This document shows, one piece after another, positions 1 to 64,000 of a DNA stretch of 64,000 nucleotides. How positions within the stretch are numbered: position 1 is the first letter of the stretch; every line of letters starts with the position of its first letter. Below the pieces are notes generated by a model. That model ran no database searches, was not told the DNA's origin, and worked only from the letters and a program-made list of their open reading frames with translations. The translations under genes and the position numbers were made by a program. This stretch comes from a virus, in IMG/VR virus record IMGVR_UViG_3300031772_000014, positions 1 through 64,000 of that record; one strand, given 5' to 3'.

Positions 1-295
1 GGTTCCGGGTCTGGAGGAGACCCACGGACTCGATGAGCGCGATGACGGTCATCCGCAGGAGGAGGGACTGCTGGTTCCTTCCCAGCAGGTCCTCGAGCGA
101 CGACGTTCCCAGGAAGGGAGGGGTCCCGTTGAAGTCCGACATGGCGTCCATGACCGCCCAAGCAATCTGCCGGTCGGTCGACTCCTGTCCGCGGACAATG
201 CGGTTCAGCTCCGGCTGGTCACGCATGTACGCGCGGACCATCTGGACGAACGCCCGCATCGTCGGGCTTGCTCCGGGGATCCCTTCGAGGGCCAT
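1..295 (-). CDS. Partial virion-region protein, unknown function
   Basis: A 98-codon open frame starts with ATG at 295 and runs off the left edge without a stop, so its C-terminus is missing. It starts only 3 nt after the TAA of the next gene upstream, with an AGAGGCGG-like ribosome site inside that gene's end. The visible part (MALEGIPGASPTMRAFVQMV...) is mixed helical with no motif I recognise. It is the most downstream gene seen of the capsid transcription unit, so a head completion or tail-related role is possible; this is inference from position only. Confidence 0.6.
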   Translation of the reverse strand, partial: MALEGIPGASPTMRAFVQMVRAYMRDQPELNRIVRGQESTDRQIAWAVMDAMSDFNGTPPFLGTSSLEDLLGRNQQSLLLRMTVIALIESVGLLQTRN

Positions 296-298
296 GGC

Positions 299-850
299 TT
301 ACCGCCTCTTGTTCTTCTTGGGTGATGCAACCGCGACGACTTCTTGTTCGATCTCCTCGACGGGCTCTGGGTCCCTCGAGGGTGCGAAGTCCGGGTTCGC
401 CAGCATGGGCTCACCAGGGACTCCGAGATCCACGCCCGCGAACGCCATCGGGGTCTCGGGCTGGACCTCTTCCACGGGCTCGCCTTCGACCTTGGGCTTC
501 GCCTGCCAGGAGTGGTCGTTCTCGACGCTGTCCTCACGGAACTTCGGCGCCGGGGACTCGGGCTGGGATCCAGCGAGCTGGAAGGTCTCGAGGTCGAGCT
601 TCCGGCCGTCCTGCGAGTGGACGACGCAGATGCCGAGAGCCTCGAGGCCCTTGAGGTGCTCGACGTTCCGCTGGATGTCTTCCTCGGTGACCACGAGCGA
701 GCGACCAGGAACGAGACGCTGCTGGGTGTCGAGGATGAACTGCACGCGGCGGATGGCCACCGGGGCCGCGTACCTCTGCGTGCGGGTGTGCACGGAACGA
801 ACCGTGCTCTTGATGTGGAACAACTGCGGCTGGATGTCTTCGGTTTGCAT
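299..850 (-). CDS. Small structural-block protein, unknown
   Basis: 183 aa. I chose the ATG at 850 (MQTEDIQPQLFHIK) because GGGAGA lies just upstream; the longer frame to 904 has no better start. Residues 1-90 look like a compact alpha/beta domain. The C-terminal third is acidic and proline-rich and ends in a basic tail (SPKKNKRR). It follows the capsid gene after an 88-nt gap in which I see no other gene. The position directly after a major capsid gene suggests a head-completion, head-tail connector or capsid-associated protein, but no family signature is visible. Confidence 0.65.
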   Translation of the reverse strand: MQTEDIQPQLFHIKSTVRSVHTRTQRYAAPVAIRRVQFILDTQQRLVPGRSLVVTEEDIQRNVEHLKGLEALGICVVHSQDGRKLDLETFQLAGSQPESPAPKFREDSVENDHSWQAKPKVEGEPVEEVQPETPMAFAGVDLGVPGEPMLANPDFAPSRDPEPVEEIEQEVVAVASPKKNKRR

Positions 851-938
851 GTTGGTCTCCCTGAACGACAATAGGCGCCGGCACCGTCTGGCACCAGCGC
901 CCATTGTACCAGCCGCGGTCAGTCTTGCGGCTTGCAGA

Positions 939-2060
939 TCAGAACTGCGACACCTGTGGAAAGCGGAGCCCTTGGTCCACCCGGTTGTTCGGGGCGCCGA
1001 GCGCGTCCTCCGCGACCGGGATGAAGTTCGCGATGAGCGAGTTCGCGTTCACCGACGAGGCGTCGGCCGAGTACAGCTCGAGCTTGCGAACCGCCGCGAC
1101 GTTGATGACCGACATCGCGATGTCTTCCCACGCCTGGAAGCTGATCGTGTTCGCGACCTTGTCGATGTAGAACTTCGTGTTGTTCAGGACGTAGAACTTC
1201 CCGAAGAACTCGGGGCGCGTGAAGATGTACACGTTGCCCGGACGAAGGATGTCGGTCTTGACCGTACGGATGTACGCCAGTCCGAGGATGGTGTTGTACT
1301 TGTAGCCGTCGACCGCGGTCTCGCTCTGGAGGCGGTCACCGAAGTCCTCGACGGTCCACTGGAGCAGGTCGTCGTAGTCCGGCTCCGTCATGAGCAGGCG
1401 CTCTGCGCGGAGGCGGTTGGTGTCGAGCAGCTTGCGGAGGTTCACGATGTCCGGGCGCTGGATGGGGCGCACGATGGCGTCGTTGGTCAGCGCGGTGCGT
1501 GCGAGCTCGCCCTTGCGGACCGAGAACTCGACCACGGTGCCGGCCAAGATGGTGCTGCGGTTGAGCGCGACGGGGGTGCCGCCGTTCGCTTCCGTCTGGA
1601 GAGCCTGGACGGCCGACTCGATGTGGGTCGTGAACTCGCGGTCCTCGATCTCCTGGATGTCCTTCACCGAGTTGTCCTCGATGATCTTCGTGATGGGCAT
1701 CTCGTAGGCGAGAAGCTCCTGCTCGGTCTTCTGGAACATCTCCGAGGAGATGGTGAAGAACGCGACCTCGGCCCTGCTGCCACGGATGAAGCGGGCCGTG
1801 GGCTGGCCGCGGAACGTGATGGCCATCGCGCGGCTCTTCGGCTCCACGTCCACGATCTTGACGAGCGTGTCGTGGTTGACGGAGCGCTGGCAGTCGGCGC
1901 GGGTGACCTGCTGCGGGGGAATCACCTTGCGGGCGAAGGAGACTTCGCGGAGGCGGTCGCGGATGTACGTACCGCCGGCCTCCGCGAGCTTCTCCTTGCC
2001 CTCGGCGCTCCCCAGCTTCTGGGTGAACATGTCGTTGAGGACTCGTGCGGGAACGCTCAT
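939..2060 (-). CDS. Probable major capsid protein
   Basis: 373 aa, ATG at 2060 with AAGGAAA about 8 nt upstream, stop TGA. The size fits a HK97-fold capsid protein, and the order protease, scaffold-like and internal proteins, decoration protein, this gene is the usual head-gene order. Residues about 1-40 are helical and charged, as in capsid N-arms, followed by a long mixed domain with tyrosine-rich strands near 280-320 (GNVYIFTRPEFFGKFYVL). There is no catalytic motif. Assignment as the capsid rests on context and length, not on a recognised signature; another abundant virion protein remains possible. Confidence 0.6.
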   Translation of the reverse strand: MSVPARVLNDMFTQKLGSAEGKEKLAEAGGTYIRDRLREVSFARKVIPPQQVTRADCQRSVNHDTLVKIVDVEPKSRAMAITFRGQPTARFIRGSRAEVAFFTISSEMFQKTEQELLAYEMPITKIIEDNSVKDIQEIEDREFTTHIESAVQALQTEANGGTPVALNRSTILAGTVVEFSVRKGELARTALTNDAIVRPIQRPDIVNLRKLLDTNRLRAERLLMTEPDYDDLLQWTVEDFGDRLQSETAVDGYKYNTILGLAYIRTVKTDILRPGNVYIFTRPEFFGKFYVLNNTKFYIDKVANTISFQAWEDIAMSVINVAAVRKLELYSADASSVNANSLIANFIPVAEDALGAPNNRVDQGLRFPQVSQF

Positions 2061-2106
2061 GGTATTTTCCTTCTGTTCGTCTGTTGGAGGGCTGGTCTGG
2101 TTGGGC

Positions 2107-2634
2107 TAACTGACGCCAGCCCTGCATCATGCGGAGCTTGCCACCATTGGCTGCGGGCAGGCGAGTGACGTACCCGACCACCGGCTGGGGATCCGCCGCG
2201 CCACCATGGCCGACGATGCCGGAGAACTTGCGACCACCGAAGGTGATCGTTCCGACCTTGAGGGGCTGCATGACCGCCGTGATGGCAGCGCCGCCGGCGC
2301 CCACGACCGCCGTGGAGTCGAAGATGCGGGTGTCGGCCTCGTACTGCCCGAGGAAGAGCACGACGGTCTTCGTGCCCGCGATGGCCTGCACGTCGTAACG
2401 TCCGCGCTCCGCGAAGAGCGGGAACGAACGCACGAGGGCCGGGTCCAGACCCACCGCCACGTTGGACGCGCGGATGAGCTGGTAGCTGGCGTTGATGGTG
2501 CACCACTCGCCATCGACGAGGGCCACCGGATTGGTCGGTTGCGCCAACGTCGGATCTGCGAGGGGGAAGTCCCGCCGGTGAACCGGGAGGATATCCGAGG
2601 TGGGCTCGAAGTTGACTTTGCTGAGAGTGGACAT
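2107..2634 (-). CDS. Probable capsid decoration / head-stabilising protein
   Basis: About 175 aa from ATG 2634 (MSTLSKVNFEPTSDILPV) to an in-frame TTA at 2107-2109. Glycine- and valine-rich beta content and the position immediately before the capsid gene fit a decoration or head-fibre protein. By the standard code the frame has no stop until 1336 and would add about 257 residues, most of them read out of frame through the capsid gene; that tail is rich in R, H, P and G and looks like a non-coding shadow. Either TTA ends the gene or a one-base change upstream of the TAG at 2106-2108 (frame of the capsid gene) has been lost. Ribosome site: GGAGAAAG upstream of the ATG. Confidence 0.65.
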
Positions 2635-2650
2635 GAACGCTTTCTCCTTC

Positions 2651-3025
2651 TTACCTTGGCCGGGGGCCTAACGACATGATGACGGACTCGAAACCCGAGA
2701 CGTCGCCACCGTGATTCTTGCCCTCGTCGGAAGACGGGGACGCGAGTTTGTTCCACATGTCTGGACCGACCATGTCGACCGCCGCTCGTACGTTCTCGAG
2801 CTGCCCGGCATGTGCCTTCTTCTCGAGGGTTTCGATCAGTGACTCGGTCGGCTCATCGCTCAGCCCTTTGCGCTGCATCTCGGATGCGATTTTCTCGCAG
2901 TCCTGACGCAGCTCGAGGCGAGCTACTTTCTCTCGGAGCTCGTCCCGCTCTGCGGTGACGGCCCGAAGCTGTACGGCAGCTTCCTTGGCCAAACCTGCGA
3001 CCTTCGCCTGGTTGAGCTTCTCCAT
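2651..3025 (-). CDS. Small coiled-coil head protein, unknown
   Basis: 124 aa from ATG 3025 (MEKLNQAKVAGLAKEAAVQL), chosen because AGGAGG lies 10 nt upstream and the longer frame overlaps the preceding gene. Residues about 8-60 are a strongly helical, heptad-like segment rich in E, K, R and L, then a short acidic helical region. It sits between the large internal protein and the decoration gene, so scaffold or capsid-assembly roles are possible. An in-frame TTA at 2669-2671 lies six codons before the TAA stop, so the protein is either 118 or 124 aa. Confidence 0.65.
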   Translation of the reverse strand: MEKLNQAKVAGLAKEAAVQLRAVTAERDELREKVARLELRQDCEKIASEMQRKGLSDEPTESLIETLEKKAHAGQLENVRAAVDMVGPDMWNKLASPSSDEGKNHGGDVSGFESVIMSLGPRPR

Positions 3026-3027
3026 GA

Positions 3028-4536
3028 TCAGTTGACCTCCTCGACGAGCTTCTGGAACAGGGCCCGAGCTGCTGCTGTTTTCGTGTTGCCGGCGCTCGCG
3101 ACCTTCGGACCAGCCTCCGACGTGTGGCTGAAGGCAACCTGGAGGGTGTTGTCGTGGGCGGCCGAGTCCATGGGCTCCGACAACCACTGCTTCATGTCCG
3201 CCTTGCGGTTCGCGTACGCCTGGCCGCGGGTGAAGTTGATGGCGGACTCGTTCGAGCCGATGAGGCTCGTGGGTCCCTTCGGGGCTCCACCGACCGGCTC
3301 ACCACCGTCCTGCCCGGCCTCGGTGGCCTTCGGGGCCTCCGCGGGACCGGCAGAGATGTGCGCGGGGTTGATGGCGTCTTCCGCGAGCTTGATCCCGAGA
3401 CGGGACAGGTTGGCCATGTACAGGGCAGAAGCGCTGTGGTCGCTTGCGGTGACCATCTTGCCGCCACCACCACCCGAGAAGCTGTCCTTGAGCTTGGCCC
3501 CGAGTCCACCGAAGAAGCCCTTGGCTTTCTCGGCTGCTCCGCTGACGGCGCCGCGAACGGCGTTGCTGGCACCCGTGAGGGCCTCGTGTCCCTTCAACGC
3601 CGCGTTCCCGACCGCACCGCGCATCTTCGATGCCTCGAGACCCGCGTGAGCATGCTCGAGCATCCCTGGAACCTTGACGGGACCACGCGAGACGACCGGC
3701 GCCGCCGCGTGGGTCGCGTTGTGCATGAGCTCCCCGATGCCCTTGGGGGGTAGCTTCACTCTGCTGAGAAGAGACCCTGCCCCGCCGACCCCTCCAACCC
3801 GACCGGCCATGCCAAGAACATTCGCCAGCTTGAGCAGGCGCTTGAGGTTGGCTGCCGCGACCTTCTCGGGAGTGTGACCACCAGCACCAGGGGGCGAATG
3901 GTCGTTCGTCTCGAGGGCGTTCTTCGGAGCAGTGGGGGCGCCCTTCTCGGTGGGCGTGTGCATCGGGACGATGTTCTTCGGCGTCGCCTGGCCCTTGTGG
4001 TCGGGCAACGGGGTGCTCGCCGTGGCCTGCGTGACCTCGAGGTGTCCGGGACCGGCACCGGGACCGTTCGTCGTTCCCCCTTCGGCTTCCTTCCCGAGCT
4101 CATACCCGATGTACTCCAGGGCATCGGCAATCTTCATGACGTAGTCGGTCGAGACCGAAGACGTCTTCTCCTTCGAGCACTTCTCGTCATCGTGGTCGGA
4201 CTGCTTTGCTGCTTCAGCCGCGAGCTTCGCACGAGAGAGGGACCCCGCTTGCGCAGCCTTCAGCATCTCCTGAAGCGACATGTGTGTAGAGGCGTTCGTC
4301 ATGGTCGATCCATACTTCGGTTGGAGAGCCTTCGCTTCGGTAGCTCCTGCATCAGGAGCTGGGGGTGCAACTGAGTTCACCCTGGAATAGTTCGTACGTG
4401 GGGAGGTCCCGGTGGGACCCTTCTTCCCTGCGGCGGGTTGAGGCGTTACCTGGACTTCCGGTATCGGCATCGAACCCGCGGGAGGAGGCGTGACCGGAAG
4501 CGTATCGCCACCCGCGAGCTTCATCTTCCTGGTCAC
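3028..4536 (-). CDS. Large internal virion or scaffold-like protein
   Basis: 502 aa, ATG 4536, TGA at 3028-3030 one codon before the next gene. The N-terminal 100 residues are proline- and alanine-rich and probably disordered. A central Gly/Ala-rich segment (about 235-360) has glycine-zipper-like stretches (GMAGRVGGVGGAG). Short K-x-A motifs recur (EKVAAAN, PKVASAG, TKTAAAR). Low-complexity, Gly/Ala-rich, membrane-active character is common in internal or ejected virion proteins; I cannot assign a family. Starts close to the preceding gene on the same transcript. Confidence 0.6.
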   Translation of the reverse strand: MTRKMKLAGGDTLPVTPPPAGSMPIPEVQVTPQPAAGKKGPTGTSPRTNYSRVNSVAPPAPDAGATEAKALQPKYGSTMTNASTHMSLQEMLKAAQAGSLSRAKLAAEAAKQSDHDDEKCSKEKTSSVSTDYVMKIADALEYIGYELGKEAEGGTTNGPGAGPGHLEVTQATASTPLPDHKGQATPKNIVPMHTPTEKGAPTAPKNALETNDHSPPGAGGHTPEKVAAANLKRLLKLANVLGMAGRVGGVGGAGSLLSRVKLPPKGIGELMHNATHAAAPVVSRGPVKVPGMLEHAHAGLEASKMRGAVGNAALKGHEALTGASNAVRGAVSGAAEKAKGFFGGLGAKLKDSFSGGGGGKMVTASDHSASALYMANLSRLGIKLAEDAINPAHISAGPAEAPKATEAGQDGGEPVGGAPKGPTSLIGSNESAINFTRGQAYANRKADMKQWLSEPMDSAAHDNTLQVAFSHTSEAGPKVASAGNTKTAAARALFQKLVEEVN

Positions 4537-4551
4537 GCGTCCTCACCTTCA

Positions 4552-5433
4552 TCACCAGTTGATCGGGTAGCCGACCATCTCGAGCAGCTCGAGCGCACGG
4601 ATGTGCATCCCCTGCTCGAAGTTCTCCGCCGAAGCGACCTTCGACTCCCCATCCGCCGGGAGGCCGAGAGTGAAGAGTGCATCGAGACGCTCGCCTGCCT
4701 CCTCGGGGTTGAAGCCAGCCTCGGCGGCCTTGTAGAGCGCGAGCTCCGCGGCCACCTCGTCCTGCGCGGACGCTTCCTTCTTGCCAGAAGTCGCCTTGTG
4801 CGCCGCCGCTGCGCCGGCCGCCGTCGCCGCCGTACCGGCCGCGACACCAGCTCCGATGCGCTTCAGCTTCTCGGACTTCGCCTGACGGAGACCCTCCATG
4901 CGGGCACCGTGCAGCGCCGGGTTCCCCTTGAGGGACTCGGAGATCATCTCATGCGCGTGCTGGCGTCGGCCAGTGACGAGATCCTTGACGCGGCTTCCGA
5001 CAGCCTTGCCGGCATCGCCCACGGCCTTGGCGGCATCGCCCGCCCTGCCGGCCGTCTTCTCGGCGATTTCGCGGCTCTCCTGCGCGAAGGAGTGCGCCAT
5101 GATGCGACCCATGAGGTCGGCCTCGGCGAACTTCTCCTGAGCCTCCTTGGTCTGCATGAACTCGGCATGCGCCGCCGCGACCTTCTCGTCCTTCTTCTCC
5201 GGCTCGTCCTTACCACCCTTGTGGCCGTGCTTGTGGCCGTGCTCACCACCGGCCGCCACCTTCGACTGCCAGGTGTTGTAGAGATCGGCAACCTCTTCGT
5301 CGCTGTACGAGTTGAGGTCGACGCCGTTCTCGGCTGCGAGCTTGGCGAACATGCCAGCCGAAGCCAGCTTCTCCTGTTCGTCGGAGGGGTTTGCAGTGCC
5401 GTACGCCTGGGCGAGGAAGTCGTTCATGGACAT
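4552..5433 (-). CDS. Internal virion protein with repeated K-x-A motifs
   Basis: 293 aa, ATG 5433 (MSMNDFLAQAYG) with GGAGCT upstream; a second ATG two codons on is possible. Mostly helical and alanine-rich. Recurring short motifs EKLASAG, SKVAAGG, EKVAAAH, KKEASAQ and SKVASAEN are spread along the chain, and a conserved-looking block EKFAEADLMGRIMAHSFAQE lies near residue 105. A His/Lys-rich stretch (GEHGHKHGHKGGKDEPEKKD) near 70 might bind metal. It follows the protease-like gene by 14 nt. Function unknown; a capsid-internal or scaffold component is the best contextual guess. Confidence 0.6.
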   Translation of the reverse strand: MSMNDFLAQAYGTANPSDEQEKLASAGMFAKLAAENGVDLNSYSDEEVADLYNTWQSKVAAGGEHGHKHGHKGGKDEPEKKDEKVAAAHAEFMQTKEAQEKFAEADLMGRIMAHSFAQESREIAEKTAGRAGDAAKAVGDAGKAVGSRVKDLVTGRRQHAHEMISESLKGNPALHGARMEGLRQAKSEKLKRIGAGVAAGTAATAAGAAAAHKATSGKKEASAQDEVAAELALYKAAEAGFNPEEAGERLDALFTLGLPADGESKVASAENFEQGMHIRALELLEMVGYPINW

Positions 5434-5447
5434 GGTTGAGAGCTCCG

Positions 5448-7160
5448 TCAGTGGGTCGTTGTTCTGAACGTGTTCTTCGAGGGGAAGCCCCTCTCCACGC
5501 CGGCGATTGCCGGAAGGCTGCCAACCTCATCTTGGAAGGCCAGCTTGAAGTACGCAGCAGACAGGGGAGTGAATAGCTTACCTGCGGGTGCCGATGCAAC
5601 CTTGGCCAGCTCCGAGTCACGAAGACCGGACCGGGACAACATGCTCTGGGACTCGGGGATCAAGTTCATCACGTTCTGTCGGTAGCCGTTGTACGCAGCA
5701 CCTATCTTACGCAGCACTTCCGGGGAAAGAGAAGAGGAAGTCTTTGACTTATCTTTGGACCCCTTCTCCGGGGCGTCCCTCCCGAGCATAATGATGACCC
5801 GTTTTTCGATGGCCGGGCCGAAGCCAGAACGGGCACCAAACAGCGGCATGAGGAGCTTCGCCAAGGCTGAATCGAAGCCTCCCTGGGCCATCGGGACATC
5901 AGCGCACTCGTCCACTTTCGGGAACGTCATCCCGACATCGTCAAGGTGGTCGGCCATCGGCCGGGCGCCTGAGTTGACCAAGATGACTCGTTGAAACTCT
6001 TGTGGCCGAAGGACCATCCCCATCCCGGTAACTGTCGAAAGGGCATCCCCCAGAGGACGAGAGCCCAACAGGTTCAGGATGTCTTCGGGGATGGAAGGCT
6101 CTTGCTTCGTCAGGAGTGGCACGGCCTTCGAGGCGAACTGGGACGGGAAGACATCCTTGGTGATCTCCCCTTCCTTGTCCTTCGCATCCTTGGACAAAGC
6201 CAACTTGAAGTTCTGTACCTGTGCGGTCTTCTCCGTGGACTCGCCGTCCTCGTAAACCTCTTCCCCGGCCTCCGCGCCAGACAGGAAGAAGTAGGACTTC
6301 GAGGCAATCTTCATCATCACCTTGGCGGTCTTGTCGGCGCCGATGAAGACGAAGCTGATGTCGAAGAACTTCGGGTAGTCGTTGTACACGAACACCTTCC
6401 GGCCATCCGGAAGGATCTTGTTCATGCTCTTGAGCGCGTGCTCGCAGTAGTCGGCACGGGTGATACTCAACCCACGGATGCCCTTGCCACCGTTGCTCTT
6501 GAGGGCCTTGTGCATGGCCAGCACGGCTTCACCTGGATGCCTGTGCTTTCCCTTCTCGAACGAACCCTGGGCCTTCTTGTAGAGATCCCAGTCAAGGCAG
6601 ATCGAGCAGGTGTCGAACGGGACTTTGCAACCCATCGAGACATCTGGGAACCCGCCAATCTTCAGCTTGTCCCAGACGCCCTGCCCGCCGTGCGAGATGC
6701 ACTTGTCCTTATCGACACGGGTGACGAGCTCCACCCGTTTCATCTTGTCGTTCCAGGCCGCGAGCTCGACTTCCCCGAACGCCTTCGCGGAGTCCTTGTT
6801 GCGATGGTGCGCGTACGGGTGGGCCTCGTAGAAGGTCGGGAACCCGTACGGCCAGGTCTTCGCCTTGATGCGGTCGATGACCGGGTTGCCGGTCCAGTCG
6901 TCCGGGCGGTGGATGAGGCTGGCCTCGGTGAAGTAGTCCCCGTTGATGTTCGACCCCCACCACTCCCCGGCCCCCATGGCGTTCATGAGCACGTACTGGG
7001 AGTCGCTCTGTGGACGCAGGGTCGAGATGTACTTCGCAACCTCCGGAAGAAGATCCGGTGCCGCCGTCTTCTCCAGGAAGGAATCAGTCTCCTTCGTGAA
7101 GAGCGGGATGGCGACCGGCCCGTGCGCCGCCATCGAGGGGAAGAACGCCAGCTTGATCAT
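5448..7160 (-). CDS. Probable prohead maturation protease (serine type)
   Basis: 570 aa, ATG 7160. The region 100-180 resembles the herpesvirus assemblin/HK97-type protease core: paired His118/His119 in HHRNKDSAKAFGEVE, then Ser175 in DVSMGCKV, matching the H...S-x-G pattern of phage prohead proteases. A cysteine/histidine cluster follows (C178, CSIC near 184-187, H and C to about 243), suggesting a zinc-stabilised insertion. The C-terminal half is helical and carries K-x-A motifs (AKVASAP, FKLAFQD), so it may be a fused scaffold or a self-cleavage tail. Position among head genes supports the role. Not confirmed: the third catalytic residue. Confidence 0.6.
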   Translation of the reverse strand: MIKLAFFPSMAAHGPVAIPLFTKETDSFLEKTAAPDLLPEVAKYISTLRPQSDSQYVLMNAMGAGEWWGSNINGDYFTEASLIHRPDDWTGNPVIDRIKAKTWPYGFPTFYEAHPYAHHRNKDSAKAFGEVELAAWNDKMKRVELVTRVDKDKCISHGGQGVWDKLKIGGFPDVSMGCKVPFDTCSICLDWDLYKKAQGSFEKGKHRHPGEAVLAMHKALKSNGGKGIRGLSITRADYCEHALKSMNKILPDGRKVFVYNDYPKFFDISFVFIGADKTAKVMMKIASKSYFFLSGAEAGEEVYEDGESTEKTAQVQNFKLALSKDAKDKEGEITKDVFPSQFASKAVPLLTKQEPSIPEDILNLLGSRPLGDALSTVTGMGMVLRPQEFQRVILVNSGARPMADHLDDVGMTFPKVDECADVPMAQGGFDSALAKLLMPLFGARSGFGPAIEKRVIIMLGRDAPEKGSKDKSKTSSSLSPEVLRKIGAAYNGYRQNVMNLIPESQSMLSRSGLRDSELAKVASAPAGKLFTPLSAAYFKLAFQDEVGSLPAIAGVERGFPSKNTFRTTTH

Positions 7161-7915
7161 CTGAAGGAGGGGTTGTGGTGCGCCTGCTCCAGATCCCCTT
7201 GGTCCATACCTTGGATGTGTTTCTTGAAGCCCTCCAGGCGCATCTGGTTCTCGTGCTGCTGCTGCATGTTCCCCGCGCCGTGCTGCTGCTTCGTTTCCTC
7301 CATCTCGTGCATGTTGCGAAGCTGATGCCCCGCCGCGGCCGCGCCCTGCTCGAGGCCCATGCGGTGCTTGGCCTCCTCGAGTGACAGCGCGCCAGCCTGC
7401 TGCCTGTTGGATTGATGCTCGGCCTGCTGGCCCCTCATGCTGTCCCCGAGACCGGCCTTGGCACCTTCGCCGGCGCCGCGACCGAACGCCTCCATGACCA
7501 TGTTCGGGGCCATCTTGCCCTGACGTTCGAGAGCCTCTAGCAAGGTCCCTCCAGCCGTGTCGGGGCTCATGACCATCATTCGTCGCATGTACTGCCCGGA
7601 GATCATCGGGTCCTTGGTCATCTCCGGGGTCATGGTCCGAAGAGAGCTGAAGGCCGCGTTGAACTCTTTCGGACGCGAGGAAGCGTGCTCGTGAAGGTCG
7701 GCGTTGAACGGGGACTGCATCATGCTGTTGAAGTCCCGCTTCTTCGTCATCGCGTTGTAGATGTGCTGAATCGCGGGTCCCGCGGCAGCGACACCAGCCG
7801 TCGCCACAGCACCGAGACCTGCCGAGATGGCGGTCGTCTTGGCGTGCTGCCCCCAGTTGATCGGCATGCTGGCTTCCTTCGTCATGCAGAAGCGGTCGAG
7901 AGGAGTGGTCTTCAT
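7157..7915 (-). CDS. Virion-block protein with Gly/Ala hydrophobic segment and Gln/His-rich tail
   Basis: 252 aa from ATG 7915, which sits one base past the stop of the preceding gene; the stop overlaps the ATG of the protease gene (ATGA). The N-terminus has a short basic start and a hydrophobic Ala/Gly segment near 25-45 (AISAGLGAVATAGVAAAGPA) that could cross or perturb a membrane. Methionine-rich middle. The C-terminal third is Gln/His-rich and probably disordered or coiled. No family recognised; an internal or membrane-active virion protein is plausible from composition. Confidence 0.6.
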   Translation of the reverse strand: MKTTPLDRFCMTKEASMPINWGQHAKTTAISAGLGAVATAGVAAAGPAIQHIYNAMTKKRDFNSMMQSPFNADLHEHASSRPKEFNAAFSSLRTMTPEMTKDPMISGQYMRRMMVMSPDTAGGTLLEALERQGKMAPNMVMEAFGRGAGEGAKAGLGDSMRGQQAEHQSNRQQAGALSLEEAKHRMGLEQGAAAAGHQLRNMHEMEETKQQHGAGNMQQQHENQMRLEGFKKHIQGMDQGDLEQAHHNPSFR

Positions 7916-7916
7916 C

Positions 7917-9248
7917 TCAGTACCCGTACCCCTGTCCACCGAACTGACCCCCGCCGAACTGACCCATGGGGTTGTACCTCGACTGAAGCCCCGCCTGGTA
8001 CATGTCGTTCTGGGCCGTGCCTGGGACGTACGACTTGAGCTTCTGCATCCCCGGACTATCCCCCGCCGCATCCATGTGCTGAAGGGCCCGGATCCCGACC
8101 GCCGCCGCGGCGGCATGGGGGATGTGCTTCACGACCGTCTCGGTGGCCCCGCGCATGCTCTTCGCGTGCTCGTGGCCCTTCCCGAAGAGGATGTCGCCTG
8201 CACCTTCCGCGATGTTACCCGCGGTCGGGGCGGCATTGTCGGCAAAGAAGTCACGGATGTGCTGGACCGTACCCTTCGGCGGTGGGGCCTTGGGCTTCAT
8301 CCCGACCAAGCTTCGCAGACGATCCGTCCACCCAGCCAGCTTGGTCGCGTCGCCGGTGTCGTGCAGGAACTCGTCCATGTCGGCCAAGCAGGCACCGGCC
8401 TCGTCACGGCTCGAGCGGATCTCCGCCAGCTTCTCCAGGGCCACAGAGTGCCCGGCGAAGAGGTACATGAGCGGGTGGTCCTGGTTGACCACGCGCTGGT
8501 TCCCGACCTTCTCGATGGAAGCCCCGAGGGCGTCGAACGAGGGGAACACGCCCTGCTCGACGAGCTTCGAGGAGATCTTCTCGAACGCGGCCTTCACGAA
8601 GATGGGCTCGTCCGTGACCGTGCTCCAGGCATACACGATGTCCCCGAGCGGCACGCCCTCCATGGCCGCCTGCTTCACCGCACCCGCGAGCTCCTCCCCG
8701 ATCTCCTGGTAGATGGTCTCGAGACCGCTCATCTCCGAGGTCCAGTGGTCGTACATCCCGGCCAGCTTCTCTCGGAAGTCGTAAGCCGCCCGGAAGGGCT
8801 CGGCCTGATCCATGACCACCGGCTTCTCGGGAGCGAACATCCCCCAGAACTCTTCGTCCCGATGCGCGGACGCCCGCTTCTCCCTAGGGGCCGAGGCGTA
8901 GTCGGAGTGCCCGACGTCGAAGACCGTGCCCCCACCGCCGTCGTTCAGGTCCTTGATGATCTGCGACGTGTCCGCTGGACCTCCACGGAACTCGATGATC
9001 TTGTGGCTGCCCTCCTTCTTGAAGTCGCTCAGGTACGCGGCCGTGTTCGTGAACTCGACCACCCGGCGAACCTGCTCTGGAGACAGCCCTGCGTGCTTCA
9101 CGATGGACACGACCGAGTCGCTCAGGTTCGGGGCTACGCCGTTGGCCACGTCGGCTGCGGCTTTCTTGCCCATTGCTTCCAGCTCTTCACCGGAGACAGA
9201 ACGAGAATGGGACTGTTGAAGCGACCACTGGGCGGGAAGATCGTGCAT
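7917..9248 (-). CDS. Large helical virion-block protein, unknown
   Basis: 443 aa, ATG 9248. Mainly helical, with a Gly-rich C-terminus (QFGGGQFGGQGYGY) typical of flexible structural tails. K-x-A motifs recur (EKLAGMY, EKLAEIR, TKLAGWT). It is the first gene of this minus-strand stretch downstream of the plus-strand gene at 9288, whose start lies 39 nt away in the divergent direction, so its promoter would have to lie inside that gene or transcription must come through from the terminase. No enzymatic motif seen. Confidence 0.6.
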   Translation of the reverse strand: MHDLPAQWSLQQSHSRSVSGEELEAMGKKAAADVANGVAPNLSDSVVSIVKHAGLSPEQVRRVVEFTNTAAYLSDFKKEGSHKIIEFRGGPADTSQIIKDLNDGGGGTVFDVGHSDYASAPREKRASAHRDEEFWGMFAPEKPVVMDQAEPFRAAYDFREKLAGMYDHWTSEMSGLETIYQEIGEELAGAVKQAAMEGVPLGDIVYAWSTVTDEPIFVKAAFEKISSKLVEQGVFPSFDALGASIEKVGNQRVVNQDHPLMYLFAGHSVALEKLAEIRSSRDEAGACLADMDEFLHDTGDATKLAGWTDRLRSLVGMKPKAPPPKGTVQHIRDFFADNAAPTAGNIAEGAGDILFGKGHEHAKSMRGATETVVKHIPHAAAAAVGIRALQHMDAAGDSPGMQKLKSYVPGTAQNDMYQAGLQSRYNPMGQFGGGQFGGQGYGY

Positions 9249-9287
9249 GTCTCGCTCCTATGTCAGAAACTCCTAAAGGAATAGCAC

Positions 9288-10007
9288 ATGAATGGCGCCA
9301 AACAGAAGCGTGAGACCGGAGAGCTCGTAACCCAAACGGAGGCCGCGAAGCTACTGGGCGTGCCTCCGAAAGCCGTCCTTCGCTTGATTGAAAGGGGAAT
9401 CCTGGAGCCTGTAGCCCAGCGAGGGACCAAGAGGTGGTTCGACCTTCGAGACGTTTCCGCCGCTTCAGATGCCCTCGAGCAGAAGCTCAGCTTCGCAGGA
9501 ATCCTCGAGACGAGCGTACGTGCTCACACGGCCGCTACCAGGGTCGAACGCAAGATCAACGCCCTCATGGAGTTCTTCGGGATGGAGACACTTCAGCCAC
9601 AACCCACGAAGCCACAGGTCGAGGCTCACTTCGCCCAAGGTGACCGACTGGCCCTTGGGAGCGAGTCGCTATCCCCAGCGGACATGATGCGCTGGGCGAA
9701 GATCATCATGCGGATCGACAGCTCTTACCTGACCCTCGTGGGGCACTACCTCAAGAAGAAGGAACCATGGGTGGTCTTCCTTCTGGGAACCGACCGAGCA
9801 CTCAGGGCGGTCCCCATCGAGCAGATGCAGGACGACCCCGACACCGTGATGGCCGTCTCAATGCTCTCGTACGCGAGAAAGTGCCTGGTGGGTGAGGCGT
9901 ACATCTACTGCCGGTTCACGCTCGGAAGGCAGAAGGCCGACATCAAGTTCCCCGACAACGCTCGAGGAGAGATGAACGACATCATCGGGGCCCTTCTTCG
10001 TTCGTAA
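9288..10007 (+). CDS. HTH DNA-binding protein; candidate small terminase or regulator
   Basis: 239 aa, ATG 9288 preceded by AAAGGAAT. Residues about 13-60 (TQTEAAKLLGVPPKAVLRLI, then ERGILEPV) match the MerR/excisionase-type helix-turn-helix (HTH_17) with a following wing. The rest is an unassigned alpha/beta domain. It is a lone plus-strand gene inside the minus-strand virion block, convergent with the large terminase. Adjacency suggests a small terminase subunit, but the opposite strand argues for a separately timed regulator. Its TAA stop (10005-10007) is exactly the position where the terminase frame reads TTA on the other strand. Confidence 0.8.
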   Translation: MNGAKQKRETGELVTQTEAAKLLGVPPKAVLRLIERGILEPVAQRGTKRWFDLRDVSAASDALEQKLSFAGILETSVRAHTAATRVERKINALMEFFGMETLQPQPTKPQVEAHFAQGDRLALGSESLSPADMMRWAKIIMRIDSSYLTLVGHYLKKKEPWVVFLLGTDRALRAVPIEQMQDDPDTVMAVSMLSYARKCLVGEAYIYCRFTLGRQKADIKFPDNARGEMNDIIGALLRS

Positions 10008-11870
10008 CCCCTGCCAGAGGGGTCCCGTGTACATCGACTGGATGCCACCTCGATGCTGATCCTCTCGGAGAGGCGCGATGACGTCGGGCCGAGGGAAGCG
10101 GATCATCGAAGCCAGGAAGCAGTAGAGCACCGAGTGGAATGCATCGTCGGTTCGATCCTGCCGGTGGTTGTACTGCGTGATCCTGAGCTGCTCGTTGTAC
10201 TCCGAGAAGATGTTCGTGAAGTCCTTCCCGTAAGGCTCCTGGAACTCCTCCCACCTCGGAAGTTCGAGGACGTTCCCACGCTTGATGGCGTTGAAGATGT
10301 CGCTCATGACCTCGCTCCGGGCGACCTTGTACCGGCGGAACTTCTGGTCGTACTCGACCTTCTTCCGGATGCGCTGCATGTACTGAAACTTCGCCAGGCG
10401 CTGCGGCCCGAACTTCCGGGTGATGATGTCGTTCATGTGGAAGCCGCCGCCGTAGTCGGCTCCGATGATCATCACCTTGAACTTCTCGAGGATGTTGAGG
10501 ATGAGCTCCGTTTGGTACGGGATCTCCAGCTCCTGTCCCTCGAAGCGGTGGATGTAGAAGATCCTGAACGTGTTCCCCACCGCGTAAGTCCCGAGGCTGA
10601 TCACCGTGTAGCTGTTCTCACCGGTGCCCCAGTCGATGCCAGCGAAGACCGGGTTCTGGTACCCCGGGGGCTCGTACTTGGACATGCCTTCGTCCGTCAT
10701 CGTGGACTGCGCGTTGCAGCAAGCCTGGACCTGAGCGCTGCTAAGCGGACGTAGACCAGAGTCGAATGAAAGACCCAAGACCTCGTTGAAGAACTTGTCC
10801 CGTGGGTAGCGGCGGTAGTCGAGCGTGATCTCTTCCCATGGCTTCCAAGGAACCATGAGCTGGGAGATCCGGTAGCTCTCGAAGACCGCGTCCGGGCTCG
10901 CGTGCGCCCACGCGGCATCGGCGTGCTGGGGGAAGATCTGCTTCCCGCACTTCTCGCAGATGAGCGAGTCCTTCCCGATGTTGCGCTCACCGAGGATGTT
11001 CCAGAAGCGCCCCGCCCCGCCCTTGACGGTGGACCCGCAGGAGTCACAGGGGACCGCCCACTCCCCCTGAGTGGACATCGCCTGCCCTCGAGCCACGCCA
11101 GAACGGTAGAACTCGATGTTGTTGTCGAGGCTCTTCGGGGTGCCGGCGTAGATGAACTGCTTCAGGTTCTCGGGGGCGTGGCTGGTACACTGCTCGATGA
11201 CGGGGATGTTGTCCGAGAGAAGGTCTTGGAACTCATCGCACTCCAGCATGTACGCCGGGATACCTCGGGTTCGGTCGGCGTTCAGGAAGGCGTTGCGGAG
11301 CGTGATCTTGGAGAAGTTGTTGAACTGCTTCTCGAAGATGTTCTGCGCCATCATGTGGGCCGCGAAGGACTTCAACGTCGGGCTCGTCTCGATGGGCTCC
11401 TTGATTCGGTCGTTCGAGAACGTCTTCGTCTGGGTGCTCGTCGGGGAGACGTAGAGCGTCTTGTACCCAGGGATGAGGCACGAGAGCGAGACGGCCTTGT
11501 TCCCGAGGAAGGTCGACTTCTCAACCTGTCGAGCGCAGAAAAGAAAGATGCGCCGCGCCGGCGTGTTGTAGATCGGGATCATGTGCCGACGACCCTCGAA
11601 CGAGAAGTTCTCGTACGAGAGACCATCGGTCGTGGGCATCCTGAAAGCGAACTCAGTGAAGTGCGAAAGCATCACTGAAGCAGGAGGCTCTTCCTTCCTC
11701 TTCCCTCGAGGAATGAAGAAGGGGTTTACCTTCTGGTGCCTCCACTCGGAAGGAAACCACTCGGTGAAAGAAGCCGAATCCTCCGAGTCGTCCGTGTCTT
11801 CCAGGTCTGCTTTACTGAACGTCGCATCGTCCATGTATTCAAACCCACCTAGGTATCCCGAGCTAGTCAT
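10005..11870 (-). CDS. terL: Terminase large subunit
   Basis: About 621 aa from ATG 11870. The ATPase domain has a Walker A-like CARQVEKST at about 112-120, Walker B LECDE at 209-213 and a possible motif III (YAGTPKS) near 241. A zinc-ribbon insertion (CDSC at 275-278, CEKC at 305-308) separates it from an RNase H-like nuclease starting at GIDWG (411-415), with a second acidic site in GADYGGG and DRTDDAFH near the end. Role: packaging motor and DNA cutting. Alternative start ATG 11834 has a stronger AGGTGGG site. By the standard code the frame continues through TTA at 10005-10007 to 9858, antisense to the neighbouring gene. Confidence 0.93.
10007..10023. terminator. Short hairpin between convergent genes
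   Basis: ACCCCT-GCCAG-AGGGGT forms a 6-bp stem with a 5-nt loop directly after the TAA of the plus-strand HTH gene. There is no T tract on either side, so it may only slow or separate the convergent transcripts. Confidence 0.3.
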
Positions 11871-12159
11871 GTTCCCACCAAAGTCTACCGAGGATCCCAC
11901 AGAAGCCGTCAAAGGGCTCTGGGAAAGTATCTCGAGGGCTGGCGGTCATCTCAGCGACCAGGCCATCAGCGAACCCACCGAGCATGGGATGAAGTTCGTG
12001 ATCCGACTTGCTGAAGCCTTCACGGAAGACGGAAAGAGGTACGCCTTCGGGTTCATGAAAGCGTACCTCTTGGAGTGCGGGTGGAGGGCCAGCCGCATGA
12101 AGGTGGAGGCGAACGGCTACGTGACGTTCGAGGTCAGACCGGCCTCGAGGGCACGGTAG
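11869..12159 (+). CDS. Small plus-strand protein inside the virion block
   Basis: 96 aa, from ATG 11869 (MFPPKSTEDPTEAVKGLWES). The start overlaps the divergent ATG of the terminase in a CATG palindrome, and the end overlaps the next minus-strand gene by 42 nt. The middle is helix-rich, and the end (RMKVEANGYVTFEVRP) looks like genuine beta structure rather than an antisense shadow. Function unknown. Like the HTH gene, it lies against the direction of the virion operon, which suggests early expression. Confidence 0.55.
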   Translation: MFPPKSTEDPTEAVKGLWESISRAGGHLSDQAISEPTEHGMKFVIRLAEAFTEDGKRYAFGFMKAYLLECGWRASRMKVEANGYVTFEVRPASRAR

Positions 12160-12518
12160 AACTTGTCCACGAAGGCGTCGGCATCGAGGACGTGATCGTA
12201 CCCACGAGCGATGAGGTACCAGGAGTCGAGCTCGTAGTCCTTGATGTACTCCGCCGAGAGGCGGTCCTGCCCGGCGGCGAAGTGCTTCTGGGCGACCGGG
12301 TCCATCACCGCGGGGAAGACCTTGAACCAGTAGCGGTTGTCCGCTTCCTCGGGCCGGAAGAAGTGAAACACCAAGTCCCGGTTGATCATCCGGTGCTCCG
12401 CGATGAAGCCCTTCCGTGCCTCCTTCCTGAATACACGGGCCTCGACTTCCTTGTCCCCGTCCCCGGAGATCAGATCTTTCGCGATACCGCGTCCCTTTGC
12501 CATGTCCAGGTCAGCCAT
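12117..12518 (-). CDS. Small protein upstream of terminase, unknown
   Basis: 133 aa from ATG 12518 (MADLDMAKGRGIAKDLISGD); GAAGAGGAAG immediately upstream decides this start over the ATG at 12593, and it overlaps the previous gene by 8 nt. Charged N-terminal half, aromatic-rich C-terminal half (YWFKVFPAVMD, SWYLIARGYDHV). No recognised motif. In many phages a small protein next to terL is terS, so it is an alternative small-terminase candidate to the plus-strand HTH gene. Confidence 0.6.
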   Translation of the reverse strand: MADLDMAKGRGIAKDLISGDGDKEVEARVFRKEARKGFIAEHRMINRDLVFHFFRPEEADNRYWFKVFPAVMDPVAQKHFAAGQDRLSAEYIKDYELDSWYLIARGYDHVLDADAFVDKFYRALEAGLTSNVT

Positions 12519-13488
12519 CTTCCTCTTCCCTTCTCCCGATGCTTCCAGGAGGTTCTTCTTGTGGAGCAGCGAGATCAGTCGAGTGGTTGCCACCCGTCAC
12601 AAGCTTCAAGGTTCTGATGGGTTCCGTGCTGTGCTTGATCTGGATGGCCTGGAGCTTCTTGCTCAAGGAGGTAGCTTCCTCCTGCATGGTCTCGGACATC
12701 TCCTTGGCCATCTTCGCGGCTCCGATCAACGAGTGAACCTCTGCGCCCATCATCGGCATCCCCTTGCCGAGGGTCACGTAGGCAGCCGCGAGAGCACCCT
12801 GATGCAACCCCGCGTAGACCTCTTTCATGTCTTCCATCTCTGCTGGGAAGCCCATCTGGATCTGCGAGACCAGGGCGGTGATCCTGTTCTGAGGAAGAGT
12901 CGACGAGATGTACCGTGGGTCTCGGTACTTGTTCCGGTTGCCGATCTTGATGAACTGCTCGCGCTCCGCCGCGGTGAGGCCGCTGGGTAGCTGGAGGTGG
13001 CGCATCTCGCAGAGCTCAACCATCTCCCGGCTGTCCACCAAGCTCTTGTCCCAGAAGAGGCTCTCGTACCTCTCCACGGATTCCTTCGGGAGGTCGCGGA
13101 AGATCCCCTTGGACATGCGGATGTAAAGCGCAATGTGCTCGGGGCTGGCATTGTTGTTGAGCATGGCCTCGACCAGCTCCTTCTGGCGAGGGTGCGCCAG
13201 GATTTGGTGCGTGTAGTCGAGGGTCTTCTTGGAGCGTTCATCCAGGATGAACATGTCCAGGATCTCCAGCTTCAAGAGGAACTCACGCGTGGGGCGGTGA
13301 CGTTCCACATCTCGAAGCTGGAGAGGGAACCCCGCCTGGCATTCCTCGCGCAGGCGGGAGATGTACTCCAAGCTCACGAAGAGCAAGTCGAGCTGGGTCA
13401 TCAGCTCCTTGATCTGCTCGTTCGTGTACTGGTTCGAGCAGACCAGGAGGAAGCGGATGTACCTCTCTGAGGGACTACGCCGTACCAT
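12511..13488 (-). CDS. Helical structural-block protein, unknown
   Basis: 325 aa from ATG 13488 (MVRRSPSERYIRFLLVCSNQ), which sits one base after the upstream stop (TGA at 13490-13492). An upstream in-frame start at 13509 would overlap that gene. Almost entirely helical, with a coiled-coil-like segment near 255-300 (KMAKEMSETMQEEATSLSKK) and a Pro/Glu-rich end. No catalytic motif visible. Co-transcribed with the large structural gene upstream. Confidence 0.6.
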   Translation of the reverse strand: MVRRSPSERYIRFLLVCSNQYTNEQIKELMTQLDLLFVSLEYISRLREECQAGFPLQLRDVERHRPTREFLLKLEILDMFILDERSKKTLDYTHQILAHPRQKELVEAMLNNNASPEHIALYIRMSKGIFRDLPKESVERYESLFWDKSLVDSREMVELCEMRHLQLPSGLTAAEREQFIKIGNRNKYRDPRYISSTLPQNRITALVSQIQMGFPAEMEDMKEVYAGLHQGALAAAYVTLGKGMPMMGAEVHSLIGAAKMAKEMSETMQEEATSLSKKLQAIQIKHSTEPIRTLKLVTGGNHSTDLAAPQEEPPGSIGRREEEDG

Positions 13489-13489
13489 G

Positions 13490-15736
13490 TCAGTTCTGCT
13501 GGAAGGCAATCATCTTGAGGCCGTCGATGGTCTCCTCAAGAGAGCGGATGCAGCGTTCGACGGCGTACTCGGGGATCTCCCGAACGCCCATGCGGGATGC
13601 GATGAGCAGCTCACACAGGTGCTCCTGAGCCTCGTTCAAGGCTGGCAGGTAGGACACGAACGCCATGAGGTTCTCGGGGTTCAGGAACCCGAGGCTCAGC
13701 ACGGCATCCACCGCCATGGGATCCGGGATCACCGCGGCCTCTTTGGTGAGGTCGTGGCGAACCGGAGTCCGTGCGGCGACCTTGCTGAAAGATGCACGGG
13801 CGTCCTGCATGCGGTCTTCGTAGCTCTGGATTGCTCGAGCGACCTTCACGGAGACCGGGCGACCTTCCGAGATCGACTGCCCGAGCTTCGCCATCGCGTA
13901 GCTGGGAGCCACCCCCAGACCCGCTAGGACGAAGAGCGCCTGGTCGAGGTTGACCATGCTCTTTTCGGAGGACGCGACCTTCGACAAGGACGCCCCATCG
14001 ATGGAGAACACGCCGGCGTCGGAACCACGGACCACCACCTCAGCCAGGATGGAGTGCGCCGCGGCTTCCTTGCTGAACTCCTCCGGGTGGCTCGCCAACG
14101 AGACCTGCTCGGTCTCATCGAGCGGCATCCACTCGAAGTTCTCGGGGACGATGAGGGTGCCCTCGTCCACCTGCGTGACCTTCCGAACTCCAGGCTGCTG
14201 GAGGATCTCCACGGTGGTCCCATCCATGAGCTCCGCCATGAGCCCGACCCCGCGGTCCCCACGGGACTCGCCCTTCAGGGCCGCCTTGACGTGCATTGGC
14301 ACCATGGCCTGAAGACGACCATTCGGGAGGGTCTCGACGAACGTCCCATACCCGCGGGGATGTCCGGTCATGAAGTTGGCCCCGGTGCCCGCGTGGACGC
14401 CGACGATCTCCCCCTGAAGGGCGGTCTGGGACCCGTTCGTGAACAGAGCCAGGGGCACCGAGGCGCCCGTCACGTCGATGAGGTTCGGGAACACGTACCC
14501 GATGATGTGCGCGCCCTTCTCGTCCTGGACCTTGTAGATCCCAAAGTCTTTGATGAGCTCCGGGTGATCCCCCTCGGGATCGTCCGCGCTCACCTCGACA
14601 TCGCCCATCGTGGCCCCGCCGGTCTTGTCGATGGCCAGCGCCATCTCGGGGCCCACGATGCCCACGAGCTGCCCGCGGTCCACCATCTTCTCCACGGGCG
14701 CCCAAGCGAGGTGGCTCGCGGTCTTCACGCAGTACCCGCCGGCCGTCTTGTTGATCTGGATCACCGAAGGCTTGATCCCCGCCGCGTAGCTCGCCATCTT
14801 CTCGCGAGGATTCGACGGCTCGTACCCCGAGAGGGAGTTGAGCGCCGGCTGCGTGGCGTTCTTGTTGGCCACGTACGCGGCCTTCATGAGCGGGGAGGAC
14901 ACCTGCCCGATGAAGCGGTCGAAGTCCGTGGCGTGGATGCTTGGCAGGATGCTGCCCAGAATGCCCCAACCCGCGTGCTTCTTCTTCAAAGAAGCGTTGC
15001 TGTTCACCGCGGCATCAACAGCATCTTCGGGGTGTCGACCGTACAGGTGCACGGTGCCCTTCTGCGTCGTCGCCGACCCATCACGCATCGTCCGCGCCAC
15101 GTTCTCGGCGGTGTGGCCCGGCGGTCCTCCCTTGCTTGCCTTACGGGCCGCCATCTCTCCGAAGTCCTCTGCCTTCACGACCCCAGACTTGAGAGCACGC
15201 TGCCACGCAGCCGAGCCTTCCTTGCCCATGCCGGCGCTGACCGTCGAGCCACCGCCGCCGAAGCCGTTGTTCTGTCGGTACGGCGGGTAGAGGGTCGAGA
15301 TGATGCTCTGGTCGCCGGGCGTCCTCGAGGTCACATCGAACATCTGCGGGCGGAAGAGCGCCAGGCGCAGACGCTTCTCGTTCAGGGGGAGCATCTTCGA
15401 GTCCTCCGTGACGAGCGTGTCGAAGGGCTTCATCTTCCCCTCGCGGATGATGATCGGGATGCGGACGTGGTGGATGCCTCCCACCTGCTCGCCGGCGGAG
15501 CCGGGGCCGCTCTGGATCTCGGTCTTGTTGCCGATCTCCACGTGCCCGAACCCGAAGGCTCGCTCGGCGTCGATGCGGTCCATCACGACGTCGGGGCTGA
15601 AGTCGGCCACGTACGGGTGCTGCTTGTAGAGCTCCTGGAGCACTTCGTTCTGCCACTGGTTCGGGTCTTCGGGCAGGGTGACTTCCGCGGCGGAGACCTT
15701 CTCGAAGTCGAGCTGGGAGTCGATGAACAGGTCCAT
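13490..15736 (-). CDS. Large virion structural protein
   Basis: 748 aa, ATG 15736 (MDLFIDSQLDFEKVSAAEVT). The N-terminal region (30-110) and middle (about 380-560) are beta-rich; residues 170-260 carry a Gly/Ser-rich linker. K-x-A motifs recur through the second half (EKMASYA, VKTASHL, SKEAAAH, SKVASSE, SKVAART, TKEAAVI). Size and position between spike gene and terminase suggest a major baseplate, neck or internal head protein. I do not recognise a family. No in-frame TTA occurs in its 748 codons. Confidence 0.65.
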   Translation of the reverse strand: MDLFIDSQLDFEKVSAAEVTLPEDPNQWQNEVLQELYKQHPYVADFSPDVVMDRIDAERAFGFGHVEIGNKTEIQSGPGSAGEQVGGIHHVRIPIIIREGKMKPFDTLVTEDSKMLPLNEKRLRLALFRPQMFDVTSRTPGDQSIISTLYPPYRQNNGFGGGGSTVSAGMGKEGSAAWQRALKSGVVKAEDFGEMAARKASKGGPPGHTAENVARTMRDGSATTQKGTVHLYGRHPEDAVDAAVNSNASLKKKHAGWGILGSILPSIHATDFDRFIGQVSSPLMKAAYVANKNATQPALNSLSGYEPSNPREKMASYAAGIKPSVIQINKTAGGYCVKTASHLAWAPVEKMVDRGQLVGIVGPEMALAIDKTGGATMGDVEVSADDPEGDHPELIKDFGIYKVQDEKGAHIIGYVFPNLIDVTGASVPLALFTNGSQTALQGEIVGVHAGTGANFMTGHPRGYGTFVETLPNGRLQAMVPMHVKAALKGESRGDRGVGLMAELMDGTTVEILQQPGVRKVTQVDEGTLIVPENFEWMPLDETEQVSLASHPEEFSKEAAAHSILAEVVVRGSDAGVFSIDGASLSKVASSEKSMVNLDQALFVLAGLGVAPSYAMAKLGQSISEGRPVSVKVARAIQSYEDRMQDARASFSKVAARTPVRHDLTKEAAVIPDPMAVDAVLSLGFLNPENLMAFVSYLPALNEAQEHLCELLIASRMGVREIPEYAVERCIRSLEETIDGLKMIAFQQN

Positions 15737-15749
15737 GATGGAATCTCCG

Positions 15750-16379
15750 TCAGATTGGGAAGTTGGGGGCGAACATGAACTGAAAGGCGCCTACGGCGGC
15801 CGGGGCCTTGGTGACTACCATGACACCATACGTGATGTCGGGAGGGTTGAAACCATCGGCCGGATAGGACGGGTACCCGACGATCTGCCCAAGGGCATTC
15901 ACGAAAGGTTGCCCGGACCATCCGTACAAAGCGCAGCCACCCAAAGAAAGGGCCGCTTGAAGTTGAGCCAGGAAGTTGATGCCCGCCAATCGTATCCCGA
16001 GGGACAGGTCTATGAGAAGATTGATGCCGCCGATCTTCAGCAAGAGAGCCGCCGCGAGGGCGATGTTGACCGATACCTGGATGCTGATCGGAGGGATCCC
16101 GATGGCCAGGGAAGCCTGCAAGGCCGCGATGACGGAGATGCTCGCCGCGATGGCCATCTTCAGCGCCGTCAGGGGATCCCCGAAGGCAATCGAGATCCCG
16201 ATGGAGGCGTTGAACTGCGCGACCAGATCTGCCTTCAAGGGACCGAGCCCGAACGCCCCTGCGAGCATGAGCTGAATCTGGGCGAGTAGCGGGGGCAACG
16301 CGAGCGAAGCCTGGAGAGCCCCGGACACGCAGGCCGATAGGGGAACAGGACCAGCAAGTTTAGCGAAAGGAGTGGGCAT
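15750..16379 (-). CDS. Hydrophobic Ala/Leu/Ile-rich protein next to the spike
   Basis: 209 aa from ATG 16379 (MPTPFAKLAGPVPLSACVSG). Residues about 15-150 are a near-continuous run of Ala, Leu, Ile and Gly with amphipathic periodicity (LPPLLAQIQLMLAGAFGLGP and similar repeats), ending in a small Tyr/Pro/Gly-rich beta domain. This could be a membrane-inserting or fibrous baseplate component. The start lies 2 nt after the TTA that seems to end the spike gene; by the standard code the two would overlap by 145 nt out of frame. Confidence 0.6.
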   Translation of the reverse strand: MPTPFAKLAGPVPLSACVSGALQASLALPPLLAQIQLMLAGAFGLGPLKADLVAQFNASIGISIAFGDPLTALKMAIAASISVIAALQASLAIGIPPISIQVSVNIALAAALLLKIGGINLLIDLSLGIRLAGINFLAQLQAALSLGGCALYGWSGQPFVNALGQIVGYPSYPADGFNPPDITYGVMVVTKAPAAVGAFQFMFAPNFPI

Positions 16380-16381
16380 CG

Positions 16382-17698
16382 TAAGGCCATGACAGCCGGA
16401 TTGCCGGTCGTGATTGAACCAACCGCCGGGGTCGCAATCGTGATGACGCCCGTGAAAGGCGAACCGTTCAAGAGCCCAGATACCTGCGCGACCGGGATCA
16501 CGATGGCCACGCTGTCGCCCATACGGGCCACGGGCTGCGTGCCTGACCCAAGACGAATCTGATCTCCAGATACCTCCGTGAGCGCTTGCCCGCCCACGAC
16601 CATGCTGGTCTTGGCCTTCAACTCTGCGTTGTCGAACGCCAAGGAGAGGCTGCCGGCACCCTTGAGCGAGAGACCCTTCTTGAAGTCGATCACGCACCCG
16701 CCCTCGGACCTGATGAAGACCCCGCCGGCCCGGTCCATGATGAAGTGCATGGTCATCTGCTTGGCCACCGCGGGGTTCGCCAGGTCTCCGGTACCGGCCT
16801 TGAAGCCACCTGGCGCGATGACGACCTCCATGACGACCGGGGCCGTGGTCCCGATACCGGCGTTCTGGAGGTCGCTCGTCGAGTCACCGAAGAACGTGCT
16901 CCCTACCTTGGGTGGCTCCGTGACGGGGTTGAGGACCTTGCCCTTCGCGATGCGGATGTCGCAGAACTGATCGTTGGCGAAGAGCCGATAGGTCTCCATG
17001 TGCTGTGCGGCCGGGTTGTCGATGGATGGTCCTTCCTGGATCCCCCACTTGATGGCCCCGCCCACGTTCTGGTGCTCGTAGTCCCCGGACACGTCGAAGA
17101 TCTTGTTCGCGAGCGGGATGTAGATGCGCTGCGCCAAGCTCGAGCCGCCGATCTGAAGAACGCCGCCTCGATGAAGGATGACGAAGTTCCCGTCACGTCC
17201 CTTCATGAACACGTCGCCCGGCTTTATCTCCGGCCTACCGCCATCGAAGCGGGCGTCGTTATGCGGGAACTCCACCTTGCCGCTGCGGGAGCGTGTGCCC
17301 TGCGGGGCGTCGGTACCGGTCAGGTCACCCTGGTCCACGAGCTGATTGCTCTTGATGGACGTCGTGATGGCATCGTCAGGATTCCCGAGCGGCTTGGACG
17401 TGTTGCCAGCCTGCTGCATCGGCATGATGAACGAGTTCACGAACGGCGGAGACGAATCGCTGGGGATGCACACGAAGCACACCGCACCGACGTCAGGCAT
17501 CACGAAGATGCCCTCACCGCTGTTGTAGTGCATGTACGGCGAGCTGACCTGGATGTCGTAGTAGTAGTGCCGGTCGAACTGCGAGATGCAGTCCACGGTG
17601 TAGTTCACCAGGTTCACGTTCATGACCCGGCACTGGACCATCTTCGACGGTCGCTGCCCTTCCGACCGGCCACCGCCACCATCATACCTACGCGTCAT
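16382..17698 (-). CDS. Baseplate spike / gpV- or gp5-like protein
   Basis: About 438 aa from ATG 17698, overlapping the RNA polymerase stop as ATGA. Residues 20-110 (VQCRVMNVNLVNYTVDCISQ, then GIFVMPDVGAVCFVCIPSD) fit the OB-fold of gpV/gp5/VgrG spike hubs. The C-terminal part has the spike-tip pattern ARMGDSVAIVIP ... GVITIATPAVGSITTGNPAV. It would form the membrane-piercing trimer of a contractile tail. The frame reads TTA at 16382-16384 right after GNPAVMA, a natural end; by the standard code it runs on to 16235 with an Arg/Ser/Cys/Pro-rich tail over the next gene. Confidence 0.75.
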
Positions 17699-20600
17699 AA
17701 GTACACGTGGGAGGGCACGACGTTTTCGCCCTTGGCGTTGCGAGCAAGCCGAGGAAGACCGAACTCAGCCCCGTAGACCACGCCAGGAATCGGATGGGCT
17801 CCGTGGATGCTGGAAACCATCCCCGTCGCGGCAGCTTCCGAGATGGTCGTACGGAGACGTTGATGCTGAAGGCGGGCCATCCAATCATCATGCAGAGACA
17901 AGGGGAGCATGTCGACTCCCATGAGCACTGGGCTGTGCAGGATCTGACCCTTGCCACCGGTCTTCAAGTCTCGGTTCATCTGGTTGATCACAGACGTCGG
18001 ATAGAACTCTCCCCGCATCAAGTGCGGGTGGTCGCCAGGATCTTCCACCTTCGTGATGTTCGACATCGCACGAACCATGACCTCTATGGCGCGTCGACGA
18101 ACACCTTCAGCCTTGTAGAGATCGTGGATCTCATCGGCCAGATGGTTCTGTACGTGGTCCATGCTCTTGGTCGCCTTGTAGAGATCGTGCGGGTTCACGA
18201 CCGTACGAAGCGGATCTGACAAGGAGCGCCCTGCCTCCACGTGCATCCCCACGGTCGGTGGCGTCCACAGGGCCTGACCCTTCGGCGGAATGGCTCCTGG
18301 AAGATTGATGTGAAGGTCCAGACCATTGTCGTCCTTGCCGACGAAGTGCGATGTGCCGCCGACCCAGATGCGCGTACCCGTGGACTCCTTGTCGATCTTG
18401 TCGATCTTCCCAGAGGCCATCGAGACCGTGGCGGAGTTCGGGATCTTCTTGTGCAGCTTCGTGAGCTGCTCGAAGCGAGCGAAGGAGTTCACGGCCTTTG
18501 AGCCGCCGCCAGACTCAGCAACGCCTCCCGTGTGGAAGAGCTTCAGGGTGAGCTGCACCGCCCGCTCCCCAACCGCGTGCGCGGCCTGGATGCCCACGTT
18601 GGTACCGAACTGGTGCTCCTCCCCATCGACAGAGGGCCCCATGCACTTCTGGCAGATCCCTTTCGGGCTGTCGCACTTCAGCGGACTTCGCACCAGCACC
18701 TTGGCGTTCTTGTCCACCGCACGCATCTGACCCACCAGGTCCGGGGTGACCAGCGTCCCCGCGGGGATGTGGAGCCCACCGGACCTGAAGTCTGCTGCGA
18801 GGTGCCGGTCATGCACGTCATGCTCGGAGAGCGCCATCGAGATGCCCTTCGAGGTCCCGCAGTCGTGCTTGTCGATCATGAGGTTCATCGAGGTGTTCAT
18901 CAAGAGTTTCGACATCGCGCCGGGCTCCTGGACCTCCTGGACCTTCATGACGGTTCCTCGACGAGCTCCGTGGAGCTGCGTCCAGTACTCCCCTAGGTCG
19001 AGACCTTCCGCGTAGCTGTTCTTGATCGGAACCGGGATGTTCTGGCTCTTGGAGTCCTTCATGATGAGCGGGGACATCACCATCTGCTTGTACTGGTCCC
19101 AGCTCGGCTTGGTCCCGGCGGCGGCCATCATGAACAAGTTCGAGGGGTTCTTCTTCGCCTCCTCCTTGTGCTGCGTCTGCATGTCCTCGCCGGCCTTGAG
19201 CCAGACGTTCACGGACTGCCGGTCCTTATCCTTCTCGTTGATGGTCTTGCTGCCGTTGATGGCATCCACCTTCGTCTGCGCGGCCTTGAGGATGGGGTCC
19301 CTGACCGAACGGATGGGATCGAAGTCCTTCAGGCTGAGCGAGTGCGTCCCGATGGAGAGGTGCTTGTCGGGGATGAGGTTCGTCTTGATGATCCCGTACG
19401 AGGCGTCGTACCCCAAGTCCTTCACGTCGTTGATGACTCGACCGAAGTCATGCCGGTGATCTTTGCCCAGGGTATCGAGCATGGTCACCAACCCCTTCTT
19501 GTCCACCTGGAAGTCCAAGTCATGCAGAATCTTGTTCTGCATCGGCTTCGGGAGGATGTTCGCCAAGAGCACGCGACCAGCCGTCGTCTCCTTGCCATTC
19601 AGGTGCACGATGTCCGTGTAGTCAATCTTGCCCGTGTGCAGGGCAGAAACGACCGATGCGTGGTCGGCGAACTTCTTGTCCGTCTTCTTGTCCGTCCGCG
19701 AAAGCTTGTAGAGACCCAGAGCAGACTCCAACGTGGGGCGGTACATGACCTCCCCGGAGGACTCGCTGAAGATGTTCTTCGTCGGGTACATCCTCTCGGC
19801 TTCCTTCACGGCCTCGTGGCTGATGGGGACGTAGACCGACATCGCGTCTCCGTCGAAGTCAGCGTTGAAACCACCCGTCACGAGAGGGTGGATCTTGATG
19901 GCGCTGCCTTCGACCGTCTTCGCCTTGAACGCCTGGACGGAGTACTTGTGCAGCGCAGGGTCACGCTTCAAGATGACGGGGCGCTCGCTCATGACCTGGT
20001 CGAGAGCTTTCCAGACCATCGGGTCCTTCTTCCCACGGTGCACCTCAGACAGCTTCTCCTGGGCATCGAGGGTGTGCGCGGCCGTGCCTTGCTGCACAAG
20101 CTGTCGAACCACGAACGGACGAAAGAGCGTGAGAGCGGCTTCCCTGGGAAGACCAACCTCGTCGAGCCCAAGGTTCGGCTCTGGGACGATGGTGGAGCGC
20201 ATGGTCATGTCCTGCTTGCGCTGCGCCAACGTCTTCTGGAAGTAGCCTTCCTTCGGCTGAGAGCCGGCAATAACCTCGAGGATGCCCTTCTCCTTCTTGT
20301 CCTTGTTCACGCTCCCGATGCCCATGATGGCTTTCACGCCGTCGTAGTAGGAGGTGCGCTGCTCTACCTTCCCCGCATCCGTGAGGTTCTTGGAGAGGAT
20401 GGGATCCTTGAGCTTGGTGTTGATCTGCGCGAACTTCATGTAGAGGCCGTTGATGTCCTCGTACTTGATGGCTCCCTGCTCCATCTGATTGATGGGACGG
20501 GTGTTCGGCGGCATCACGGGCAGGTTGTGGAGGATGTACGCCTCAGAGGGCTTCATCCCCAAGTCCTTGAGGACCGTGAGGTACTTCACTTTCTTGAGCG

Positions 20601-23600
20601 CTCGGTCCACGTTCCCAGGTGACGTGGACCCCAACTCGAGCTTCGCTTTCGCTAGGTCCTTGGTCACGTCGATCCTGTCGAGCAGCGTCTTGATACCGGG
20701 GCCTCCACGGACACCTGCCACGCTGGTAGTGATCTCTCCCGTCCCAGGCACGACACCCTTGGTGCCGTCGATGATGGAGTTGAACTGCTTCTGGGTGATG
20801 CCCGTGAGCTTCTTGATCGGCTCCTGGAAGAGCGGGTTCGGAAGCGCTTCCGCGAGCGCGATGTGGGACCACTTAGTCCCACCGTGACCGCCGGTCACCT
20901 TGTCATCGAACAAGCCACCAGGCATCGGCTCGTACTCACCGCTCTTGTTCGTCTTCGCCCGGACGGGTGAGTTACCAGCCGTCTTCAACTCACCCGCGGA
21001 CATGTTGAGGATGTGCTTGTCCGTCAAAGGGGAGACGTGGAACTCATGCCCCTTCTTCTCGATGTTGATGCCAGTACCTTGGAGCATCTGGGTGAAGCGG
21101 TGGAAAGCGAACGTCGGACGAGGCGGCGGCGGCGGCATCCCGTTCTGAATCGCGTTCCAGATGTCGTTGTGCTGGTTTCCTTGCGTCCATCGCTTCGCTT
21201 CGTTCGTCTGGATGTCGTTGCCCTCGGACTTCCAGGTCTGCATCTCTCGGATGTTCGCCTTCGCGCCGTGCGCGAGCATCGAGTAGAGCCCGAGAGCTCC
21301 CAGGCTCTGACCGCCGGCGTGACCGCCACCGGTAGGCTGGAGGAAGGAGTCGTACCCCTCCGCCTCGGTCAGCTTCGGCAAGCCCATCCCGGAACGTACC
21401 GAGAGCTTCTTGTCCACCTGGTGGACCAACTTCATCATGTACTGCTTGCCCACCAGAGCTTCCCCGATGGGGAGTTTCGTCATGGGATCGATCAGGTGCT
21501 CGGTGTCGCTGAGCCCGTGCTGCTTCAACTCACCCTTGACCTTCTCGAGGTAGTCCCCCGTGGTCGAGTCGAAGTTATGGACGAGGTACGGCTTGCCGGT
21601 CTTCTCGGCAATCTTGGACACAGCCGTCTCGAGCACCTGCCCGATGTTCATGCGTCCAGGGACGCCAGCAGGGTTCAGCAAAACCTCGGTGGGCTTCCCG
21701 TCTGCCGTGTGCGGCATCTCCTTGTTTGGAAGCACCAAGGTCACGATGCCCTTGTTGCCGTAGCGCCCGGCAATCTTGTCACCGACCTGCATGGGCTCGA
21801 TGGTGCGGACATGGACGGAGATGTTCTCTCCGGTCTTGTGGACCCCCACCACCTCACCCTTGAAGTCAGACGTCCACCGGACGGACTTGTCCGTGTGCTG
21901 GTTGATCATGCTCTTCCGAAGAGCCGCCACACCCGTCCGGTCCTTGAGCTGGTACGGCATCGTCGCGAGGATGAGCGGGTCACCAGACTTGACCGTGGCC
22001 CCAATCTTCACGACCCCGTGCTCATCAACGTTCTTGTACTGCTCCGCCGTGAAGGCTGTGAGGTGTTGCTGCCGGAACTTCTCCGGAGAGAACACCATCC
22101 CCTCCTTCTTCTCGACGTCATGCTTGTGCAAGTGCTCGCTGGAGAGCATCTGCGCGGCTGTCTCGCTGATGACCACCCCGTCCTCGAAGTTGTAACCCTT
22201 GAAGGGGATGTACGCGACGCGGAGGTTGGTACCCAGCGCCAACGCCCCGTTCTTCGAGTAGTTCGTGTCCGCGACGATCTGCCCAGCCTTCACCTTGTCC
22301 CCAACCTTCACGAGCGGGGTCGAGTTCATCGAGCTCTTGGCGTCGTTCAACGGGTAGTGATGGTAGAGCTGAATCTCGTGCTCGCCGTCCTTGCCCTTGA
22401 TCGTGATGCCGTCCTTCGTGATCCCTGAGACGACGCCATCCGTCCTCGAGAAGTGCGCGGTCTGCTTCCCCACCAGATGCTCGAAGGAGTTGATCCCCGT
22501 GGTGGTGGGAGGCGTGGCCACCTGGACGAGCGGTGCTTGGCGACCGATGAGGGAAATCGCCTGCTCCATGTGACGGCTGCCCATGCTCGCGCGACCACCA
22601 GAGCTGTTGCCCAGGAACGGGATGAGGTTCGAGGTGACGTTGAATAGCTGTGACGAGTGCCGGAGCACGTAGTCGGCTTCGACGAACTTCTTCTCTTCGA
22701 TCTTGTTCCCCTGCCCGACGATCTTGATCATGGGACCAGTCGGCACGGGCTTTCCGTCCTTCCAGGTCACCTGGTCCGGCAGGGCGACGTTCGAGGCGAT
22801 GAACTGGTGCGGGCTGATGTCCTCCGTCTTCCCGGTGCGGATGTTGAAGACCGGAATCTTCGCCTCGTTGCCGACCTTCTTCAAACCAATCGGCAGGCGC
22901 AGGGTCACGCCCGTCTTTTCACCCTCGGGGGTGTTGATGGGATCCAAGAAGCCGATGTGCGAGACGTTGATCATCTTCGCGTCAGCCGTCACCTGCCGGT
23001 CGCTCTTGATACCGCCCGGTCCCATGATGGTCGTCTGCATCGCCGCAGACACCATCTCGAGAGGATTGATCTGCTTGGCCGGGTTCGACAGGGCACTCTT
23101 CAAGAACAGGGTGCGGACGGGCTCGTTGAAGATGTCCGCTTTGATGACATCTCGAACCCCCGTCGCCTTGGGGTTGTTGAGCTGCCGCTGCATCTTCATC
23201 TGGATGACCTTGGAGGACACCCGCATCTGATCCTGGATGAAGTCCCCTGTGGAGCGCAGGGTCTTGAACGTCAGGGAGTCCCGGTCGTCCTCTGGGGCAC
23301 CACCGTGAAGGGCCAGCAACTTGTTGGACGCCCGGTGAAGAGCATCTCCGGTGACGTGCTCGAAAGCCTTACCCAGCGTGACCTGGGTCACGTCCGGGTT
23401 GATCTTCGACTCACCCATGACTTTGATGAGGTGGTCCTCCGCCGCTTCCTTGGAGGGAGCCGGGAGCTTGGTGGTGGTCTTGTAGAACTGCTCGACCGCA
23501 CCATCCACCCGCTTGCCCTTCTTGTTGGCCTCGAAGATCTCCTTGCCCCACGACTTCTCCAGAGCCTCGTCGCTGACACCCAACGTCTTCATCAGGGGGT

Positions 23601-24093
23601 AGAGGGGGATCTTGGCCTTCTTGTAGTCCGCGACGAAGACCTTCTTCTCCGGGTCGAAGACAACGTCGAAGGCAGAACGTCCAACGACGTTGAACCGGGA
23701 CTCGAGCTCTCCGTTCGCTCGACGCCTCGTGTAGACGCCAGGCTTGAGCTGCCACTGGTTGTCCACCTGGTACTCCTGCCCGTCCAGGATGTAGGAGTAC
23801 CGGCGGGTCATCTTCGGAAGGTCGGCCAGACGAACCTTCTTCTTGTCAAGGGTCTTGCCAGTCTCGTTGTCCTTCAACGAGAGCATCCCATGGATGGGAA
23901 CGGTCCAGCTCTTGCCGTTGATCTTGGCCTCGTGCTGCGACTTGATGTCGTCCGGGTGAAGCTTGTCGTCGATCAAGACCTCGTCGAGATGCAGCGTCGT
24001 GGTCCTACCTTTGAAGGGGAACGAGGACTTCAACCCTTCCACGGTCTTGTCCCGAAGGTGGTCGAACGCATCTTGAGGATTCAGGTAGGCCAT
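17695..24093 (-). CDS. Fused RNA polymerase beta-beta' subunit
   Basis: 2132 aa from ATG 24093 (MAYLNPQDAFDHLR; AGAGG upstream). Beta part, about 1-985: NTPEGEKTG at 387-395, RASMGSRHMEQ at 501-511, GYNFEDGVVIS, GDKIAGRYGNKG at 771-782 and QPTGGGHAGGQ from 919. A proline run at 987-991 precedes the beta' part: LFDDKV...GHIA-like clamp region without the usual four-Cys zinc site 1, KRDPALHK, catalytic NADFDGD at 1410-1416, bridge-helix region, and zinc site 2 with C1745, C1807, C1814 and C1817, then QAAHAVGERAVQLTLKLFHTGG. Role: DNA-dependent RNA synthesis. No alpha, omega or sigma gene is visible. Location among virion genes suggests packaging in the particle. The last sense codon is TTA before TGA. 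Confidence 0.97.
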   Translation of the reverse strand: MAYLNPQDAFDHLRDKTVEGLKSSFPFKGRTTTLHLDEVLIDDKLHPDDIKSQHEAKINGKSWTVPIHGMLSLKDNETGKTLDKKKVRLADLPKMTRRYSYILDGQEYQVDNQWQLKPGVYTRRRANGELESRFNVVGRSAFDVVFDPEKKVFVADYKKAKIPLYPLMKTLGVSDEALEKSWGKEIFEANKKGKRVDGAVEQFYKTTTKLPAPSKEAAEDHLIKVMGESKINPDVTQVTLGKAFEHVTGDALHRASNKLLALHGGAPEDDRDSLTFKTLRSTGDFIQDQMRVSSKVIQMKMQRQLNNPKATGVRDVIKADIFNEPVRTLFLKSALSNPAKQINPLEMVSAAMQTTIMGPGGIKSDRQVTADAKMINVSHIGFLDPINTPEGEKTGVTLRLPIGLKKVGNEAKIPVFNIRTGKTEDISPHQFIASNVALPDQVTWKDGKPVPTGPMIKIVGQGNKIEEKKFVEADYVLRHSSQLFNVTSNLIPFLGNSSGGRASMGSRHMEQAISLIGRQAPLVQVATPPTTTGINSFEHLVGKQTAHFSRTDGVVSGITKDGITIKGKDGEHEIQLYHHYPLNDAKSSMNSTPLVKVGDKVKAGQIVADTNYSKNGALALGTNLRVAYIPFKGYNFEDGVVISETAAQMLSSEHLHKHDVEKKEGMVFSPEKFRQQHLTAFTAEQYKNVDEHGVVKIGATVKSGDPLILATMPYQLKDRTGVAALRKSMINQHTDKSVRWTSDFKGEVVGVHKTGENISVHVRTIEPMQVGDKIAGRYGNKGIVTLVLPNKEMPHTADGKPTEVLLNPAGVPGRMNIGQVLETAVSKIAEKTGKPYLVHNFDSTTGDYLEKVKGELKQHGLSDTEHLIDPMTKLPIGEALVGKQYMMKLVHQVDKKLSVRSGMGLPKLTEAEGYDSFLQPTGGGHAGGQSLGALGLYSMLAHGAKANIREMQTWKSEGNDIQTNEAKRWTQGNQHNDIWNAIQNGMPPPPPRPTFAFHRFTQMLQGTGINIEKKGHEFHVSPLTDKHILNMSAGELKTAGNSPVRAKTNKSGEYEPMPGGLFDDKVTGGHGGTKWSHIALAEALPNPLFQEPIKKLTGITQKQFNSIIDGTKGVVPGTGEITTSVAGVRGGPGIKTLLDRIDVTKDLAKAKLELGSTSPGNVDRALKKVKYLTVLKDLGMKPSEAYILHNLPVMPPNTRPINQMEQGAIKYEDINGLYMKFAQINTKLKDPILSKNLTDAGKVEQRTSYYDGVKAIMGIGSVNKDKKEKGILEVIAGSQPKEGYFQKTLAQRKQDMTMRSTIVPEPNLGLDEVGLPREAALTLFRPFVVRQLVQQGTAAHTLDAQEKLSEVHRGKKDPMVWKALDQVMSERPVILKRDPALHKYSVQAFKAKTVEGSAIKIHPLVTGGFNADFDGDAMSVYVPISHEAVKEAERMYPTKNIFSESSGEVMYRPTLESALGLYKLSRTDKKTDKKFADHASVVSALHTGKIDYTDIVHLNGKETTAGRVLLANILPKPMQNKILHDLDFQVDKKGLVTMLDTLGKDHRHDFGRVINDVKDLGYDASYGIIKTNLIPDKHLSIGTHSLSLKDFDPIRSVRDPILKAAQTKVDAINGSKTINEKDKDRQSVNVWLKAGEDMQTQHKEEAKKNPSNLFMMAAAGTKPSWDQYKQMVMSPLIMKDSKSQNIPVPIKNSYAEGLDLGEYWTQLHGARRGTVMKVQEVQEPGAMSKLLMNTSMNLMIDKHDCGTSKGISMALSEHDVHDRHLAADFRSGGLHIPAGTLVTPDLVGQMRAVDKNAKVLVRSPLKCDSPKGICQKCMGPSVDGEEHQFGTNVGIQAAHAVGERAVQLTLKLFHTGGVAESGGGSKAVNSFARFEQLTKLHKKIPNSATVSMASGKIDKIDKESTGTRIWVGGTSHFVGKDDNGLDLHINLPGAIPPKGQALWTPPTVGMHVEAGRSLSDPLRTVVNPHDLYKATKSMDHVQNHLADEIHDLYKAEGVRRRAIEVMVRAMSNITKVEDPGDHPHLMRGEFYPTSVINQMNRDLKTGGKGQILHSPVLMGVDMLPLSLHDDWMARLQHQRLRTTISEAAATGMVSSIHGAHPIPGVVYGAEFGLPRLARNAKGENVVPSHVYL

Positions 24094-24156
24094 CGGTAGG
24101 AACCTCTTGGCACGGTACAGCACCGGCGAGTAGCCGAGCAAGAAGACGTGAAGATA

Positions 24157-24187
24157 GGGAACAAGAGTAGCGCAGGAACTTCACGCA
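24157..24187 (+). promoter_or_regulatory. Candidate phage promoter element (copy B)
   Basis: GGGAACAAGAG ... TTCACGC over 31 nt, aligned without gaps to the elements at 34177 and 39105, and followed by an AAGGAG site and the first gene of the plus-strand unit. The inner part is weaker than in the other two copies. Confidence 0.4.
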
Positions 24188-24198
24188 AGGAGAACGCC

Positions 24199-24285
24199 AT
24201 GGATCCCGAAGAAAACTCAGGAAGCGACTACGAATCCGACATCGACGACATGTACCGGCCGAGCGACAACCAGGACAGCGAATGA
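24199..24285 (+). CDS. 28-residue acidic peptide
   Basis: ATG 24199 preceded by AAGGAG, then 28 codons (MDPEENSGSDYESDIDDMYR...) ending TGA, which overlaps the ATG of the next small gene (ATGA). Very acidic and probably disordered. It is the first reading frame after a candidate promoter. A good ribosome site and the ATGA overlap are the only support; it could be a translation-coupling leader. Confidence 0.45.
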   Translation: MDPEENSGSDYESDIDDMYRPSDNQDSE

Positions 24286-24398
24286 TCAAGTTGCTCTTCC
24301 TCGCTATCGTAGCGGCTCTGCTGAAGGGCTGCATCGACGGACTGCGGGAAGCTTTCAACAGGAGGTTCCATGATAGTGAACCCAAGTACGGCTGGTAG
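24282..24398 (+). CDS. 38-residue peptide with N-terminal hydrophobic segment
   Basis: ATG 24282 overlaps the previous stop as ATGA. The product starts MIKLLFLAIVAALLKGCIDG, a membrane anchor or lipoprotein-like signal (LLKGC resembles a weak lipobox), then a short basic tail. Its end overlaps the next gene's start by 29 nt. Too short to classify; a small inner-membrane or superinfection-exclusion type peptide is one possibility. Confidence 0.45.
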   Translation: MIKLLFLAIVAALLKGCIDGLREAFNRRFHDSEPKYGW

Positions 24399-24963
24399 CT
24401 TGAGCATCATCAGCGGGCGAATGCTCGCTGAGACGTTCGGCCTCATCGGGGAGACCATCAAGGACGCCGGAAATCCCAGGAGGCTCTGGTCCATCACGGG
24501 GTTCTACGCTCCGCTCAACATGGCCATCAGCGGCATCAGGGCCCGCCTCCAGGACCAGAAGGACTTCATCGCCTTCGTGAACCAGAGGGACCTCGAGGTC
24601 TTGCTCGGGATTGGAATCCCAGGAGAGTACTGCGCGTGGCTCGGGGAGGACTACGTGAGCACCTTTGACAGAAGTTGGCTGGGCATCTGCACGGACACCG
24701 AAGACCTCGAAGATGATCTCTTCGGCAGAGAGGCGGAGCTCAGGAACCTCCAGACGGAGATCACCGGTAGTCCGTTGCTTCCCACCGGGTTGGAGATCAC
24801 CAGAAGGGTTTGCCTGAACGAGAACACGGACTGCGAGGAGCTCCACTACCTGCGGGGAGACTTCAACAACGAAACGGGCACGTACCCGGACCTGCGGTTT
24901 CAAACCCTGACGGAACGATGGATCAGGGTAGAGAGGAGATCTATGGTGTGGCGCCAAACATAG
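24370..24963 (+). CDS. Plus-strand accessory protein, unknown
   Basis: 197 aa, ATG 24370 with AGGAGG 5 nt upstream inside the preceding small gene. Helical N-terminal half with a semi-hydrophobic start (SLSIISGRMLAETFGLIGET), then an acidic domain with several cysteines. No family recognised. Translationally linked to the two small frames before it and to the cysteine-rich gene after it. Confidence 0.6.
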   Translation: MIVNPSTAGSLSIISGRMLAETFGLIGETIKDAGNPRRLWSITGFYAPLNMAISGIRARLQDQKDFIAFVNQRDLEVLLGIGIPGEYCAWLGEDYVSTFDRSWLGICTDTEDLEDDLFGREAELRNLQTEITGSPLLPTGLEITRRVCLNENTDCEELHYLRGDFNNETGTYPDLRFQTLTERWIRVERRSMVWRQT

Positions 24964-25529
24964 GTTGGTCGTCGTGGAAGGACGCAGAAAGTGAAGAAGA
25001 GGTGGAAAACCTCTCCGAGCACCTCTGTGCTTGCTGCGAGGAACCCATCAAGTTCAACGAGGAGATCATCCTCCTTCAAGGCGCCTACCCGCACTTTGAT
25101 GGAGAAGACATCCACTACAACATGGCGCTGGATGACGACGGTGAGCCTGACGTCATGCCCGTGTTCATGCACATCGACTGCTGGGACCACGTCGGAGAGA
25201 CCATCTGCGAGATACGTGAAGATACTCCTCCCATCAACGAACCAGGAACCATCATCGAATGTGACACTTGCCTGTGCTCAGTACGCATGGGCGAGAAGGT
25301 AGTCATCGCGGAGTCGGGAACGTTCATTCAAAACCCAAGAGGAGGTGGGCCCAAGTTCCAGACCAGGGTCATCACCAACATCCTCTGTCTGCCCTGTGCG
25401 ACGATTGTATCCGACGTTTCGGAGATCGAATCCTGGGTGGACATCAACCAGCAAGGTGAGTGCTTCCACTGCACCAAAGCCCATTGCTGGCGAATCGGTA
25501 AGTGTTTCTGTGTGTGCCACGTCACCTGA
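24918..25529 (+). CDS. Cysteine-rich zinc-binding-like protein
   Basis: 203 aa from ATG 24918; a GTG at 24948 with a better AGGAGA spacing would give 193 aa. At least five Cys pairs are arranged as metal knuckles: CACC near 36, CDTC and CSV near 117, CLPC near 156, CFHC with C at +5 near 182, and CFCVCH at the end. Conserved-looking tryptophans and acidic loops lie between. Likely a multi-zinc protein binding nucleic acid or protein partners; no specific family seen. It ends directly at a strong terminator. Confidence 0.6.
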   Translation: MDQGREEIYGVAPNIGWSSWKDAESEEEVENLSEHLCACCEEPIKFNEEIILLQGAYPHFDGEDIHYNMALDDDGEPDVMPVFMHIDCWDHVGETICEIREDTPPINEPGTIIECDTCLCSVRMGEKVVIAESGTFIQNPRGGGPKFQTRVITNILCLPCATIVSDVSEIESWVDINQQGECFHCTKAHCWRIGKCFCVCHVT

Positions 25530-25555
25530 ACAACCGCTCGTAGCGGTTGTTCTTT
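25529..25555 (+). terminator. Rho-independent terminator
   Basis: A perfect 10-bp stem, AACAACCGCT paired with AGCGGTTGTT, with a CGT loop, followed by CTTT. The stem starts at the last base of the TGA of the Cys-rich gene and is followed by the AAA+ gene with its own ribosome site. Confidence 0.8.
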
Positions 25556-25571
25556 ACCAAAGGAATCCAAC

Positions 25572-26774
25572 ATGCTCAATCCGAACGTGCTCATCACCGC
25601 GCTCTGCGTCCCGATGGAGAAGAACAAAGCTGTCGATGACCCCACCCATCGTATGGGTCTTCCGGTGAACCTCATCGGGGGCTCCGGCGTCGGCAAGTCG
25701 GAGTACGTGGAAGATGTCGGGGAAGCACTGAGGTTCTTCGTTCACACGGTCATCCCCGCCACCTCGAACCCCGAGGACATCGGAGGCTACCCCGTGCAGG
25801 ACGGAAAGGGCGGGCTCACCCGCCTGTGCGATGACGCCGGCATCTACCAGCTCATCGATACCGGGGAAGGCATCCTCTTCCTCGACGAGGTGAACACCAA
25901 CCGAGCCGCCATGCAGGCGGCCTACCTGCGCGTGGTCCTGAAGCGCATCTACGGCGGCATGTCGCTGCCCAACCGATGCCGCATCATATCGGCCATGAAC
26001 CCCCCGGAGCTCTCGGCCGGCGGCATCCCGCTAACGCCACCGATGGCGAACCGCTTCTGCCACATCCCGTTCTCGGCCGGCACCCCACGAGAGTGGTCGG
26101 ACTGGTTGCTCGACTACGACGGCGAGAAGGTGGAGAGCATGTACGACGCCGAGAAGAAGGTCGTGAACAACTGGTCGAAGTCCTGGGCGCTCTCGGCCAA
26201 CCAAATCGCCGGGTTCGTCCGAGCGAAGTCGGACTCGCTCAACAAGCAGCCGCTCCCTGGAGACCCCAAGGGAAGCGGGGCATGGCCGTCAAGCCGCACC
26301 AACTTCTGGGCGGCCAGGACCTTGGCGACGGCACGAGCCCTCGGGCAGGACGGGCTCGTGGAGGACATTCTCCTCCAGGGGCTGTGCGGTGAAGCATGGC
26401 TGACGGAGTTCAGGGCGTACGTGAAGGCCGCGGACCTCCCGGACCCCGAGACCATGCTCACCAAGGGATGGGAGATCGATACGCGGCGGCTCGACCGCAC
26501 CATGACGGCCCTCGAGACGCTCGGCAGGTACGTGGCCGACATCCCGGTGACCGACCCCACCAGGATCGACAAGGCCGAGAAGGCATGGGATTTCCTGCAC
26601 CGGGCGTGCTCGTCCGGTCTCGGAGACCTGTGCTACCGACCAGCACGGATGCTGGTCAACGCGAAGCTCTCGGCTCTCAGTGGGTCGGCGGTTCTCGAGA
26701 AGGCAGCGAGGCCGGTCCTCGAGCGCCTCTACAAGACCAACGAGATTGGTCAGAAGATTGCGAGCCTCACGTGA
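25572..26774 (+). CDS. MoxR-type AAA+ ATPase
   Basis: 400 aa, ATG 25572 with AAAGGAAT upstream. Walker A GGSGVGKSE with Lys42, Walker B ILFLDEVN with Asp105/Glu106, sensor-1 SAMNPPE near 142 and an arginine-finger context MANRFCH near 158 place it in the MoxR/RavA-like AAA+ group. The C-terminal 200 residues are helical. MoxR ATPases usually act with a VWA-domain partner to remodel or load cofactors into proteins; the partner is encoded immediately downstream with an overlap (GTGA). Target in this phage unknown. Confidence 0.85.
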   Translation: MLNPNVLITALCVPMEKNKAVDDPTHRMGLPVNLIGGSGVGKSEYVEDVGEALRFFVHTVIPATSNPEDIGGYPVQDGKGGLTRLCDDAGIYQLIDTGEGILFLDEVNTNRAAMQAAYLRVVLKRIYGGMSLPNRCRIISAMNPPELSAGGIPLTPPMANRFCHIPFSAGTPREWSDWLLDYDGEKVESMYDAEKKVVNNWSKSWALSANQIAGFVRAKSDSLNKQPLPGDPKGSGAWPSSRTNFWAARTLATARALGQDGLVEDILLQGLCGEAWLTEFRAYVKAADLPDPETMLTKGWEIDTRRLDRTMTALETLGRYVADIPVTDPTRIDKAEKAWDFLHRACSSGLGDLCYRPARMLVNAKLSALSGSAVLEKAARPVLERLYKTNEIGQKIASLT

Positions 26775-28012
26775 GCATCGAAGAGAAGATGATGATGGCC
26801 CGGATGATCATGCGTGCGGAAGCCCAGTACTTCACCGCCGCCCTGATGGGCCTCATCCCGTACTACACGGAGGAAGTACCGACTTGTGCGGTCACGAAGG
26901 GGATGGTGCTCATCATCAACCCCACCTACCTCTTGTCCCTCACGGACATGCAGGCAGCTACCAGGCTGTGGCACGAAGTTCAACACGTCCTCCGGGACAG
27001 CTTCGAGATGTTCTCGTCGTACGACAAGGTAGCCGACATGATGGCGTTCATGGACGTGGCGAACCGTGGGCAGGACCTCGCCATCAACTCCAGCGGGAGA
27101 ACGGGCCCATGGGACTTCGGTCCCGACGGGCTGCTACCGGCGCAGTTCGGTTTCCCCGAGGGACTGACCGCACAGGAGTACATCCTGCTCCTCCTGGACG
27201 ACCAAGGTAAGCAGCAGCAGCAGAAGAAGGAGAAGTGGGGAGGTTGCCACGGGTGCGGGTCGGCCTCCGGAAAGCCAGCCGACAAGGAGCTCGAGGAGAA
27301 GATCGATGCCCAGATGGGGAGAGCACCCAGCGACGTGAAGGAGATCGAGCGCCAAGTCGCTCGAGACATCATCAAGCACAACGCGAAGTATCCGGGGACC
27401 ATGACGGGAGCCTGGGAGGAGTGGGCGAAGGCCAAGCTCGAGCCCGCCAAGGTCCCGTGGGAACAGAAGTTCGCCAACATGGTCCGACACTGCTTGGCGG
27501 TGTACACGCCCGGCGGAGGGGTCGACAACAGCTACCAGCACCCCGCCAGGAGGTCGTACGTGGGGCCCATCGGCTCCCCGTCCGTCCTGTACCCAGGGCC
27601 CGTCGATCCTGTCATCGAGGCAGCGTTGATCCTCGACACCAGCGGGTCGATGGGGATCAGCACGGACATCGCCATCGCTCTTCGTGAGATGCGTGCGGTG
27701 GTCGAGTCAGTAGGGCAACGAGAATGCTGGCTCCTCGAGGTCGACGCCGAAGAGGCCGCGAAGGCCAGGAGGGTTACGCCTCCTGAACTGATCAGCCTCA
27801 ACATCCACGGCCGCGGCGGTACGGACTTCCGCCCGGCCTTCACGGCCATCGAGAAGCTCAACCCAAAGCCCTCGGTGGCCATCTACATGACGGACGGCAT
27901 GGGGCCGGCTCCGACAAACAAGCCCGCAAACCTGGAGGTGATCTGGTGCCTAGTCGGAGAGGGGAGAAAAGCTCCGACGTCTTGGGGTCACGTGGTGCAC
28001 GTAAAAGACTGA
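26771..28012 (+). CDS. VWA-domain protein with HExxH metallopeptidase-like domain
   Basis: 413 aa from GTG 26771, overlapping the AAA+ stop. The N-terminal domain carries HEVQH (His68-His72), a zinc-peptidase signature. The C-terminal domain is a von Willebrand A fold with MIDAS residues DTSGS (Asp289, Ser291, Ser293), a GRGGTDF loop and MTDGMG. This architecture matches the VWA-like putative metallopeptidase family paired with MoxR ATPases in bacteria. A Gln/Lys-rich linker (near 145-150) and CHGC lie between. Probably works with the AAA+ protein; whether it cleaves protein is not shown. Confidence 0.85.
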   Translation: MSIEEKMMMARMIMRAEAQYFTAALMGLIPYYTEEVPTCAVTKGMVLIINPTYLLSLTDMQAATRLWHEVQHVLRDSFEMFSSYDKVADMMAFMDVANRGQDLAINSSGRTGPWDFGPDGLLPAQFGFPEGLTAQEYILLLLDDQGKQQQQKKEKWGGCHGCGSASGKPADKELEEKIDAQMGRAPSDVKEIERQVARDIIKHNAKYPGTMTGAWEEWAKAKLEPAKVPWEQKFANMVRHCLAVYTPGGGVDNSYQHPARRSYVGPIGSPSVLYPGPVDPVIEAALILDTSGSMGISTDIAIALREMRAVVESVGQRECWLLEVDAEEAAKARRVTPPELISLNIHGRGGTDFRPAFTAIEKLNPKPSVAIYMTDGMGPAPTNKPANLEVIWCLVGEGRKAPTSWGHVVHVKD

Positions 28013-28020
28013 GACGGAAC

Positions 28021-28749
28021 GTGCCGACAAGCCCCATCGGGATGATCACGGTCCCGTGCTGCGGTGAGAACCACCTCATCTACGTCAGCCCGAAGATGAA
28101 GGTCGTCTGCCTCAATCACACGATTCCCCCGAAGACCTTGGCCGCTGAGGCAGTAATCGGTGAGGACGTCAAAGGTTGCCCGGCCGCCGTGGCGGCGCTC
28201 ATCGGCGCTAAGCCTATCGAGAGCTACAACTTTGAACTCTGGGTTCATCGAATCCTCGAAGCCACCGTGCACAAGCAGCAAGGCTGGCACAACTTCCAGC
28301 AGGCACGTACGGCTGATCCGTTGCAGCAGAAGTTCGGAGAACGCCCCTCGCTACTACTTGCCAAGGCCACCAGTATCCTGTGGGGGCTCAAGTTCCGTAC
28401 AACGAAAACAAGCGTAGGGCACGCCCTCTTCATCAAGGAGGTAACGGGCATCCCGTGGGCGATTGGAGACAGGAGAACGGTAAACCCCACGTCCAGTAAG
28501 AAGAAGGCGTTCGCGAACATCCAGCAGCAGGTACACGTCAACCTCAACCCAAAGATGTGGGCCCGCGTGCTGAAGCTGTGCGGACCTGTCGTCGACGGCT
28601 TGTTCATCCTCCGCGTCAACAACGTGTGGAGCAAGAACGACATCGAAGTCACGGTCATGTACCAGTCCAAGGGGTACGCCATCGCCACCGCTCCCAGACG
28701 CATTCGGCGTGGGAATGATGGCGTGTGGAGGACCCACGAGAAGCTGTAA
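28021..28749 (+). CDS. Third gene of the MoxR/VWA unit, unknown
   Basis: 242 aa from GTG 28021 (then PTSPIGMITVPCCGENH); ATG 28042 is an alternative. The N-terminus has a possible metal site, CCGENH with C and H again in VVCLNH about 18 residues later. The remainder is mixed alpha/beta and basic at the C-terminus. Eight nt separate it from the VWA gene, and a terminator follows, so it belongs to the same unit. Not recognised; a nucleic-acid- or substrate-binding adaptor is possible. Confidence 0.55.
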   Translation: MPTSPIGMITVPCCGENHLIYVSPKMKVVCLNHTIPPKTLAAEAVIGEDVKGCPAAVAALIGAKPIESYNFELWVHRILEATVHKQQGWHNFQQARTADPLQQKFGERPSLLLAKATSILWGLKFRTTKTSVGHALFIKEVTGIPWAIGDRRTVNPTSSKKKAFANIQQQVHVNLNPKMWARVLKLCGPVVDGLFILRVNNVWSKNDIEVTVMYQSKGYAIATAPRRIRRGNDGVWRTHEKL

Positions 28750-28754
28750 GTAGG

Positions 28755-28780
28755 AGAGGCCCGCAAGGGCCTCTTCTTCT
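28755..28780 (+). terminator. Rho-independent terminator with GCAA tetraloop
   Basis: AGAGGCCC-GCAA-GGGCCTCT forms an 8-bp stem with a GNRA tetraloop, followed by TCTTCT, just after the TAA at 28749. It separates the plus-strand unit from the convergent portal gene. Confidence 0.75.
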
Positions 28781-28785
28781 AGCCC

Positions 28786-30885
28786 TCAGACGGAAGAGTT
28801 CGTACGTCGAGGTGACCGCTGCTCTGGTAGCGGGCGGGTATCCACCTGCGGCCCAGAACCACCACCAGGGCTGCCCTTGCCAGGAGAGACCCCCATACCC
28901 TTGAGCATCTGCATGACCAGGTCCGCGAGCTCAGGGCTCTGGGCCCGGAGGTTCTGAATCGCGAGGGCCTGCATGACGGGATCCATCCTGGAGATGACCT
29001 GCGCTTGCTGCCCCGCCATCGAGTTGATGTCGACGTTGAGCCCTCCGGCCATGCGCTGCCCGCCGTTCATCTTGCTGCTGATGAGATCGTCGAACTCCTG
29101 GCTCGGGGTCTGCTGTGGCTGCATCATCCCGATCTGCGGAGCATTCGGATCCTGCCCAGGGGCCCCAGGCGCTACAGCACCGTCTGCCGTGGGGGCTTGA
29201 CCGGCCGGTAGGTCGGCTGGCGCCGCCGCGGTAGCACCCCCAGGAGACCCGCCACCTTGCTGGAGGGCAGCGTCGGGGGCCCCGGGCTCTCCGGGGGCGG
29301 GGGCGGCCTGCTGGGCTTGCTGAGCGTCCAGTTGAGCCTTGTTCTGGTACTTCATCATCACCGCCTGAACCTTGCCCTGCACCTCCGCCATGGCGAGCTG
29401 CTGCTTCTCCGTGGCCTTGATGCGGGACTCCGTCTCCCGCTCCATGAGGGAGTTCTCCTCTTCCTGGGAGAGGTCGCTGTCCGCCAGGAGGGTCGTGTCA
29501 GAGACCTTGTTGCCCTGGTTGAGCTGCGAGAGGAACGCCTTCCGCTGGATGTCGTCGGCCATCTTGAACGGCTTGAATCGTCCACGGACGACGGGCCAGT
29601 CCAGGAAGTCCGCTACCTCCTGCATGACGAAGCGCAGGAGACCCTTGTGCCGGATCACGTAACCCAGGAACGAGTTCTCGAGCATCCGCATCGAGACGTT
29701 CGTGCCCGCGTACGAGAGCCCACCCTCGAGGAACTCTCTGGGGACCCCCATGCCCATCATGATGACCTGGTTCATGGACTGCATCTCCTGGGTCATCAGG
29801 AGAGCTTTGCCGTCACCGCCGATGGTTTGGTTCCCGATGGGAAGCGGGAGGATCGGGATGTAGTTCGGGTCGTATCGCCAGCGGGCAATCTCCGTCGCGA
29901 CATGGTCGCGCCAGTCCACGAGGTTGATGCTCGTGTACGGGTCGGCGGTCCCTGATCCTGCCTGCGGGAAGATGATCCGAAGAGGGATGATGTGCTCTAG
30001 GAGGATGGTCTCCTGAGCCTTCTTCATGATCTGGAGGTAGTAAGTGTCCTTCAGGACAGGTAGAAGAAGCGGGATCCCCCAGCCACGGTCTTGCGTGGCC
30101 AAGGTGGGCCGGCGCAGGTGGAAGAGCTTCTCGGCCGAGAACATCAGGCCCTTCTGATCCTTCAGCGCCTGGATGAAGATCTGCGGGGTGTCCTCGACGA
30201 TCTCCTTCCGACCGATGATGATGTCGTTCCGGATGAGCGCCGGTATCGTGTAGAAGTACGAGTAGTGCCCGGTGATGTCGTTGTAGGTGACCTCGATGTC
30301 CTCGGGGTTCCACCGGATGAGCTTCACCCCCGAGGCGTTCTTCACCGAGACGTCCTGCACCTTGGCGTCGCCCGTCAAGCCGCACTGCGGGCACCCGAGC
30401 CGAAACTGGTAGCTCGAGAAGACCCACTTGTCCCTGCACTTCTTCGCCTCTGATTTCCAGGAACAGTTCGGGCATGAGAGCCACTTCACGAACGGGGTAC
30501 CGACGCTGATGAACGCGTTCCCGTAGGCGAAGTAGTCGAGCCCAACCTCGATCTGGAAAGAGCGGTAGCGGAGGTGGTCCTCGAAGTAGTCGCTCCACTT
30601 CTTGACCGCGTCCCTGCTGTCGCTCTCGAACACGATGTCCGTGATCGGGTACTCGCTCAGCTTGAACACCGTCGCGTTGATGAGCGGGTTCGTGAGGAAG
30701 TAGTACCGGCACCACCGGAACATCTGCTTGACCGTGGCCGGCAGATACGTGTGCGCGATGTCGAAGAACGGGCTTGGGTAGTTGACCCCTCCACCGACAC
30801 CGTTCTGGATGCGTCCGCGCGTGTGCGAGAACCGCATCCCGTTCGCGGGACCGGCGACATTCAAACCGCCACCGATGAGAGTCAT
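28786..30885 (-). CDS. Portal protein
   Basis: 699 aa, ATG 30885 overlapping the previous stop. Residues about 40-470 follow the portal pattern: helical crown, a stem-like region with MGMGVPREFLEGGLSYAGTN and a following helical segment (MRMLENSFLGYVIRHKGLL). A zinc-ribbon-like insertion (CPNC near 137, CPQC near 164) interrupts the N-terminal wing. The C-terminal 200 residues are Gln/Pro/Ala-rich and likely disordered. Role: dodecameric vertex for packaging and ejection. Its separation from terL by about 17 kb and a plus-strand island is unusual. Confidence 0.85.
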   Translation of the reverse strand: MTLIGGGLNVAGPANGMRFSHTRGRIQNGVGGGVNYPSPFFDIAHTYLPATVKQMFRWCRYYFLTNPLINATVFKLSEYPITDIVFESDSRDAVKKWSDYFEDHLRYRSFQIEVGLDYFAYGNAFISVGTPFVKWLSCPNCSWKSEAKKCRDKWVFSSYQFRLGCPQCGLTGDAKVQDVSVKNASGVKLIRWNPEDIEVTYNDITGHYSYFYTIPALIRNDIIIGRKEIVEDTPQIFIQALKDQKGLMFSAEKLFHLRRPTLATQDRGWGIPLLLPVLKDTYYLQIMKKAQETILLEHIIPLRIIFPQAGSGTADPYTSINLVDWRDHVATEIARWRYDPNYIPILPLPIGNQTIGGDGKALLMTQEMQSMNQVIMMGMGVPREFLEGGLSYAGTNVSMRMLENSFLGYVIRHKGLLRFVMQEVADFLDWPVVRGRFKPFKMADDIQRKAFLSQLNQGNKVSDTTLLADSDLSQEEENSLMERETESRIKATEKQQLAMAEVQGKVQAVMMKYQNKAQLDAQQAQQAAPAPGEPGAPDAALQQGGGSPGGATAAAPADLPAGQAPTADGAVAPGAPGQDPNAPQIGMMQPQQTPSQEFDDLISSKMNGGQRMAGGLNVDINSMAGQQAQVISRMDPVMQALAIQNLRAQSPELADLVMQMLKGMGVSPGKGSPGGGSGPQVDTRPLPEQRSPRRTNSSV

Positions 30886-31850
30886 CCTGTTCCCCCGCCT
30901 TCCATGGCCGTGCCGCTGTAGCGCGGGCTCATCTCAACTTCGTGTCTCACGTTGCCCTGCCCGTTCGTGAGGTCGGTCGATGTGGCACCCGTGGCGGCCT
31001 GGACCGCCGGCGCCGGGCGTACACCGGGACGAACGCCACGAAGACGGTCGATGCCCCTTCCGACCATCTTGCCGGCTCCCTCGGCGGCCCCACCGATCAC
31101 CGTCTGCCCGATCACCGGCAGAGGTCCACCAACAAGATTGCCGACCACGTTACCGACAGCACGCCCAATCCGCTCCCCTTTACCGGCGTTCGGATCTGAG
31201 TCTTCACGGGAGAGCGCCGAGTGCGCGATACCTATTGCTGGGAGACCCAACATCATGGCCTTGCTGGCCGCAGTGGTTCCGTGAAGCTGCTCGGCGGCCC
31301 CGGCCCTGACGGTGTTCATCAGACCATGCTCCTTCACGGACTTAGCGATGCCGGGCAGGCTGGTGATCCCCATCCGCTCAGCCTCCTGGGCGGCGTGCAT
31401 GCCCTTCCGGGTGTTCTCCAAGTTCTTCAAGTTCTCCGGTGAGGCTTCCAGGATGCTCTTGACATGAGCGTCGTTGAACCTCTTGGTCGCATCATGCGCG
31501 CCGTGCTCGATGGAGTGCAGACCTTCCGCGGGCGTCCAGCCCGTGAGCCCGTGGACTTGTCGTTGCCCGAAGTTGCTCAACTCCTTGCCGACGTTCGGTG
31601 CGACATGAGCCAGGCCAGCACCAAGGGCTGCACCACCGGCCGCCCCCACCGCGCCAGATTGAAGACCGTGCCCAAGGGCTTGACCTGTGGTCGCTCCTTC
31701 GGCCTTGGCTTTCCGGTACCCGAGGTACCCGGTCCCAAGACCACTGACACCACCCAGGAGAGCCGCCGAACCTACCATGGGGTTCAAGCCGCCGAGCTTC
31801 TCCAGTTCATCCTGAAACGCGAGCATCGTCGGCAAGGAGAGCTTAGGCAT
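30882..31850 (-). CDS. Glycine-zipper virion-block protein
   Basis: 322 aa, ATG 31850. It begins with MLAFQDELEKLGGLN, a short motif resembling ADELQKIAFGA in the gene at 52584. Two Gly/Ala-rich hydrophobic stretches (about 27-45 and 66-85), a third near 235-255 and a disordered C-terminus suggest a membrane-interacting internal or ejected protein. Its stop overlaps the portal start (ATGA). No enzymatic features. Confidence 0.6.
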   Translation of the reverse strand: MPKLSLPTMLAFQDELEKLGGLNPMVGSAALLGGVSGLGTGYLGYRKAKAEGATTGQALGHGLQSGAVGAAGGAALGAGLAHVAPNVGKELSNFGQRQVHGLTGWTPAEGLHSIEHGAHDATKRFNDAHVKSILEASPENLKNLENTRKGMHAAQEAERMGITSLPGIAKSVKEHGLMNTVRAGAAEQLHGTTAASKAMMLGLPAIGIAHSALSREDSDPNAGKGERIGRAVGNVVGNLVGGPLPVIGQTVIGGAAEGAGKMVGRGIDRLRGVRPGVRPAPAVQAATGATSTDLTNGQGNVRHEVEMSPRYSGTAMEGGGTG

Positions 31851-32631
31851 GTTGCACCAAGGGTAGCTGACTCCGAAGGCGGTTCCTACTAGCCTCCAAG
31901 TGCAGGTGAACTTCTAGCATACGTCGAAGTTGCTCATCTTCGACAGAAGCATCCGTGGGCGCCTTACCGGACACCCGAACGCCAGGCCACTGCTGCTTGA
32001 TGGCCTGGACGTTGACGTCGTAGTGGCTGGTGTCGATGTCCACGAAGTCCAGCGGCGGGGTGGGGACCACGATGCTCTCGTGCTCGAACACCGTCCGGAT
32101 GTACAGCCGAACTTCATCCGACCACTTCACGTCATCTCGCAGGCGGTTCGCGATGTCGACGGAGATGGCGACCTGCGAGACGTTCGGTACCTGCATGGTA
32201 TCGAAGTCCGGGAAGATCCCGTTGAAGGCCATCGTGCACCACCCGAACACGTGCCACTCGTTCCAGTACGGCTCCCCGAGGTGCAGCGTCTTGCACGCTT
32301 GAATCTTCGACATGTTCAAGTCGGAGAGCGGCCCGAAGTCCGCTTCGATCTGGCGATGAAGAACTTCAGGCTCCCAACCCAACCACTCGACCCCGTGCTT
32401 GACGATGAGAGCGATGTCCAGCGCGATGGGGTGAGAGTCAGGGTGGGAGAAGAAGGTCTTCCTCGTGATGTTCGTAGGCAGCGGAGGAAGAGACACCTCA
32501 TTGTGCTGGTGCTCCGACTTGTCGATCTCCTCGAGCTCGATGGTCGGGTCTTCCTTCTTGGGCTCTTCCGAATCTACACGGCGGGTAATCCGCAGGATTC
32601 GGTCGATGTCGCTTTCCGCTACCGCGGACAT
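31843..32631 (-). CDS. Portal-operon protein, unknown
   Basis: 262 aa, ATG 32631 overlapping the preceding stop. Acidic N-terminus, then a folded middle with many aromatic residues (HGVEWLGWEPEVLHRQIEAD; EPYWNEWHVFGWC). The length, acidic start and place in the portal unit could fit a head-tail connector or assembly factor. No recognised domain. Confidence 0.55.
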   Translation of the reverse strand: MSAVAESDIDRILRITRRVDSEEPKKEDPTIELEEIDKSEHQHNEVSLPPLPTNITRKTFFSHPDSHPIALDIALIVKHGVEWLGWEPEVLHRQIEADFGPLSDLNMSKIQACKTLHLGEPYWNEWHVFGWCTMAFNGIFPDFDTMQVPNVSQVAISVDIANRLRDDVKWSDEVRLYIRTVFEHESIVVPTPPLDFVDIDTSHYDVNVQAIKQQWPGVRVSGKAPTDASVEDEQLRRMLEVHLHLEASRNRLRSQLPLVQHA

Positions 32632-33575
32632 CAGGAGATGTTGTCCGCGGTGCTCTTGTCACGAGCCAGCTTGCCGAGGATCTTCCGCTGGTCCACCGGC
32701 ATCGACTTGTAGATGCCCACGGGGTCCTTCTGGAACTCCTCCGCCACCTCTTCGTTGAAGACCTTCTTCACCGATGAGATGCCCACACGGGCAAGGAAGA
32801 CCAGGTCGCTCTCGGCCACCTGCATGTTCCCGATGACCTCGGTGTACTCCGCCGTCTTCGACATCGCGAAGACCGTCGTCCACGGATCCGGGACATCCCC
32901 GTCGTAGTGGGAGTCGAGACCGGCCGTCTTGTCGAACTCATGCACGAGCTCGACGAAGATCTCCGGGTCCACGTGACCGGCCTGGCTCGCCACCTTGTCC
33001 AGGAGGACCTTGAGCCCGGCCTCGTCATCCTGGACGAGCAGGGAACGCCGAGCGTCCATGCAGACCTTGATACGCTCCGCCGAGGCATACTTCTCCGAGC
33101 CGTACTCGAGCGCGGCGTCAGGAACCTCCACGCCGATCTTGCTGGCTTCCTTCACCAGGTTCTTCGCGAACTCGTGGCGGTCCTCGGGGGAGAACATCTT
33201 CCAGTAGTCCGAGAAGTAGGCGCTCGCCATCTTGACCTGGGCGTAGTTCCCGAGCGGATACCTTCCTCTCAGGGCCGTCACGGACGCCTCCTTCTTCTCG
33301 ATCTTCGAGACCGGGTCCTTGTCCGAGACGTCCACGTGGGGCTTCATGACCTTCATCTGCGGAAGAGCTTCCATGTTCTTGCCTGGGATGAACGAGCGGT
33401 AGGGCGGACCTTCCTCGGGTCCGAAGTAGCTGCGGTCAGGCTGCCCGTTGGGCACGAGGTGGCCCATCGACGCGCCGGTCTTCTTGATCACGGCCTTGGT
33501 GGGTTCGACCTTGGGGTCAGCGGGAGGAGCTGCGGGCATGGTCTTGGTGTACGACAGATCGGCTTGCTTTTGCAT
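32631..33575 (-). CDS. Virion-block protein with dense K-x-A-S motifs
   Basis: 314 aa from ATG 33575 (MQKQADLSYTKTMPAAP), favoured by GAGGAAC just upstream; a GTG at 33587 overlaps the previous stop. Disordered proline-rich N-terminus, then a helical domain. Seven K-x-A motifs occur (KKEASV, VKMASA, VKEASK, EKYASA, DKVASQ, DKTAGL, SKTAEY), the densest of any gene here. Same motif class as the internal proteins at 4552 and 13490, which suggests shared processing or partner binding. Confidence 0.6.
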   Translation of the reverse strand: MQKQADLSYTKTMPAAPPADPKVEPTKAVIKKTGASMGHLVPNGQPDRSYFGPEEGPPYRSFIPGKNMEALPQMKVMKPHVDVSDKDPVSKIEKKEASVTALRGRYPLGNYAQVKMASAYFSDYWKMFSPEDRHEFAKNLVKEASKIGVEVPDAALEYGSEKYASAERIKVCMDARRSLLVQDDEAGLKVLLDKVASQAGHVDPEIFVELVHEFDKTAGLDSHYDGDVPDPWTTVFAMSKTAEYTEVIGNMQVAESDLVFLARVGISSVKKVFNEEVAEEFQKDPVGIYKSMPVDQRKILGKLARDKSTADNIS

Positions 33576-33583
33576 GGTGTTCC

Positions 33584-34117
33584 TCACAGCGCATTCCCGA
33601 AGCCGCGCCCAGCTTCCTGTGCGTTCACGCCCTTGAGGTTACCGCCGATCTCACTCGCGGCACCCGCGACCCCTAGAGCGGTCATCCCGGCCCCCAGGGC
33701 CTTTCCAGGGTTTCTGCGAATCATGCCGGGGATCTTGGCCGCGAAGCTTCCGATGCCGGCCACCTTCTTGAGCTCCTTGGGGTGGTCGAGCTTGTACCAG
33801 TCGCAGGCCACGAGCAGGTTGGCCGCCGCGACCTTCTGAGCTTCCTCGGGGAGGCGGTCCATGGTCTGGAGGAAGTAGTCGATGGACATCCGGGTGTTCC
33901 CGACGTCCGTGCAGGCGTACTTCCGAAGAACCACGTCTCCGTCGCGCATCACGAGGGCGAAGAGGTCATCTGGAAGGCTGCTGCGTTCCTCCCCGCTCAG
34001 CATGTGAGCGTTCTTCACCATCGAGGGGACTTCCGCCTTGGTCGGGTAGACCTGGCGAAAGACTTCACCTTCCTGGTCATCGTACACGTCGAGAAGTAGA
34101 CCGCTCAGCTTTTCCAT
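33584..34117 (-). CDS. First gene of the portal unit, small helical protein
   Basis: 177 aa from ATG 34117 (MEKLSGLLLDVYDDQEGEVF) with AAGGAGC upstream. The N-terminal 110 residues form a compact helical domain; motifs QKVAAANL and KKVAGIG follow, then a Gly/Ala-rich hydrophobic tail (GKALGAGMTALGVAGAASEI). It begins the minus-strand unit and is divergent from the replication operon, so its promoter should lie within 34118-34223. Function unknown. Confidence 0.6.
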   Translation of the reverse strand: MEKLSGLLLDVYDDQEGEVFRQVYPTKAEVPSMVKNAHMLSGEERSSLPDDLFALVMRDGDVVLRKYACTDVGNTRMSIDYFLQTMDRLPEEAQKVAAANLLVACDWYKLDHPKELKKVAGIGSFAAKIPGMIRRNPGKALGAGMTALGVAGAASEIGGNLKGVNAQEAGRGFGNAL

Positions 34118-34136
34118 GAAGCTCCTTTTACCAGCA

Positions 34137-34149
34137 TCCGACCATCGGA
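34137..34149. promoter_or_regulatory. Small inverted repeat in the divergent intergenic region
   Basis: TCCGA-CCA-TCGGA lies between the divergent portal and replication units, about 20 nt upstream of the minus-strand start codon. It could be an operator or a leader hairpin of the minus-strand transcript; the stem is only 5 bp. Confidence 0.25.
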
Positions 34150-34176
34150 CGTATCCGCAAGAATAGCCCTTTGCTT

Positions 34177-34207
34177 GGGATAAGAGAACCGCAGCGAAGT
34201 TCACGCC
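34177..34207 (+). promoter_or_regulatory. Candidate phage promoter element (copy A)
   Basis: GGGATAAG, then 16 nt, then TCACGCC, with CTAGGAGG ahead of the start codon. The copy at 39105 has the same blocks at the same spacing, and both end 16 nt before an ATG. The sigma70-like -10 would be GATAAG, but no clear -35 is seen. Confidence 0.5.
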
Positions 34208-34223
34208 CTGCCTAGGAGGTAAA

Positions 34224-34865
34224 ATGACGAACATGCCCGAGTGTTTCGGGAAGTACTGGGATGAGTCGGAAGTCGTATGTAGCGGGGGTTATGACCCGTC
34301 CTACGTGGCCTTGAACGGAAGCAAGAACAGGGAGCGGTGCCCTGGGTTCAACACCTGCCGGACCCGCACGTCGCTCGTGAAGGCCAACGAGCAGTTGAAG
34401 CAGCAGCAGGTCATACCGCCAAGCCAGCTCTTCCGAGGACAAGCTCAACCTGCGCAACAAGCCCCGGCGGCATGGAGACCTCCGACGCCCGTAGCACCAC
34501 CGGCACCGGCTCCAACGGTACCGACCGCCCCGCTGACGTGGGCGCAGCACCAGCAGTGGCAGCAGGCCCAGCAAGCGCAGCAGGCGCAGATGCAGCAGTG
34601 GCAGCAACAGCAGTGGCAGCAGATGCAGATGCAGCAGCAGATGCCTCCTTGGCTTCAGTACCCGCAGCAGTTCCAAGCGCAGGTGCAGCAGCAGCCGTTG
34701 CAGATGATGCCCGTCTCGTACGACATGCCGTCGTATCTCACCGTCACGGAAGACCGAAACCCTGGGACGTTCTGGACCAACCTCCTCCACGAGCTGCTTC
34801 GAGGAATGGGCAAAGCTGCCGGGCATAGCCTGGCGTCGTTCTTCGACCACGTGAAGTTCAGGTAA
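34224..34865 (+). CDS. Cys-motif protein with glutamine-rich low-complexity region
   Basis: 213 aa, ATG 34224 with TAGGAGG upstream. The N-terminal 45 residues carry four spaced cysteines (CFGKYWD, VVCSGGYD, RCPGFNTC), likely one metal site. Residues about 55-160 are an extended Gln/Pro/Ala/Trp region encoded by repeated CAG codons. A short conserved-looking tail follows (WTNLLHELLRGMGKAAGHSL). First gene of the replication operon. Low-complexity, Q-rich segments often drive assembly or condensate formation; function unknown. Confidence 0.65.
   Translation: MTNMPECFGKYWDESEVVCSGGYDPSYVALNGSKNRERCPGFNTCRTRTSLVKANEQLKQQQVIPPSQLFRGQAQPAQQAPAAWRPPTPVAPPAPAPTVPTAPLTWAQHQQWQQAQQAQQAQMQQWQQQQWQQMQMQQQMPPWLQYPQQFQAQVQQQPLQMMPVSYDMPSYLTVTEDRNPGTFWTNLLHELLRGMGKAAGHSLASFFDHVKFR
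34399..34710 (+). repeat. CAG-rich low-complexity coding repeat
   Basis: Irregular repetition of CAG and CAGCAG units with GCG/ATG interruptions inside the first replication-operon gene, giving the polyglutamine-like stretch (QQAQQAQQAQMQQWQQQQWQ). Prone to length variation. Confidence 0.6.
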
Positions 34866-34867
34866 CC

Positions 34868-36595
34868 ATGAAGAGCATCCGCAAGCATCCCGACAAGGCG
34901 TACCTGGGTCTGGACCTGTGGGTGCCAAAGGCTGGGTTGAACGTGGAGGGCGTGAAGAGCGCCCTCCGGTTCCCCTACACCGTTGGCCAAGGTGAAGTCC
35001 GCATCCTCGAGCTGTTCAAGGAAGCGGCCAACCACATCCAAGTCCCTCGTGAGTTCTGGCAGTACGGCCAGCACTTCAACTTCGAGATCATCGACCTTCG
35101 CCCGAGGTCGTACAAGAAGGTCGGCTTTCGTAGCCGCATCAAGCTCGACCACGAGATGAAAGGCGGCAAGCTCGTACCCACCGGCAAGACCTACCAGCAG
35201 GAAGCCATCACGGCTCTTCACGGAGCTCGTGGCGGTGTGCTCGAGCTTGCCTGCGGGCTCGGGAAGACCGTCATCGCCCTCCAGTTCATCGCCGAGAAGA
35301 ACACCCCGGCCCTAATCCTGGTAGACAACACCCAGCTACTCGACCAGTGGCAGAAGGCCGTCGCGAACACGCTGAGCATCCCCGGTGGGGTGGGGCTCAT
35401 CCAAGGAGACTCCTTCGACTGGAAGAAGGGGCTCGTGATCGGCACCTACCAGACAGTGGCCAAGCGGGTCGCTGAAGGTAGGTGGACAGACCAGATGGCG
35501 AGGTGGTTCGGAATCGTGGTCGGGGATGAAGGTCATCACATCAACGCCCCCACCTTCTCGTACTCCTCGAACTGCATCTACGGCTACCGGCTCATCTTGA
35601 GCGCCACGCCCTTCCGGGATGATGGCCTTCACGTCATCGCCCACTTCCACATGGGCAACACGATCTACCGGGACCTCAAGCAGGACCTGAAGCCGGAGAT
35701 CACGTTCCACTGGACGGGGTTCGCACTCGACCTGAACAACGCTGCCACGATAGCGGGCACGCACACCATCGGAGGAAAGCTCAGCATCTCGAAGTTGGCC
35801 GTGTGGTTCGGAAGATGTCGTCCACGCCTCGACTTCATCCTCAACCGCATCCGTGTGCGGCTTGCGGAAGGTAGGAAGATCCTCGTCCTATCGAACTCCG
35901 TGGATGAGCTCGTGAACCTGCTCGCCATCTGGAACGGAGCACCCGACCTCTACTCAGCGGTCCCATACCCGACCGAGCAGGACGTGGGGGAAACCGTACC
36001 GGGGGAGAAGCTCGACGGCGATGAGCTAGAAAGCATCGAGAACCGGTACAAGCTCCTTGAGGAAGTGCTGAAGTCAAAGCACTTGGGGGAGTTGAAGAAG
36101 CAAACCACCCTCAACGAGATGCAGGACATCGAGCTTGTCCTGAAGATGCATGAGGTGGGGTGCAAGATCGAGAAACTCTGGAACGAGCGTCAGAAGGACT
36201 ACCGAGAGCAGCTACTCGCGATGCCGTCTGACGCTGGACTGATGATCCGCAAGGTAGCCGTGCAGGACCGGATGCGGATGCTCAAAGAGAAGCGGGTCAC
36301 CTTCGCCATCATGAAGTACGGGAAGGAAGGACTCGACGAACCCACCATCGACACGGTCATCGCCTGCGAGCCGATGTCCTCGAGGAACACCCTCCAGCAG
36401 GTGATGGGGAGGGCACTACGAAAGGAAGACAAGAAGAAGACACCAGTGTTCGAGGTCATGGAAGACGACATCGGACCCATGATCGGGATGTGCAAGAAGA
36501 TGCGCGGGCACCTGCGCCACTGGTCCGTCGATGACGGCGGGCCCTACGACTACACGTTCCTGGGATATCCGGAGCGGGCAAGGAAACTACGATGA
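34868..36595 (+). CDS. SF2 DNA helicase (UvsW/XPB-like)
   Basis: 575 aa, ATG 34868. Motif I CGLGKTV with Lys133, motif II DEGHH with Asp220, motif III LSATPFR near 244, and motif VI QVMGRALR near 520. About 110 residues of charged helix (near 370-460) are inserted in the second RecA-like domain. Expected role: branch migration or recombination-linked unwinding, as for T4 UvsW. The next gene starts inside its last codons (ATGA). Confidence 0.9.
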   Translation: MKSIRKHPDKAYLGLDLWVPKAGLNVEGVKSALRFPYTVGQGEVRILELFKEAANHIQVPREFWQYGQHFNFEIIDLRPRSYKKVGFRSRIKLDHEMKGGKLVPTGKTYQQEAITALHGARGGVLELACGLGKTVIALQFIAEKNTPALILVDNTQLLDQWQKAVANTLSIPGGVGLIQGDSFDWKKGLVIGTYQTVAKRVAEGRWTDQMARWFGIVVGDEGHHINAPTFSYSSNCIYGYRLILSATPFRDDGLHVIAHFHMGNTIYRDLKQDLKPEITFHWTGFALDLNNAATIAGTHTIGGKLSISKLAVWFGRCRPRLDFILNRIRVRLAEGRKILVLSNSVDELVNLLAIWNGAPDLYSAVPYPTEQDVGETVPGEKLDGDELESIENRYKLLEEVLKSKHLGELKKQTTLNEMQDIELVLKMHEVGCKIEKLWNERQKDYREQLLAMPSDAGLMIRKVAVQDRMRMLKEKRVTFAIMKYGKEGLDEPTIDTVIACEPMSSRNTLQQVMGRALRKEDKKKTPVFEVMEDDIGPMIGMCKKMRGHLRHWSVDDGGPYDYTFLGYPERARKLR

Positions 36596-36999
36596 GCAAT
36601 GAATACAGGAGTTGGGCGTTGATCTGGACCGTGTGCGGAAGGTCGTACCTCGCAGACGTCGCCACGCTCAACGAGCAGGACGTGAGGGACTTCCTCCAGG
36701 CGTCCGAGGACAGCTTCGTACGCATCGGGGCGGGCGGGGCGTACGAGTACCAGAACCCCGTGGGGATGAACCAGCAGGGGAAGCTCTCCAGGCAGACCCT
36801 GGTGCTCCCCGTGGACTCCATGCTCGACAGCATCGGCTTCTTCGTGAGGATCTCCGAGGTGTTCTTCTTCTGCCAGTTGTCCGACGACGACTACGCGCAC
36901 TACGTGAAGCTCGTCGAGTCGGGGAACAGCATGAGGACGCAGACCAAGGCCGCGAAGGCTGGGCTCGTGCTCTCCACCGAGATGCCGAAGGTTCGGTAG
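36592..36999 (+). CDS. Replication-operon protein, unknown
   Basis: 135 aa, ATG 36592 overlapping the helicase stop. A small alpha/beta domain with hydrophobic strands (FVRISEVFFFCQLSDDDY) and a basic C-terminus. No motif. The following gene begins with GTG overlapping its TAG by one base, so translation is coupled. Confidence 0.6.
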   Translation: MSNEYRSWALIWTVCGRSYLADVATLNEQDVRDFLQASEDSFVRIGAGGAYEYQNPVGMNQQGKLSRQTLVLPVDSMLDSIGFFVRISEVFFFCQLSDDDYAHYVKLVESGNSMRTQTKAAKAGLVLSTEMPKVR

Positions 37000-37838
37000 T
37001 GTTCGACTCCAGGAAGAGCCTCCCGCAACTTCGCCACGAGTGGAAAGACTGCACCAAGTGCGGTCTTGGTGTTCTACGAGAGGCGAACAACGGGAGGTTC
37101 GTCTTTGGGGAAGGTTCGCCAGGTGGGTTGATGTTCATCGGGGAAAGCCCCGGGTTTGCGGACGAAGAACTTGGCCGGCCCTTCATGAGTGAGTCTGGCC
37201 AGCTCCTGCACAAGGTACTGGCCAAGCTCGGGGTCTCCCACAGCTCCTGCTACTTCACGAACGTCGTTACCTGTCGTTCCTGTGAAGCCGTGATGAACGA
37301 CAAGGGGCTTCCGCTGATTCGCAGGAAGCAGCCGGTCTACAGAGACTTGGCTCCCCTCCCACCACACATCGAGGCGTGCTTGCCACGCCTGCACGAAGAG
37401 ATCTACATCGTGGACCCCGTGATCATCGTGGCTCTTGGGGCCACGGCCGCGAAGGCCGTCACCGGTGGAAACCTCTCCATCATGGGGGAGCGCGGTAAGG
37501 AGAGGTTCATCGAGATCCCTGGAGCCAGCAAGCGGGCCGTCTTCACAGACAAGAAGCGGTCCTGGGTTCACAAGGTACGCGGGGAACTGATCACGCCGAC
37601 TGAGACGAACACGGTGAGCTATCTCCTGATACCCACCCTGCACCCGAACCACGCGTACTCCCAGCAGGAGGACTTGAGTCGGGAAAGCCCGCTGAAGCTC
37701 ATCATCAAAGACCTTCGCTTCGCCGTGAAGGTCTACGAACGCTACCGGCTCGAAGTCTTCGGGACTTTGCCGACTGGCGCAAGCGACGTATCCGAAGAGA
37801 GCATCGAAGAGGAAGTAGGAGACAACGATGGCAACTAA
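36999..37838 (+). CDS. Uracil-DNA glycosylase family 4/5-like protein
   Basis: 279 aa from GTG 36999. CTKC at 18-21 with later cysteines (CRSC near 90-93, C near 127) could hold the Fe-S cluster of family 4/5 enzymes. The hallmark active-site loop is GESPGFADEELGRPF at 48-62 followed by SGQLL, and a late HPNHAY resembles the HPS motif. Expected role: removing uracil from DNA or a related DNA-end function (the domain also occurs in SPO1 polymerase-associated proteins). About 60 residues longer than typical, with insertions after residue 95. Confidence 0.8.
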   Translation: MFDSRKSLPQLRHEWKDCTKCGLGVLREANNGRFVFGEGSPGGLMFIGESPGFADEELGRPFMSESGQLLHKVLAKLGVSHSSCYFTNVVTCRSCEAVMNDKGLPLIRRKQPVYRDLAPLPPHIEACLPRLHEEIYIVDPVIIVALGATAAKAVTGGNLSIMGERGKERFIEIPGASKRAVFTDKKRSWVHKVRGELITPTETNTVSYLLIPTLHPNHAYSQQEDLSRESPLKLIIKDLRFAVKVYERYRLEVFGTLPTGASDVSEESIEEEVGDNDGN

Positions 37839-38268
37839 GCGTTCCCCCGTGTCGGTACCTGTGGACCAGGTCATCGAAGTCATGGAGTTCGTCGAAGCCC
37901 AGGACGAGCTCGAGCAGTTCATCGCGAACAACCAGGACCTCTACGACGAGCTCTGTCGTCTGGCCCAGGAGCGGAACACCAGGCTGGAAGCAGCAGACAA
38001 GGTTGTGCGTGCCGCCGGCGTGTCCGCGGGTCCGTTCAACAAGATCTCCGAGTCGAAGAAGATCAACGCCGAGAAACTCTACGAGGAGATCGGCGCGGAA
38101 GACTTCGTCAAGGTCGGCGGGTACACGGAGACCGTTACCGCGTACAAGGTTGACCGTGAGCGCTTCCTCTCTCTCGTGCGGGCCAGCCAGGTCCCGCAGG
38201 AGATTGTCGAAGTCGTGGTCAAAGACACGGCCAGCTACGCGAACATCCCGCGGTACGTGCTTCCGTGA
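37828..38268 (+). CDS. Small replication-operon protein, unknown
   Basis: 146 aa, ATG 37828, overlapping the glycosylase gene by 11 nt; GTAGGAG precedes it. Acidic helical N-terminus, then a small mixed domain (KINAEKLYEEIGAEDFVKVG). Its stop overlaps the GTG of the next gene. No recognisable family; possibly a DNA-binding or accessory factor because of the company it keeps. Confidence 0.6.
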   Translation: MATKRSPVSVPVDQVIEVMEFVEAQDELEQFIANNQDLYDELCRLAQERNTRLEAADKVVRAAGVSAGPFNKISESKKINAEKLYEEIGAEDFVKVGGYTETVTAYKVDRERFLSLVRASQVPQEIVEVVVKDTASYANIPRYVLP

Positions 38269-38573
38269 AAGCCACGTACGTCATCACCACCGACGCACAG
38301 GGAAGGGAAACAAAGATGGAACAAGGTGAGGTAGAGGTGGAGGACCTGAAGGTCGATACCGAAAGCCACTTCAAGACGGCCGAAGTCGAGATGGCCGTGG
38401 GGTTCGCCCGCGGGTACGGCGAGGTGAAGGTGACCGCACTAGTCAGGTTGCACTGCACGCAGTCCACCTTCTCGGTCAAGCAGGCCGGTAAAGCCGCGCA
38501 CCTTCTGGCCTACGAGCTTGCGCTCGATGGGTTCAACATGGTGTGCGCCGACGTGGACTCGGTGACCAAGTGA
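38265..38573 (+). CDS. Small beta-rich protein, unknown
   Basis: 102 aa from GTG 38265 (GTGA overlap). Alternating hydrophobic strands (EVKVTALVRLHCTQSTFSVK) and one helix suggest a small alpha/beta fold. The next gene starts at its stop, again GTGA. Unknown function. Confidence 0.5.
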   Translation: MKATYVITTDAQGRETKMEQGEVEVEDLKVDTESHFKTAEVEMAVGFARGYGEVKVTALVRLHCTQSTFSVKQAGKAAHLLAYELALDGFNMVCADVDSVTK

Positions 38574-38923
38574 TTCAATCCGGCGTACTGAAGGCGAACA
38601 TGGTGGCGGTGGGGGAGCTCTCCGTGAGCTTCCTCGGCACCACCTTGAAGTTCACCGCAAAGGCCGCGTTCCTGAACAAGGACACCCGCGAGACCCATGG
38701 GTGGACCGAGAACACGAACTGGAGCCCGTCCACGATACAGAAGTTGCGTGAACTCAAGGAGGCCATGGAGACTGACCTCGCGAACATCCATTTCGTCACT
38801 GGTACAAGCTCAGAAGTGACCGGCAAGGTCGGTCTGACACTACGTGGCGATGCACCACCTGAAGAGGATGGTGGGCTCGGAAGCTTCCTCGGTGTCGAAG
38901 GCCCTGATGCTGATCCTGCGTAG
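38570..38923 (+). CDS. Last gene of the first replication sub-operon, unknown
   Basis: 117 aa from GTG 38570, overlapping the previous stop. Beta-rich start (MIQSGVLKANMVAVGELSVS) and an acidic Gly/Pro-rich C-terminus. It ends at TAG 38923, followed by a 228-nt gap containing two hairpins and a promoter-like element. No family recognised. Confidence 0.5.
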   Translation: MIQSGVLKANMVAVGELSVSFLGTTLKFTAKAAFLNKDTRETHGWTENTNWSPSTIQKLRELKEAMETDLANIHFVTGTSSEVTGKVGLTLRGDAPPEEDGGLGSFLGVEGPDADPA

Positions 38924-39009
38924 TTGACTTCGACGGTCCAGACCTGCATCGTCGTCGGTCCATTGAGAAGGGGCTTACGCAGATCTTGCCGTCACGTACG
39001 ACTACTCAG

Positions 39010-39050
39010 CGTACTCGGTGCCTGTGCTTCATGCATGGGTGCCGAGTACG
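39010..39050 (+). other. 18-bp RNA hairpin in the operon gap
   Basis: In RNA this segment folds as an 18-bp stem (nine Watson-Crick pairs from CGTACTCGG with CCGAGTACG, then nine further pairs including four G-U) around a UUCAU loop. It stands directly before a terminator hairpin and could protect the 3' end or form part of a small RNA. The rest of the gap (38924-39009) shows no gene. Confidence 0.55.
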
Positions 39051-39051
39051 T

Positions 39052-39077
39052 GCGCGTCAACATTGGCGCGCTCTTTT
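39052..39077 (+). terminator. Rho-independent terminator
   Basis: GCGCGTCA-ACAT-TGGCGCGC gives an 8-bp stem (one G-U), followed by TCTTTT. It closes the 34224-38923 unit just before the next promoter-like element. Confidence 0.75.
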
Positions 39078-39104
39078 AGGCACAGCTAACAGACCCACTT
39101 CCAC

Positions 39105-39135
39105 GGGATAAGCAATCCGTGTGAAGGACCACGCC
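39105..39135 (+). promoter_or_regulatory. Candidate phage promoter element (copy C)
   Basis: GGGATAAG, 16 nt, then CCACGCC, followed by CTAGGAGG. It shares GGGATAAG, an inner CCG, GAAG and CACGCC with copy A at identical spacing, and is placed between a terminator and the DnaB-like gene. Confidence 0.55.
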
Positions 39136-39151
39136 CTAGGAGGAAGCAAAG

Positions 39152-40573
39152 ATGTCGCATCCTGAAACACAGCTACTGAGCAAGATCATCCGAACCGGTA
39201 ACCTGAGGATGGTCATCGAGTGGGGCATCACCGAGGCTGACTTCTGTACCGTTGAAGGTAAGGCGATGTTCCGCCACCTTCGAGGCTTCTACATGGAGCA
39301 CAACGGGTCGGTCATCGGAGAGAACATGCTGCCGCACACGTTCGGTACATTCGAGCTGTGTGATGACCCAGGAGTAAACCTACCCACGTACTGCACCATC
39401 GTGCGTACGAACCGACTCACGAGGAACTACGAAGACGCCTTGATAGAGGCGAACGACTTGGCGAAGAAGGATCCCATCGCGGCGATGACCTTCATGCAAG
39501 CCAAGACTCAAGAGCTCATGTCTCTGGGGATCACCACCAAGGACATGAAGCTGTCAGAGGGCGCGAGAGAAGCTGGGCGCCGGCACGACGACGCAGCGGC
39601 TGGGGGAGGGATGACGTCCCCCCTGGAGTGGCCATGGCCCCCCGTGAACGAAGTAACCCTCGGCATCCAGCAGGATGACTACATCGTCGTCTACGGGCGA
39701 CCCAAGAGCATGAAGTCGTTCGTGGTCAGTAAGATGGCCGCGCACCTGTACGAGTGCGGGATGAACCACGTGATGATCTACACGAAGGAGATGCCGGCCT
39801 GGCAGCTCTTCCGACGAACCGCTGGCTTCATCGCCCGGGTACCTTACGACAACCTCCGCCTCGGCCGACTCACGGCACGGGACCGTGCGGCCCTTCAGGG
39901 CGTCATCGACGAAGTAGCTGAAGAGGAAACCCGCACGGACGGGAAGCACACCATCACGGTCGTCAGCGGGCGGGATGCCCCTGGAGGTGTGGACAGCATC
40001 GGGTGGCTTCGCAGCAAGGTCGAGAAGTACAAGCCCGACGTCATCATGATCGACGGCCTCTACCTCATGTCCTCCGACAAGAAGACCATGAAGGACGAGG
40101 AACGTGTCCGCACCATCTCCAGAGCCGCAAGGCAGATGGTGCTCGACTACGAGACCCCGCTCATCGCCACCATGCAGGCCACCAGGGCAGCAGCGAAGAA
40201 CAGCACGGCCGAGCTGGATGAGATTGCCTACTCGGATGCCATCGGACAGGACGCCACGGCGCTCATCCGGTGCATCAACGAGAAGACCGGGCCCACCTTG
40301 GCACTGGTCTTCGGCGGTGCTCGAGAGTTCACCCTCCACGGCATCCGCATCAACGGAGTCCCCTGCACGGACTTCACCTACAAGGAGATGATGACCGAGA
40401 AGGAGATCAACAAGGCTACCGAGACGGACGCGAAGGGCGAGGAAGGGGAGAAGAACCCAGACGCCCACGTGAAGAAGCCGCTGCGTATGGGGGCCCCAGC
40501 CAACCCATCGAAGGCGGCGAAGGAAGCCGACAAGGCCATCGACAAGAAGATCGATGCAGCCCTAGGCGACTAG
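39152..40573 (+). CDS. DnaB-like replicative helicase
   Basis: 473 aa, ATG 39152 with TAGGAGG upstream. The N-terminal 150 residues are helical, as in DnaB. The RecA-like domain has an atypical Walker A GRPKSMKS (182-189, Lys188), Walker B DVIMIDGLYL near 294, and a later segment (TPLIATMQATRAA) matching DnaB motif H3. Acidic/Lys-rich C-terminal tail. Expected role: fork unwinding together with the primase, whose gene starts 2 nt after its stop. Confidence 0.85.
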   Translation: MSHPETQLLSKIIRTGNLRMVIEWGITEADFCTVEGKAMFRHLRGFYMEHNGSVIGENMLPHTFGTFELCDDPGVNLPTYCTIVRTNRLTRNYEDALIEANDLAKKDPIAAMTFMQAKTQELMSLGITTKDMKLSEGAREAGRRHDDAAAGGGMTSPLEWPWPPVNEVTLGIQQDDYIVVYGRPKSMKSFVVSKMAAHLYECGMNHVMIYTKEMPAWQLFRRTAGFIARVPYDNLRLGRLTARDRAALQGVIDEVAEEETRTDGKHTITVVSGRDAPGGVDSIGWLRSKVEKYKPDVIMIDGLYLMSSDKKTMKDEERVRTISRAARQMVLDYETPLIATMQATRAAAKNSTAELDEIAYSDAIGQDATALIRCINEKTGPTLALVFGGAREFTLHGIRINGVPCTDFTYKEMMTEKEINKATETDAKGEEGEKNPDAHVKKPLRMGAPANPSKAAKEADKAIDKKIDAALGD

Positions 40574-40574
40574 G

Positions 40575-41546
40575 ATGGGCATCGACTCGAGCGTGCTCGA
40601 GGTCGCCAACACATACCTGGCGGGAATCAAACGCAGCGGGCCTGAGAACATCATGGCCATCTGTCCCTGGCACACCCGTCAGGATGGGTCACCCGAGAGA
40701 AACCCGTCGTTCGCGCTGTCGCTGACGACGGGCTTGTGGATCTGCCACACGTGCAAGGAGCGTGGAACCTTCCGGTCCCTGCTCAAGGCATTCGACCTTC
40801 CTGCCAACATCATCCAGGCAAGGTACGAGGTTCTCTTCGAGGAGCTTGCCCAGAACCTCGACAGGAAGCCCAGGCCCGAAAGGGTCATCATCGAAGACAC
40901 CCCGCCCCTGGATGAATCCTGCCTGGGGCTCTTCGACTACATCTCCGAGCAGATGCTCGACTGGGGGTTCACGGAGGAGACCATCCAAGCCTTCAACGTG
41001 GGCTTCGACAAGAAGAACCTCCGCATCACCTTTCCACTCCGGGACTTCTCCGGGAGGTTGAGAGGTATCAGCGGACGCACGGTAGTAGACGCGGTTCCGA
41101 GGTATAAGATCTACGACGACAAAGACCTAGGCCCATGGGGTGTCCAAGCCCCAAAGGTCGAAAGGTCTGGGCTTCTCTGGAACGCGGAGCGGGTCTACCC
41201 CGCCACGTACTTCAGGCCCGGGGTGGACGTGGTCGTCGTGGAGGGGTTCAAGGCGTGCATGTGGGTCTACCAAGCCGGTGTCCAGAACGTAGTGTCTCTG
41301 GTCGGATCTTATCTGTCAGACCAGCAGTGCATGATCCTTGAACGCATGGGCGGCCCGTTCTACTTCTTCTTGGACAACGACCTCGCTGGTCAGAAAGGAA
41401 CCGCGTATGGGATGAAACGCCTCGCGAAGAGTTGCGAGGTCAAGGTAGCGCTGTACGAAGAGAAGCAACCAACCGATCTAAGTGAAGAAGGCGTCCTATT
41501 GGCCCTTGATGGGGCTCAGGACTTTTTTACGTGGGCTAGGAGATAA
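40575..41546 (+). CDS. DnaG-type primase
   Basis: 323 aa, ATG 40575. N-terminal CHC2-type zinc site: CPWH at 30-33 and CHTC at 57-60. TOPRIM domain: Glu223 in VVVEGFKAC and the metal-binding Asp267/Asp269 in LDNDLAG. About half the length of bacterial DnaG, lacking the C-terminal helicase-binding domain, as is usual for phage primases. Neighbours DnaB-like helicase and, further on, DNA polymerase complete the fork machinery. Confidence 0.9.
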   Translation: MGIDSSVLEVANTYLAGIKRSGPENIMAICPWHTRQDGSPERNPSFALSLTTGLWICHTCKERGTFRSLLKAFDLPANIIQARYEVLFEELAQNLDRKPRPERVIIEDTPPLDESCLGLFDYISEQMLDWGFTEETIQAFNVGFDKKNLRITFPLRDFSGRLRGISGRTVVDAVPRYKIYDDKDLGPWGVQAPKVERSGLLWNAERVYPATYFRPGVDVVVVEGFKACMWVYQAGVQNVVSLVGSYLSDQQCMILERMGGPFYFFLDNDLAGQKGTAYGMKRLAKSCEVKVALYEEKQPTDLSEEGVLLALDGAQDFFTWARR

Positions 41547-41548
41547 CC

Positions 41549-42685
41549 ATGAGTGGCTTTGGCAAGAAGACGGAAGACGCAGAGGGCGTTGGGCGGTTCG
41601 GCGGCACGTTGCGCCAGCGGGCAGCACAGACCCGCGCGAACATCGAGTCTACGCACAAGAAGAAGGGCGGAGGTTCCCGGCGGTTCGGGGACCAGTTCAA
41701 ACCCGTGACCGTGGGCTCGGATAAGATCCGGGTTGTTGCCGGTGACTACAAGTACATCGGCGCGGACTCGAACGGGAACATCTACGAGGAGCCGTTGCAG
41801 TACTGGCCCTACGTGGAGCACTACCACGGGGTCAAGAAGCGGAGCATCATCTGCTCGGGCGGCCCGAAGCACTTCGTGAAGGGGCAGCGCGACCCCTGCT
41901 ACGGCTGCGACAAGTTCTACGCGGGCGGCGGCAAGGACTCTGACGGGAAGTACAAGAAGGGACCCATCTCGAAGCGCGAGATGTTCGCCTTCACGGTGTG
42001 GCACTACCACAAGTACCACAAGATCGAGCAGATGGACGACGCAGGGGTCGTGCAGAAGAACGACAAGAACGAGCCCTATTACAACTGGGTTCGGTGCGAC
42101 AACCGCGGCTGCAAGATGTGCAAGGAGCAGAAGGAGTTCGTCGAAGGGCGCCTGCTGTACTGGCCCATGGGCGTCACGCACTTCAAGACCCTCACGGACG
42201 ACCTCGACCAGCTCATTGGCCGCTCCTGCAAGACGTGCGGCACGAAGGACTCCATCGAGTCCGTGGCTTGGCTCTGTGACTCGTGCGGGGAGGCCATCGT
42301 GGACTTCGCGACCACTGAGCTCATGGATGAGCAGATCCTCGAGCTGACCGCGAAGAAGAACCGCTGTTCTACCTGCGGGCACACGGGCTTCCTCAAGGAG
42401 CTGGTGCAGTGCAACACGTGCGAGGAGCCCGAGCGGGCCACCATCTTCGACGTGGACATCGACGTGAAGCGGTCTGAGGGCGCGAGCGAAGAGTCCAGCG
42501 CGACGACGCTCATGGCAACGGGCTGGAGTGCGCCGTGCGGTTTGGCCGAGAACCTCAAGGACAAAATCAAGCCTCTCGACCTACCCGGCATCCACACGCC
42601 GACTCCGTTCGAGTCGCAACCCAGAGCGCTCGGTGAAGAGGGCGCGAGTGCAGGGAACCCCGGCTTCCGGGACTTCAAGAAGTAA
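41549..42685 (+). CDS. Zinc-rich protein; candidate single-stranded DNA-binding protein
   Basis: 378 aa, ATG 41549. The N-terminus is basic and disordered, then a folded core (60-210) with CYGC and CDNRGCKMC, and two more zinc knuckles: CKTC...CDSC and CSTC...CNTC. The C-terminal 60 residues are acidic, as in many SSBs. Place between primase and polymerase suggests an SSB or replication scaffold. No gp32 signature was verified, so the assignment is inference. Confidence 0.6.
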   Translation: MSGFGKKTEDAEGVGRFGGTLRQRAAQTRANIESTHKKKGGGSRRFGDQFKPVTVGSDKIRVVAGDYKYIGADSNGNIYEEPLQYWPYVEHYHGVKKRSIICSGGPKHFVKGQRDPCYGCDKFYAGGGKDSDGKYKKGPISKREMFAFTVWHYHKYHKIEQMDDAGVVQKNDKNEPYYNWVRCDNRGCKMCKEQKEFVEGRLLYWPMGVTHFKTLTDDLDQLIGRSCKTCGTKDSIESVAWLCDSCGEAIVDFATTELMDEQILELTAKKNRCSTCGHTGFLKELVQCNTCEEPERATIFDVDIDVKRSEGASEESSATTLMATGWSAPCGLAENLKDKIKPLDLPGIHTPTPFESQPRALGEEGASAGNPGFRDFKK

Positions 42686-42699
42686 GAGATGTACCACCG

Positions 42700-42727
42700 G
42701 GGGCCTCGGGAAACCGGGGCCCCTTCT
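42700..42727 (+). terminator. GNRA-loop hairpin, terminator or attenuator
   Basis: GGGGCCTCGG-GAAA-CCGGGGCCCC gives a 10-bp stem with a GAAA tetraloop, followed by TTCT. It lies between the zinc-rich gene and the DNA polymerase gene and may set polymerase expression below that of the upstream gene. Confidence 0.6.
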
Positions 42728-42741
42728 GGCGGGGAGCAACA

Positions 42742-44700
42742 ATGAGTTGGAACATCGAAATGCCGGATGCCGTCTGGCTTTCCGGAGATTCACCTGCGCA
42801 CGAGATTCAAGAGTTCGTCAATGAGGTGGCTGATTGCAAAGAAGTCGCCATCGACACAGAGACCACGGGGCTGAACATCTCGAAGGACACCGTCCTGTAC
42901 TGGTCGGTGGCCTGGTACCGGCCGAATGGTTCAACCGTCAGAGCGTGTCTGCGGGCAGACCTCCTCTACCGGTTCGAGGACATCTTCCACGAGAAGGACC
43001 GCAACTGGATCTTCTGTAACGCGAAGTTCGACGCCCACATGTGCAAGAACACGGGCATCGACATCGACGGGGAGTATCACGACATCTCGGTCATGCACTC
43101 CCTCCTGTACGAGGAGATGCCGCACGGCCTGAAGGAGATGACCGCGCAGCTACAGGGCTGGAAGTGGCGGGGCTTCACGGACACCTTCGGGAAGGTTGAC
43201 CGCAAGGATCCGAAGTGGATTCAGAACGCCCTCATCACGGCCGAGAAGGAGAACCTCGCCCTCCTTACCGAGTACGCATCGAACGATGCCTTTGGGACGC
43301 TCGAGAACTATCGAACCCTCAAGGCTCAACTCCAGGAGGCCGGTACCTGGTCGCTCTACCCGGAGCTCTACGGAAACCTCTGGGACCTCTTCAAGAAGGT
43401 GGAGGTACCCTTCACGAAGGTGCTCTGGAAGTGCGAGCGGGCAGGGATGCGCGTGGACCTTGGCTACCTGTCTGCCATCGAGGGCCCGGTGAAGATGGAG
43501 ATCGAGAAGCTCGAGCGCGAACTCGTTCGTATGCGAGGTAAGCCCGTCAACCCCAACTCCACCATGCAGCTACGGCAGTGGTTCTTCGAGGAGCTTGGGA
43601 TCAAGCCAACCAAGTTCACGAAGGGTGGCGCCAAGGGGGTGAAGGAGCCCTCGCTGGACTTCGACGCCCTCACGGCACTCGCGGACGACGGGGTCACGGC
43701 CGCCATCGCGCTGCTTCGCTACCGCGACCTCACGAAGCTGTACGGCACCTACGTGATCGGGCTCCAGGACAAGGTCGACCAGTACAGCCGGGTTCACACC
43801 CGCTTCAACCAGGACGTGGCACGTACGGGCCGGCTCTCATCATCGGACCCGAACCTCCAGAACATCCCGTCGCCCGACAACGACAAGTTCAAGATCCGCA
43901 AGGCGTTCACGTGCGAGCCAGGGAACTGTCTCATCGTGGCCGACTACGAACAGCTCGAGATGCGCTTGCTCGCCGCCGCGGCGATGGAGCAGGACATGAT
44001 CGACATCTTCCTCAAGGGCTGGGACATCCACATGGGCAACGCATCGCTCGTGTTCGGTCTCCCCTACGAGGACATCGCGAACGCGAAGAAGACCGACAAG
44101 AAGGTCAAGGAAGGGTTGCTGCCTGAATCCGAGATGACCGAGTACGTACACAAGTGCCTGTACGCCAGGCAGGCCGCCAAGACCATTGGGTTCGGGCTGA
44201 ACTACGGGATGGGTGCCAAGCGCCTCGCAGCGACCCTCGGGCGCACCGTCGAGGAAGCAGAGGCACTCATTGACCAGTACATGTCCCGCTACCCCACCGT
44301 GAAGCAGTTCTTCAAGGACTCCACCAACACGGCACTGGAGTACGGGTACGCCTTCACGATTCTCGGACGACGACGGTTCCTCCCAGGGATCAAGTCGAAC
44401 AGGATGGTGGACCGAAGCCGCGCCGAGCGGCAGGCGTCCAACCTACCCATTCAGGGCACCGCGGCAGACGTGGCCAAGATGGCCATGATTCGCTGCGACG
44501 AAGCAAACCTCCACGACAGGTTCGGATGGCACATGATCTCCCAGGTTCATGACGAACTCATCTTCGAGGGACCTGAAGAGACCGTGGACGACGTAATCCC
44601 CATCGTCCGGGAGTGCATGATGCATCCCCTCCCTACCGACCTAGCGGTGCCGCTCACCATCAGCATCGGCAAGGGTCACACATGGGTCGATGCGAAGTAA
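42742..44700 (+). CDS. Family A DNA polymerase with 3'-5' exonuclease
   Basis: 652 aa, ATG 42742. Exonuclease motif AIDTETTGL with Asp38/Glu40, and FCNAKFDAHM near 92. Polymerase motif A VADYEQLEMR with Asp401, motif B RQAAKTIGFGLNYG with Lys480 and Tyr488 (Tyr at the nucleotide-sensing position where T7 has Tyr and E. coli Phe), motif C HDELIF with Asp604. There is no 5'-3' exonuclease domain. Expected role: phage genome replication. The next gene overlaps its end by 11 nt. Confidence 0.96.
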   Translation: MSWNIEMPDAVWLSGDSPAHEIQEFVNEVADCKEVAIDTETTGLNISKDTVLYWSVAWYRPNGSTVRACLRADLLYRFEDIFHEKDRNWIFCNAKFDAHMCKNTGIDIDGEYHDISVMHSLLYEEMPHGLKEMTAQLQGWKWRGFTDTFGKVDRKDPKWIQNALITAEKENLALLTEYASNDAFGTLENYRTLKAQLQEAGTWSLYPELYGNLWDLFKKVEVPFTKVLWKCERAGMRVDLGYLSAIEGPVKMEIEKLERELVRMRGKPVNPNSTMQLRQWFFEELGIKPTKFTKGGAKGVKEPSLDFDALTALADDGVTAAIALLRYRDLTKLYGTYVIGLQDKVDQYSRVHTRFNQDVARTGRLSSSDPNLQNIPSPDNDKFKIRKAFTCEPGNCLIVADYEQLEMRLLAAAAMEQDMIDIFLKGWDIHMGNASLVFGLPYEDIANAKKTDKKVKEGLLPESEMTEYVHKCLYARQAAKTIGFGLNYGMGAKRLAATLGRTVEEAEALIDQYMSRYPTVKQFFKDSTNTALEYGYAFTILGRRRFLPGIKSNRMVDRSRAERQASNLPIQGTAADVAKMAMIRCDEANLHDRFGWHMISQVHDELIFEGPEETVDDVIPIVRECMMHPLPTDLAVPLTISIGKGHTWVDAK

Positions 44701-45151
44701 GCGTCGAACCTCGAAGAAGATGATCGATACGCGTGTGGCTGCCACGCTGGGAAGGACGCAGCCACACGTGGCACTCATCACGTCCATCTTTCTTCGTAAG
44801 GTCGTCGAGGAGCTCATAGCCGGCAACGAGGTGTACCTGGATGAAGTAGGGATCCTCCGGCTGGAAATGACCAAGGAAGACATCACGAGCAGGCTCAACG
44901 CGAAGGTTCACTTCACCAAGAGAGCCTACTTCGTGCGTCGCCTACGAGAGACCCACGTGCGACAATCAGAAGAGAAAGGTCAGGTATTTCCCATGGACAA
45001 GTTCGGAGTCGATGAGTCGGTAGATCAGAGCGCCCTCGAGAAGGCGGCGTCGCAAGGCTGCCCGGAGTGCGGGTCGAAGGTCGAGCAGCACGGCAAGGTA
45101 CTCGCGTGCCCAAAGTGCGGCACGGAGCCCTTCGAGGGCAAGAAGAAGTAG
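44690..45151 (+). CDS. HU/IHF-like protein with C-terminal zinc ribbon
   Basis: 153 aa, ATG 44690. Residues about 12-90 fit the HU/IHF fold: VAATLGRTQPHVALITSIFL as the helical base and VYLDEVGILRLE as the start of the DNA arm. A linker leads to CPECGS...CPKCGT, a short zinc ribbon. The ribbon segment resembles small stand-alone phage zinc-ribbon proteins, and an internal ATG (MDKFGVDESV, 44994) could start a separate product. Likely DNA bending or packaging; the fusion is unusual. Confidence 0.65.
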   Translation: MRSKRRTSKKMIDTRVAATLGRTQPHVALITSIFLRKVVEELIAGNEVYLDEVGILRLEMTKEDITSRLNAKVHFTKRAYFVRRLRETHVRQSEEKGQVFPMDKFGVDESVDQSALEKAASQGCPECGSKVEQHGKVLACPKCGTEPFEGKKK

Positions 45152-45157
45152 TTACAC

Positions 45158-45188
45158 GGGACAAGGTAGACGGTGAACGGCTTCTCGC
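45158..45188 (+). promoter_or_regulatory. Weak promoter-like element (copy D)
   Basis: CACGGGACAAGG matches CACGGGATAAGC of copy C, but the downstream half of the element is poorly conserved. It stands before a long hairpin and the RecA-like gene. Confidence 0.3.
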
Positions 45189-45210
45189 TCTGCGAGGAGC
45201 CGTTCCTATT
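45175..45210 (+). terminator. 14-bp hairpin before the RecA-like gene
   Basis: GAACGGCTTCTCGC and GCGAGGAGCCGTTC pair over 14 bp (one G-U) with a TCT loop, followed by CTATTT. It could terminate the upstream unit or, if transcription starts at 45158-45170, cap the 5' leader of the recombinase mRNA. Confidence 0.5.
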
Positions 45211-45223
45211 TCCAAGGAGATAC

Positions 45224-46492
45224 ATGGCCACCAAGAAGACCGAAGCAGCAGAAGACGTGAGCGACGCCACCATGAAGGGACTCTCCCTGCGGGAAGCCAG
45301 GAAGGTAGACCCCGACAAGCTCAAGGCCCTCCAGGCTCTCATCAAGCGAGAGAACGCCAGGGCCAAGCACACCGTGCTGGAGTTCGCGGACAAGGTCCCG
45401 AACCCGTACATGAACCGCAAGCCCTTCGGGGTCATGCAGCTCGACATCGACCTCGCGGGCGGGCTCCCGTGCGGGGGGCTCTCCATCGTGGCGGGGCCTG
45501 ACGGGGCGGGCAAGACGGCCCTTCTGTACAAGCTGATGGCCATGCAGCAGCGCATCTACGGGGAGGCGGCGATGCTCGCCTTGGCGCCCGTCGAGCAGCC
45601 CGTGGACCACTTCTTCATGCGGGGCTGCGGGATGCAGATAGCGGTCCCGGACGAAGTCATCGACCAGAAGCAGGAAGCCCGGGAACGTGTCGGGCTCCCG
45701 CTCTACACCAAGGACGAGATCCGCGACCTGAAGAAGAAGGTCGGGAGCATCGTGCTCATCCAGGAGGACACGGCCGAGAGCTACCTCAACGCCGTGCTGG
45801 ACCTCTTCGCCATGAAGGCGTTCCACGTCATCGGGGTCGATTCCTTCTCGGCCTTCCAGACAGAAGCCGAGGCTGACGCCAAGGACGGGCTCGAGCAGAA
45901 CATCCGACAGGCTGCCGCGGCTGGGATCCTGACCAGGTTCTCGCAGCGGTTCCACCCGCTCACCCACGGGGACAACTACACGTGCCTGGTCGGTACCTGC
46001 CAGGTCAGGGCCAACCGGGAAAGAGCGAACGCACCAGGGCACCTCCAGAAGTACATCCGGCCCTACATCCCCGTGATCCCTTGGGCTCTTCGGCACGCCA
46101 TGCTCATCGCCCTCCTGGTGTGGCCAGGGGAGAAGATGAAGGACAAGGACGAGGAAGGTGAGCGCGTCCAGACCGGCAAGGTCCTCAACTGGGAGACCTT
46201 CAAGGGGAAGGTCGGCGTCCACGAAGGTATCCGTGGAGAGGCCGACTTCAAGTTCGGGGAGTACATCAACAACGAGGACAGCATCGTGGAGGCGGGCATC
46301 CGCCACGGCGTCATCCGTGAACGGGACGGCATCATCGACATCGTCTCGCACTTCGACAAGACGAAGCTCATCTACACGAAGATCCCCGGCGTGCTCGTCC
46401 TCAAGAAGTACCTCGTGTCCGACCCGGAGTTCGAGATGAGGATCCGCCAGGAGATCCTGGCAGCAGCAGGGGTCTCGTGCGTCTACTGGTGA
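45224..46492 (+). CDS. RecA/UvsX-like recombinase
   Basis: 422 aa from ATG 45224 (MATKKTEAAEDVSDATMKGL), chosen because AAGGAG lies just upstream; the longer frame begins inside a hairpin. Walker A GPDGAGKT at 91-98 with Lys97, Walker B VIGVDSFSAF near 210, and a following segment (YTCLVGTCQVRANRE) in the L2/motif-4a position. The length is close to UvsX. Expected role: strand exchange and recombination-dependent replication. Confidence 0.85.
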   Translation: MATKKTEAAEDVSDATMKGLSLREARKVDPDKLKALQALIKRENARAKHTVLEFADKVPNPYMNRKPFGVMQLDIDLAGGLPCGGLSIVAGPDGAGKTALLYKLMAMQQRIYGEAAMLALAPVEQPVDHFFMRGCGMQIAVPDEVIDQKQEARERVGLPLYTKDEIRDLKKKVGSIVLIQEDTAESYLNAVLDLFAMKAFHVIGVDSFSAFQTEAEADAKDGLEQNIRQAAAAGILTRFSQRFHPLTHGDNYTCLVGTCQVRANRERANAPGHLQKYIRPYIPVIPWALRHAMLIALLVWPGEKMKDKDEEGERVQTGKVLNWETFKGKVGVHEGIRGEADFKFGEYINNEDSIVEAGIRHGVIRERDGIIDIVSHFDKTKLIYTKIPGVLVLKKYLVSDPEFEMRIRQEILAAAGVSCVYW

Positions 46493-46986
46493 AGGTCATC
46501 CGAGAAGTGGTACGTGGTGAAGGGGAGTTCCTCAACGTCTTCATCGGAAACGAGTCGGCTCGGGTAGGTCCGCTTCAAGATGGGGAACCCGTCGACATCG
46601 TGCTCGAGATGACGGAAACACCCAAAGGTGGACCGCCCACCAAGAGGATGAGGAAGCACGTCCGCGAAAGCGAGCGTCAAATCGGCAAGGACATCGGGGG
46701 CCGGGCTCAGCCGGCTTCCGGTGCCCTACCGGGCATGAAGGGTGACGCGAGAGCTCGAGGTCGAGTCAGGGTCGAGTCAAAGACCACGAAGACGTTGTCG
46801 TACTCGGTTGACCGCCGAGAGCTGAACAAGATCCGCAGCGAATGCACCGGGCTAGAGAAGCCAGTGTTCGTGGTGGAGTTCGTGAACCCCACGACACTTC
46901 GTGAGGAAGACAAATGGGTATTGGTACCCTACGAGGACTGGCATGAAACTTACGTCAATCAAGGACCTGGAAAGCGGAGCGGCTGA
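46489..46986 (+). CDS. PD-(D/E)XK nuclease, Hjc-like resolvase candidate
   Basis: 165 aa from GTG 46489 (GTGA overlap with the recombinase stop). After a small N-terminal beta region, the core shows GMKGDARARGRVRVESK: Asp86 and Glu96-x-Lys98 form the PD-(D/E)XK catalytic set, followed by TTKTLSYSVDRRELNKI and a beta hairpin WVLVPYEDW. This order is typical of small archaeal Hjc-like and phage endonucleases acting on branched DNA. Substrate not proven; a second, RusA-like resolvase is encoded at 50549. Confidence 0.65.
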   Translation: MKVIREVVRGEGEFLNVFIGNESARVGPLQDGEPVDIVLEMTETPKGGPPTKRMRKHVRESERQIGKDIGGRAQPASGALPGMKGDARARGRVRVESKTTKTLSYSVDRRELNKIRSECTGLEKPVFVVEFVNPTTLREEDKWVLVPYEDWHETYVNQGPGKRSG

Positions 46987-47767
46987 CCAGATCATTCTGG
47001 ACAAGAGCGTGAACCTCGGGGCGCTCTACGATGAGCTCCTCGATTCGTATGAAGAGGGGGAAGACGACCACAGGGCGCCCGGCGTTCATGCCTCCGAGGT
47101 TGCGTCGTGCAAGAGGCACGTCGTCTACACCCTCTACGCGACGGAGAAGAAGAAGACCACGAAGCGCGACATGCAGAAGCGCTTCAACGTAGGTAATGCC
47201 ATCCACGGGATGCTCCAGTCTGACTTCGCCAAGATGGCCAAGCGGTCAGGAGGCACCATCATATTCAAAGATGAAGTGAAGATGACCGGTTCGCCCTTGG
47301 CGGAGAAGTACGACATCCACTCGTCCTGCGACGGGGTGTTCGAGTTCCTCAACCCCTCGGGTGAGGTCTACCTCCGTATCGGCCTCGAGATCAAAAGCAA
47401 GGCGCCGGATGACTACGCCAAGCTGAAGGAGCCAGAGAAGAAGCACATCGAGCAGGCACACCTCTACCAGGCGTGCCTGGATCTTCCACTCGTCTGGTAC
47501 GTGTACTGGAACAAGGGGAACCAGAACTACACCCCGATGACCTTCCCGTGGCTCAGGAAGTTCGACCACAACGTGTGGAACCGACTCGAGAAGCGCATCA
47601 TCGAATCCCTGGAGGCCGCACACGCAGACGTACTCCCCGAAAGGGAGGAAGCGTTCCACTGCACGTGGTGCCCGTACGCATGGACCTGCGAGCCCTCGAC
47701 CATAAAGAAGCAGAACAACGGTGGTCAGAGGATCACGCCCCGCTCACTGACGAATCGAAGGAGATAG
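46943..47767 (+). CDS. Cas4/RecB-like Fe-S exonuclease
   Basis: 274 aa from ATG 46943 (MKLTSIKDLESGAADQIILD), overlapping the previous gene by 44 nt; GAGGA precedes. The PD-(D/E)XK site is GLEIKSKA (Glu149, Lys151) with HIEQAHLY downstream. Four cysteines, C56 and C240/C243/C249 (CTWC...C), match the Cas4/AddB-type Fe-S cage. Likely 5'-3' or single-strand exonuclease preparing ends for the recombinase. No CRISPR array is nearby, so a recombination role is favoured. Confidence 0.85.
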   Translation: MKLTSIKDLESGAADQIILDKSVNLGALYDELLDSYEEGEDDHRAPGVHASEVASCKRHVVYTLYATEKKKTTKRDMQKRFNVGNAIHGMLQSDFAKMAKRSGGTIIFKDEVKMTGSPLAEKYDIHSSCDGVFEFLNPSGEVYLRIGLEIKSKAPDDYAKLKEPEKKHIEQAHLYQACLDLPLVWYVYWNKGNQNYTPMTFPWLRKFDHNVWNRLEKRIIESLEAAHADVLPEREEAFHCTWCPYAWTCEPSTIKKQNNGGQRITPRSLTNRRR

Positions 47768-47768
47768 C

Positions 47769-48626
47769 ATGGACGACTTCAACAACACCCGCGTGGTCAT
47801 CACGAACGACATCGACCCGAACCTGGCAGGCGCCTTCGTGTGGTGGCGCCTGTCCGGGGACATGAACATCATGAGCCTCGAGGCCACCTGGGCAGAGAAC
47901 CATCTCAAGGAGCCCATGCCCTCGAAGCCCTCCTTCCAGGTGGCGCTGCGCCGGGCCGTGAACGAGCAGGCGAACCGGCGCCGACTCATCAGGCCGCTTC
48001 CCAAGGACCAGTCCGGGTACGCCATCGTGGACGAGTCCCCCGACCACGAGAAAACGCTGAACTACGACATCGCCTGCAAGGTGTACTTCGAGCGCAGCGG
48101 CAAGGTCGCCATCTCGGGCGGCTCGGACGTGATGCGGTCGGAGATCCTGGCCGCGTACGAACGCCACCTCTCCACCGTGTCCGCTTCGGACGTACGGGAG
48201 TGGCTCACGGGGGTCATCATCCCCACGGTCCTCGCGCTCAAGCTCCGTGACGGCGGAGGGGTCTACTTCATCCCCCAGCCCACGTTGGCGAAGTTCAGGG
48301 CCATCGTGCGGTGCGTGAAGTGGTCCTCCGACCACGCCATCTTCGCGGTCCCGGCCATGAAGACCGAGGACGCGGTGGAGGGCATCATCGACGCCCTTCG
48401 GCACGAGTCCGAGACAACCCTCCAGAAGCTCAAGGAGGACCTGGACAAGGGCGAGCTCGGGGTCAGGGCCCTGAAGAGCCGGCTGGATGCCTGCGCCCAG
48501 CAGGAGAAGAAGCTCACGCAGTACGAACTCATGTTGGGTCGTAAGCAGATGGGGATCAGCAACGACCTCCACATGATGCGGTCCAGCCTCATGGAAGCCA
48601 TGCTCACCCAAGGAGAAGAAGGGTGA
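47769..48626 (+). CDS. Phage protein of unknown function, coiled-coil C-terminus
   Basis: 285 aa, ATG 47769 with AAGGAG upstream, stop overlapping the next GTG. The N-terminal two thirds are mixed alpha/beta with Trp-rich segments (GAFVWWRLSG). Residues about 195-255 form a charged coiled coil (ESETTLQKLKEDLDKGELGV). No motif I can name. Placed between nuclease and nucleotide-metabolism genes. Confidence 0.55.
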   Translation: MDDFNNTRVVITNDIDPNLAGAFVWWRLSGDMNIMSLEATWAENHLKEPMPSKPSFQVALRRAVNEQANRRRLIRPLPKDQSGYAIVDESPDHEKTLNYDIACKVYFERSGKVAISGGSDVMRSEILAAYERHLSTVSASDVREWLTGVIIPTVLALKLRDGGGVYFIPQPTLAKFRAIVRCVKWSSDHAIFAVPAMKTEDAVEGIIDALRHESETTLQKLKEDLDKGELGVRALKSRLDACAQQEKKLTQYELMLGRKQMGISNDLHMMRSSLMEAMLTQGEEG

Positions 48627-49126
48627 CCCGTCCTTCGTTCCACCAGATCTACATGGACTTGGCCACGAGCCTGTCCCAGCGTTCGACCTGCTCCCGCCTC
48701 TCGGTGGGGGCAGTGATCACGAGTCCCGACTTCCGGAAGGTCTACGCGGTCGGGTACAACGGCAACGTGTCCGGCGGAAAGAACGACTGCGACCGTCACG
48801 GGGAAGAAGCCGTGGGCAACTGCGGATGCATCCACGCCGAGCAAAACGCGGTCATCAACTGCGACACGGCCCGGCACCATGAGAAGATCGTGTTCTGCAC
48901 GCACCTACCCTGCATGCAGTGTGCGAAGTTCCTCATCAACCTCGGGGGCGTGAATGGGGTCTACTACCAGACCGACTACAGGCTGAAGGACTCGCTCCAC
49001 CTGTTCGCCTTCCACAACATCCTGACCGGGCACCTCAGCGGTCCCGACGTTCACCCCAACGACGCGTACCAGGCCAGCCTGTCGGCGTTGGCCAAGTACA
49101 CCCTGGAGAAGGAGAAGAAGCCATGA
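48623..49126 (+). CDS. dCMP deaminase
   Basis: 167 aa from GTG 48623 (GTGA). Zinc and catalytic residues of the cytidine/deoxycytidylate deaminase family: His71-Ala-Glu73 (IHAEQNA) and PCMQC with Cys97 and Cys100. An extra Cys/His cluster (DCDRHGEE, GNCGC) just before is typical of phage dCMP deaminases. Converts dCMP to dUMP for thymidylate synthesis; the uracil glycosylase-like gene fits with control of uracil in DNA. The stop overlaps the kinase start. Confidence 0.9.
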   Translation: MTRPSFHQIYMDLATSLSQRSTCSRLSVGAVITSPDFRKVYAVGYNGNVSGGKNDCDRHGEEAVGNCGCIHAEQNAVINCDTARHHEKIVFCTHLPCMQCAKFLINLGGVNGVYYQTDYRLKDSLHLFAFHNILTGHLSGPDVHPNDAYQASLSALAKYTLEKEKKP

Positions 49127-49884
49127 TCATCGGAATCGCCGGCAACGCCGGCGTGGGTAAGGACACGGTGGCGGACCACCTCGTGAAGAACCACGGCTGC
49201 GTGAAGGTCAGTCTCGCGGACCCCTTGAAGCGCATCTGCCGGGACGTCTTCAACTTCTCGGAGGATCAGCTCTGGGGTCCGAGCGAGAAGAGGAACGAGC
49301 CGGACAGGCGGTATCCGCGCACGTACGCTGTAGCGGTCCCGGAAGGCAGTGATTACGTACTCCTGCGGGAGGACGGCACGGTGAAACCTAAGGCCGAGTG
49401 GCCGGTACTGGAGTACCTCACGCCTCGCCACGCCCTCCAGCAGCTCGGGACTCAGTGGGGGCGGTCCTGCTACCCAGACATCTGGGTCGACTACGCACTG
49501 CGGGTCGCGCAGGCGTTGCTCAAAGGGTCAGCTACGCAAGCTACCAAGTACGAGGCCCCGACGTATGAAGACTGGGAGCACCCCGGGTACGACCCACGCG
49601 TAGGGCTGGAAGCCTGGAGAGTCAGAACGAAGGCATCCATCGCCAAAGGTGTCGTCATCCCCGACGTTCGCTTCAATAACGAGGTGGAGGCCATCCGGGC
49701 AGCCGGCGGGGAGGTCTGGAAGATCACCCGGCCGATCCCCCGACTCGAGGGCGCGGCAGGGCAGCATCAGTCCGAGACCGAGCTGGACGGCATCGACCCC
49801 AAGCTGTTCCACGCCTTCATCGAGAACAGCGCGACCCTCGAGAAGCTCTACCAGTCCGTCGAGTTCTGCCTGGAGAAGAAATGA
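49123..49884 (+). CDS. Deoxynucleoside monophosphate kinase
   Basis: 253 aa, ATG 49123 overlapping the deaminase stop (ATGA). N-terminal P-loop GNAGVGKDTVA (6-16), VSLADPLKR near 30, HALQQLGTQWGR near 108 and VIPDVRFNNEVEAI near 187 match the T4 gene 1-like dNMP kinase group. Phosphorylates dNMPs to dNDPs for replication. The next gene overlaps its TGA by 4 nt. Confidence 0.85.
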   Translation: MIIGIAGNAGVGKDTVADHLVKNHGCVKVSLADPLKRICRDVFNFSEDQLWGPSEKRNEPDRRYPRTYAVAVPEGSDYVLLREDGTVKPKAEWPVLEYLTPRHALQQLGTQWGRSCYPDIWVDYALRVAQALLKGSATQATKYEAPTYEDWEHPGYDPRVGLEAWRVRTKASIAKGVVIPDVRFNNEVEAIRAAGGEVWKITRPIPRLEGAAGQHQSETELDGIDPKLFHAFIENSATLEKLYQSVEFCLEKK

Positions 49885-50549
49885 ACGACCCATTCGCCAA
49901 GAAGCCCCACGGGGTAAGGCAGCAGGTTGCTTCCGGTGGTCTCAGCATCGGCAAGAGCGTCGGCATCGCGAACTCGAAGCTCGAAGAGATCGTGATGAAG
50001 TTCCGGACGCTCGGCGGTCCCAATGGGATCGAGGCCGACATGAAGACGAAGGGGCCGGCTGAGTTCTCGAAGCCGAGCTCGGCCCCGATGGAGATCACCC
50101 CGGAGATGCTCTCCACCACCAACCCGGACGAGCTCAGCCGAGCGCTCGCTGAGCAGAACGCCTGGCTGAACTACTACTCGCCCATGATGGCAACCGTGGA
50201 GTCCGGGCTCGCAGAGAGCGAGAACATCATCACGCTGGTCGAGGCGCAGATCCGCAAGGACATGCTCGAGATCAACAAGACCACGAACAAGGGGGAGAAG
50301 TTCTCGAAAGAAGAGATCGACGCGGAGGTACTCACGAACCCGACCTACCAGGACTGCCTTCTGGAGGTTCAGAAGATGAAGCAGTACCGGTTTCAGATCG
50401 ACGGGTACATCAACATCGCGAACAGGAACGTCCGCACGGTCTCGAGGCAAATCTCCTTGCGAGGGCAGGAGTTGGACGGGAGCAACCGGGAGGCCAACGT
50501 CGCGAAAGCGGGAGGCGGGGGTCGTCGCTACGGCCCACTGCGCGGCTAA
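49881..50549 (+). CDS. Replication-operon protein, unknown
   Basis: 222 aa, ATG 49881 (ATGA overlap). Disordered N-terminal 65 residues, then long helices (SGLAESENIITLVEAQIRKD) and a basic Gly-rich C-terminal tail (KAGGGGRRYGPLRG). Could be a mediator or loader protein given its neighbours, but no family is recognised. The RusA-like gene begins at its last base. Confidence 0.55.
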   Translation: MNDPFAKKPHGVRQQVASGGLSIGKSVGIANSKLEEIVMKFRTLGGPNGIEADMKTKGPAEFSKPSSAPMEITPEMLSTTNPDELSRALAEQNAWLNYYSPMMATVESGLAESENIITLVEAQIRKDMLEINKTTNKGEKFSKEEIDAEVLTNPTYQDCLLEVQKMKQYRFQIDGYINIANRNVRTVSRQISLRGQELDGSNREANVAKAGGGGRRYGPLRG

Positions 50550-51028
50550 TGATTCGCATCGACCTCGTGGGCCTTCCGCCGTCGTCCAACAACGCCTACG
50601 TGGAACTGCCACCTATCGTGAGGGGAAAGAAAGTCATCCCCCGCGGTAGGCGGCTCTCGGCGGAAGGTGAGAAGTACAAGCGGGAGACCATCACGCACAT
50701 CGTGAGGAACTACCCGAATGAGCTCTCGCAGGTAAAGCCCGACGTTGGGTTGTTCCTGTACGTGCGCTTCTTCTTCGAGGCGCTCTACAACAAGGGGTGG
50801 CCAAAAACAGCGGAAACACGGTACAAGAGGATTGACGTTACGAACCGGGTCAAGCTCCTCGAGGACTGCGTGAAAGATGCCTGCGGCATCGATGACTCGC
50901 AGAACGAGTTCGTTCTCCTCGAGAAGCGCCAAGGCCCGGACGCGACGGTTGTATTCATCTGGAACCTAGACAAGGAGGTGCCCCCTGGACTTGACGAGCT
51001 CTCACGACTCTTACTGGGACCGTTGTAA
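50549..51028 (+). CDS. rusA: RusA-like Holliday-junction resolvase
   Basis: 159 aa, ATG 50549. N-terminal PPSSNNAY, then RLSAEGEKYKRE, and the catalytic block RIDVTNRVKLLEDCVKDACG with Asp96, Asn99, Lys102 and Asp106, then DDSQ at 115-118: the RusA pattern. Cuts four-way junctions as a dimer. A TTA codon (51011-51013) sits five codons before the TAA stop, so the product may be 154 aa if TTA terminates. Confidence 0.85.
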   Translation: MIRIDLVGLPPSSNNAYVELPPIVRGKKVIPRGRRLSAEGEKYKRETITHIVRNYPNELSQVKPDVGLFLYVRFFFEALYNKGWPKTAETRYKRIDVTNRVKLLEDCVKDACGIDDSQNEFVLLEKRQGPDATVVFIWNLDKEVPPGLDELSRLLLGPL

Positions 51029-51341
51029 CCTGACGGAGCTTTACCAAGTATGCCGTCGAGCGGGGCTACAAGTTCTCCCGAGCTACCCTCGCGAGAAGCT
51101 GATTGCCCTACTCGAGGGTGAAGAAGTAGAAGAAGAAATCAGTCATCCCGTTGACGCCTGGCGGGATGCACTCATGCGATTCATCGATGACTACTGGGTG
51201 AAGATCCAGAGCCAGATAACGTGTCCGGCAAAGAGCCGAGATCCGAAGGCATGTTACGGATGTACCGATACCCAGGTGTACTCGTGCCTGGTGAAGAACG
51301 AACCGTTGTTGACTCAGATCACGAAAAGGAAAAGACCATGA
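50991..51341 (+). CDS. Small Cys-containing protein, unknown
   Basis: 116 aa; the best start is TTG 50991, about 12 nt after AGGAGG inside the RusA gene (38-nt overlap). Helical N-terminal half (CNLTELYQVCRRAGLQVLPS), acidic linker, then CPAKSRDPKACYGC...C, a likely zinc knuckle, and a basic end. The stop overlaps the next ATG (ATGA). Unknown role. Start codon choice is uncertain. Confidence 0.55.
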   Translation: MTSSHDSYWDRCNLTELYQVCRRAGLQVLPSYPREKLIALLEGEEVEEEISHPVDAWRDALMRFIDDYWVKIQSQITCPAKSRDPKACYGCTDTQVYSCLVKNEPLLTQITKRKRP

Positions 51342-51910
51342 CCACTGTCGGCAAGACCACCGTGAACACCGCTCCCCGTGACAAGGGGCAGCTCGTCCGC
51401 CTCGGACGTTTCCAGCTTCGCGCCCTCGCGCTCGAACTCGGGCTGGTGGCCACCGAGGACAGCAAGACCGCCTACGCGGCCATGACCGTGGAGGACCAGG
51501 CCCAGGCAATCCTGGATGCTCTGAAGGCACAGGGCGGTGCCCCCTCGGCCCCCTCGGCGCCTGCCGCTCCCGCGGCCGACAAGCCGAAGCGCACCCCGGT
51601 GGGCGCTCCCCAGACCCAGGCCCCCACGCAAGCCCCCGCGGACACGAGCGGCAACCTCGACGTCGTGATGGAGGTGCTGACCAAGGTCCTCGAGAACACG
51701 GCGCTCCTCCACGAGAAGATCGACGCCATCAACGAGAAGCTCGGTCGCTCGGAGATCGACTCCGCGCTGGGGCTCACGCTGGGACTCATGCTCGCGGAAC
51801 AGAGCATGGGCGCCGGGCGGGACGACATCCTCACGGCCGTCTTCGAGGATGCCCCCGGCATCCAGGCGAAGGTGACCGCGACCCTGGGAAAAGGGAAGAA
51901 GAAGAAGTAA
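51338..51910 (+). CDS. Last plus-strand gene; helical protein with possible -1 frameshift extension
   Basis: 190 aa from ATG 51338 (MTTVGKTTVNTAPRDKGQLV). N-terminal helical domain to about 65, Ala/Pro/Thr-rich linker to 105, then a second helical domain (VVMEVLTKVLENTALLHEKI) and an oligolysine end. The codons CTG GGA AAA just before the end form the slippery heptamer G-GGA-AAA in frame; a -1 shift would replace GKKKK by a 24-residue acidic tail ending at 51963, just before the terminator. Function unknown. Confidence 0.65.
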   Translation: MTTVGKTTVNTAPRDKGQLVRLGRFQLRALALELGLVATEDSKTAYAAMTVEDQAQAILDALKAQGGAPSAPSAPAAPAADKPKRTPVGAPQTQAPTQAPADTSGNLDVVMEVLTKVLENTALLHEKIDAINEKLGRSEIDSALGLTLGLMLAEQSMGAGRDDILTAVFEDAPGIQAKVTATLGKGKKKK

Positions 51911-51963
51911 GGGCGTGGCCGGGCGCCAGGTGGCCGACACCTGAAGAGCTCGAGGACGAGTAG
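51886..51963 (+). other. Candidate programmed -1 frameshift site and extension
   Basis: Heptamer GGGAAAA at 51886-51892 in the phase X-XXY-YYZ. After a -1 slip the frame encodes KREEEEVRAWPGARWPTPEE and four more residues, with TAG at 51961-51963. Short GGCC/GGCC and GGCG/CGCC pairings follow as possible stimulators. The extension fills the gap between the zero-frame stop and the terminator. Confidence 0.5.
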
Positions 51964-51966
51964 AAG

Positions 51967-51990
51967 GGCGGGGGTAACTCCCCGCCTTTT
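51967..51990 (+). terminator. Rho-independent terminator of the replication operon
   Basis: GGCGGGG-GTAACT-CCCCGCC gives a 7-bp GC stem, followed directly by TTTT. Confidence 0.8.
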
Positions 51991-52001
51991 CTCTAGCCCT
52001 G

Positions 52002-52132
52002 CTTGTAGGTCACAGGACACATCCGTGTAGCGGCGGCTAAACAGCCAGGTGGAAGACACGAAAACACGAGCCCAAGCCACCACCCCTCGAATGCCTGACG
52101 TGTCTCTTCTTCGTTGTCCTGTGACCTACAAG
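52002..52132. repeat. 17-bp perfect inverted repeat enclosing 97 nt
   Basis: CTTGTAGGTCACAGGAC at 52002-52018 is exactly inverted at 52116-52132. The enclosed segment has smaller pairings (GGCT-AAAC-AGCC; GAAGACACG with CGTGTCTCTTC), so either strand could fold into a long closed stem with inner branches. It lies between converging operons and has no reading frame of note. Options: structured RNA, bidirectional terminator for the minus-strand unit, or a protein-binding site. The 51911-52137 gap holds nothing else besides the terminator and frameshift tail. Confidence 0.6.
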
Positions 52133-52137
52133 TAGAG

Positions 52138-52587
52138 CTACCGGGAACGTAGCAGGTACGCGGTGGTGAACCCCACCGCCAAGGTTCCCGTGACCCCCAC
52201 CGCAACCCCAAACCAGGTGGTGCGGTAGAACGCGGGGCTCTGGGCTTCAGCAAGCTGCCGCTGGTAGTCGCTGGTCACGACCTTGAACTGCTCCTCCCGT
52301 ACCGACAGGGAGGTCTTCAGGAAGTCGATCTGGGCCTGGTCGGTCTTCCGCTGAAGCTCCACGTCGGCCACCAGGCGAACCCGGCACTGCTCGAGGTAGT
52401 GCCCCCACCGGATGGCGGTTGGGTTGTCGAAGAGCTGCCCGGAGTACGGGGCCGGCTGACCCTGCCCCACGGGCTCGATACGGTCCTCCCCGGGCGGGAT
52501 GGGGACCAGAGGGGCCACGGGGTCCGCCAGGGCCCTCGTGGACAGCGTGAGGGCCATCAGGGCGGCCAGGAGGGCGCGGTGGTTCAC
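52138..52587 (-). CDS. Exported or membrane protein with C-terminal TM, lysis-region candidate
   Basis: 149 aa, ATG 52587. N-terminal signal peptide (MNHRALLAALMALTLSTRAL, cleavage likely after ALA), a proline-rich linker, a helical region (70-118) and a C-terminal transmembrane helix near 122-146 (TTWFGVAVGVTGTLAVGFTT). Signal plus helix plus anchor resembles spanin-type or other envelope proteins; no lipobox is seen. Last gene of the minus-strand unit. Confidence 0.6.
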   Translation of the reverse strand: MNHRALLAALMALTLSTRALADPVAPLVPIPPGEDRIEPVGQGQPAPYSGQLFDNPTAIRWGHYLEQCRVRLVADVELQRKTDQAQIDFLKTSLSVREEQFKVVTSDYQRQLAEAQSPAFYRTTWFGVAVGVTGTLAVGFTTAYLLRSR

Positions 52588-53153
52588 CGGGGCACCGGGG
52601 CAGGCTGGTTGGGGGTTACGGCATGCAGAACCCCTGCCCCAAGAGCACCGGCCCCGAGACCCGCCGCGGCCCCCATCGCACCGTAGGTTGCCCCACCGAT
52701 GTTCTGGATGTGCGGATGGACGATCTTGAGGGCCTCCGCGCCGCCGGCTCCTTGTAGGGCCGCCCGCGCGTGCATGTTGTTGCTAAGGGTGGCGTGCATA
52801 GCTGTACCTGGTGCCGTGATGGAGCGCCCCCTGAGCACACCCGCTGTACCCAGCGCGGCTGCACCAAGCCCAGCCCCGATCATGAGCTTCTTCCCAAGGC
52901 CCATCCCCTGCTGCTGCGGTGGCGGCTGGGGTGGCACCGGAGCCCCGAAGGCAATCTTCTGGAGCTCATCCGCCATGGCCCCGTACGTGACCGAGGACAT
53001 CTTCCGGAGGTTCCGCTCGTGGTTCAGGATGGACCCCACGACGAACAGGGCTGGGTTCTTCGCGGCAAGGCGTGCCTTCATGCCGGCCTGCATCCCCTTG
53101 TTGCTCATGACTGGAGGCGGGGACCATCCCTCCTCGTGGGCTTGCTTGTTCAT
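52584..53153 (-). CDS. Glycine-zipper protein with ADELQKIAFGA motif
   Basis: 189 aa, ATG 53153 (MNKQAHEEGWSPPPVMSNKG). A motif MADELQKIAFGAP near 60 echoes FQDELEKLGG in the gene at 30882. Two Gly/Ala hydrophobic segments (GLGKKLMIGAGLGAAALGTA and GAMGAAAGLGAGALGAGVLH) could insert into membranes. Stop overlaps the next gene (ATGA). Possibly an ejected virion or lysis-associated protein. Confidence 0.55.
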   Translation of the reverse strand: MNKQAHEEGWSPPPVMSNKGMQAGMKARLAAKNPALFVVGSILNHERNLRKMSSVTYGAMADELQKIAFGAPVPPQPPPQQQGMGLGKKLMIGAGLGAAALGTAGVLRGRSITAPGTAMHATLSNNMHARAALQGAGGAEALKIVHPHIQNIGGATYGAMGAAAGLGAGALGAGVLHAVTPNQPAPVPR

Positions 53154-53473
53154 GACTGGACCTTCTTTCCGATGTCCTTGAGGAAGTCGTTCACGGCCTT
53201 GCCGTCGTCACCCAGCTTGTCGGCTTCCTTCTTCTGCCCGACCACGACGTTCTCGGTGATCTCGTCGTGGTCATCCTTGGCCTTCTGGATGTCCACGACC
53301 TCCTTGACCTCGGCCGCTTCGATCTTCTTCTGGGCCTCGTCGGCTGCCTTCTTCTCCACCGGGGCCACGACGGGCGTGACGGGCTTCCCACGAAGGGTAG
53401 CCACCAAGGCGACCACGATGGCGATGATGGCGATGAGACCGCTACCAACCACCATCAACGTGTCAGAGCTCAT
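53150..53473 (-). CDS. Single-TM protein with charged coiled coil
   Basis: 107 aa, ATG 53473. N-terminal transmembrane helix (about 7-28, VVGSGLIAIIAIVVALVATL), then a charged helical domain (EKKAADEAQKKIEAAEVKEV). Topology resembles an inner-membrane spanin or tail-associated membrane protein. Overlaps both neighbours by 4 nt, indicating coupled translation with the holin-like gene. Confidence 0.6.
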   Translation of the reverse strand: MSSDTLMVVGSGLIAIIAIVVALVATLRGKPVTPVVAPVEKKAADEAQKKIEAAEVKEVVDIQKAKDDHDEITENVVVGQKKEADKLGDDGKAVNDFLKDIGKKVQS

Positions 53474-53865
53474 GCCTTGGGTCCCTGGGGCGGGTCACTG
53501 TCTCCGATGACCGCGTCGGGGATCTTGACCCCGGCCTCCTCGGCCTTCTTCTTCAGCACGCTCTTCGCCATCTTGTACACGAACCCCGAGAATCCCCCGC
53601 AGACGATCCCGTACACGAACCGGGTCGAGTGCGCGGTCACGAGCGCGGGGAACGGGTACTTGATGAAGATCGAAGCCGCCGCGGCCCCGACCACCATGGG
53701 GAGCATGTAGAGCACGATCTCGTTCCACCACCAGTTCTCTCGAGCGCCCCTCCAGACACGCTCGATGACCTTGCGAAGCCCCACGACCAGCAGGGCCACG
53801 AACAGGCAGAAGATGAGCGTCCAGGGCCACACGAATGCCACGAGGTCTGTGATGAAGGTGTCCAT
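53470..53865 (-). CDS. Holin-like small membrane protein
   Basis: 131 aa, ATG 53865. Two clear membrane helices (about 7-29 and 49-68) and a weaker third (82-99), short loops, a charged C-terminal tail: the layout of a class I/II holin. No endolysin is recognised nearby, so the role in lysis is inferred only from topology and the small membrane genes around it. Confidence 0.55.
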   Translation of the reverse strand: MDTFITDLVAFVWPWTLIFCLFVALLVVGLRKVIERVWRGARENWWWNEIVLYMLPMVVGAAAASIFIKYPFPALVTAHSTRFVYGIVCGGFSGFVYKMAKSVLKKKAEEAGVKIPDAVIGDSDPPQGPKA

Positions 53866-53879
53866 GTTGATCTCCTAGG

Positions 53880-54077
53880 TTACCTGTTCGGGACGTGGTC
53901 CGCGATGATCACTTCACCGTTCGCGTGAACGGTAATGACCCCCACGGTACCCTTGCGTTGACCCACGGCCTGGATGGCCTGCCAGATCTTGATCCCAAGT
54001 GCCTGGTCCATCATCGGGTCCACGTTGTTCACGTTGATTACCTGATGTGGCCCGAAGGTGAAGCTGTATGTCGACAT
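53880..54077 (-). CDS. 65-residue protein, unknown
   Basis: 65 aa, ATG 54077 with the tail gene ending 9 nt upstream; an AGGTCACG-like ribosome site is weak. Beta-strand character (STYSFTFGPHQVINVNNVDP; GVITVHANGEVIIADHV). Too small to classify; a small tail or adaptor protein is possible. Confidence 0.5.
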   Translation of the reverse strand: MSTYSFTFGPHQVINVNNVDPMMDQALGIKIWQAIQAVGQRKGTVGVITVHANGEVIIADHVPNR

Positions 54078-54086
54078 ATCGTGACC

Positions 54087-55100
54087 TCAGAAGGCAGGGA
54101 GGACAGTTCCGTTGACCCACACCGTGACCCGCCCAGAGCTCAGGACATGCGGTGCGGCGGTCTCGAAGGTGGTCTTGAGGGTGATCCTATCCACGGCAAT
54201 CACACCCACAGTCCCTGGGAAACTTACCAGGGCTTGTTGACTTCCACCGCTTATCGCAGTCCACGCTGACAATCGGTCAGCGGATGGCCATCCCTCGTTC
54301 ACGGAGAAGTTCCTGTCAGATAGGCCTGCCCCGTATGACCTGTCTGGCCCAGTAACTTGGAAGTCCCTGAGCGTGGTGGGGCTCCTTTGTCCAGCGGAGA
54401 ACCCTAGCCAGTAAAGAGTCCAAGGGTCTCCGTAAAGGATCTCGAAGCTACCGGCTGGGTTCAGGGACTTGATTTTCAGGAAGTTGCCGACAAGGCTCAC
54501 CGAGGCCCCGCCACCAAGTTGAACCTGTAGCGCGACCTGTAGCGCCAGGAGACTGGTCCAGTTTAGGGTAGTTACAGTGACTACCCCGACCACCCCATCC
54601 AACTTGTATCCGAAGAGACCGTCGTAGGTCACGAAGGGGTACGTGTAGAGCCCTACATCCGCGCCAAGGATGGACGGTTCCAGCGCACCGATCCGCAGCG
54701 TACAAAGAGGGACCAACAAGGTCCCGGCAGCAGCAAGTCCTGCCGAGAGCGTAGCGGTGGTGGTCGTGTCTCCGGCCGAACCAGGGACGATGATTGGGTG
54801 CGACAACGCCAGGCCGATTGACTCGATGAGGAACGCCGGTTTCTGCGGAACCGCCACGGTGTCGACAAGGTGCCCCGGGTTCAGCGGCGGCAACCAGATG
54901 TCATTGAAAAGGACAACCCCACCAGGCCCAGACGAAAGACCATTGAGCACGATGTCTCGCGCGAAGGAGAACTTGGCCCCAACGCCACCACGTAGGTCAG
55001 CGTTCGTGGTACCGACACCGTTGGGGTACGTGGTGATCTCCGGGTCGTACAGGAAACCACGCTGCGTGTTGACGAAGAACTTTGGGTAGGTGCGGTCCAT
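54087..55100 (-). CDS. Tail/baseplate protein, second member of cassette 1
   Basis: 337 aa if started at ATG 55100 (MDRTYPKFFVNTQRGFLYDP), 9 nt after an in-frame TTA and preceded by GGAT. Beta-rich with long hydrophobic strands (KLDGVVGVVTVTTLNWTSLL). By the standard code it is the C-terminal part of a 1118-residue frame 54087-57443. The cassette layout (large gene then smaller gene) repeats at 57454-60331, which supports a separate gene. Likely a tail fibre or baseplate component. Confidence 0.55.
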   Translation of the reverse strand: MDRTYPKFFVNTQRGFLYDPEITTYPNGVGTTNADLRGGVGAKFSFARDIVLNGLSSGPGGVVLFNDIWLPPLNPGHLVDTVAVPQKPAFLIESIGLALSHPIIVPGSAGDTTTTATLSAGLAAAGTLLVPLCTLRIGALEPSILGADVGLYTYPFVTYDGLFGYKLDGVVGVVTVTTLNWTSLLALQVALQVQLGGGASVSLVGNFLKIKSLNPAGSFEILYGDPWTLYWLGFSAGQRSPTTLRDFQVTGPDRSYGAGLSDRNFSVNEGWPSADRLSAWTAISGGSQQALVSFPGTVGVIAVDRITLKTTFETAAPHVLSSGRVTVWVNGTVLPAF

Positions 55101-55109
55101 GTTCGATCC

Positions 55110-57443
55110 TAACGGTACCGGGTAACCGCCGGTCCTCTCCCAGAAGATGTTGTTTCCTAGCTGCCTGCCCACGTAAACGTCGATGGCCCCATTCGGCCCA
55201 AAGGTCGGGGTCAAGAAGATGTCCAGTAGGTTGAAGAACGTGGGGACCGGTACCAGGAAGGCGCTATCGGAGAAACATCCGATGAGAACCAATGAAAGGC
55301 TGGTGAGTGGGTTCTGTCGGTGGATCACCAACCTCACCTCGCTATCGATCAGCGCATTGATCGACACGTTCCTGAGAGCAACAACCAGTAGCGGGCTTGG
55401 ACCCACGTACGAGGTAGAGATGAAGATGGACAGACCATCGTAGGTGGGGACCGGGACGATGTTGCTCGCGGTAACGATGGTCTGGATGCTCTGGCCAAGC
55501 TGCTTGCCGGCCACGATGCCGTTGTAGTTGTTGAGCGGCCCGTACGCCAACACGTTGCCGGCAAGGGCCAGGATGTTGCCCTGCTGGGAGATGATATCGT
55601 CGATGAAGGTGGCGGACTTCATGGAGATGCTGCCCACGAATGAGAAGATCCCACCAGAGCCGGTAAGTATCGACTTGGTTTCGTACGTGGACCCGGTGTT
55701 GCCGACCGACAACACTCTGTTGAAACCACCCCACGCGAAGGCGGTGTCGTTGAAGGGATCTTGACCTTGCGCGTATACCTGCATGAACCCGGTCGGTACT
55801 TGTTGAAGCAGCAAATCTGTAACCTTGGGGGGTTGGGCGTACACCATTCCCCGCGGGATGCTGCCGAACGGAAGCGAGCCGTCTGCCTCTCGCTTCTCGT
55901 CGATGCCATCACCCACGAAGAACTCCATGCTGAGCCAACGCGTGAGTAGTCCCTGGGTGCCCGTGAGGACATCCGGTTGCTCCCCATCGACAGACACAAT
56001 CAAGCAGTTCTGCGCCGAAGAGGCGAAGAGCTTCTCGATGAAGTACGTCCGGCGGCGTAGCGCAAGGCCGGTCGAGTCGACGTGCTCTATCTCGAGCATG
56101 TCGTACCCAACAGAGATGGCCGAGATGCGGTCAGGACCAACCGTCAGCCAGAACCGGTTTGGTGCGGTCATGGTCAGAAGGGTTCGCCCCGGTACCGTGA
56201 CCTTGTCGAATACCACCAGGGAGTTGGGCGTGATGGCCGTGAAGTTGCTGGACTCTGAGGGCTGCGTGTCCGTCCGGGGAGATACCCCCAGGAACTTCGC
56301 CATGCCCGGAAGCGGGGCACTGTGGGTAAGGCTGATCAGAGCGTTGGTCAGCGAACGACCACCGTAAGCCACGAACCCAGAACCGCCGCCGAAACCCTTC
56401 TGGGCACCAGGACCGGAGATGTCGAAAAAGTCATCGAGATGCGCGGTCCAGATGGCATCCAGAGGATCCAGGTACATGGTCCGGTACGCAGAGTCGGTGT
56501 TCCAGAAGTCACGCTGGCTCCACCCGCTCATGGCCGGGCCGGTACGCTGGTACCAGCTACCACCACCGGCCTGGTTGTGCTGGATGGCCGGCAGCCCGCT
56601 GTTGGTCGGTACCGTCGCGGGGATGTCGGCCACGGTACCCCGGCGATACCGCTCGTTCATGCCACTCAGCGCCAGGTCCCAGACCGTCGACACGTAGGGG
56701 CTGTTCCACCACGTGGATACACTGGGGGTTCCGTTCAACCTGAAGAGCTGCTTGACTACTTGATCCGCGGCCCCGACCTGCCGGCGCCCGATGGGGTCCG
56801 GGGTAGCGGTGCTGAGGTACCGGTGGACCCGGTAGTGAACCCGGAAGACCGACCAGGGCCGACCAGGCACGATGGGGACGTTGAGGTTGAGCGTCACCGC
56901 GCCGGCGGGAAACCCGGAACCGATCACCGCGCCCGCGATGCTCGCCACCACGACCTTCGTGGCCGGGGGCACGAAGAGCTCATTCCCGAGCGTGTCCGTG
57001 ACGACGAATAGTTCCTGCGGGCTCGTGGCAGGTGCATCACTCACAAACGGGAAGTCCGCGGCAGGGATGACCACACTGGTAAGGTTGCCAGGGCCTGCAT
57101 TGCTGTACCCACGGAAGGTAGGAACCGCAAAGCTGTTGTGGAGGAGGTCATCGAGGTAGTCGATGTTCTCCGCCAGGGCGCCATGGCCCCTGTTCGCGTC
57201 TGACGCGGTCGCGTCCTCCCCGAAGGCCCAGAAGTACGTGCCCTGGTTCGGCCCACCGATCTTCTGCCCCACAGCACCGAGGAAGTTGTCCACCGGGGCC
57301 GAGCCGAGACCACCCACACCACCGCTCGCGACGTTGATGTAGTCGTAGGTCTTGCCGGTGGTCTGTGCGGCCGAACCGCCAGTCGGAATCGAAACGGCGA
57401 AGAGCCAGGCGGGGTTCGTGAAACGGTGAAAGCGGGTGGGCAT
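55110..57443 (-). CDS. Large tail fibre/baseplate protein, paralogue 1
   Basis: 777 aa from ATG 57443 (MPTRFHRFTNPAWLFAVSIP) to TTA 55110-55112. It is clearly related to the protein at 58139-60331: FHRFTNP/FHRFVDP, YDYINVASG/YDRVNIVSG, NRGHGALAENIDYLDDLLH/NRGFKALGENTDFLDDVVH, and a shared IDVY/VDVY strand about 20 residues before the end. Beta-rich with Gly loops. In the standard code the frame continues for 340 more residues to 54087. Adhesin or fibre role inferred from size, beta content and duplication. Confidence 0.65.
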
Positions 57444-57453
57444 CTGCGGCTCC

Positions 57454-58128
57454 TAACGGGAGGGCTGCGAAGTCGATGACTTCGTGACCGATGATGTTGA
57501 CGAGGAGCACCGGCGGAACCCCAGCAAACCCCGTGATGGCGTTCACGAAGCTTTCGTTCCTGACCTTGATGGCAAGCTCGAAGGAAGTGAGAAAGCCTCC
57601 GATGGCCAGCGGGACAGCTACAGTTTCGAGCGTTCCTGGGATGGCGAGCAAGAGCGTCTGAGCGGCAGGTAGCGCGACACCCGTACTTGACCAGATGGCG
57701 CCGCCAAAGTCGTTCTTGGGGGTGGTGTCGTTACGACGAATCTCGATGAAGAACGACGCACCAGCGGTCTGCGGGTTGATGAGCCCGATAGCCCCACCGG
57801 TCAGGACTTCCACCTGATCGATGACGAAGAATGTCTTGTCAGTCGAGAACTTGTCAACCGGGCGAGAGAACTGAAGGATACGGGTCCAGAAGTTCGCAGG
57901 CCCAGGGTTGAAGAACTCCGTGGGGTAGATGAGCGCGAAGTCGTTCACCGCACCAGCCGCGATGTTGTTCTGTAGCTGTACCCGCGTCTGGATGCGAACC
58001 TGGTTGCCCGTGTACCCCCTGGGACGAGGAGGGTCTCCACTTCCGTTCACGCCCACAGGCGCAGGCGAACCCCCCGAGGTTGGGATCCACTGGTAGCGCG
58101 ACGAGTACCCTGAAGAGACCTTGGACAT
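57454..58128 (-). CDS. Tail/baseplate protein, second member of cassette 2
   Basis: 224 aa, ATG 58128 (MSKVSSGYSSRYQWIPTSGG) to an in-frame TTA at 57454-57456; the ATG of the next gene is 10 nt further with TAGGAG as its ribosome site. Beta-sandwich-like pattern (KTFFVIDQVEVLTGGAIGLI). By the standard code it would run to 57148 with an Arg/His-rich tail that is a shadow of the next gene. Likely structural partner of the large protein encoded just upstream. Confidence 0.6.
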
Positions 58129-58138
58129 GGTGGATACC

Positions 58139-60331
58139 TAACGTAGCGTTGTAACGTTTCACCGACATGAGGATCTTGCTCATACCACCAGCACCGTGGG
58201 TAACCAGGCCCGTGTAGACGTCGACGTACCCGACCGCGTTCGAGAACCAGCAGTCCGACAAGTTCTCGAACACGTAGTTGCCGGGCCATGCGCTCAAGTC
58301 TGCAATCTGCATTGGTGCACCGTCGTGTCGAATGACCCACGTGATCACGCGACCCATGTCGTTCGAGTTCACGTTCAACGACGGGAACGTGATGGCCACG
58401 ATGGGGGACGTGGTGGGGCCCACCGTGGAGTACTCGTTGTAGTCGGACGTCTCCGCGTCAGCCCCGAACAGCAAGGTCACGATGAACGGGAGGATGAACG
58501 TGGTCGTCGCCCCAGGATCCCTGGCCACGACCTTCTTGGCCTCCACGGCACCGTCGCCACGGAGCACGCCGTTGTCGAAGTACTTCCCGGTGACCGCGAA
58601 GTTCAAAGACGAAGTTCGGAACCCGCCCCACGCCAGGGCATTCGTCTTCCCGGTCTCATTTGAAGCGTAGAGCTTCGCGGAGTAGTCATTCCTGTCCGCG
58701 TTGGTTGGGATGGGCGTTGTATCCAACTGGTGCGGGGCCGCGTAGAAGAGCCCGTCGAACTTCAGCTTGCTGGTCGTCCCGATGTCGTACCCGGCCACGC
58801 CGTCGCTGACCCCGAACACCATCGAGCGCCATCGAATCGTGCAAGGCGTGTTGGGCAGGAACGTGGGGGTCGTGCCGTCCATGTTCTGGATCATGGCGAC
58901 CGTGCCGCTGAAGAGGTCCACGATCACGTACGTCTTCGGGGCAGCCCCGGGGGAGAGCTGGATCTCCACTAGGTCGTACCCCTTGGCCACGGAGGTCCGC
59001 CACTCACCGAGGACGTTCGCGGCCCAGAAGTCCGGGATCGACAGGATGACCCAGCAGTCCGCTCCAGCGTTGAGCAACACCGCCGCGGTGTCTTGTCCAA
59101 CGAACGTGAACGAGCTTCCGGGGATGATGCCGGACATCGGGTGGTTGGAGGTATGCAGGAAGGAGGAGTACCCGGACCCCTGCCGGTTGACCCCGAACCC
59201 AGTGTCGTGGGCCCCGTAGGTCATGCGGCGCTGCCCGTAGACCACGAACCCGGAGGAGCCTCCCTTGTGGAGGTTTCCCTTGTCCTCAATCCAGGCAGAC
59301 CAAAGAGCATTGAGGGGATCGAAGTACTCGAAAGTTGCACTTAGCTGGCTCAAGGCGCTCACCATCATGGGTGAGTGCCTGGATAGGTAGTTGCGCTCTC
59401 CCCAGAACCCGGGCTGTGCTCCGGGCGCCGCGTTCGCGGCGTTCGGGGTCATGTACGAAATGGGCGCCGGCACCGTGTCGATGAGCGGGTCGGTGTTCCG
59501 CAGCAACATCTGGTTGAGCCCGTGATGGTTCAACTGCCAGAGGCTGTGCTCTCCGCTCCCAACACCGTCGCCAGAGTACCAGGTGGAGTGCGCGTACGCC
59601 TCGGGCTTCCCATCAAGTCGGTACAGGAAGCGGGCCACCGCACCATCAATGCCGTTCGGGTACGGGCCATGAATGTCGGGCGTGATGAGCGCCAGGTTGC
59701 TGGCCCTACGGTAGTTGACGAAGATGCCCCCGCTGAACGGAGGGGTGGGCGTGAACCCGTTGAACGTGACCGTGACCGGGCCAGGCACGAACCCGCTCCC
59801 GATGGGGGACGTGCTGGCCACCACACGTAGGTTGTCGTTCAACGCAGGGATGAAGTACGCATCCGGGCTGAACACGCCACCGACAAACCCATTCGTGATC
59901 GTGAAGAGATCATCGAAGGTCTCCGGGCCAGACCCAAGCCACACGTATGACCCAGGCGGGAACGTGTATGAGTTGATAGCGGGACCGAAGAGCGGAGTGG
60001 CCACGAAGACAGACTCACGTACCCCGAAGACCTGGTGCACGACGTCATCTAGGAAGTCGGTGTTCTCCCCGAGGGCCTTGAAGCCACGATTGACGTTCGC
60101 GCTGTACCCCGGGTCGTCAAAGCCGACCCAGTACGTGAACGGCGTCGGCCCAACCAGCGGGGGAGGGTTCGCGAACGCCGTACCGCCACCACCGGTCGCC
60201 CCGGAGACGATGTTGACTCGGTCATAGACCACACCGCCCGAGGCAGGTTGAGGCTGCGAGGTACCGGGACCCAGAGGAATCGCGACGTACCCGGTCCAGG
60301 TCGGATCTACGAATCGGTGGAAGTTCGACAT
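58139..60331 (-). CDS. Large tail fibre/baseplate protein, paralogue 2
   Basis: 730 aa, ATG 60331 (MSNFHRFVDPTWTGYVAIPL) to an in-frame TTA at 58139-58141. Paralogous to the 55110-57443 protein along much of its length, including the N-terminal FHRF block and the C-terminal VDVY strand. By the standard code it continues to 57854, out of frame through the next gene, giving a Cys/Arg/His-rich tail. Duplicated fibre-like genes often carry different receptor specificity. Confidence 0.65.
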
Positions 60332-60341
60332 TCAGGTGGCC

Positions 60342-61034
60342 TCAGAACTTGATCGTCCAATCCACTTCCAACGAGAAGGCGTTGGTCTTGGATAGGCTGT
60401 CGAAGGTGTCATACGCCACGCAGGTGTTGTGCGGCTGGTTCACGTACGTGGCGATGGGGCTGTGGAGAAAGAGGCCGATCTCGGAGATGGGCACCGTGAG
60501 GAACGGCCCGTAACTGATCTCGATCTCCGGGAAGACCCTGACGAACTTCACCGAGGTCGTGGTCGGGTACACGGCCGGCGACTGCACCTGCCCGAGCCAG
60601 ATGTCCGCGATGTTGTAGAAAGGCGGAGGGTCAGGGACAGCCGGGATGGGGCTCAGGATTCGAACAGGCCGCTCGAGACGGAGCACCGTGGGGTCCGTGT
60701 CGGTCTGGATGTTCGGCCCCGGGTAGTGCCCGGCGGGCGCGGGTGGCGCGGCCCCGAGAGGCGTCGCGTTCGCGACCGCGAGCTGGAGCTGCCTCGTGCC
60801 GCCGATGCCGAGGCCCATGTACCTGATGCCCCGGTCGTCCTTCAAGGTCACGGGGAGCGGGGGCTGCGGGGGCGGACCTCCCGGCAAGGCGAAGTACGAG
60901 ATGTGCTGCGGCAACCACTCACGCCCGAGGTTCAAGAAGATGTTGTGACCGCGGATGCGGCGCACGATCTTGCCCCGAGAGCGCAAGGTGAGCTCCAAGT
61001 TGCTCGCTACCTCGATTAGAACTTTGTCGCTCAT
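60342..61034 (-). CDS. Tail/baseplate protein, unknown
   Basis: 230 aa, ATG 61034 (MSDKVLIEVASNLELTLRSR). Mostly beta, with a proline-rich loop region (PGGPPPQPPLP near 52). The Tyr/Pro-rich middle and the end EVDWTIKF resemble tail-module accessory proteins. It lies between the very large structural gene and the paralogous fibre genes, separated from the former by a 44-nt gap. Confidence 0.6.
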   Translation of the reverse strand: MSDKVLIEVASNLELTLRSRGKIVRRIRGHNIFLNLGREWLPQHISYFALPGGPPPQPPLPVTLKDDRGIRYMGLGIGGTRQLQLAVANATPLGAAPPAPAGHYPGPNIQTDTDPTVLRLERPVRILSPIPAVPDPPPFYNIADIWLGQVQSPAVYPTTTSVKFVRVFPEIEISYGPFLTVPISEIGLFLHSPIATYVNQPHNTCVAYDTFDSLSKTNAFSLEVDWTIKF

Positions 61035-61078
61035 CTTGTCCTCTTGATACTACCTGAAGTCCGTCAAGCCTAGTTCTG

Positions 61079-64000
61079 TCAGATGTCGATGACCCTGTAG
61101 AGCGTCCCAGCGGGCAACGCGGGGTGGCCACCTGGCAGGCCCATGTCGAACCACCAACCTACCGCTTCACCGACCGTGACGAGCGCAGAGTGCAGGAAAG
61201 GCTTCAAAGGAAGCAACCCGTCAGGGACTAGACGAACGTCAACCACGTCTCCTGGGTTGATCGTAAAGGCACCTGGTAGCGGCAGCGGCGAAGGCGGCGG
61301 CCCCCACGCGACCGTCTGCCCGTCACCAAAATGAATGAACGGAAGGTCCGCCTCGAGCACCGCGTTGACGGTGATCTGGAGACGCATGTTCGTACTGCCG
61401 AGCGTGGGCTTGCCCTTCAGGTAGATGGCCACGCCCGTGACCGGGATAGCGACCAGTACGGGCCCGTCATCCCGGAGCTCGTGCCCGGTCATCGGCACGA
61501 ACGTCAGGAACTTCATCCCCCAGACGTGCTTCTCGCCGTTGAGCAGGAACTCGTCGAAGACGAAGAAGTCATCGAAGACCATCGGGCCGCCGGCGAAGAT
61601 CTCCGACCCGATGGCGTAGGACAGGACCTCCGGACGGATGAACTCCCTGTCGATACCCCAGGTGACGTCCAGGTCCGAGAGGGGGAACGTCGGGTAGGGC
61701 TGCGTGGGGTCTGAGCCCGTATCAGAGGCGTTGACGATGTGACCGCTCAGCAGACCCGCCGGAGGACCAACGGGACCACCAGGAGCCAGTAGGACGCCGG
61801 GCGACGGGTCCGGCTGGTCGATCATCGTGGCGGAGCCGACCTTCTGCGCGAGGGAGTCGTAGAGGAACTCCGACCAGGACAGCTCGAAGAGCTCGAGGAG
61901 GCCCTTGTAATGAATCTCGTCCGAAACATCGACCTCGGTATCCCCGATTTCAATCTGCACAAGGAAGATCGGGTACGTGTACGCGGGCTTGATTCGGAGG
62001 ATGAAGTTCCTGGTGAACAACAACGACGGCAGGTTGAATGCCGGGCTCTTCACTCGAACCATGAAGCGGTGGAACTTCTCGACCTCGTACAGAAGCCCTT
62101 GTCCCATCAGGCCCTGGAACCATGCCGGGTCCTTGATGTAATCGAGGGCCTCCACGCCGGTCACGAGCGGAGCGAACTGCGAGACCGTGTCGCCTACCGC
62201 GTAGGTCTTACCGGTAGCCGGATTGACCTCCAGCGGGAGCTTCTTCGGGAAGTTGTACGACCTGACGATCTCGGTGTTCTTGTTGTCTTGAAGTAGGAGA
62301 CGCCCCTTGTTCGGGGAGAAGTCGATGCTGATCTCCACGATGGTGCTGTCCTCCTCCGCGAACGGAAGACCCAGCAAGATCTGCGAACCGACCCGCATGT
62401 TGAACACGGTCGGGCCGTTCAGGTACGCGTACCAGAGCCCCTGCACGGCACTCAGATAGTCGAAGTTCGAAGGTAGCTTGGAAAGGTCGTCGAGCGAGAA
62501 GTCCACCGCGATACCGAAGTTGCCCTCGATGGTCGGACGGTTGTCCAGGTACGTGTACTCAGCCCAGAGGCGAGGCACGAGGACCGTGGGCTCCCTCTCG
62601 CCGGTCCCGAGGAATACACTGTCAAACCTGATGCACGCCTTCTCCCTGAACCTCTCGATGTAGAAGTCCGCGTTCCTGCGAAGTACTTCGCTCTCAGGGG
62701 AGTCTTTGATGACACGTTGCAGGAACGGGATGTCGAGGATCACGTCCTCGATGGGCATGTAATGACGGCGGTAGATACCCCAGAAGTAGAGCTCGAACCT
62801 GTCCGGGTACTTGGAGAAGTACGACTGGAACAGCGGGTCTATCTTCAGCGCGACCGAGTTCGCCTCGGCCTTGACGACACCCATGTGGTTGGTGGCCACG
62901 TAGGACACCCCCTGGATGGCCACGTCGAAGACCTCGATGATGGCCCAATCAAACTTGGCGGTCAGGCCGTTGTAGAAGTCGATCTGGGTGGAGGTCACCT
63001 TCATGGGGATGGACCACTCACTGGAAGCCGTGAGGGGGATCTCATCCTTCAAGGTGAACCGCTGGAACCTGAGAGGATCGAGCGGGTCATCCGCGATGCT
63101 CGCGATACGAACGCAGTCGTTCTCAGCGCCGAAGTTGTCGAGAACCAGGAAGTCGTTCTCTTTGATGTCCAACCCGGCCAACGAGATCCCGGTGTTGTAG
63201 GTCTTCGTGCTGGTCGCCGCGCCACCAGATCCGCCGAGCGGCTGGCAGCTATCTCCGATGTTGAACGGACCCGTGGTCCCAGCGACCACCGTGAACTCGA
63301 ACGGGGCGTACACGACAACCCTGGAGGTGGTCGGCGGGAAGGGGAGCAGGGGACCCGGCTCTCCAATCACCGCCGTGCACTTGAAGCGCTTGTCGACCGC
63401 CTTGAGCAGCTTATCTAGCTGCGTCGCGAAGGCACCAGGTGTGACAAGGTTCGGACCTGGCAAGGTCACGACGACGATGTCGTTGAAGAACGGGATCGAC
63501 AGAGCGAGCGTGGTCCCGGCAAAAGCCCCGCCGGCGTTCGGGAGATCTGTCGTGGTGACTCCCGTCCACACCGTGCGGATCTTCGCGAGCTCCACGAAGG
63601 GCTCACGGAGCAGGAGGTCGTAGTGGAGCCACCTGCGGTTGAACTGCCGCTGGATGTCCCGGAGGCTCTTCGAGTACTCGATCTGCCAGAGCGTGAAGAG
63701 CTCCGTGGCGGCCACTTGTGCGGCACCGCTCCACACGGTCTCGATACGCTCCCGGTCTTCGACGAGACGCCAGAAGTCCGAGAGGTAATCCCAGATGAAC
63801 TTCAGGTCAGGCGTGCATCCTCGGGGGAGCACGGACTGCACGACGTTGATGGCCGTCACGGACGGGGCCGAGAAAAGCTGCCCGTTCGAGACGATGAGCT
63901 GGAACTTGTAGAAGCCCGAGACGTCCGGGTAGAAGGTCGGCTTCACGGAGAGCGGCTGGTAGACGCCGTTCTGCGTGAGGACCTTGAAAGCCGCGTTGAC
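61079..64000 (-). CDS. Very large tail/baseplate structural protein (partial)
   Basis: At least 973 codons; the frame is open through the right edge, so the true start lies outside (the GTG at 63946 is internal to the open frame). N-terminal visible part is helical (LKFIWDYLSDFWRLVEDRER, then SKSLRDIQRQFNRRW), the rest beta-rich with several Ig-like repeats. Ends TGA 61079-61081. Probably a baseplate or tail-wedge protein. It contains no in-frame TTA. Confidence 0.65.
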   Translation of the reverse strand, partial: VNAAFKVLTQNGVYQPLSVKPTFYPDVSGFYKFQLIVSNGQLFSAPSVTAINVVQSVLPRGCTPDLKFIWDYLSDFWRLVEDRERIETVWSGAAQVAATELFTLWQIEYSKSLRDIQRQFNRRWLHYDLLLREPFVELAKIRTVWTGVTTTDLPNAGGAFAGTTLALSIPFFNDIVVVTLPGPNLVTPGAFATQLDKLLKAVDKRFKCTAVIGEPGPLLPFPPTTSRVVVYAPFEFTVVAGTTGPFNIGDSCQPLGGSGGAATSTKTYNTGISLAGLDIKENDFLVLDNFGAENDCVRIASIADDPLDPLRFQRFTLKDEIPLTASSEWSIPMKVTSTQIDFYNGLTAKFDWAIIEVFDVAIQGVSYVATNHMGVVKAEANSVALKIDPLFQSYFSKYPDRFELYFWGIYRRHYMPIEDVILDIPFLQRVIKDSPESEVLRRNADFYIERFREKACIRFDSVFLGTGEREPTVLVPRLWAEYTYLDNRPTIEGNFGIAVDFSLDDLSKLPSNFDYLSAVQGLWYAYLNGPTVFNMRVGSQILLGLPFAEEDSTIVEISIDFSPNKGRLLLQDNKNTEIVRSYNFPKKLPLEVNPATGKTYAVGDTVSQFAPLVTGVEALDYIKDPAWFQGLMGQGLLYEVEKFHRFMVRVKSPAFNLPSLLFTRNFILRIKPAYTYPIFLVQIEIGDTEVDVSDEIHYKGLLELFELSWSEFLYDSLAQKVGSATMIDQPDPSPGVLLAPGGPVGPPAGLLSGHIVNASDTGSDPTQPYPTFPLSDLDVTWGIDREFIRPEVLSYAIGSEIFAGGPMVFDDFFVFDEFLLNGEKHVWGMKFLTFVPMTGHELRDDGPVLVAIPVTGVAIYLKGKPTLGSTNMRLQITVNAVLEADLPFIHFGDGQTVAWGPPPSPLPLPGAFTINPGDVVDVRLVPDGLLPLKPFLHSALVTVGEAVGWWFDMGLPGGHPALPAGTLYRVIDI

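Follow-up and report, generated by a model that had tools for sequence, protein, structure and literature searches.

A partial sequence of a large tailed phage raises the question of whether a sense codon has become a stop: in its genes the triplet TTA is found in frame almost only where those genes end, and at several of these positions the homologous genes of related phages have ordinary stop codons. The record, IMGVR_UViG_3300031772_000014, has 75,150 bases, and the window, that is the whole stretch of DNA analysed here, is its first 64 kb (64,000 nucleotides; GC 61.5%), in which genes for a family A DNA polymerase, a DnaB-like helicase, a terminase and a major capsid protein are present. 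Its relatives are put at 160-195 kb, the long ones among those retrieved with the RNA polymerase measuring 120-194 kb. A near relative was absent from the GenBank phages searched, searches of plasmid and phage DNA likewise returned nothing near, and a terminase search of genome contigs gave no relative. The RNA polymerase, a single-chain beta/beta' protein of 2147 aa (17701..24141, minus strand) recognised by rpoB and rpoC models and carrying a DFDGD motif at residue 1428, retrieved 12 relatives from IMG/VR at 52-64% identity, ten of which were taken whole, giving 11 records for comparison together with the present one. Two further sets comprised 80 loci with a terminase large subunit (TerL) alignment and 80 loci with the capsid gene; because these sets overlap and partly represent the same phages, the locus counts are not all independent. 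The beta/beta' fusion is kept across this large-phage clade, and the two PHROGs over 17701-24141 are of unknown function; in one relative (G011, L081:871-2373) the polymerase contains an in-frame insert of ~500 aa with intein-like matches.

We propose that UUA serves as a termination codon beside UAA, UAG and UGA in the translation system of this phage, a reading of one fragmentary record to which we assign a probability of about 0.78.

Placement of TTA within the genes

Genes were called over the whole 75,150-base record with the three ordinary stops and with TTA scored as neutral. Nine in-frame TTA triplets were found after a coding start, at 2107, 2669, 10005, 16382, 17698, 51011, 55110, 57454 and 58139, the same coordinates and frames as those listed in an earlier note made from the sequence, while all other in-frame TTA of the record lie upstream of start codons. 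No TTA was found in a settled gene interior among the ~22,700 called codons of the full record. The note had placed every TTA at a gene end or within six codons of it, which holds, except that 55110 is ambiguous and possibly interior. The coding signal stops 0-3 codons from the TTA at 2107, 2669, 16382 and 57454 and 10-26 codons from it at 51011, 10005 and 58139, the exception being 55110, where it does not end at or near the TTA. Judged by coding potential alone, the terminal zone contains 8.1% of in-frame codons but seven of the nine TTA (binomial P = 7e-7), and the codon with the next highest terminal-zone share is AGA, with 42%.

The absence of TTA from gene interiors is accompanied by continued use of its neighbours in the code, as the note had stated, with 79 CTA and 227 TTG in the record; calculated as TTG x CTA/CTG, the expected number of TTA is ~34. 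This depletion is real but not diagnostic alone, for the scarcity is clade-wide: the nearest long relative (G012) has three TTA in 52,301 codons against 47 expected, and another (G008) has five in 49,142. Scarcity of TTA is thus ordinary for the clade; its position in this phage is not. TTG, TCA and CTA remain ordinary sense codons, and the three standard stops are all still in use. Code 15 and code 4 were considered for this phage and rejected: TGA and TAA stand at conserved exact ends, and TAG terminates the DnaB-like helicase gene.

The nine sites do not weigh equally as evidence. Five of them are decisive (2107, 10005, 16382, 57454 and 58139), the remainder being neutral or ambiguous, and the run-ons of ~145 to 725 nt given in the note are correct. 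An ordinary stop follows six codons on at 2669, one at 17698 and five at 51011. The TTA at 2669..2671 (minus strand) precedes a TAA by these six codons and is a neutral site, its homologues ending within ~3 codons though off the exact column. The fused RNA polymerase gene ends with the TTA at 17698..17700 (minus) and a TGA immediately after it, the A of this TTA being also the first base of the next ATG (TTATGA); the protein ends ...VPSHVY[TTA]TGA here and ...HHY* in relatives, and since TGA follows, this TTA is functionally neutral. At 51011..51013 (plus strand), in a RusA-like gene ending in TAA, the site is ambiguous, because its column holds a stop (TAG) in G012 and leucine in G003, G007, G008 and G009.

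TTA in the stop columns of homologues

For each TTA we aligned the protein encoded upstream of it to its counterparts in the ten relatives and read the codon in the end column, which showed three genes with TTA in the stop column and no relative with TTA there. The proposal of the note that UUA is a stop, or else an unreadable codon, is supported by this placement. In a wider survey all gene products of the 11 records were searched against each of the other ten, and we counted which codon stood at the exact end column. Standard stops predominate throughout; this record has TTA at 4 of its 16 sites, the ten relatives at none of 541. The homologue stop columns with TTA are those of TerL, of the genes ending at 2107 and 16382, and of the RNA polymerase gene. 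Only at 2107, 10005 and 16382 would a frame of this record extend >25 codons beyond an exact stop column, and all three are TTA. A further candidate run-on at 7457 was discarded, being a weak match (34% identity) that finishes two residues short of the end and thus not a clean end.

The TTA at 2107..2109 (minus) ends a 181-aa gene that lies upstream of the one for the major capsid protein, with ...GWRQ[TTA] here against ...GYRS* in relatives, where TAA is used by G012, G003 and G005. Its homologues stop at the TTA column in 35 of 53 cases in the TerL loci set and at offset 0 in 48 of the 80 capsid loci, the latter always with TAA, TGA or TAG and never with TTA. Without a stop at 2107 the frame would extend for 257 codons into the capsid gene, an overrun of ~725 nt. 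The latter gene (939..2060, minus; PHROG 2522 major head protein, E 2e-14) is 74-84% identical in relatives and has its own end at a conserved TGA. The TTA at 16382..16384 (minus) ends a 438-aa gene located after the RNA polymerase gene; the sequence ...GNPAVMA[TTA] corresponds to ...GNPAVLA* in homologues, 21 of the 27 alignable relatives in the TerL loci set end at offset 0, and without a stop the frame would extend for 49 codons. Both alignments argue that TTA acts as a stop at these two sites.

Could these genes simply have lost their stops, TTA remaining an ordinary leucine codon and the products carrying long C-terminal extensions that overlap their neighbours? The frames do stay open past TTA, and TTA is leucine in the relatives; the extensions, however, of 48-257 codons, would cross conserved neighbours and have no counterpart in relatives. 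Furthermore, independent stop losses would not all give TTA, because only ~1 in 1,000 triplets of the window is TTA. We regard such stop loss as very improbable.

One triplet is shared by two genes. The TerL gene (10008..11912, minus; PHROG 675, E 3e-50) ends with ...GPLWQG[TTA], and relatives end with ...QG followed by TAG, TAA or TGA. From the 80 loci, 60 relatives have alignable ends, of which 55 stop at exactly the TTA column, and the stop codons of these relatives are TAG in 38, TGA in 16 and TAA in six, TTA never being used. Without a stop at 10005 the TerL frame would extend by ~49 codons. The same bases, 10005..10007, read on the opposite strand, are the TAA of a convergent helix-turn-helix gene (9288..10007, plus; Pfam HTH_17). 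Homologues of it occur in ~50 relatives, and many of these end no more than a few codons away. In three relatives the convergent stops of the two genes overlap as CTAG or TTAG (G012:19512-19515, G003:56402-56405 and G011:28645-28648). Both genes of this phage end on one triplet, an arrangement that works only if TTA is a stop. The TerL frame of two relatives, G008 (L067:4536-7289) and G004, contains an in-frame insert of ~340 aa without a family match, and the TerL of G011 is also split.

The shared triplet also bears on the reliability of the record. If the record were faulty or had been altered, the bases at these triplets would not be those of the real phage, and the trait is indeed unique to this record among the relatives examined. 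Random error, however, would yield many different codons at gene ends and not TTA alone, and at 10005 no standard stop can be given back to TerL without removing the TAA of the helix-turn-helix gene, whose next in-frame stop lies 248 codons on; an error or alteration at that position is thus disfavoured. The window is identical to those stretches of the record that were retrieved, so that an alteration confined to the window is ruled out, though not one of the record itself. A faulty record is therefore an unlikely source of the pattern.

Tail-gene sites and the mode of termination

Two tandem modules occupy 54087-60331 (minus), each consisting of a fibre-like gene of 730-777 aa and then a smaller gene without found relatives. 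The TTA at 58139..58141 (minus) ends the 730-aa fibre-like gene (58142-60331); the next ATG follows after 10 nt, and if translation did not stop the overlap with the next gene would be ~275 nt. At 57454..57456 (minus) a TTA ends the 224-aa gene, the coding signal finishing one codon before it and the next ATG lying again 10 nt on, and the overlap without a stop would reach ~295 nt. From this arrangement both TTA appear to act as stops.

The 777-aa fibre-like gene is followed, in the same phase, by a frame of 337 aa, and the TTA at 55110..55112 (minus) lies between them. The frame is open beyond this TTA, and a new ATG with a ribosome-binding-like site (TTAGGA) is found four codons on. A stop is favoured by the paralogy between the 777-aa part and the 730-aa gene (29% over 639 columns). 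Homologues of this gene in relatives range from 611 to 1072 aa, two of six being long (1,064-1,072 aa), and homology searches with the 224-aa and 337-aa tail genes found no relatives. Given the varying lengths of the homologues and the lack of a found relative for the 337-aa part, the TTA is probably a stop but may be an interior leucine.

The context of the sites allows a further mechanism to be weighed, in which a +1 frameshift at TTA reaches a TAG and termination is ordinary. The necessary TTAG is present at five of the nine sites, but 10005, 16382 and 51011 read TTAC and 17698 reads TTAT, with 10005 and 16382 being decisive. Moreover, the TAA stops of this phage show the same pattern in the fourth base (G 8, C 5, T 1) as the TTA sites (G 5, C 3, T 1), and TTAGGA overlaps the ribosome-binding site of the next gene. 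Frameshifting is thus hardly credible as the explanation.

A different possibility is that UUA has no meaning at all: in a host without tRNA-Leu(UAA) ribosomes would stall at UUA, a rescue system would end translation, and TTA would be tolerated only at gene ends. An unassigned codon is known elsewhere, CGG in Mycoplasma capricolum being cited as such in PMC8629427. Such a state would account for both the interior absence and the end placement, and it agrees with the fact that no tRNA gene was found in the 75-kb fragment. On the other side, in at least five structural or packaging genes a bare TTA without a backup stop takes the place of the efficient stops of relatives. Rescue by tmRNA tags and degrades the products, so that these proteins would be marked for degradation. 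An unassigned UUA therefore seems improbable to us, and the bare UUA at the ends of structural and packaging genes fits termination better than an unreadable codon; we infer that ribosomes release the protein at this codon.

Origin of the proposed change and relation to known codes

Several TTA codons of three relatives (G003, G006 and G008) stand at positions where homologues have leucine, and G012 has one TTA inside the RNA polymerase, at a column that is mostly histidine in the others. TTA being leucine in relatives, the new meaning would have arisen on the branch of this phage and the change would be recent; the TTA-ending trait was absent from all relatives checked (80 TerL loci and 80 capsid loci, partly the same phages). 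We suggest a scheme in which TTA nearly vanished from this GC-rich clade, after which standard stops became TTA at ~9 of 70 genes in this lineage. At 2107, a single A-to-T change would convert the TAA of the nearest relatives into TTA.

A release factor search of this record and its relatives found none encoded. Since the phage records have no release factor and the fragment no tRNA, the simplest place for the change is the host, although the part of the phage genome that this record lacks could encode a UUA-reading factor. It is rather likely that the phage and, by implication, a free-living bacterial host use UUA as a true stop through a release factor that reads it. By analogy with organelles, such a host would be without a working tRNA-Leu(UAA), and its release factor, most likely an altered RF2, would read UUA, as has been suggested for labyrinthulean mitochondria and peDinoflagellate plastids. 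The RF2 genes of genome contigs were scanned for a non-serine residue in the SPF tripeptide, whose serine by our own reading is Ser204 of PMC12574857, considering only substitutions starting with G or C and leaving out Ser-to-Cys. Gly, Ala or Pro was found in its place in L173, L179, L172, L177, L169, L171 and L178, with Gly in two Armatimonadota MAGs (L173 and L179). These two were rejected as TTA-stop organisms, having TTA inside genes (18 in 62,981 and 9 in 22,468 codons) and tRNA-Leu(UAA); they read TTA as leucine, and a Ser-to-Gly RF2 alone is thus no sign of UUA termination. Among the relatives, G002 (L004:1364-5504) carries 30 tRNA genes in ~4 kb, tRNA-Leu(taa) included, and the gene at G012:97360-97445 (minus), which lies between tRNA-Arg and tRNA-Tyr, is tRNA-like and has an anticodon loop of eight bases (actc).

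The changed codes known from phages and bacteria turn a stop into an amino acid or swap amino acids, and UUA has so far been known as a stop only from a few mitochondria and plastids. If true, the present case would be the first sense-to-stop reassignment in a virus and outside organelles, caught soon after the disappearance of the codon in a phage lineage, and would suggest a bacterium whose release factor has a new specificity. Codon capture would moreover be seen here directly, with TTA nearly lost from a clade and then taken up again as a stop by one lineage. UUA stops would escape standard gene callers, which would fuse or over-extend the genes, and code-inference screens limited to amino-acid meanings are blind to a sense-to-stop change, so that more cases may be hidden.

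In the bldA-type case of Streptomyces, TTA is read as leucine and regulates translation. TTA is rare both in these high-GC bacteria and in the phage, but in the latter it occupies the stop column of homologues. Phages with code 15 (TAG as glutamine) or code 4 (TGA as tryptophan) likewise depart from the standard bacterial code; there, however, a stop has become sense, whereas here sense would have become a stop and TAG, TGA and TAA all remain stops. The earlier note rightly named table 23, used in mitochondria of Thraustochytrium and other Labyrinthulea, as a precedent, and in it too TTA is an added stop missing from gene interiors, although those are organelle genomes and this is a tailed phage with terminase, capsid and DNA polymerase genes. 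The UUA stop of labyrinthulean mitochondria is attributed to an mtRF2a with altered Ser204, and a closer precedent is available in the same study (PMC12574857, 2025): peDinoflagellate plastids have UUA and UCA stops and an RF2 (pRF2) that has lost the conserved Ser204, which the study calls the first sense-to-stop change outside mitochondria, and Marsupiomonadales mitochondria have UUA and UUG stops with an altered mtRF1a. As in this phage, UUA is confined in both to 3' ends where homologues stop; the cognate tRNA is missing from those genomes, and in the phage no tRNA gene was found in the 75-kb fragment. The differences are that the release factors altered there are organellar and that in the phage TTA alone would have changed.

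Follow-up and report, generated by a model that had tools for sequence, protein, structure and literature searches.

A predicted single-chain, bacterial-type RNA polymerase in a phage lineage related to Salmonella phage Arash, with a candidate sigma factor and promoters

Phage RNA polymerases (RNAPs) of the two-barrel type are already known, as are single-chain examples and examples carried in virions, and the enzyme described here is not categorically new. What is new is a single-chain form that is readily alignable with the bacterial enzyme and is accompanied by a conserved sigma gene and a class of promoter-like sites. Beta and beta' are naturally fused in the cellular rpoBC of Helicobacter and Wolbachia, where alpha and omega are also present; those fusions are of cellular origin, whereas the enzyme considered here belongs to a phage clade outside the sampled bacteria. 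The vRNAP/nvRNAP enzymes of the jumbo phages phiKZ and AR9 are likewise two-barrel enzymes without alpha or omega, and one of their two sets is delivered with the virion. They differ in being built from four to five polypeptides, in occurring as two sets and in being found without sigma homologs, whereas the present family has one chain from a single gene in each genome, and a sigma-70-type gene besides. In the crAss-like gp66, YonO and P23-45 gp96/gp64 proteins both barrels lie in one polypeptide, as they do here, and gp96 of P23-45 is a virion RNAP (PMC10770324). Those proteins have diverged so strongly that their sequences hardly reveal them, and they are members of a different two-barrel clade; unlike crAss-like gp66 and YonO, the present enzyme gives direct matches to models of bacterial beta and beta'. 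The mReC polymerases (Weinheimer and Aylward 2020) are also phage encoded, alignable over full beta and beta', deeply branching and not captured from a host, but their beta and beta' genes are separate, their major capsid protein (MCP) and terminase large subunit (TerL) are of other families, and they form a separate clade. The nearest cultured relatives are Salmonella phage Arash, with Gp206 and Gp216, and Vibrio phages D69, D148 and D181, which belong to the same lineage by RNAP, MCP, portal and sigma, and in Arash by TerL as well. In the Arash type the C terminus of beta' is separate and the catalytic motif is AADYDGD, whereas the family described here has a single open reading frame (ORF) and NADFDGD.

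The window, by which we mean the whole stretch of 64,000 nucleotides that was analysed (positions 1 to 64,000 of IMG/VR record IMGVR_UViG_3300031772_000014), contains the polymerase gene and its catalytic motif at the following positions.

17695..24093, minus strand, read from the ATG at 24093 to the stop at 17695: beta-beta' RNA polymerase in a single chain of 2132 aa, with beta at about residues 1-985, the junction PPPPP at 987 and beta' at about residues 990-2132
19846..19866, minus strand: beta' catalytic motif NADFDGD, residues 1410-1416, including D1412, D1414 and D1416

A preliminary description of this DNA had reported a beta-beta' polymerase in one 2132-codon frame, readily recognisable along both subunits, with a proline-rich junction near residue 987. 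The frame is real and the junction lies exactly at 987. Pfam models of beta (Rpb2_6, 3.7e-61; Rpb2_3) and then of beta' (Rpb1_2, 7.8e-29; Rpb1_5, 9.7e-16) match above cut-off, in order along the one protein, with a match to Rpb1_1 falling below cut-off. Against PDB sequences, residues 13-1011 align to bacterial beta (E 2e-90) and residues 1129-2098 to bacterial beta' (E 1e-97). The further claim that all diagnostic motifs are present holds for the catalytic core and fails at one place. In the family alignment, D1412, D1414 and D1416 of NADFDGD, the double-barrel (DPBB) lysines K773 and K781 of beta and the trigger-loop histidine H1854 each occur in 45 of 45 sequences, and the second zinc site is kept (C1745, C1807 and C1814 in 45/45, C1817 in 43/45). 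The N-terminal zinc ribbon of beta' is absent, there being no cysteine in residues 990-1130 in any of the 45 sequences. Because the features of the catalytic core are present, the missing ribbon is a feature of the lineage and no ground for excluding it from the bacterial-type two-barrel RNAPs. Judged from its sequence, the core is identified as bacterial-type two-barrel (multisubunit-type).

Structure prediction, which the preliminary description had proposed as a check together with a phylogeny and a promoter search, gave a core fold that matches both bacterial beta' and bacterial beta from one chain. The AF2 model covered residues 480-1679, took 40 family sequences as input and reached a pLDDT of 87.9 and a pTM of 0.80. 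Its best PDB matches were bacterial beta' chains, over some 740-780 columns at an rmsd of about 4; bacterial beta was matched by the same chain over about 580-615 columns. The TM-scores against PDB chains, 0.36-0.48, are in this range because each target chain spans only part of the query. At the place of the clamp helices the model has a helix pair, formed by residues 1213-1229 and 1239-1257.

A profile scan of IMG/VR returned 511 related stretches, and the best 80 of the 511 were taken. Among these, a single uninterrupted RNAP frame was found in 72 of the 73 relatives that span the full protein, at 38-64% identity; the exception, L076, stops at a contig edge with its frame open over 2023 residues. 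An open frame of 2132 codons kept in 72 relatives is not chance. Contigs of the lineage reach 199 kb, and the 75,150-base record that holds the window is therefore a fragment. Only one gene per window-family genome encodes a beta' catalytic domain, so these genomes have no second core of this type. We found no naming of the fused lineage in the open-access literature. In-frame inserts of about 344-530 residues occur in three of the RNAPs, at three different active-site positions: inside NADFDGD/TM in L012 (10001-17938), with LAGLIDADG-like motifs; after the trigger-loop histidine in L104, with intein-like ends C...HN/T; and after GRYGNKGI in L106, with intein-like ends C...GN/C. A separate observation concerns L016 (CAKLQH020000005.1), deposited in GenBank as Acinetobacter phage MD-2021a, which holds rplA, rplJ, rplL, rpoB and rpoC and is bacterial chromosome; several other unannotated "phage" matches are probably bacterial contamination of the same sort.

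The polymerase gene lies within a block of virion genes, as the preliminary description had stated, with genes for MCP, portal and TerL around it.

939..2060, minus strand: MCP, phrog_2522, homologous to Arash Gp226
9858..11834, minus strand: TerL, GpA type, PF05876, 27% identical to Arash TerL
16235..17698, minus strand: gene of 487 aa that ATGA couples to the RNAP gene; its syntenic counterparts in relatives have 409-441 aa
24282-28749: divergent operon encoding a MoxR-type AAA protein and a VWA/DUF2201 metallopeptidase-like protein
28786..30885, minus strand: portal protein, 30-32% identical to the Arash and D69 portals

The order RNAP, coupled gene, TerL is kept in all of the first 12 relatives, and in the same 12 the portal gene and the divergent MoxR/VWA operon precede the RNAP. 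The ATGA coupling that had been described is real in the window, where the two genes overlap at 17695-17698, but it is not conserved, the genes of relatives being tightly spaced only (mostly 0 to +10 nt). The coupled gene had been called a spike, an identity that is unproven; the protein has no Pfam assignment and only a marginal match, to a PHROG of unknown function, and its AF2 model is poor (pLDDT 43). The gene has a C-terminal extension of about 43 residues (16235-16370) that its counterparts in relatives lack, and it runs into the next frame; a frameshift at this place is possible. Beyond the window, G000 encodes a 1358-aa Baseplate_J-like protein related to Arash Gp13 (67409-71485) and a frame resembling a DnaQ-type exonuclease (72086-72691).

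The RNAPs of Arash and of the Vibrio phages are homologous to that of the window, at 31-34% identity (32-33% for Arash and D69), and homologues of its MCP and portal are found in Arash and D69 and of its TerL in Arash. In Arash and D69, a single gene of about 1525 residues covers beta together with approximately the N-terminal half of beta', while the C-terminal part of beta', about a third, is encoded separately. The beta-beta' junction, P-x-P-x-x-T-F-A in the alignment, is common to the window family and the Arash lineage. Because the junction is the same in this sister lineage, the fusion is old, and most simply older than the split between the two. Trees were built from beta plus beta' (1641 columns) and, more carefully, from beta' (897 columns), with giant-virus RPB1-type sequences from IMG/VR as outgroup. 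In these trees the window family is one clade (support 100) and is sister to the Arash type (100 in the beta plus beta' tree, 96/88 in the beta' tree), and a third fused group, L247, joins the two from outside (100/99). Since 72 of 73 relatives have a single ORF, and not a separate gene for the beta' C terminus as in Arash, the window family is classed as a sister of the Arash-lineage RNAP and not as a member of it. Other divisions of the protein were also seen. The fused beta-beta' of L247, L292, L299 and L309 has 1642 aa and ends soon after NADFDGD, an independent split position. In the Arash-type records L199, L203, L211, L217, L227 and L229, beta is fused with the first 130 or so residues of beta', and the rest of beta' is encoded by one or more further genes; some uncultured relatives have three RNAP pieces.

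Arash also provides data on virions. In those sections of the Arash paper that deal with the virion proteome (PMC10585845), the fused Gp206 is the most-detected protein, with 3516 spectra versus 1333 for MCP, and Gp216, the beta' C terminus, and the sigma factor Gp10 are present with 1210 and 467 spectra. The same sections note that abundant enzymes in virions could be carry-over, and they pass over the beta-beta' fusion without remark. By analogy with Arash, we strongly infer that the single-chain RNAP would be packaged in the virion of the window phage.

The window family has orthologs of the Arash sigma Gp10; they match Sigma70_r3 above cut-off, and one of them matches Sigma70_r4 as well. 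A profile built from Arash Gp10 and two of its orthologs matched in 18 of 24 window-family records and in 5 of 5 Arash-type records, a few of the scanned records resembling near-duplicates of one another. It gave no match in the other 6 of the 24, some of which are probably incomplete, and no sigma gene was found in the window's own 75-kb fragment. The Pfam models of Sigma70 regions 2 and 4 failed to detect most of these sigma genes. Neither alpha (PF01000) nor omega (PF01192) gave a match over cut-off in 17 records, with controls matching in 13-14 of 14, and we therefore speak of a bacterial-type core and not of a complete bacterial enzyme. According to reviews, jumbo phages that encode an RNAP are without sigma homologs, and jumbo phages that lack one typically carry sigma homologs for the host RNAP (PMC7598289, PMC13282480). 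The occurrence of RNAP and sigma together across the whole lineage is an unusual point, not one unique among phages. The annotated sigma gene of Cobetia phage Carin-5 adjoins separate beta' and beta genes.

Counts of words upstream of genes in three genomes led to GGGATAA and to a bipartite promoter-like motif, GCAA-N16-GGGATAAG. GCAA stands at a spacing of 16 before 12 of 24 GGGATAAG sites, and every other spacing occurs at most once. A matrix from seven genomes, three of which were those in which the pattern had been discovered, gave 105 matches at the chosen threshold, and the reversed matrix gave 3. With held-out matrices, from which the tested genome was left out, the numbers were 104 and 3, so that the result does not come from self-fitting of each genome. 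By simple gene calls made for this analysis, 55 of the 105 matches lie directly upstream of genes and 13 lie inside genes. Sites in the window include the following.

34153..34187, plus strand: promoter-like site GCAA-N16-GGGATAAGA before the SF2-helicase operon (34224...), PWM score 27.3
39081..39115, plus strand: promoter-like site before the DnaB-primase-DNA polymerase A-RecA operon (39152...), PWM score 14.5
24134..24168, plus strand: weaker promoter-like site between the RNAP gene and the divergent MoxR/VWA operon (24282...), serving the latter, PWM score 14.7

The first of these was also found by a matrix built without the window genome. Four genomes (that of the window, G012, G006 and G008) have the motif ahead of their MoxR/VWA operon, and it also occurs before the sigma gene in G012 and before many small-gene clusters and replication operons. 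Arash has two weak matches only, so the motif does not simply carry over to the relative for which virion data exist. We infer that the sigma factor pairs with this promoter-like motif and binds the phage core, and that the motif would be recognised by the phage holoenzyme.

The best reading of these observations, to which we assign a probability of roughly 60%, is that the single-chain RNAP is delivered with the virion, depends on sigma and serves early transcription. It would be the transcription core of a large lineage of tailed phages, most of them uncultured, that are relatives of the myovirus Arash. It would most likely be produced late, alongside the structural genes, and would then be packaged into the virion and injected. 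The sigma-70-type factor of the lineage would direct it to GCAA-N16-GGGATAAG promoters, and transcription would begin before the small-gene clusters and replication operons. The early role is supported indirectly, by way of the conserved sigma gene and the phage-specific motif. The preliminary description, which had suggested a virion-packaged enzyme that starts early transcription after ejection, was right as to what the RNAP is, and plausibly also as to what it does. The fuller proposal is evenly balanced between true and false: an autonomous system in which a virion-delivered single-chain core, a dedicated sigma-70-family factor and cognate GCAA-N16-GGGATAAG promoters would reproduce the logic of bacterial initiation with neither alpha nor omega, as a second deep lineage beside mReC.

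The main rival of the best reading is that the phage sigma serves the host core RNAP, in the manner of T4, and that the single-chain RNAP relies on a different specificity factor or acts in a middle or late role. Such a use of sigma is typical of the jumbo phages that lack an RNAP (PMC7598289, PMC13282480), the GCAA-N16-GGGATAAG promoters could be read by host RNAP once it carries the phage sigma, and the 6 of 24 relatives in which the sigma profile has no match would agree with it. We nevertheless consider this rival doubtful, since sigma and RNAP co-occur across the whole lineage, Arash included, and the Arash proteome data (PMC10585845) place both in the virion. The motif, moreover, is kept between phages with no more than about 50% identity in their RNAPs, and the phage core is predicted to have a helix pair where clamp helices bind sigma.

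A still less probable alternative is that the RNAP is a late or general phage enzyme whose presence in Arash virions is carry-over, with host RNAP reading the early genes. The RNAP gene does sit among the structural genes, numbers of spectra do not measure stoichiometry, and carry-over is raised by the Arash authors in the proteome sections themselves (PMC10585845). The same data, however, put Gp206 spectra above those of MCP and far above trace, with both RNAP pieces and sigma present, and a structural ortholog was found in only 1 of the 55 motif-led operons.

That the window RNAP is a member of the described mReC lineage is very unlikely. Both groups branch deeply as phage clades of beta/beta' and share NADFDGD, and a sister relation is possible, with support of 67/32 in the beta' tree; an AU test did not reject the grouping of the window family with bacteria (p 0.44). 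However, the mReC-type and window-family sequences form separate clades, each with support of 100/100, and mReC-type loci have separate genes for beta' (about 900 aa) and beta (about 1010 aa). The mReC capsid family PF07068 was found in 0 of 22 window-lineage records versus 5 of 5 comparison phages, and the window TerL is of PF05876 versus PF03237 for mReC. Membership was accordingly ruled out by architecture, capsid, terminase and clade, the reference loci being taken as mReC from their architecture, capsid family and metagenome (3300017989), not from accession identity. These loci were collected by a DNA motif scan; a scan based on Carin-5 gave only 3 loci. A recent capture of host rpoB-rpoC, possibly of a naturally fused rpoBC, is scarcely credible for this bacterial-type RNAP, alignable as it is over most of both subunits, and was ruled out by its best cellular matches of only 26-30% identity and by trees in which all sampled cellular bacteria form one clan (100 and 100/99) that excludes the fully supported window clade.

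If the reading of a virion-delivered, sigma-dependent single-chain RNAP is true, one polypeptide and one sigma would constitute a minimal bacterial-type holoenzyme. Such an enzyme would be useful for the study of assembly without alpha, of the co-evolution of sigma and core, and of the branching of phage RNAPs relative to bacteria. The promoter motif and the cultured relative Arash open a direct way to test whether early transcription proceeds independently of host RNAP. In metagenomic work, the family represents a widespread phage group with an easily aligned marker gene, present as 72 full-length single-chain loci in the best 80 of 511 related stretches.
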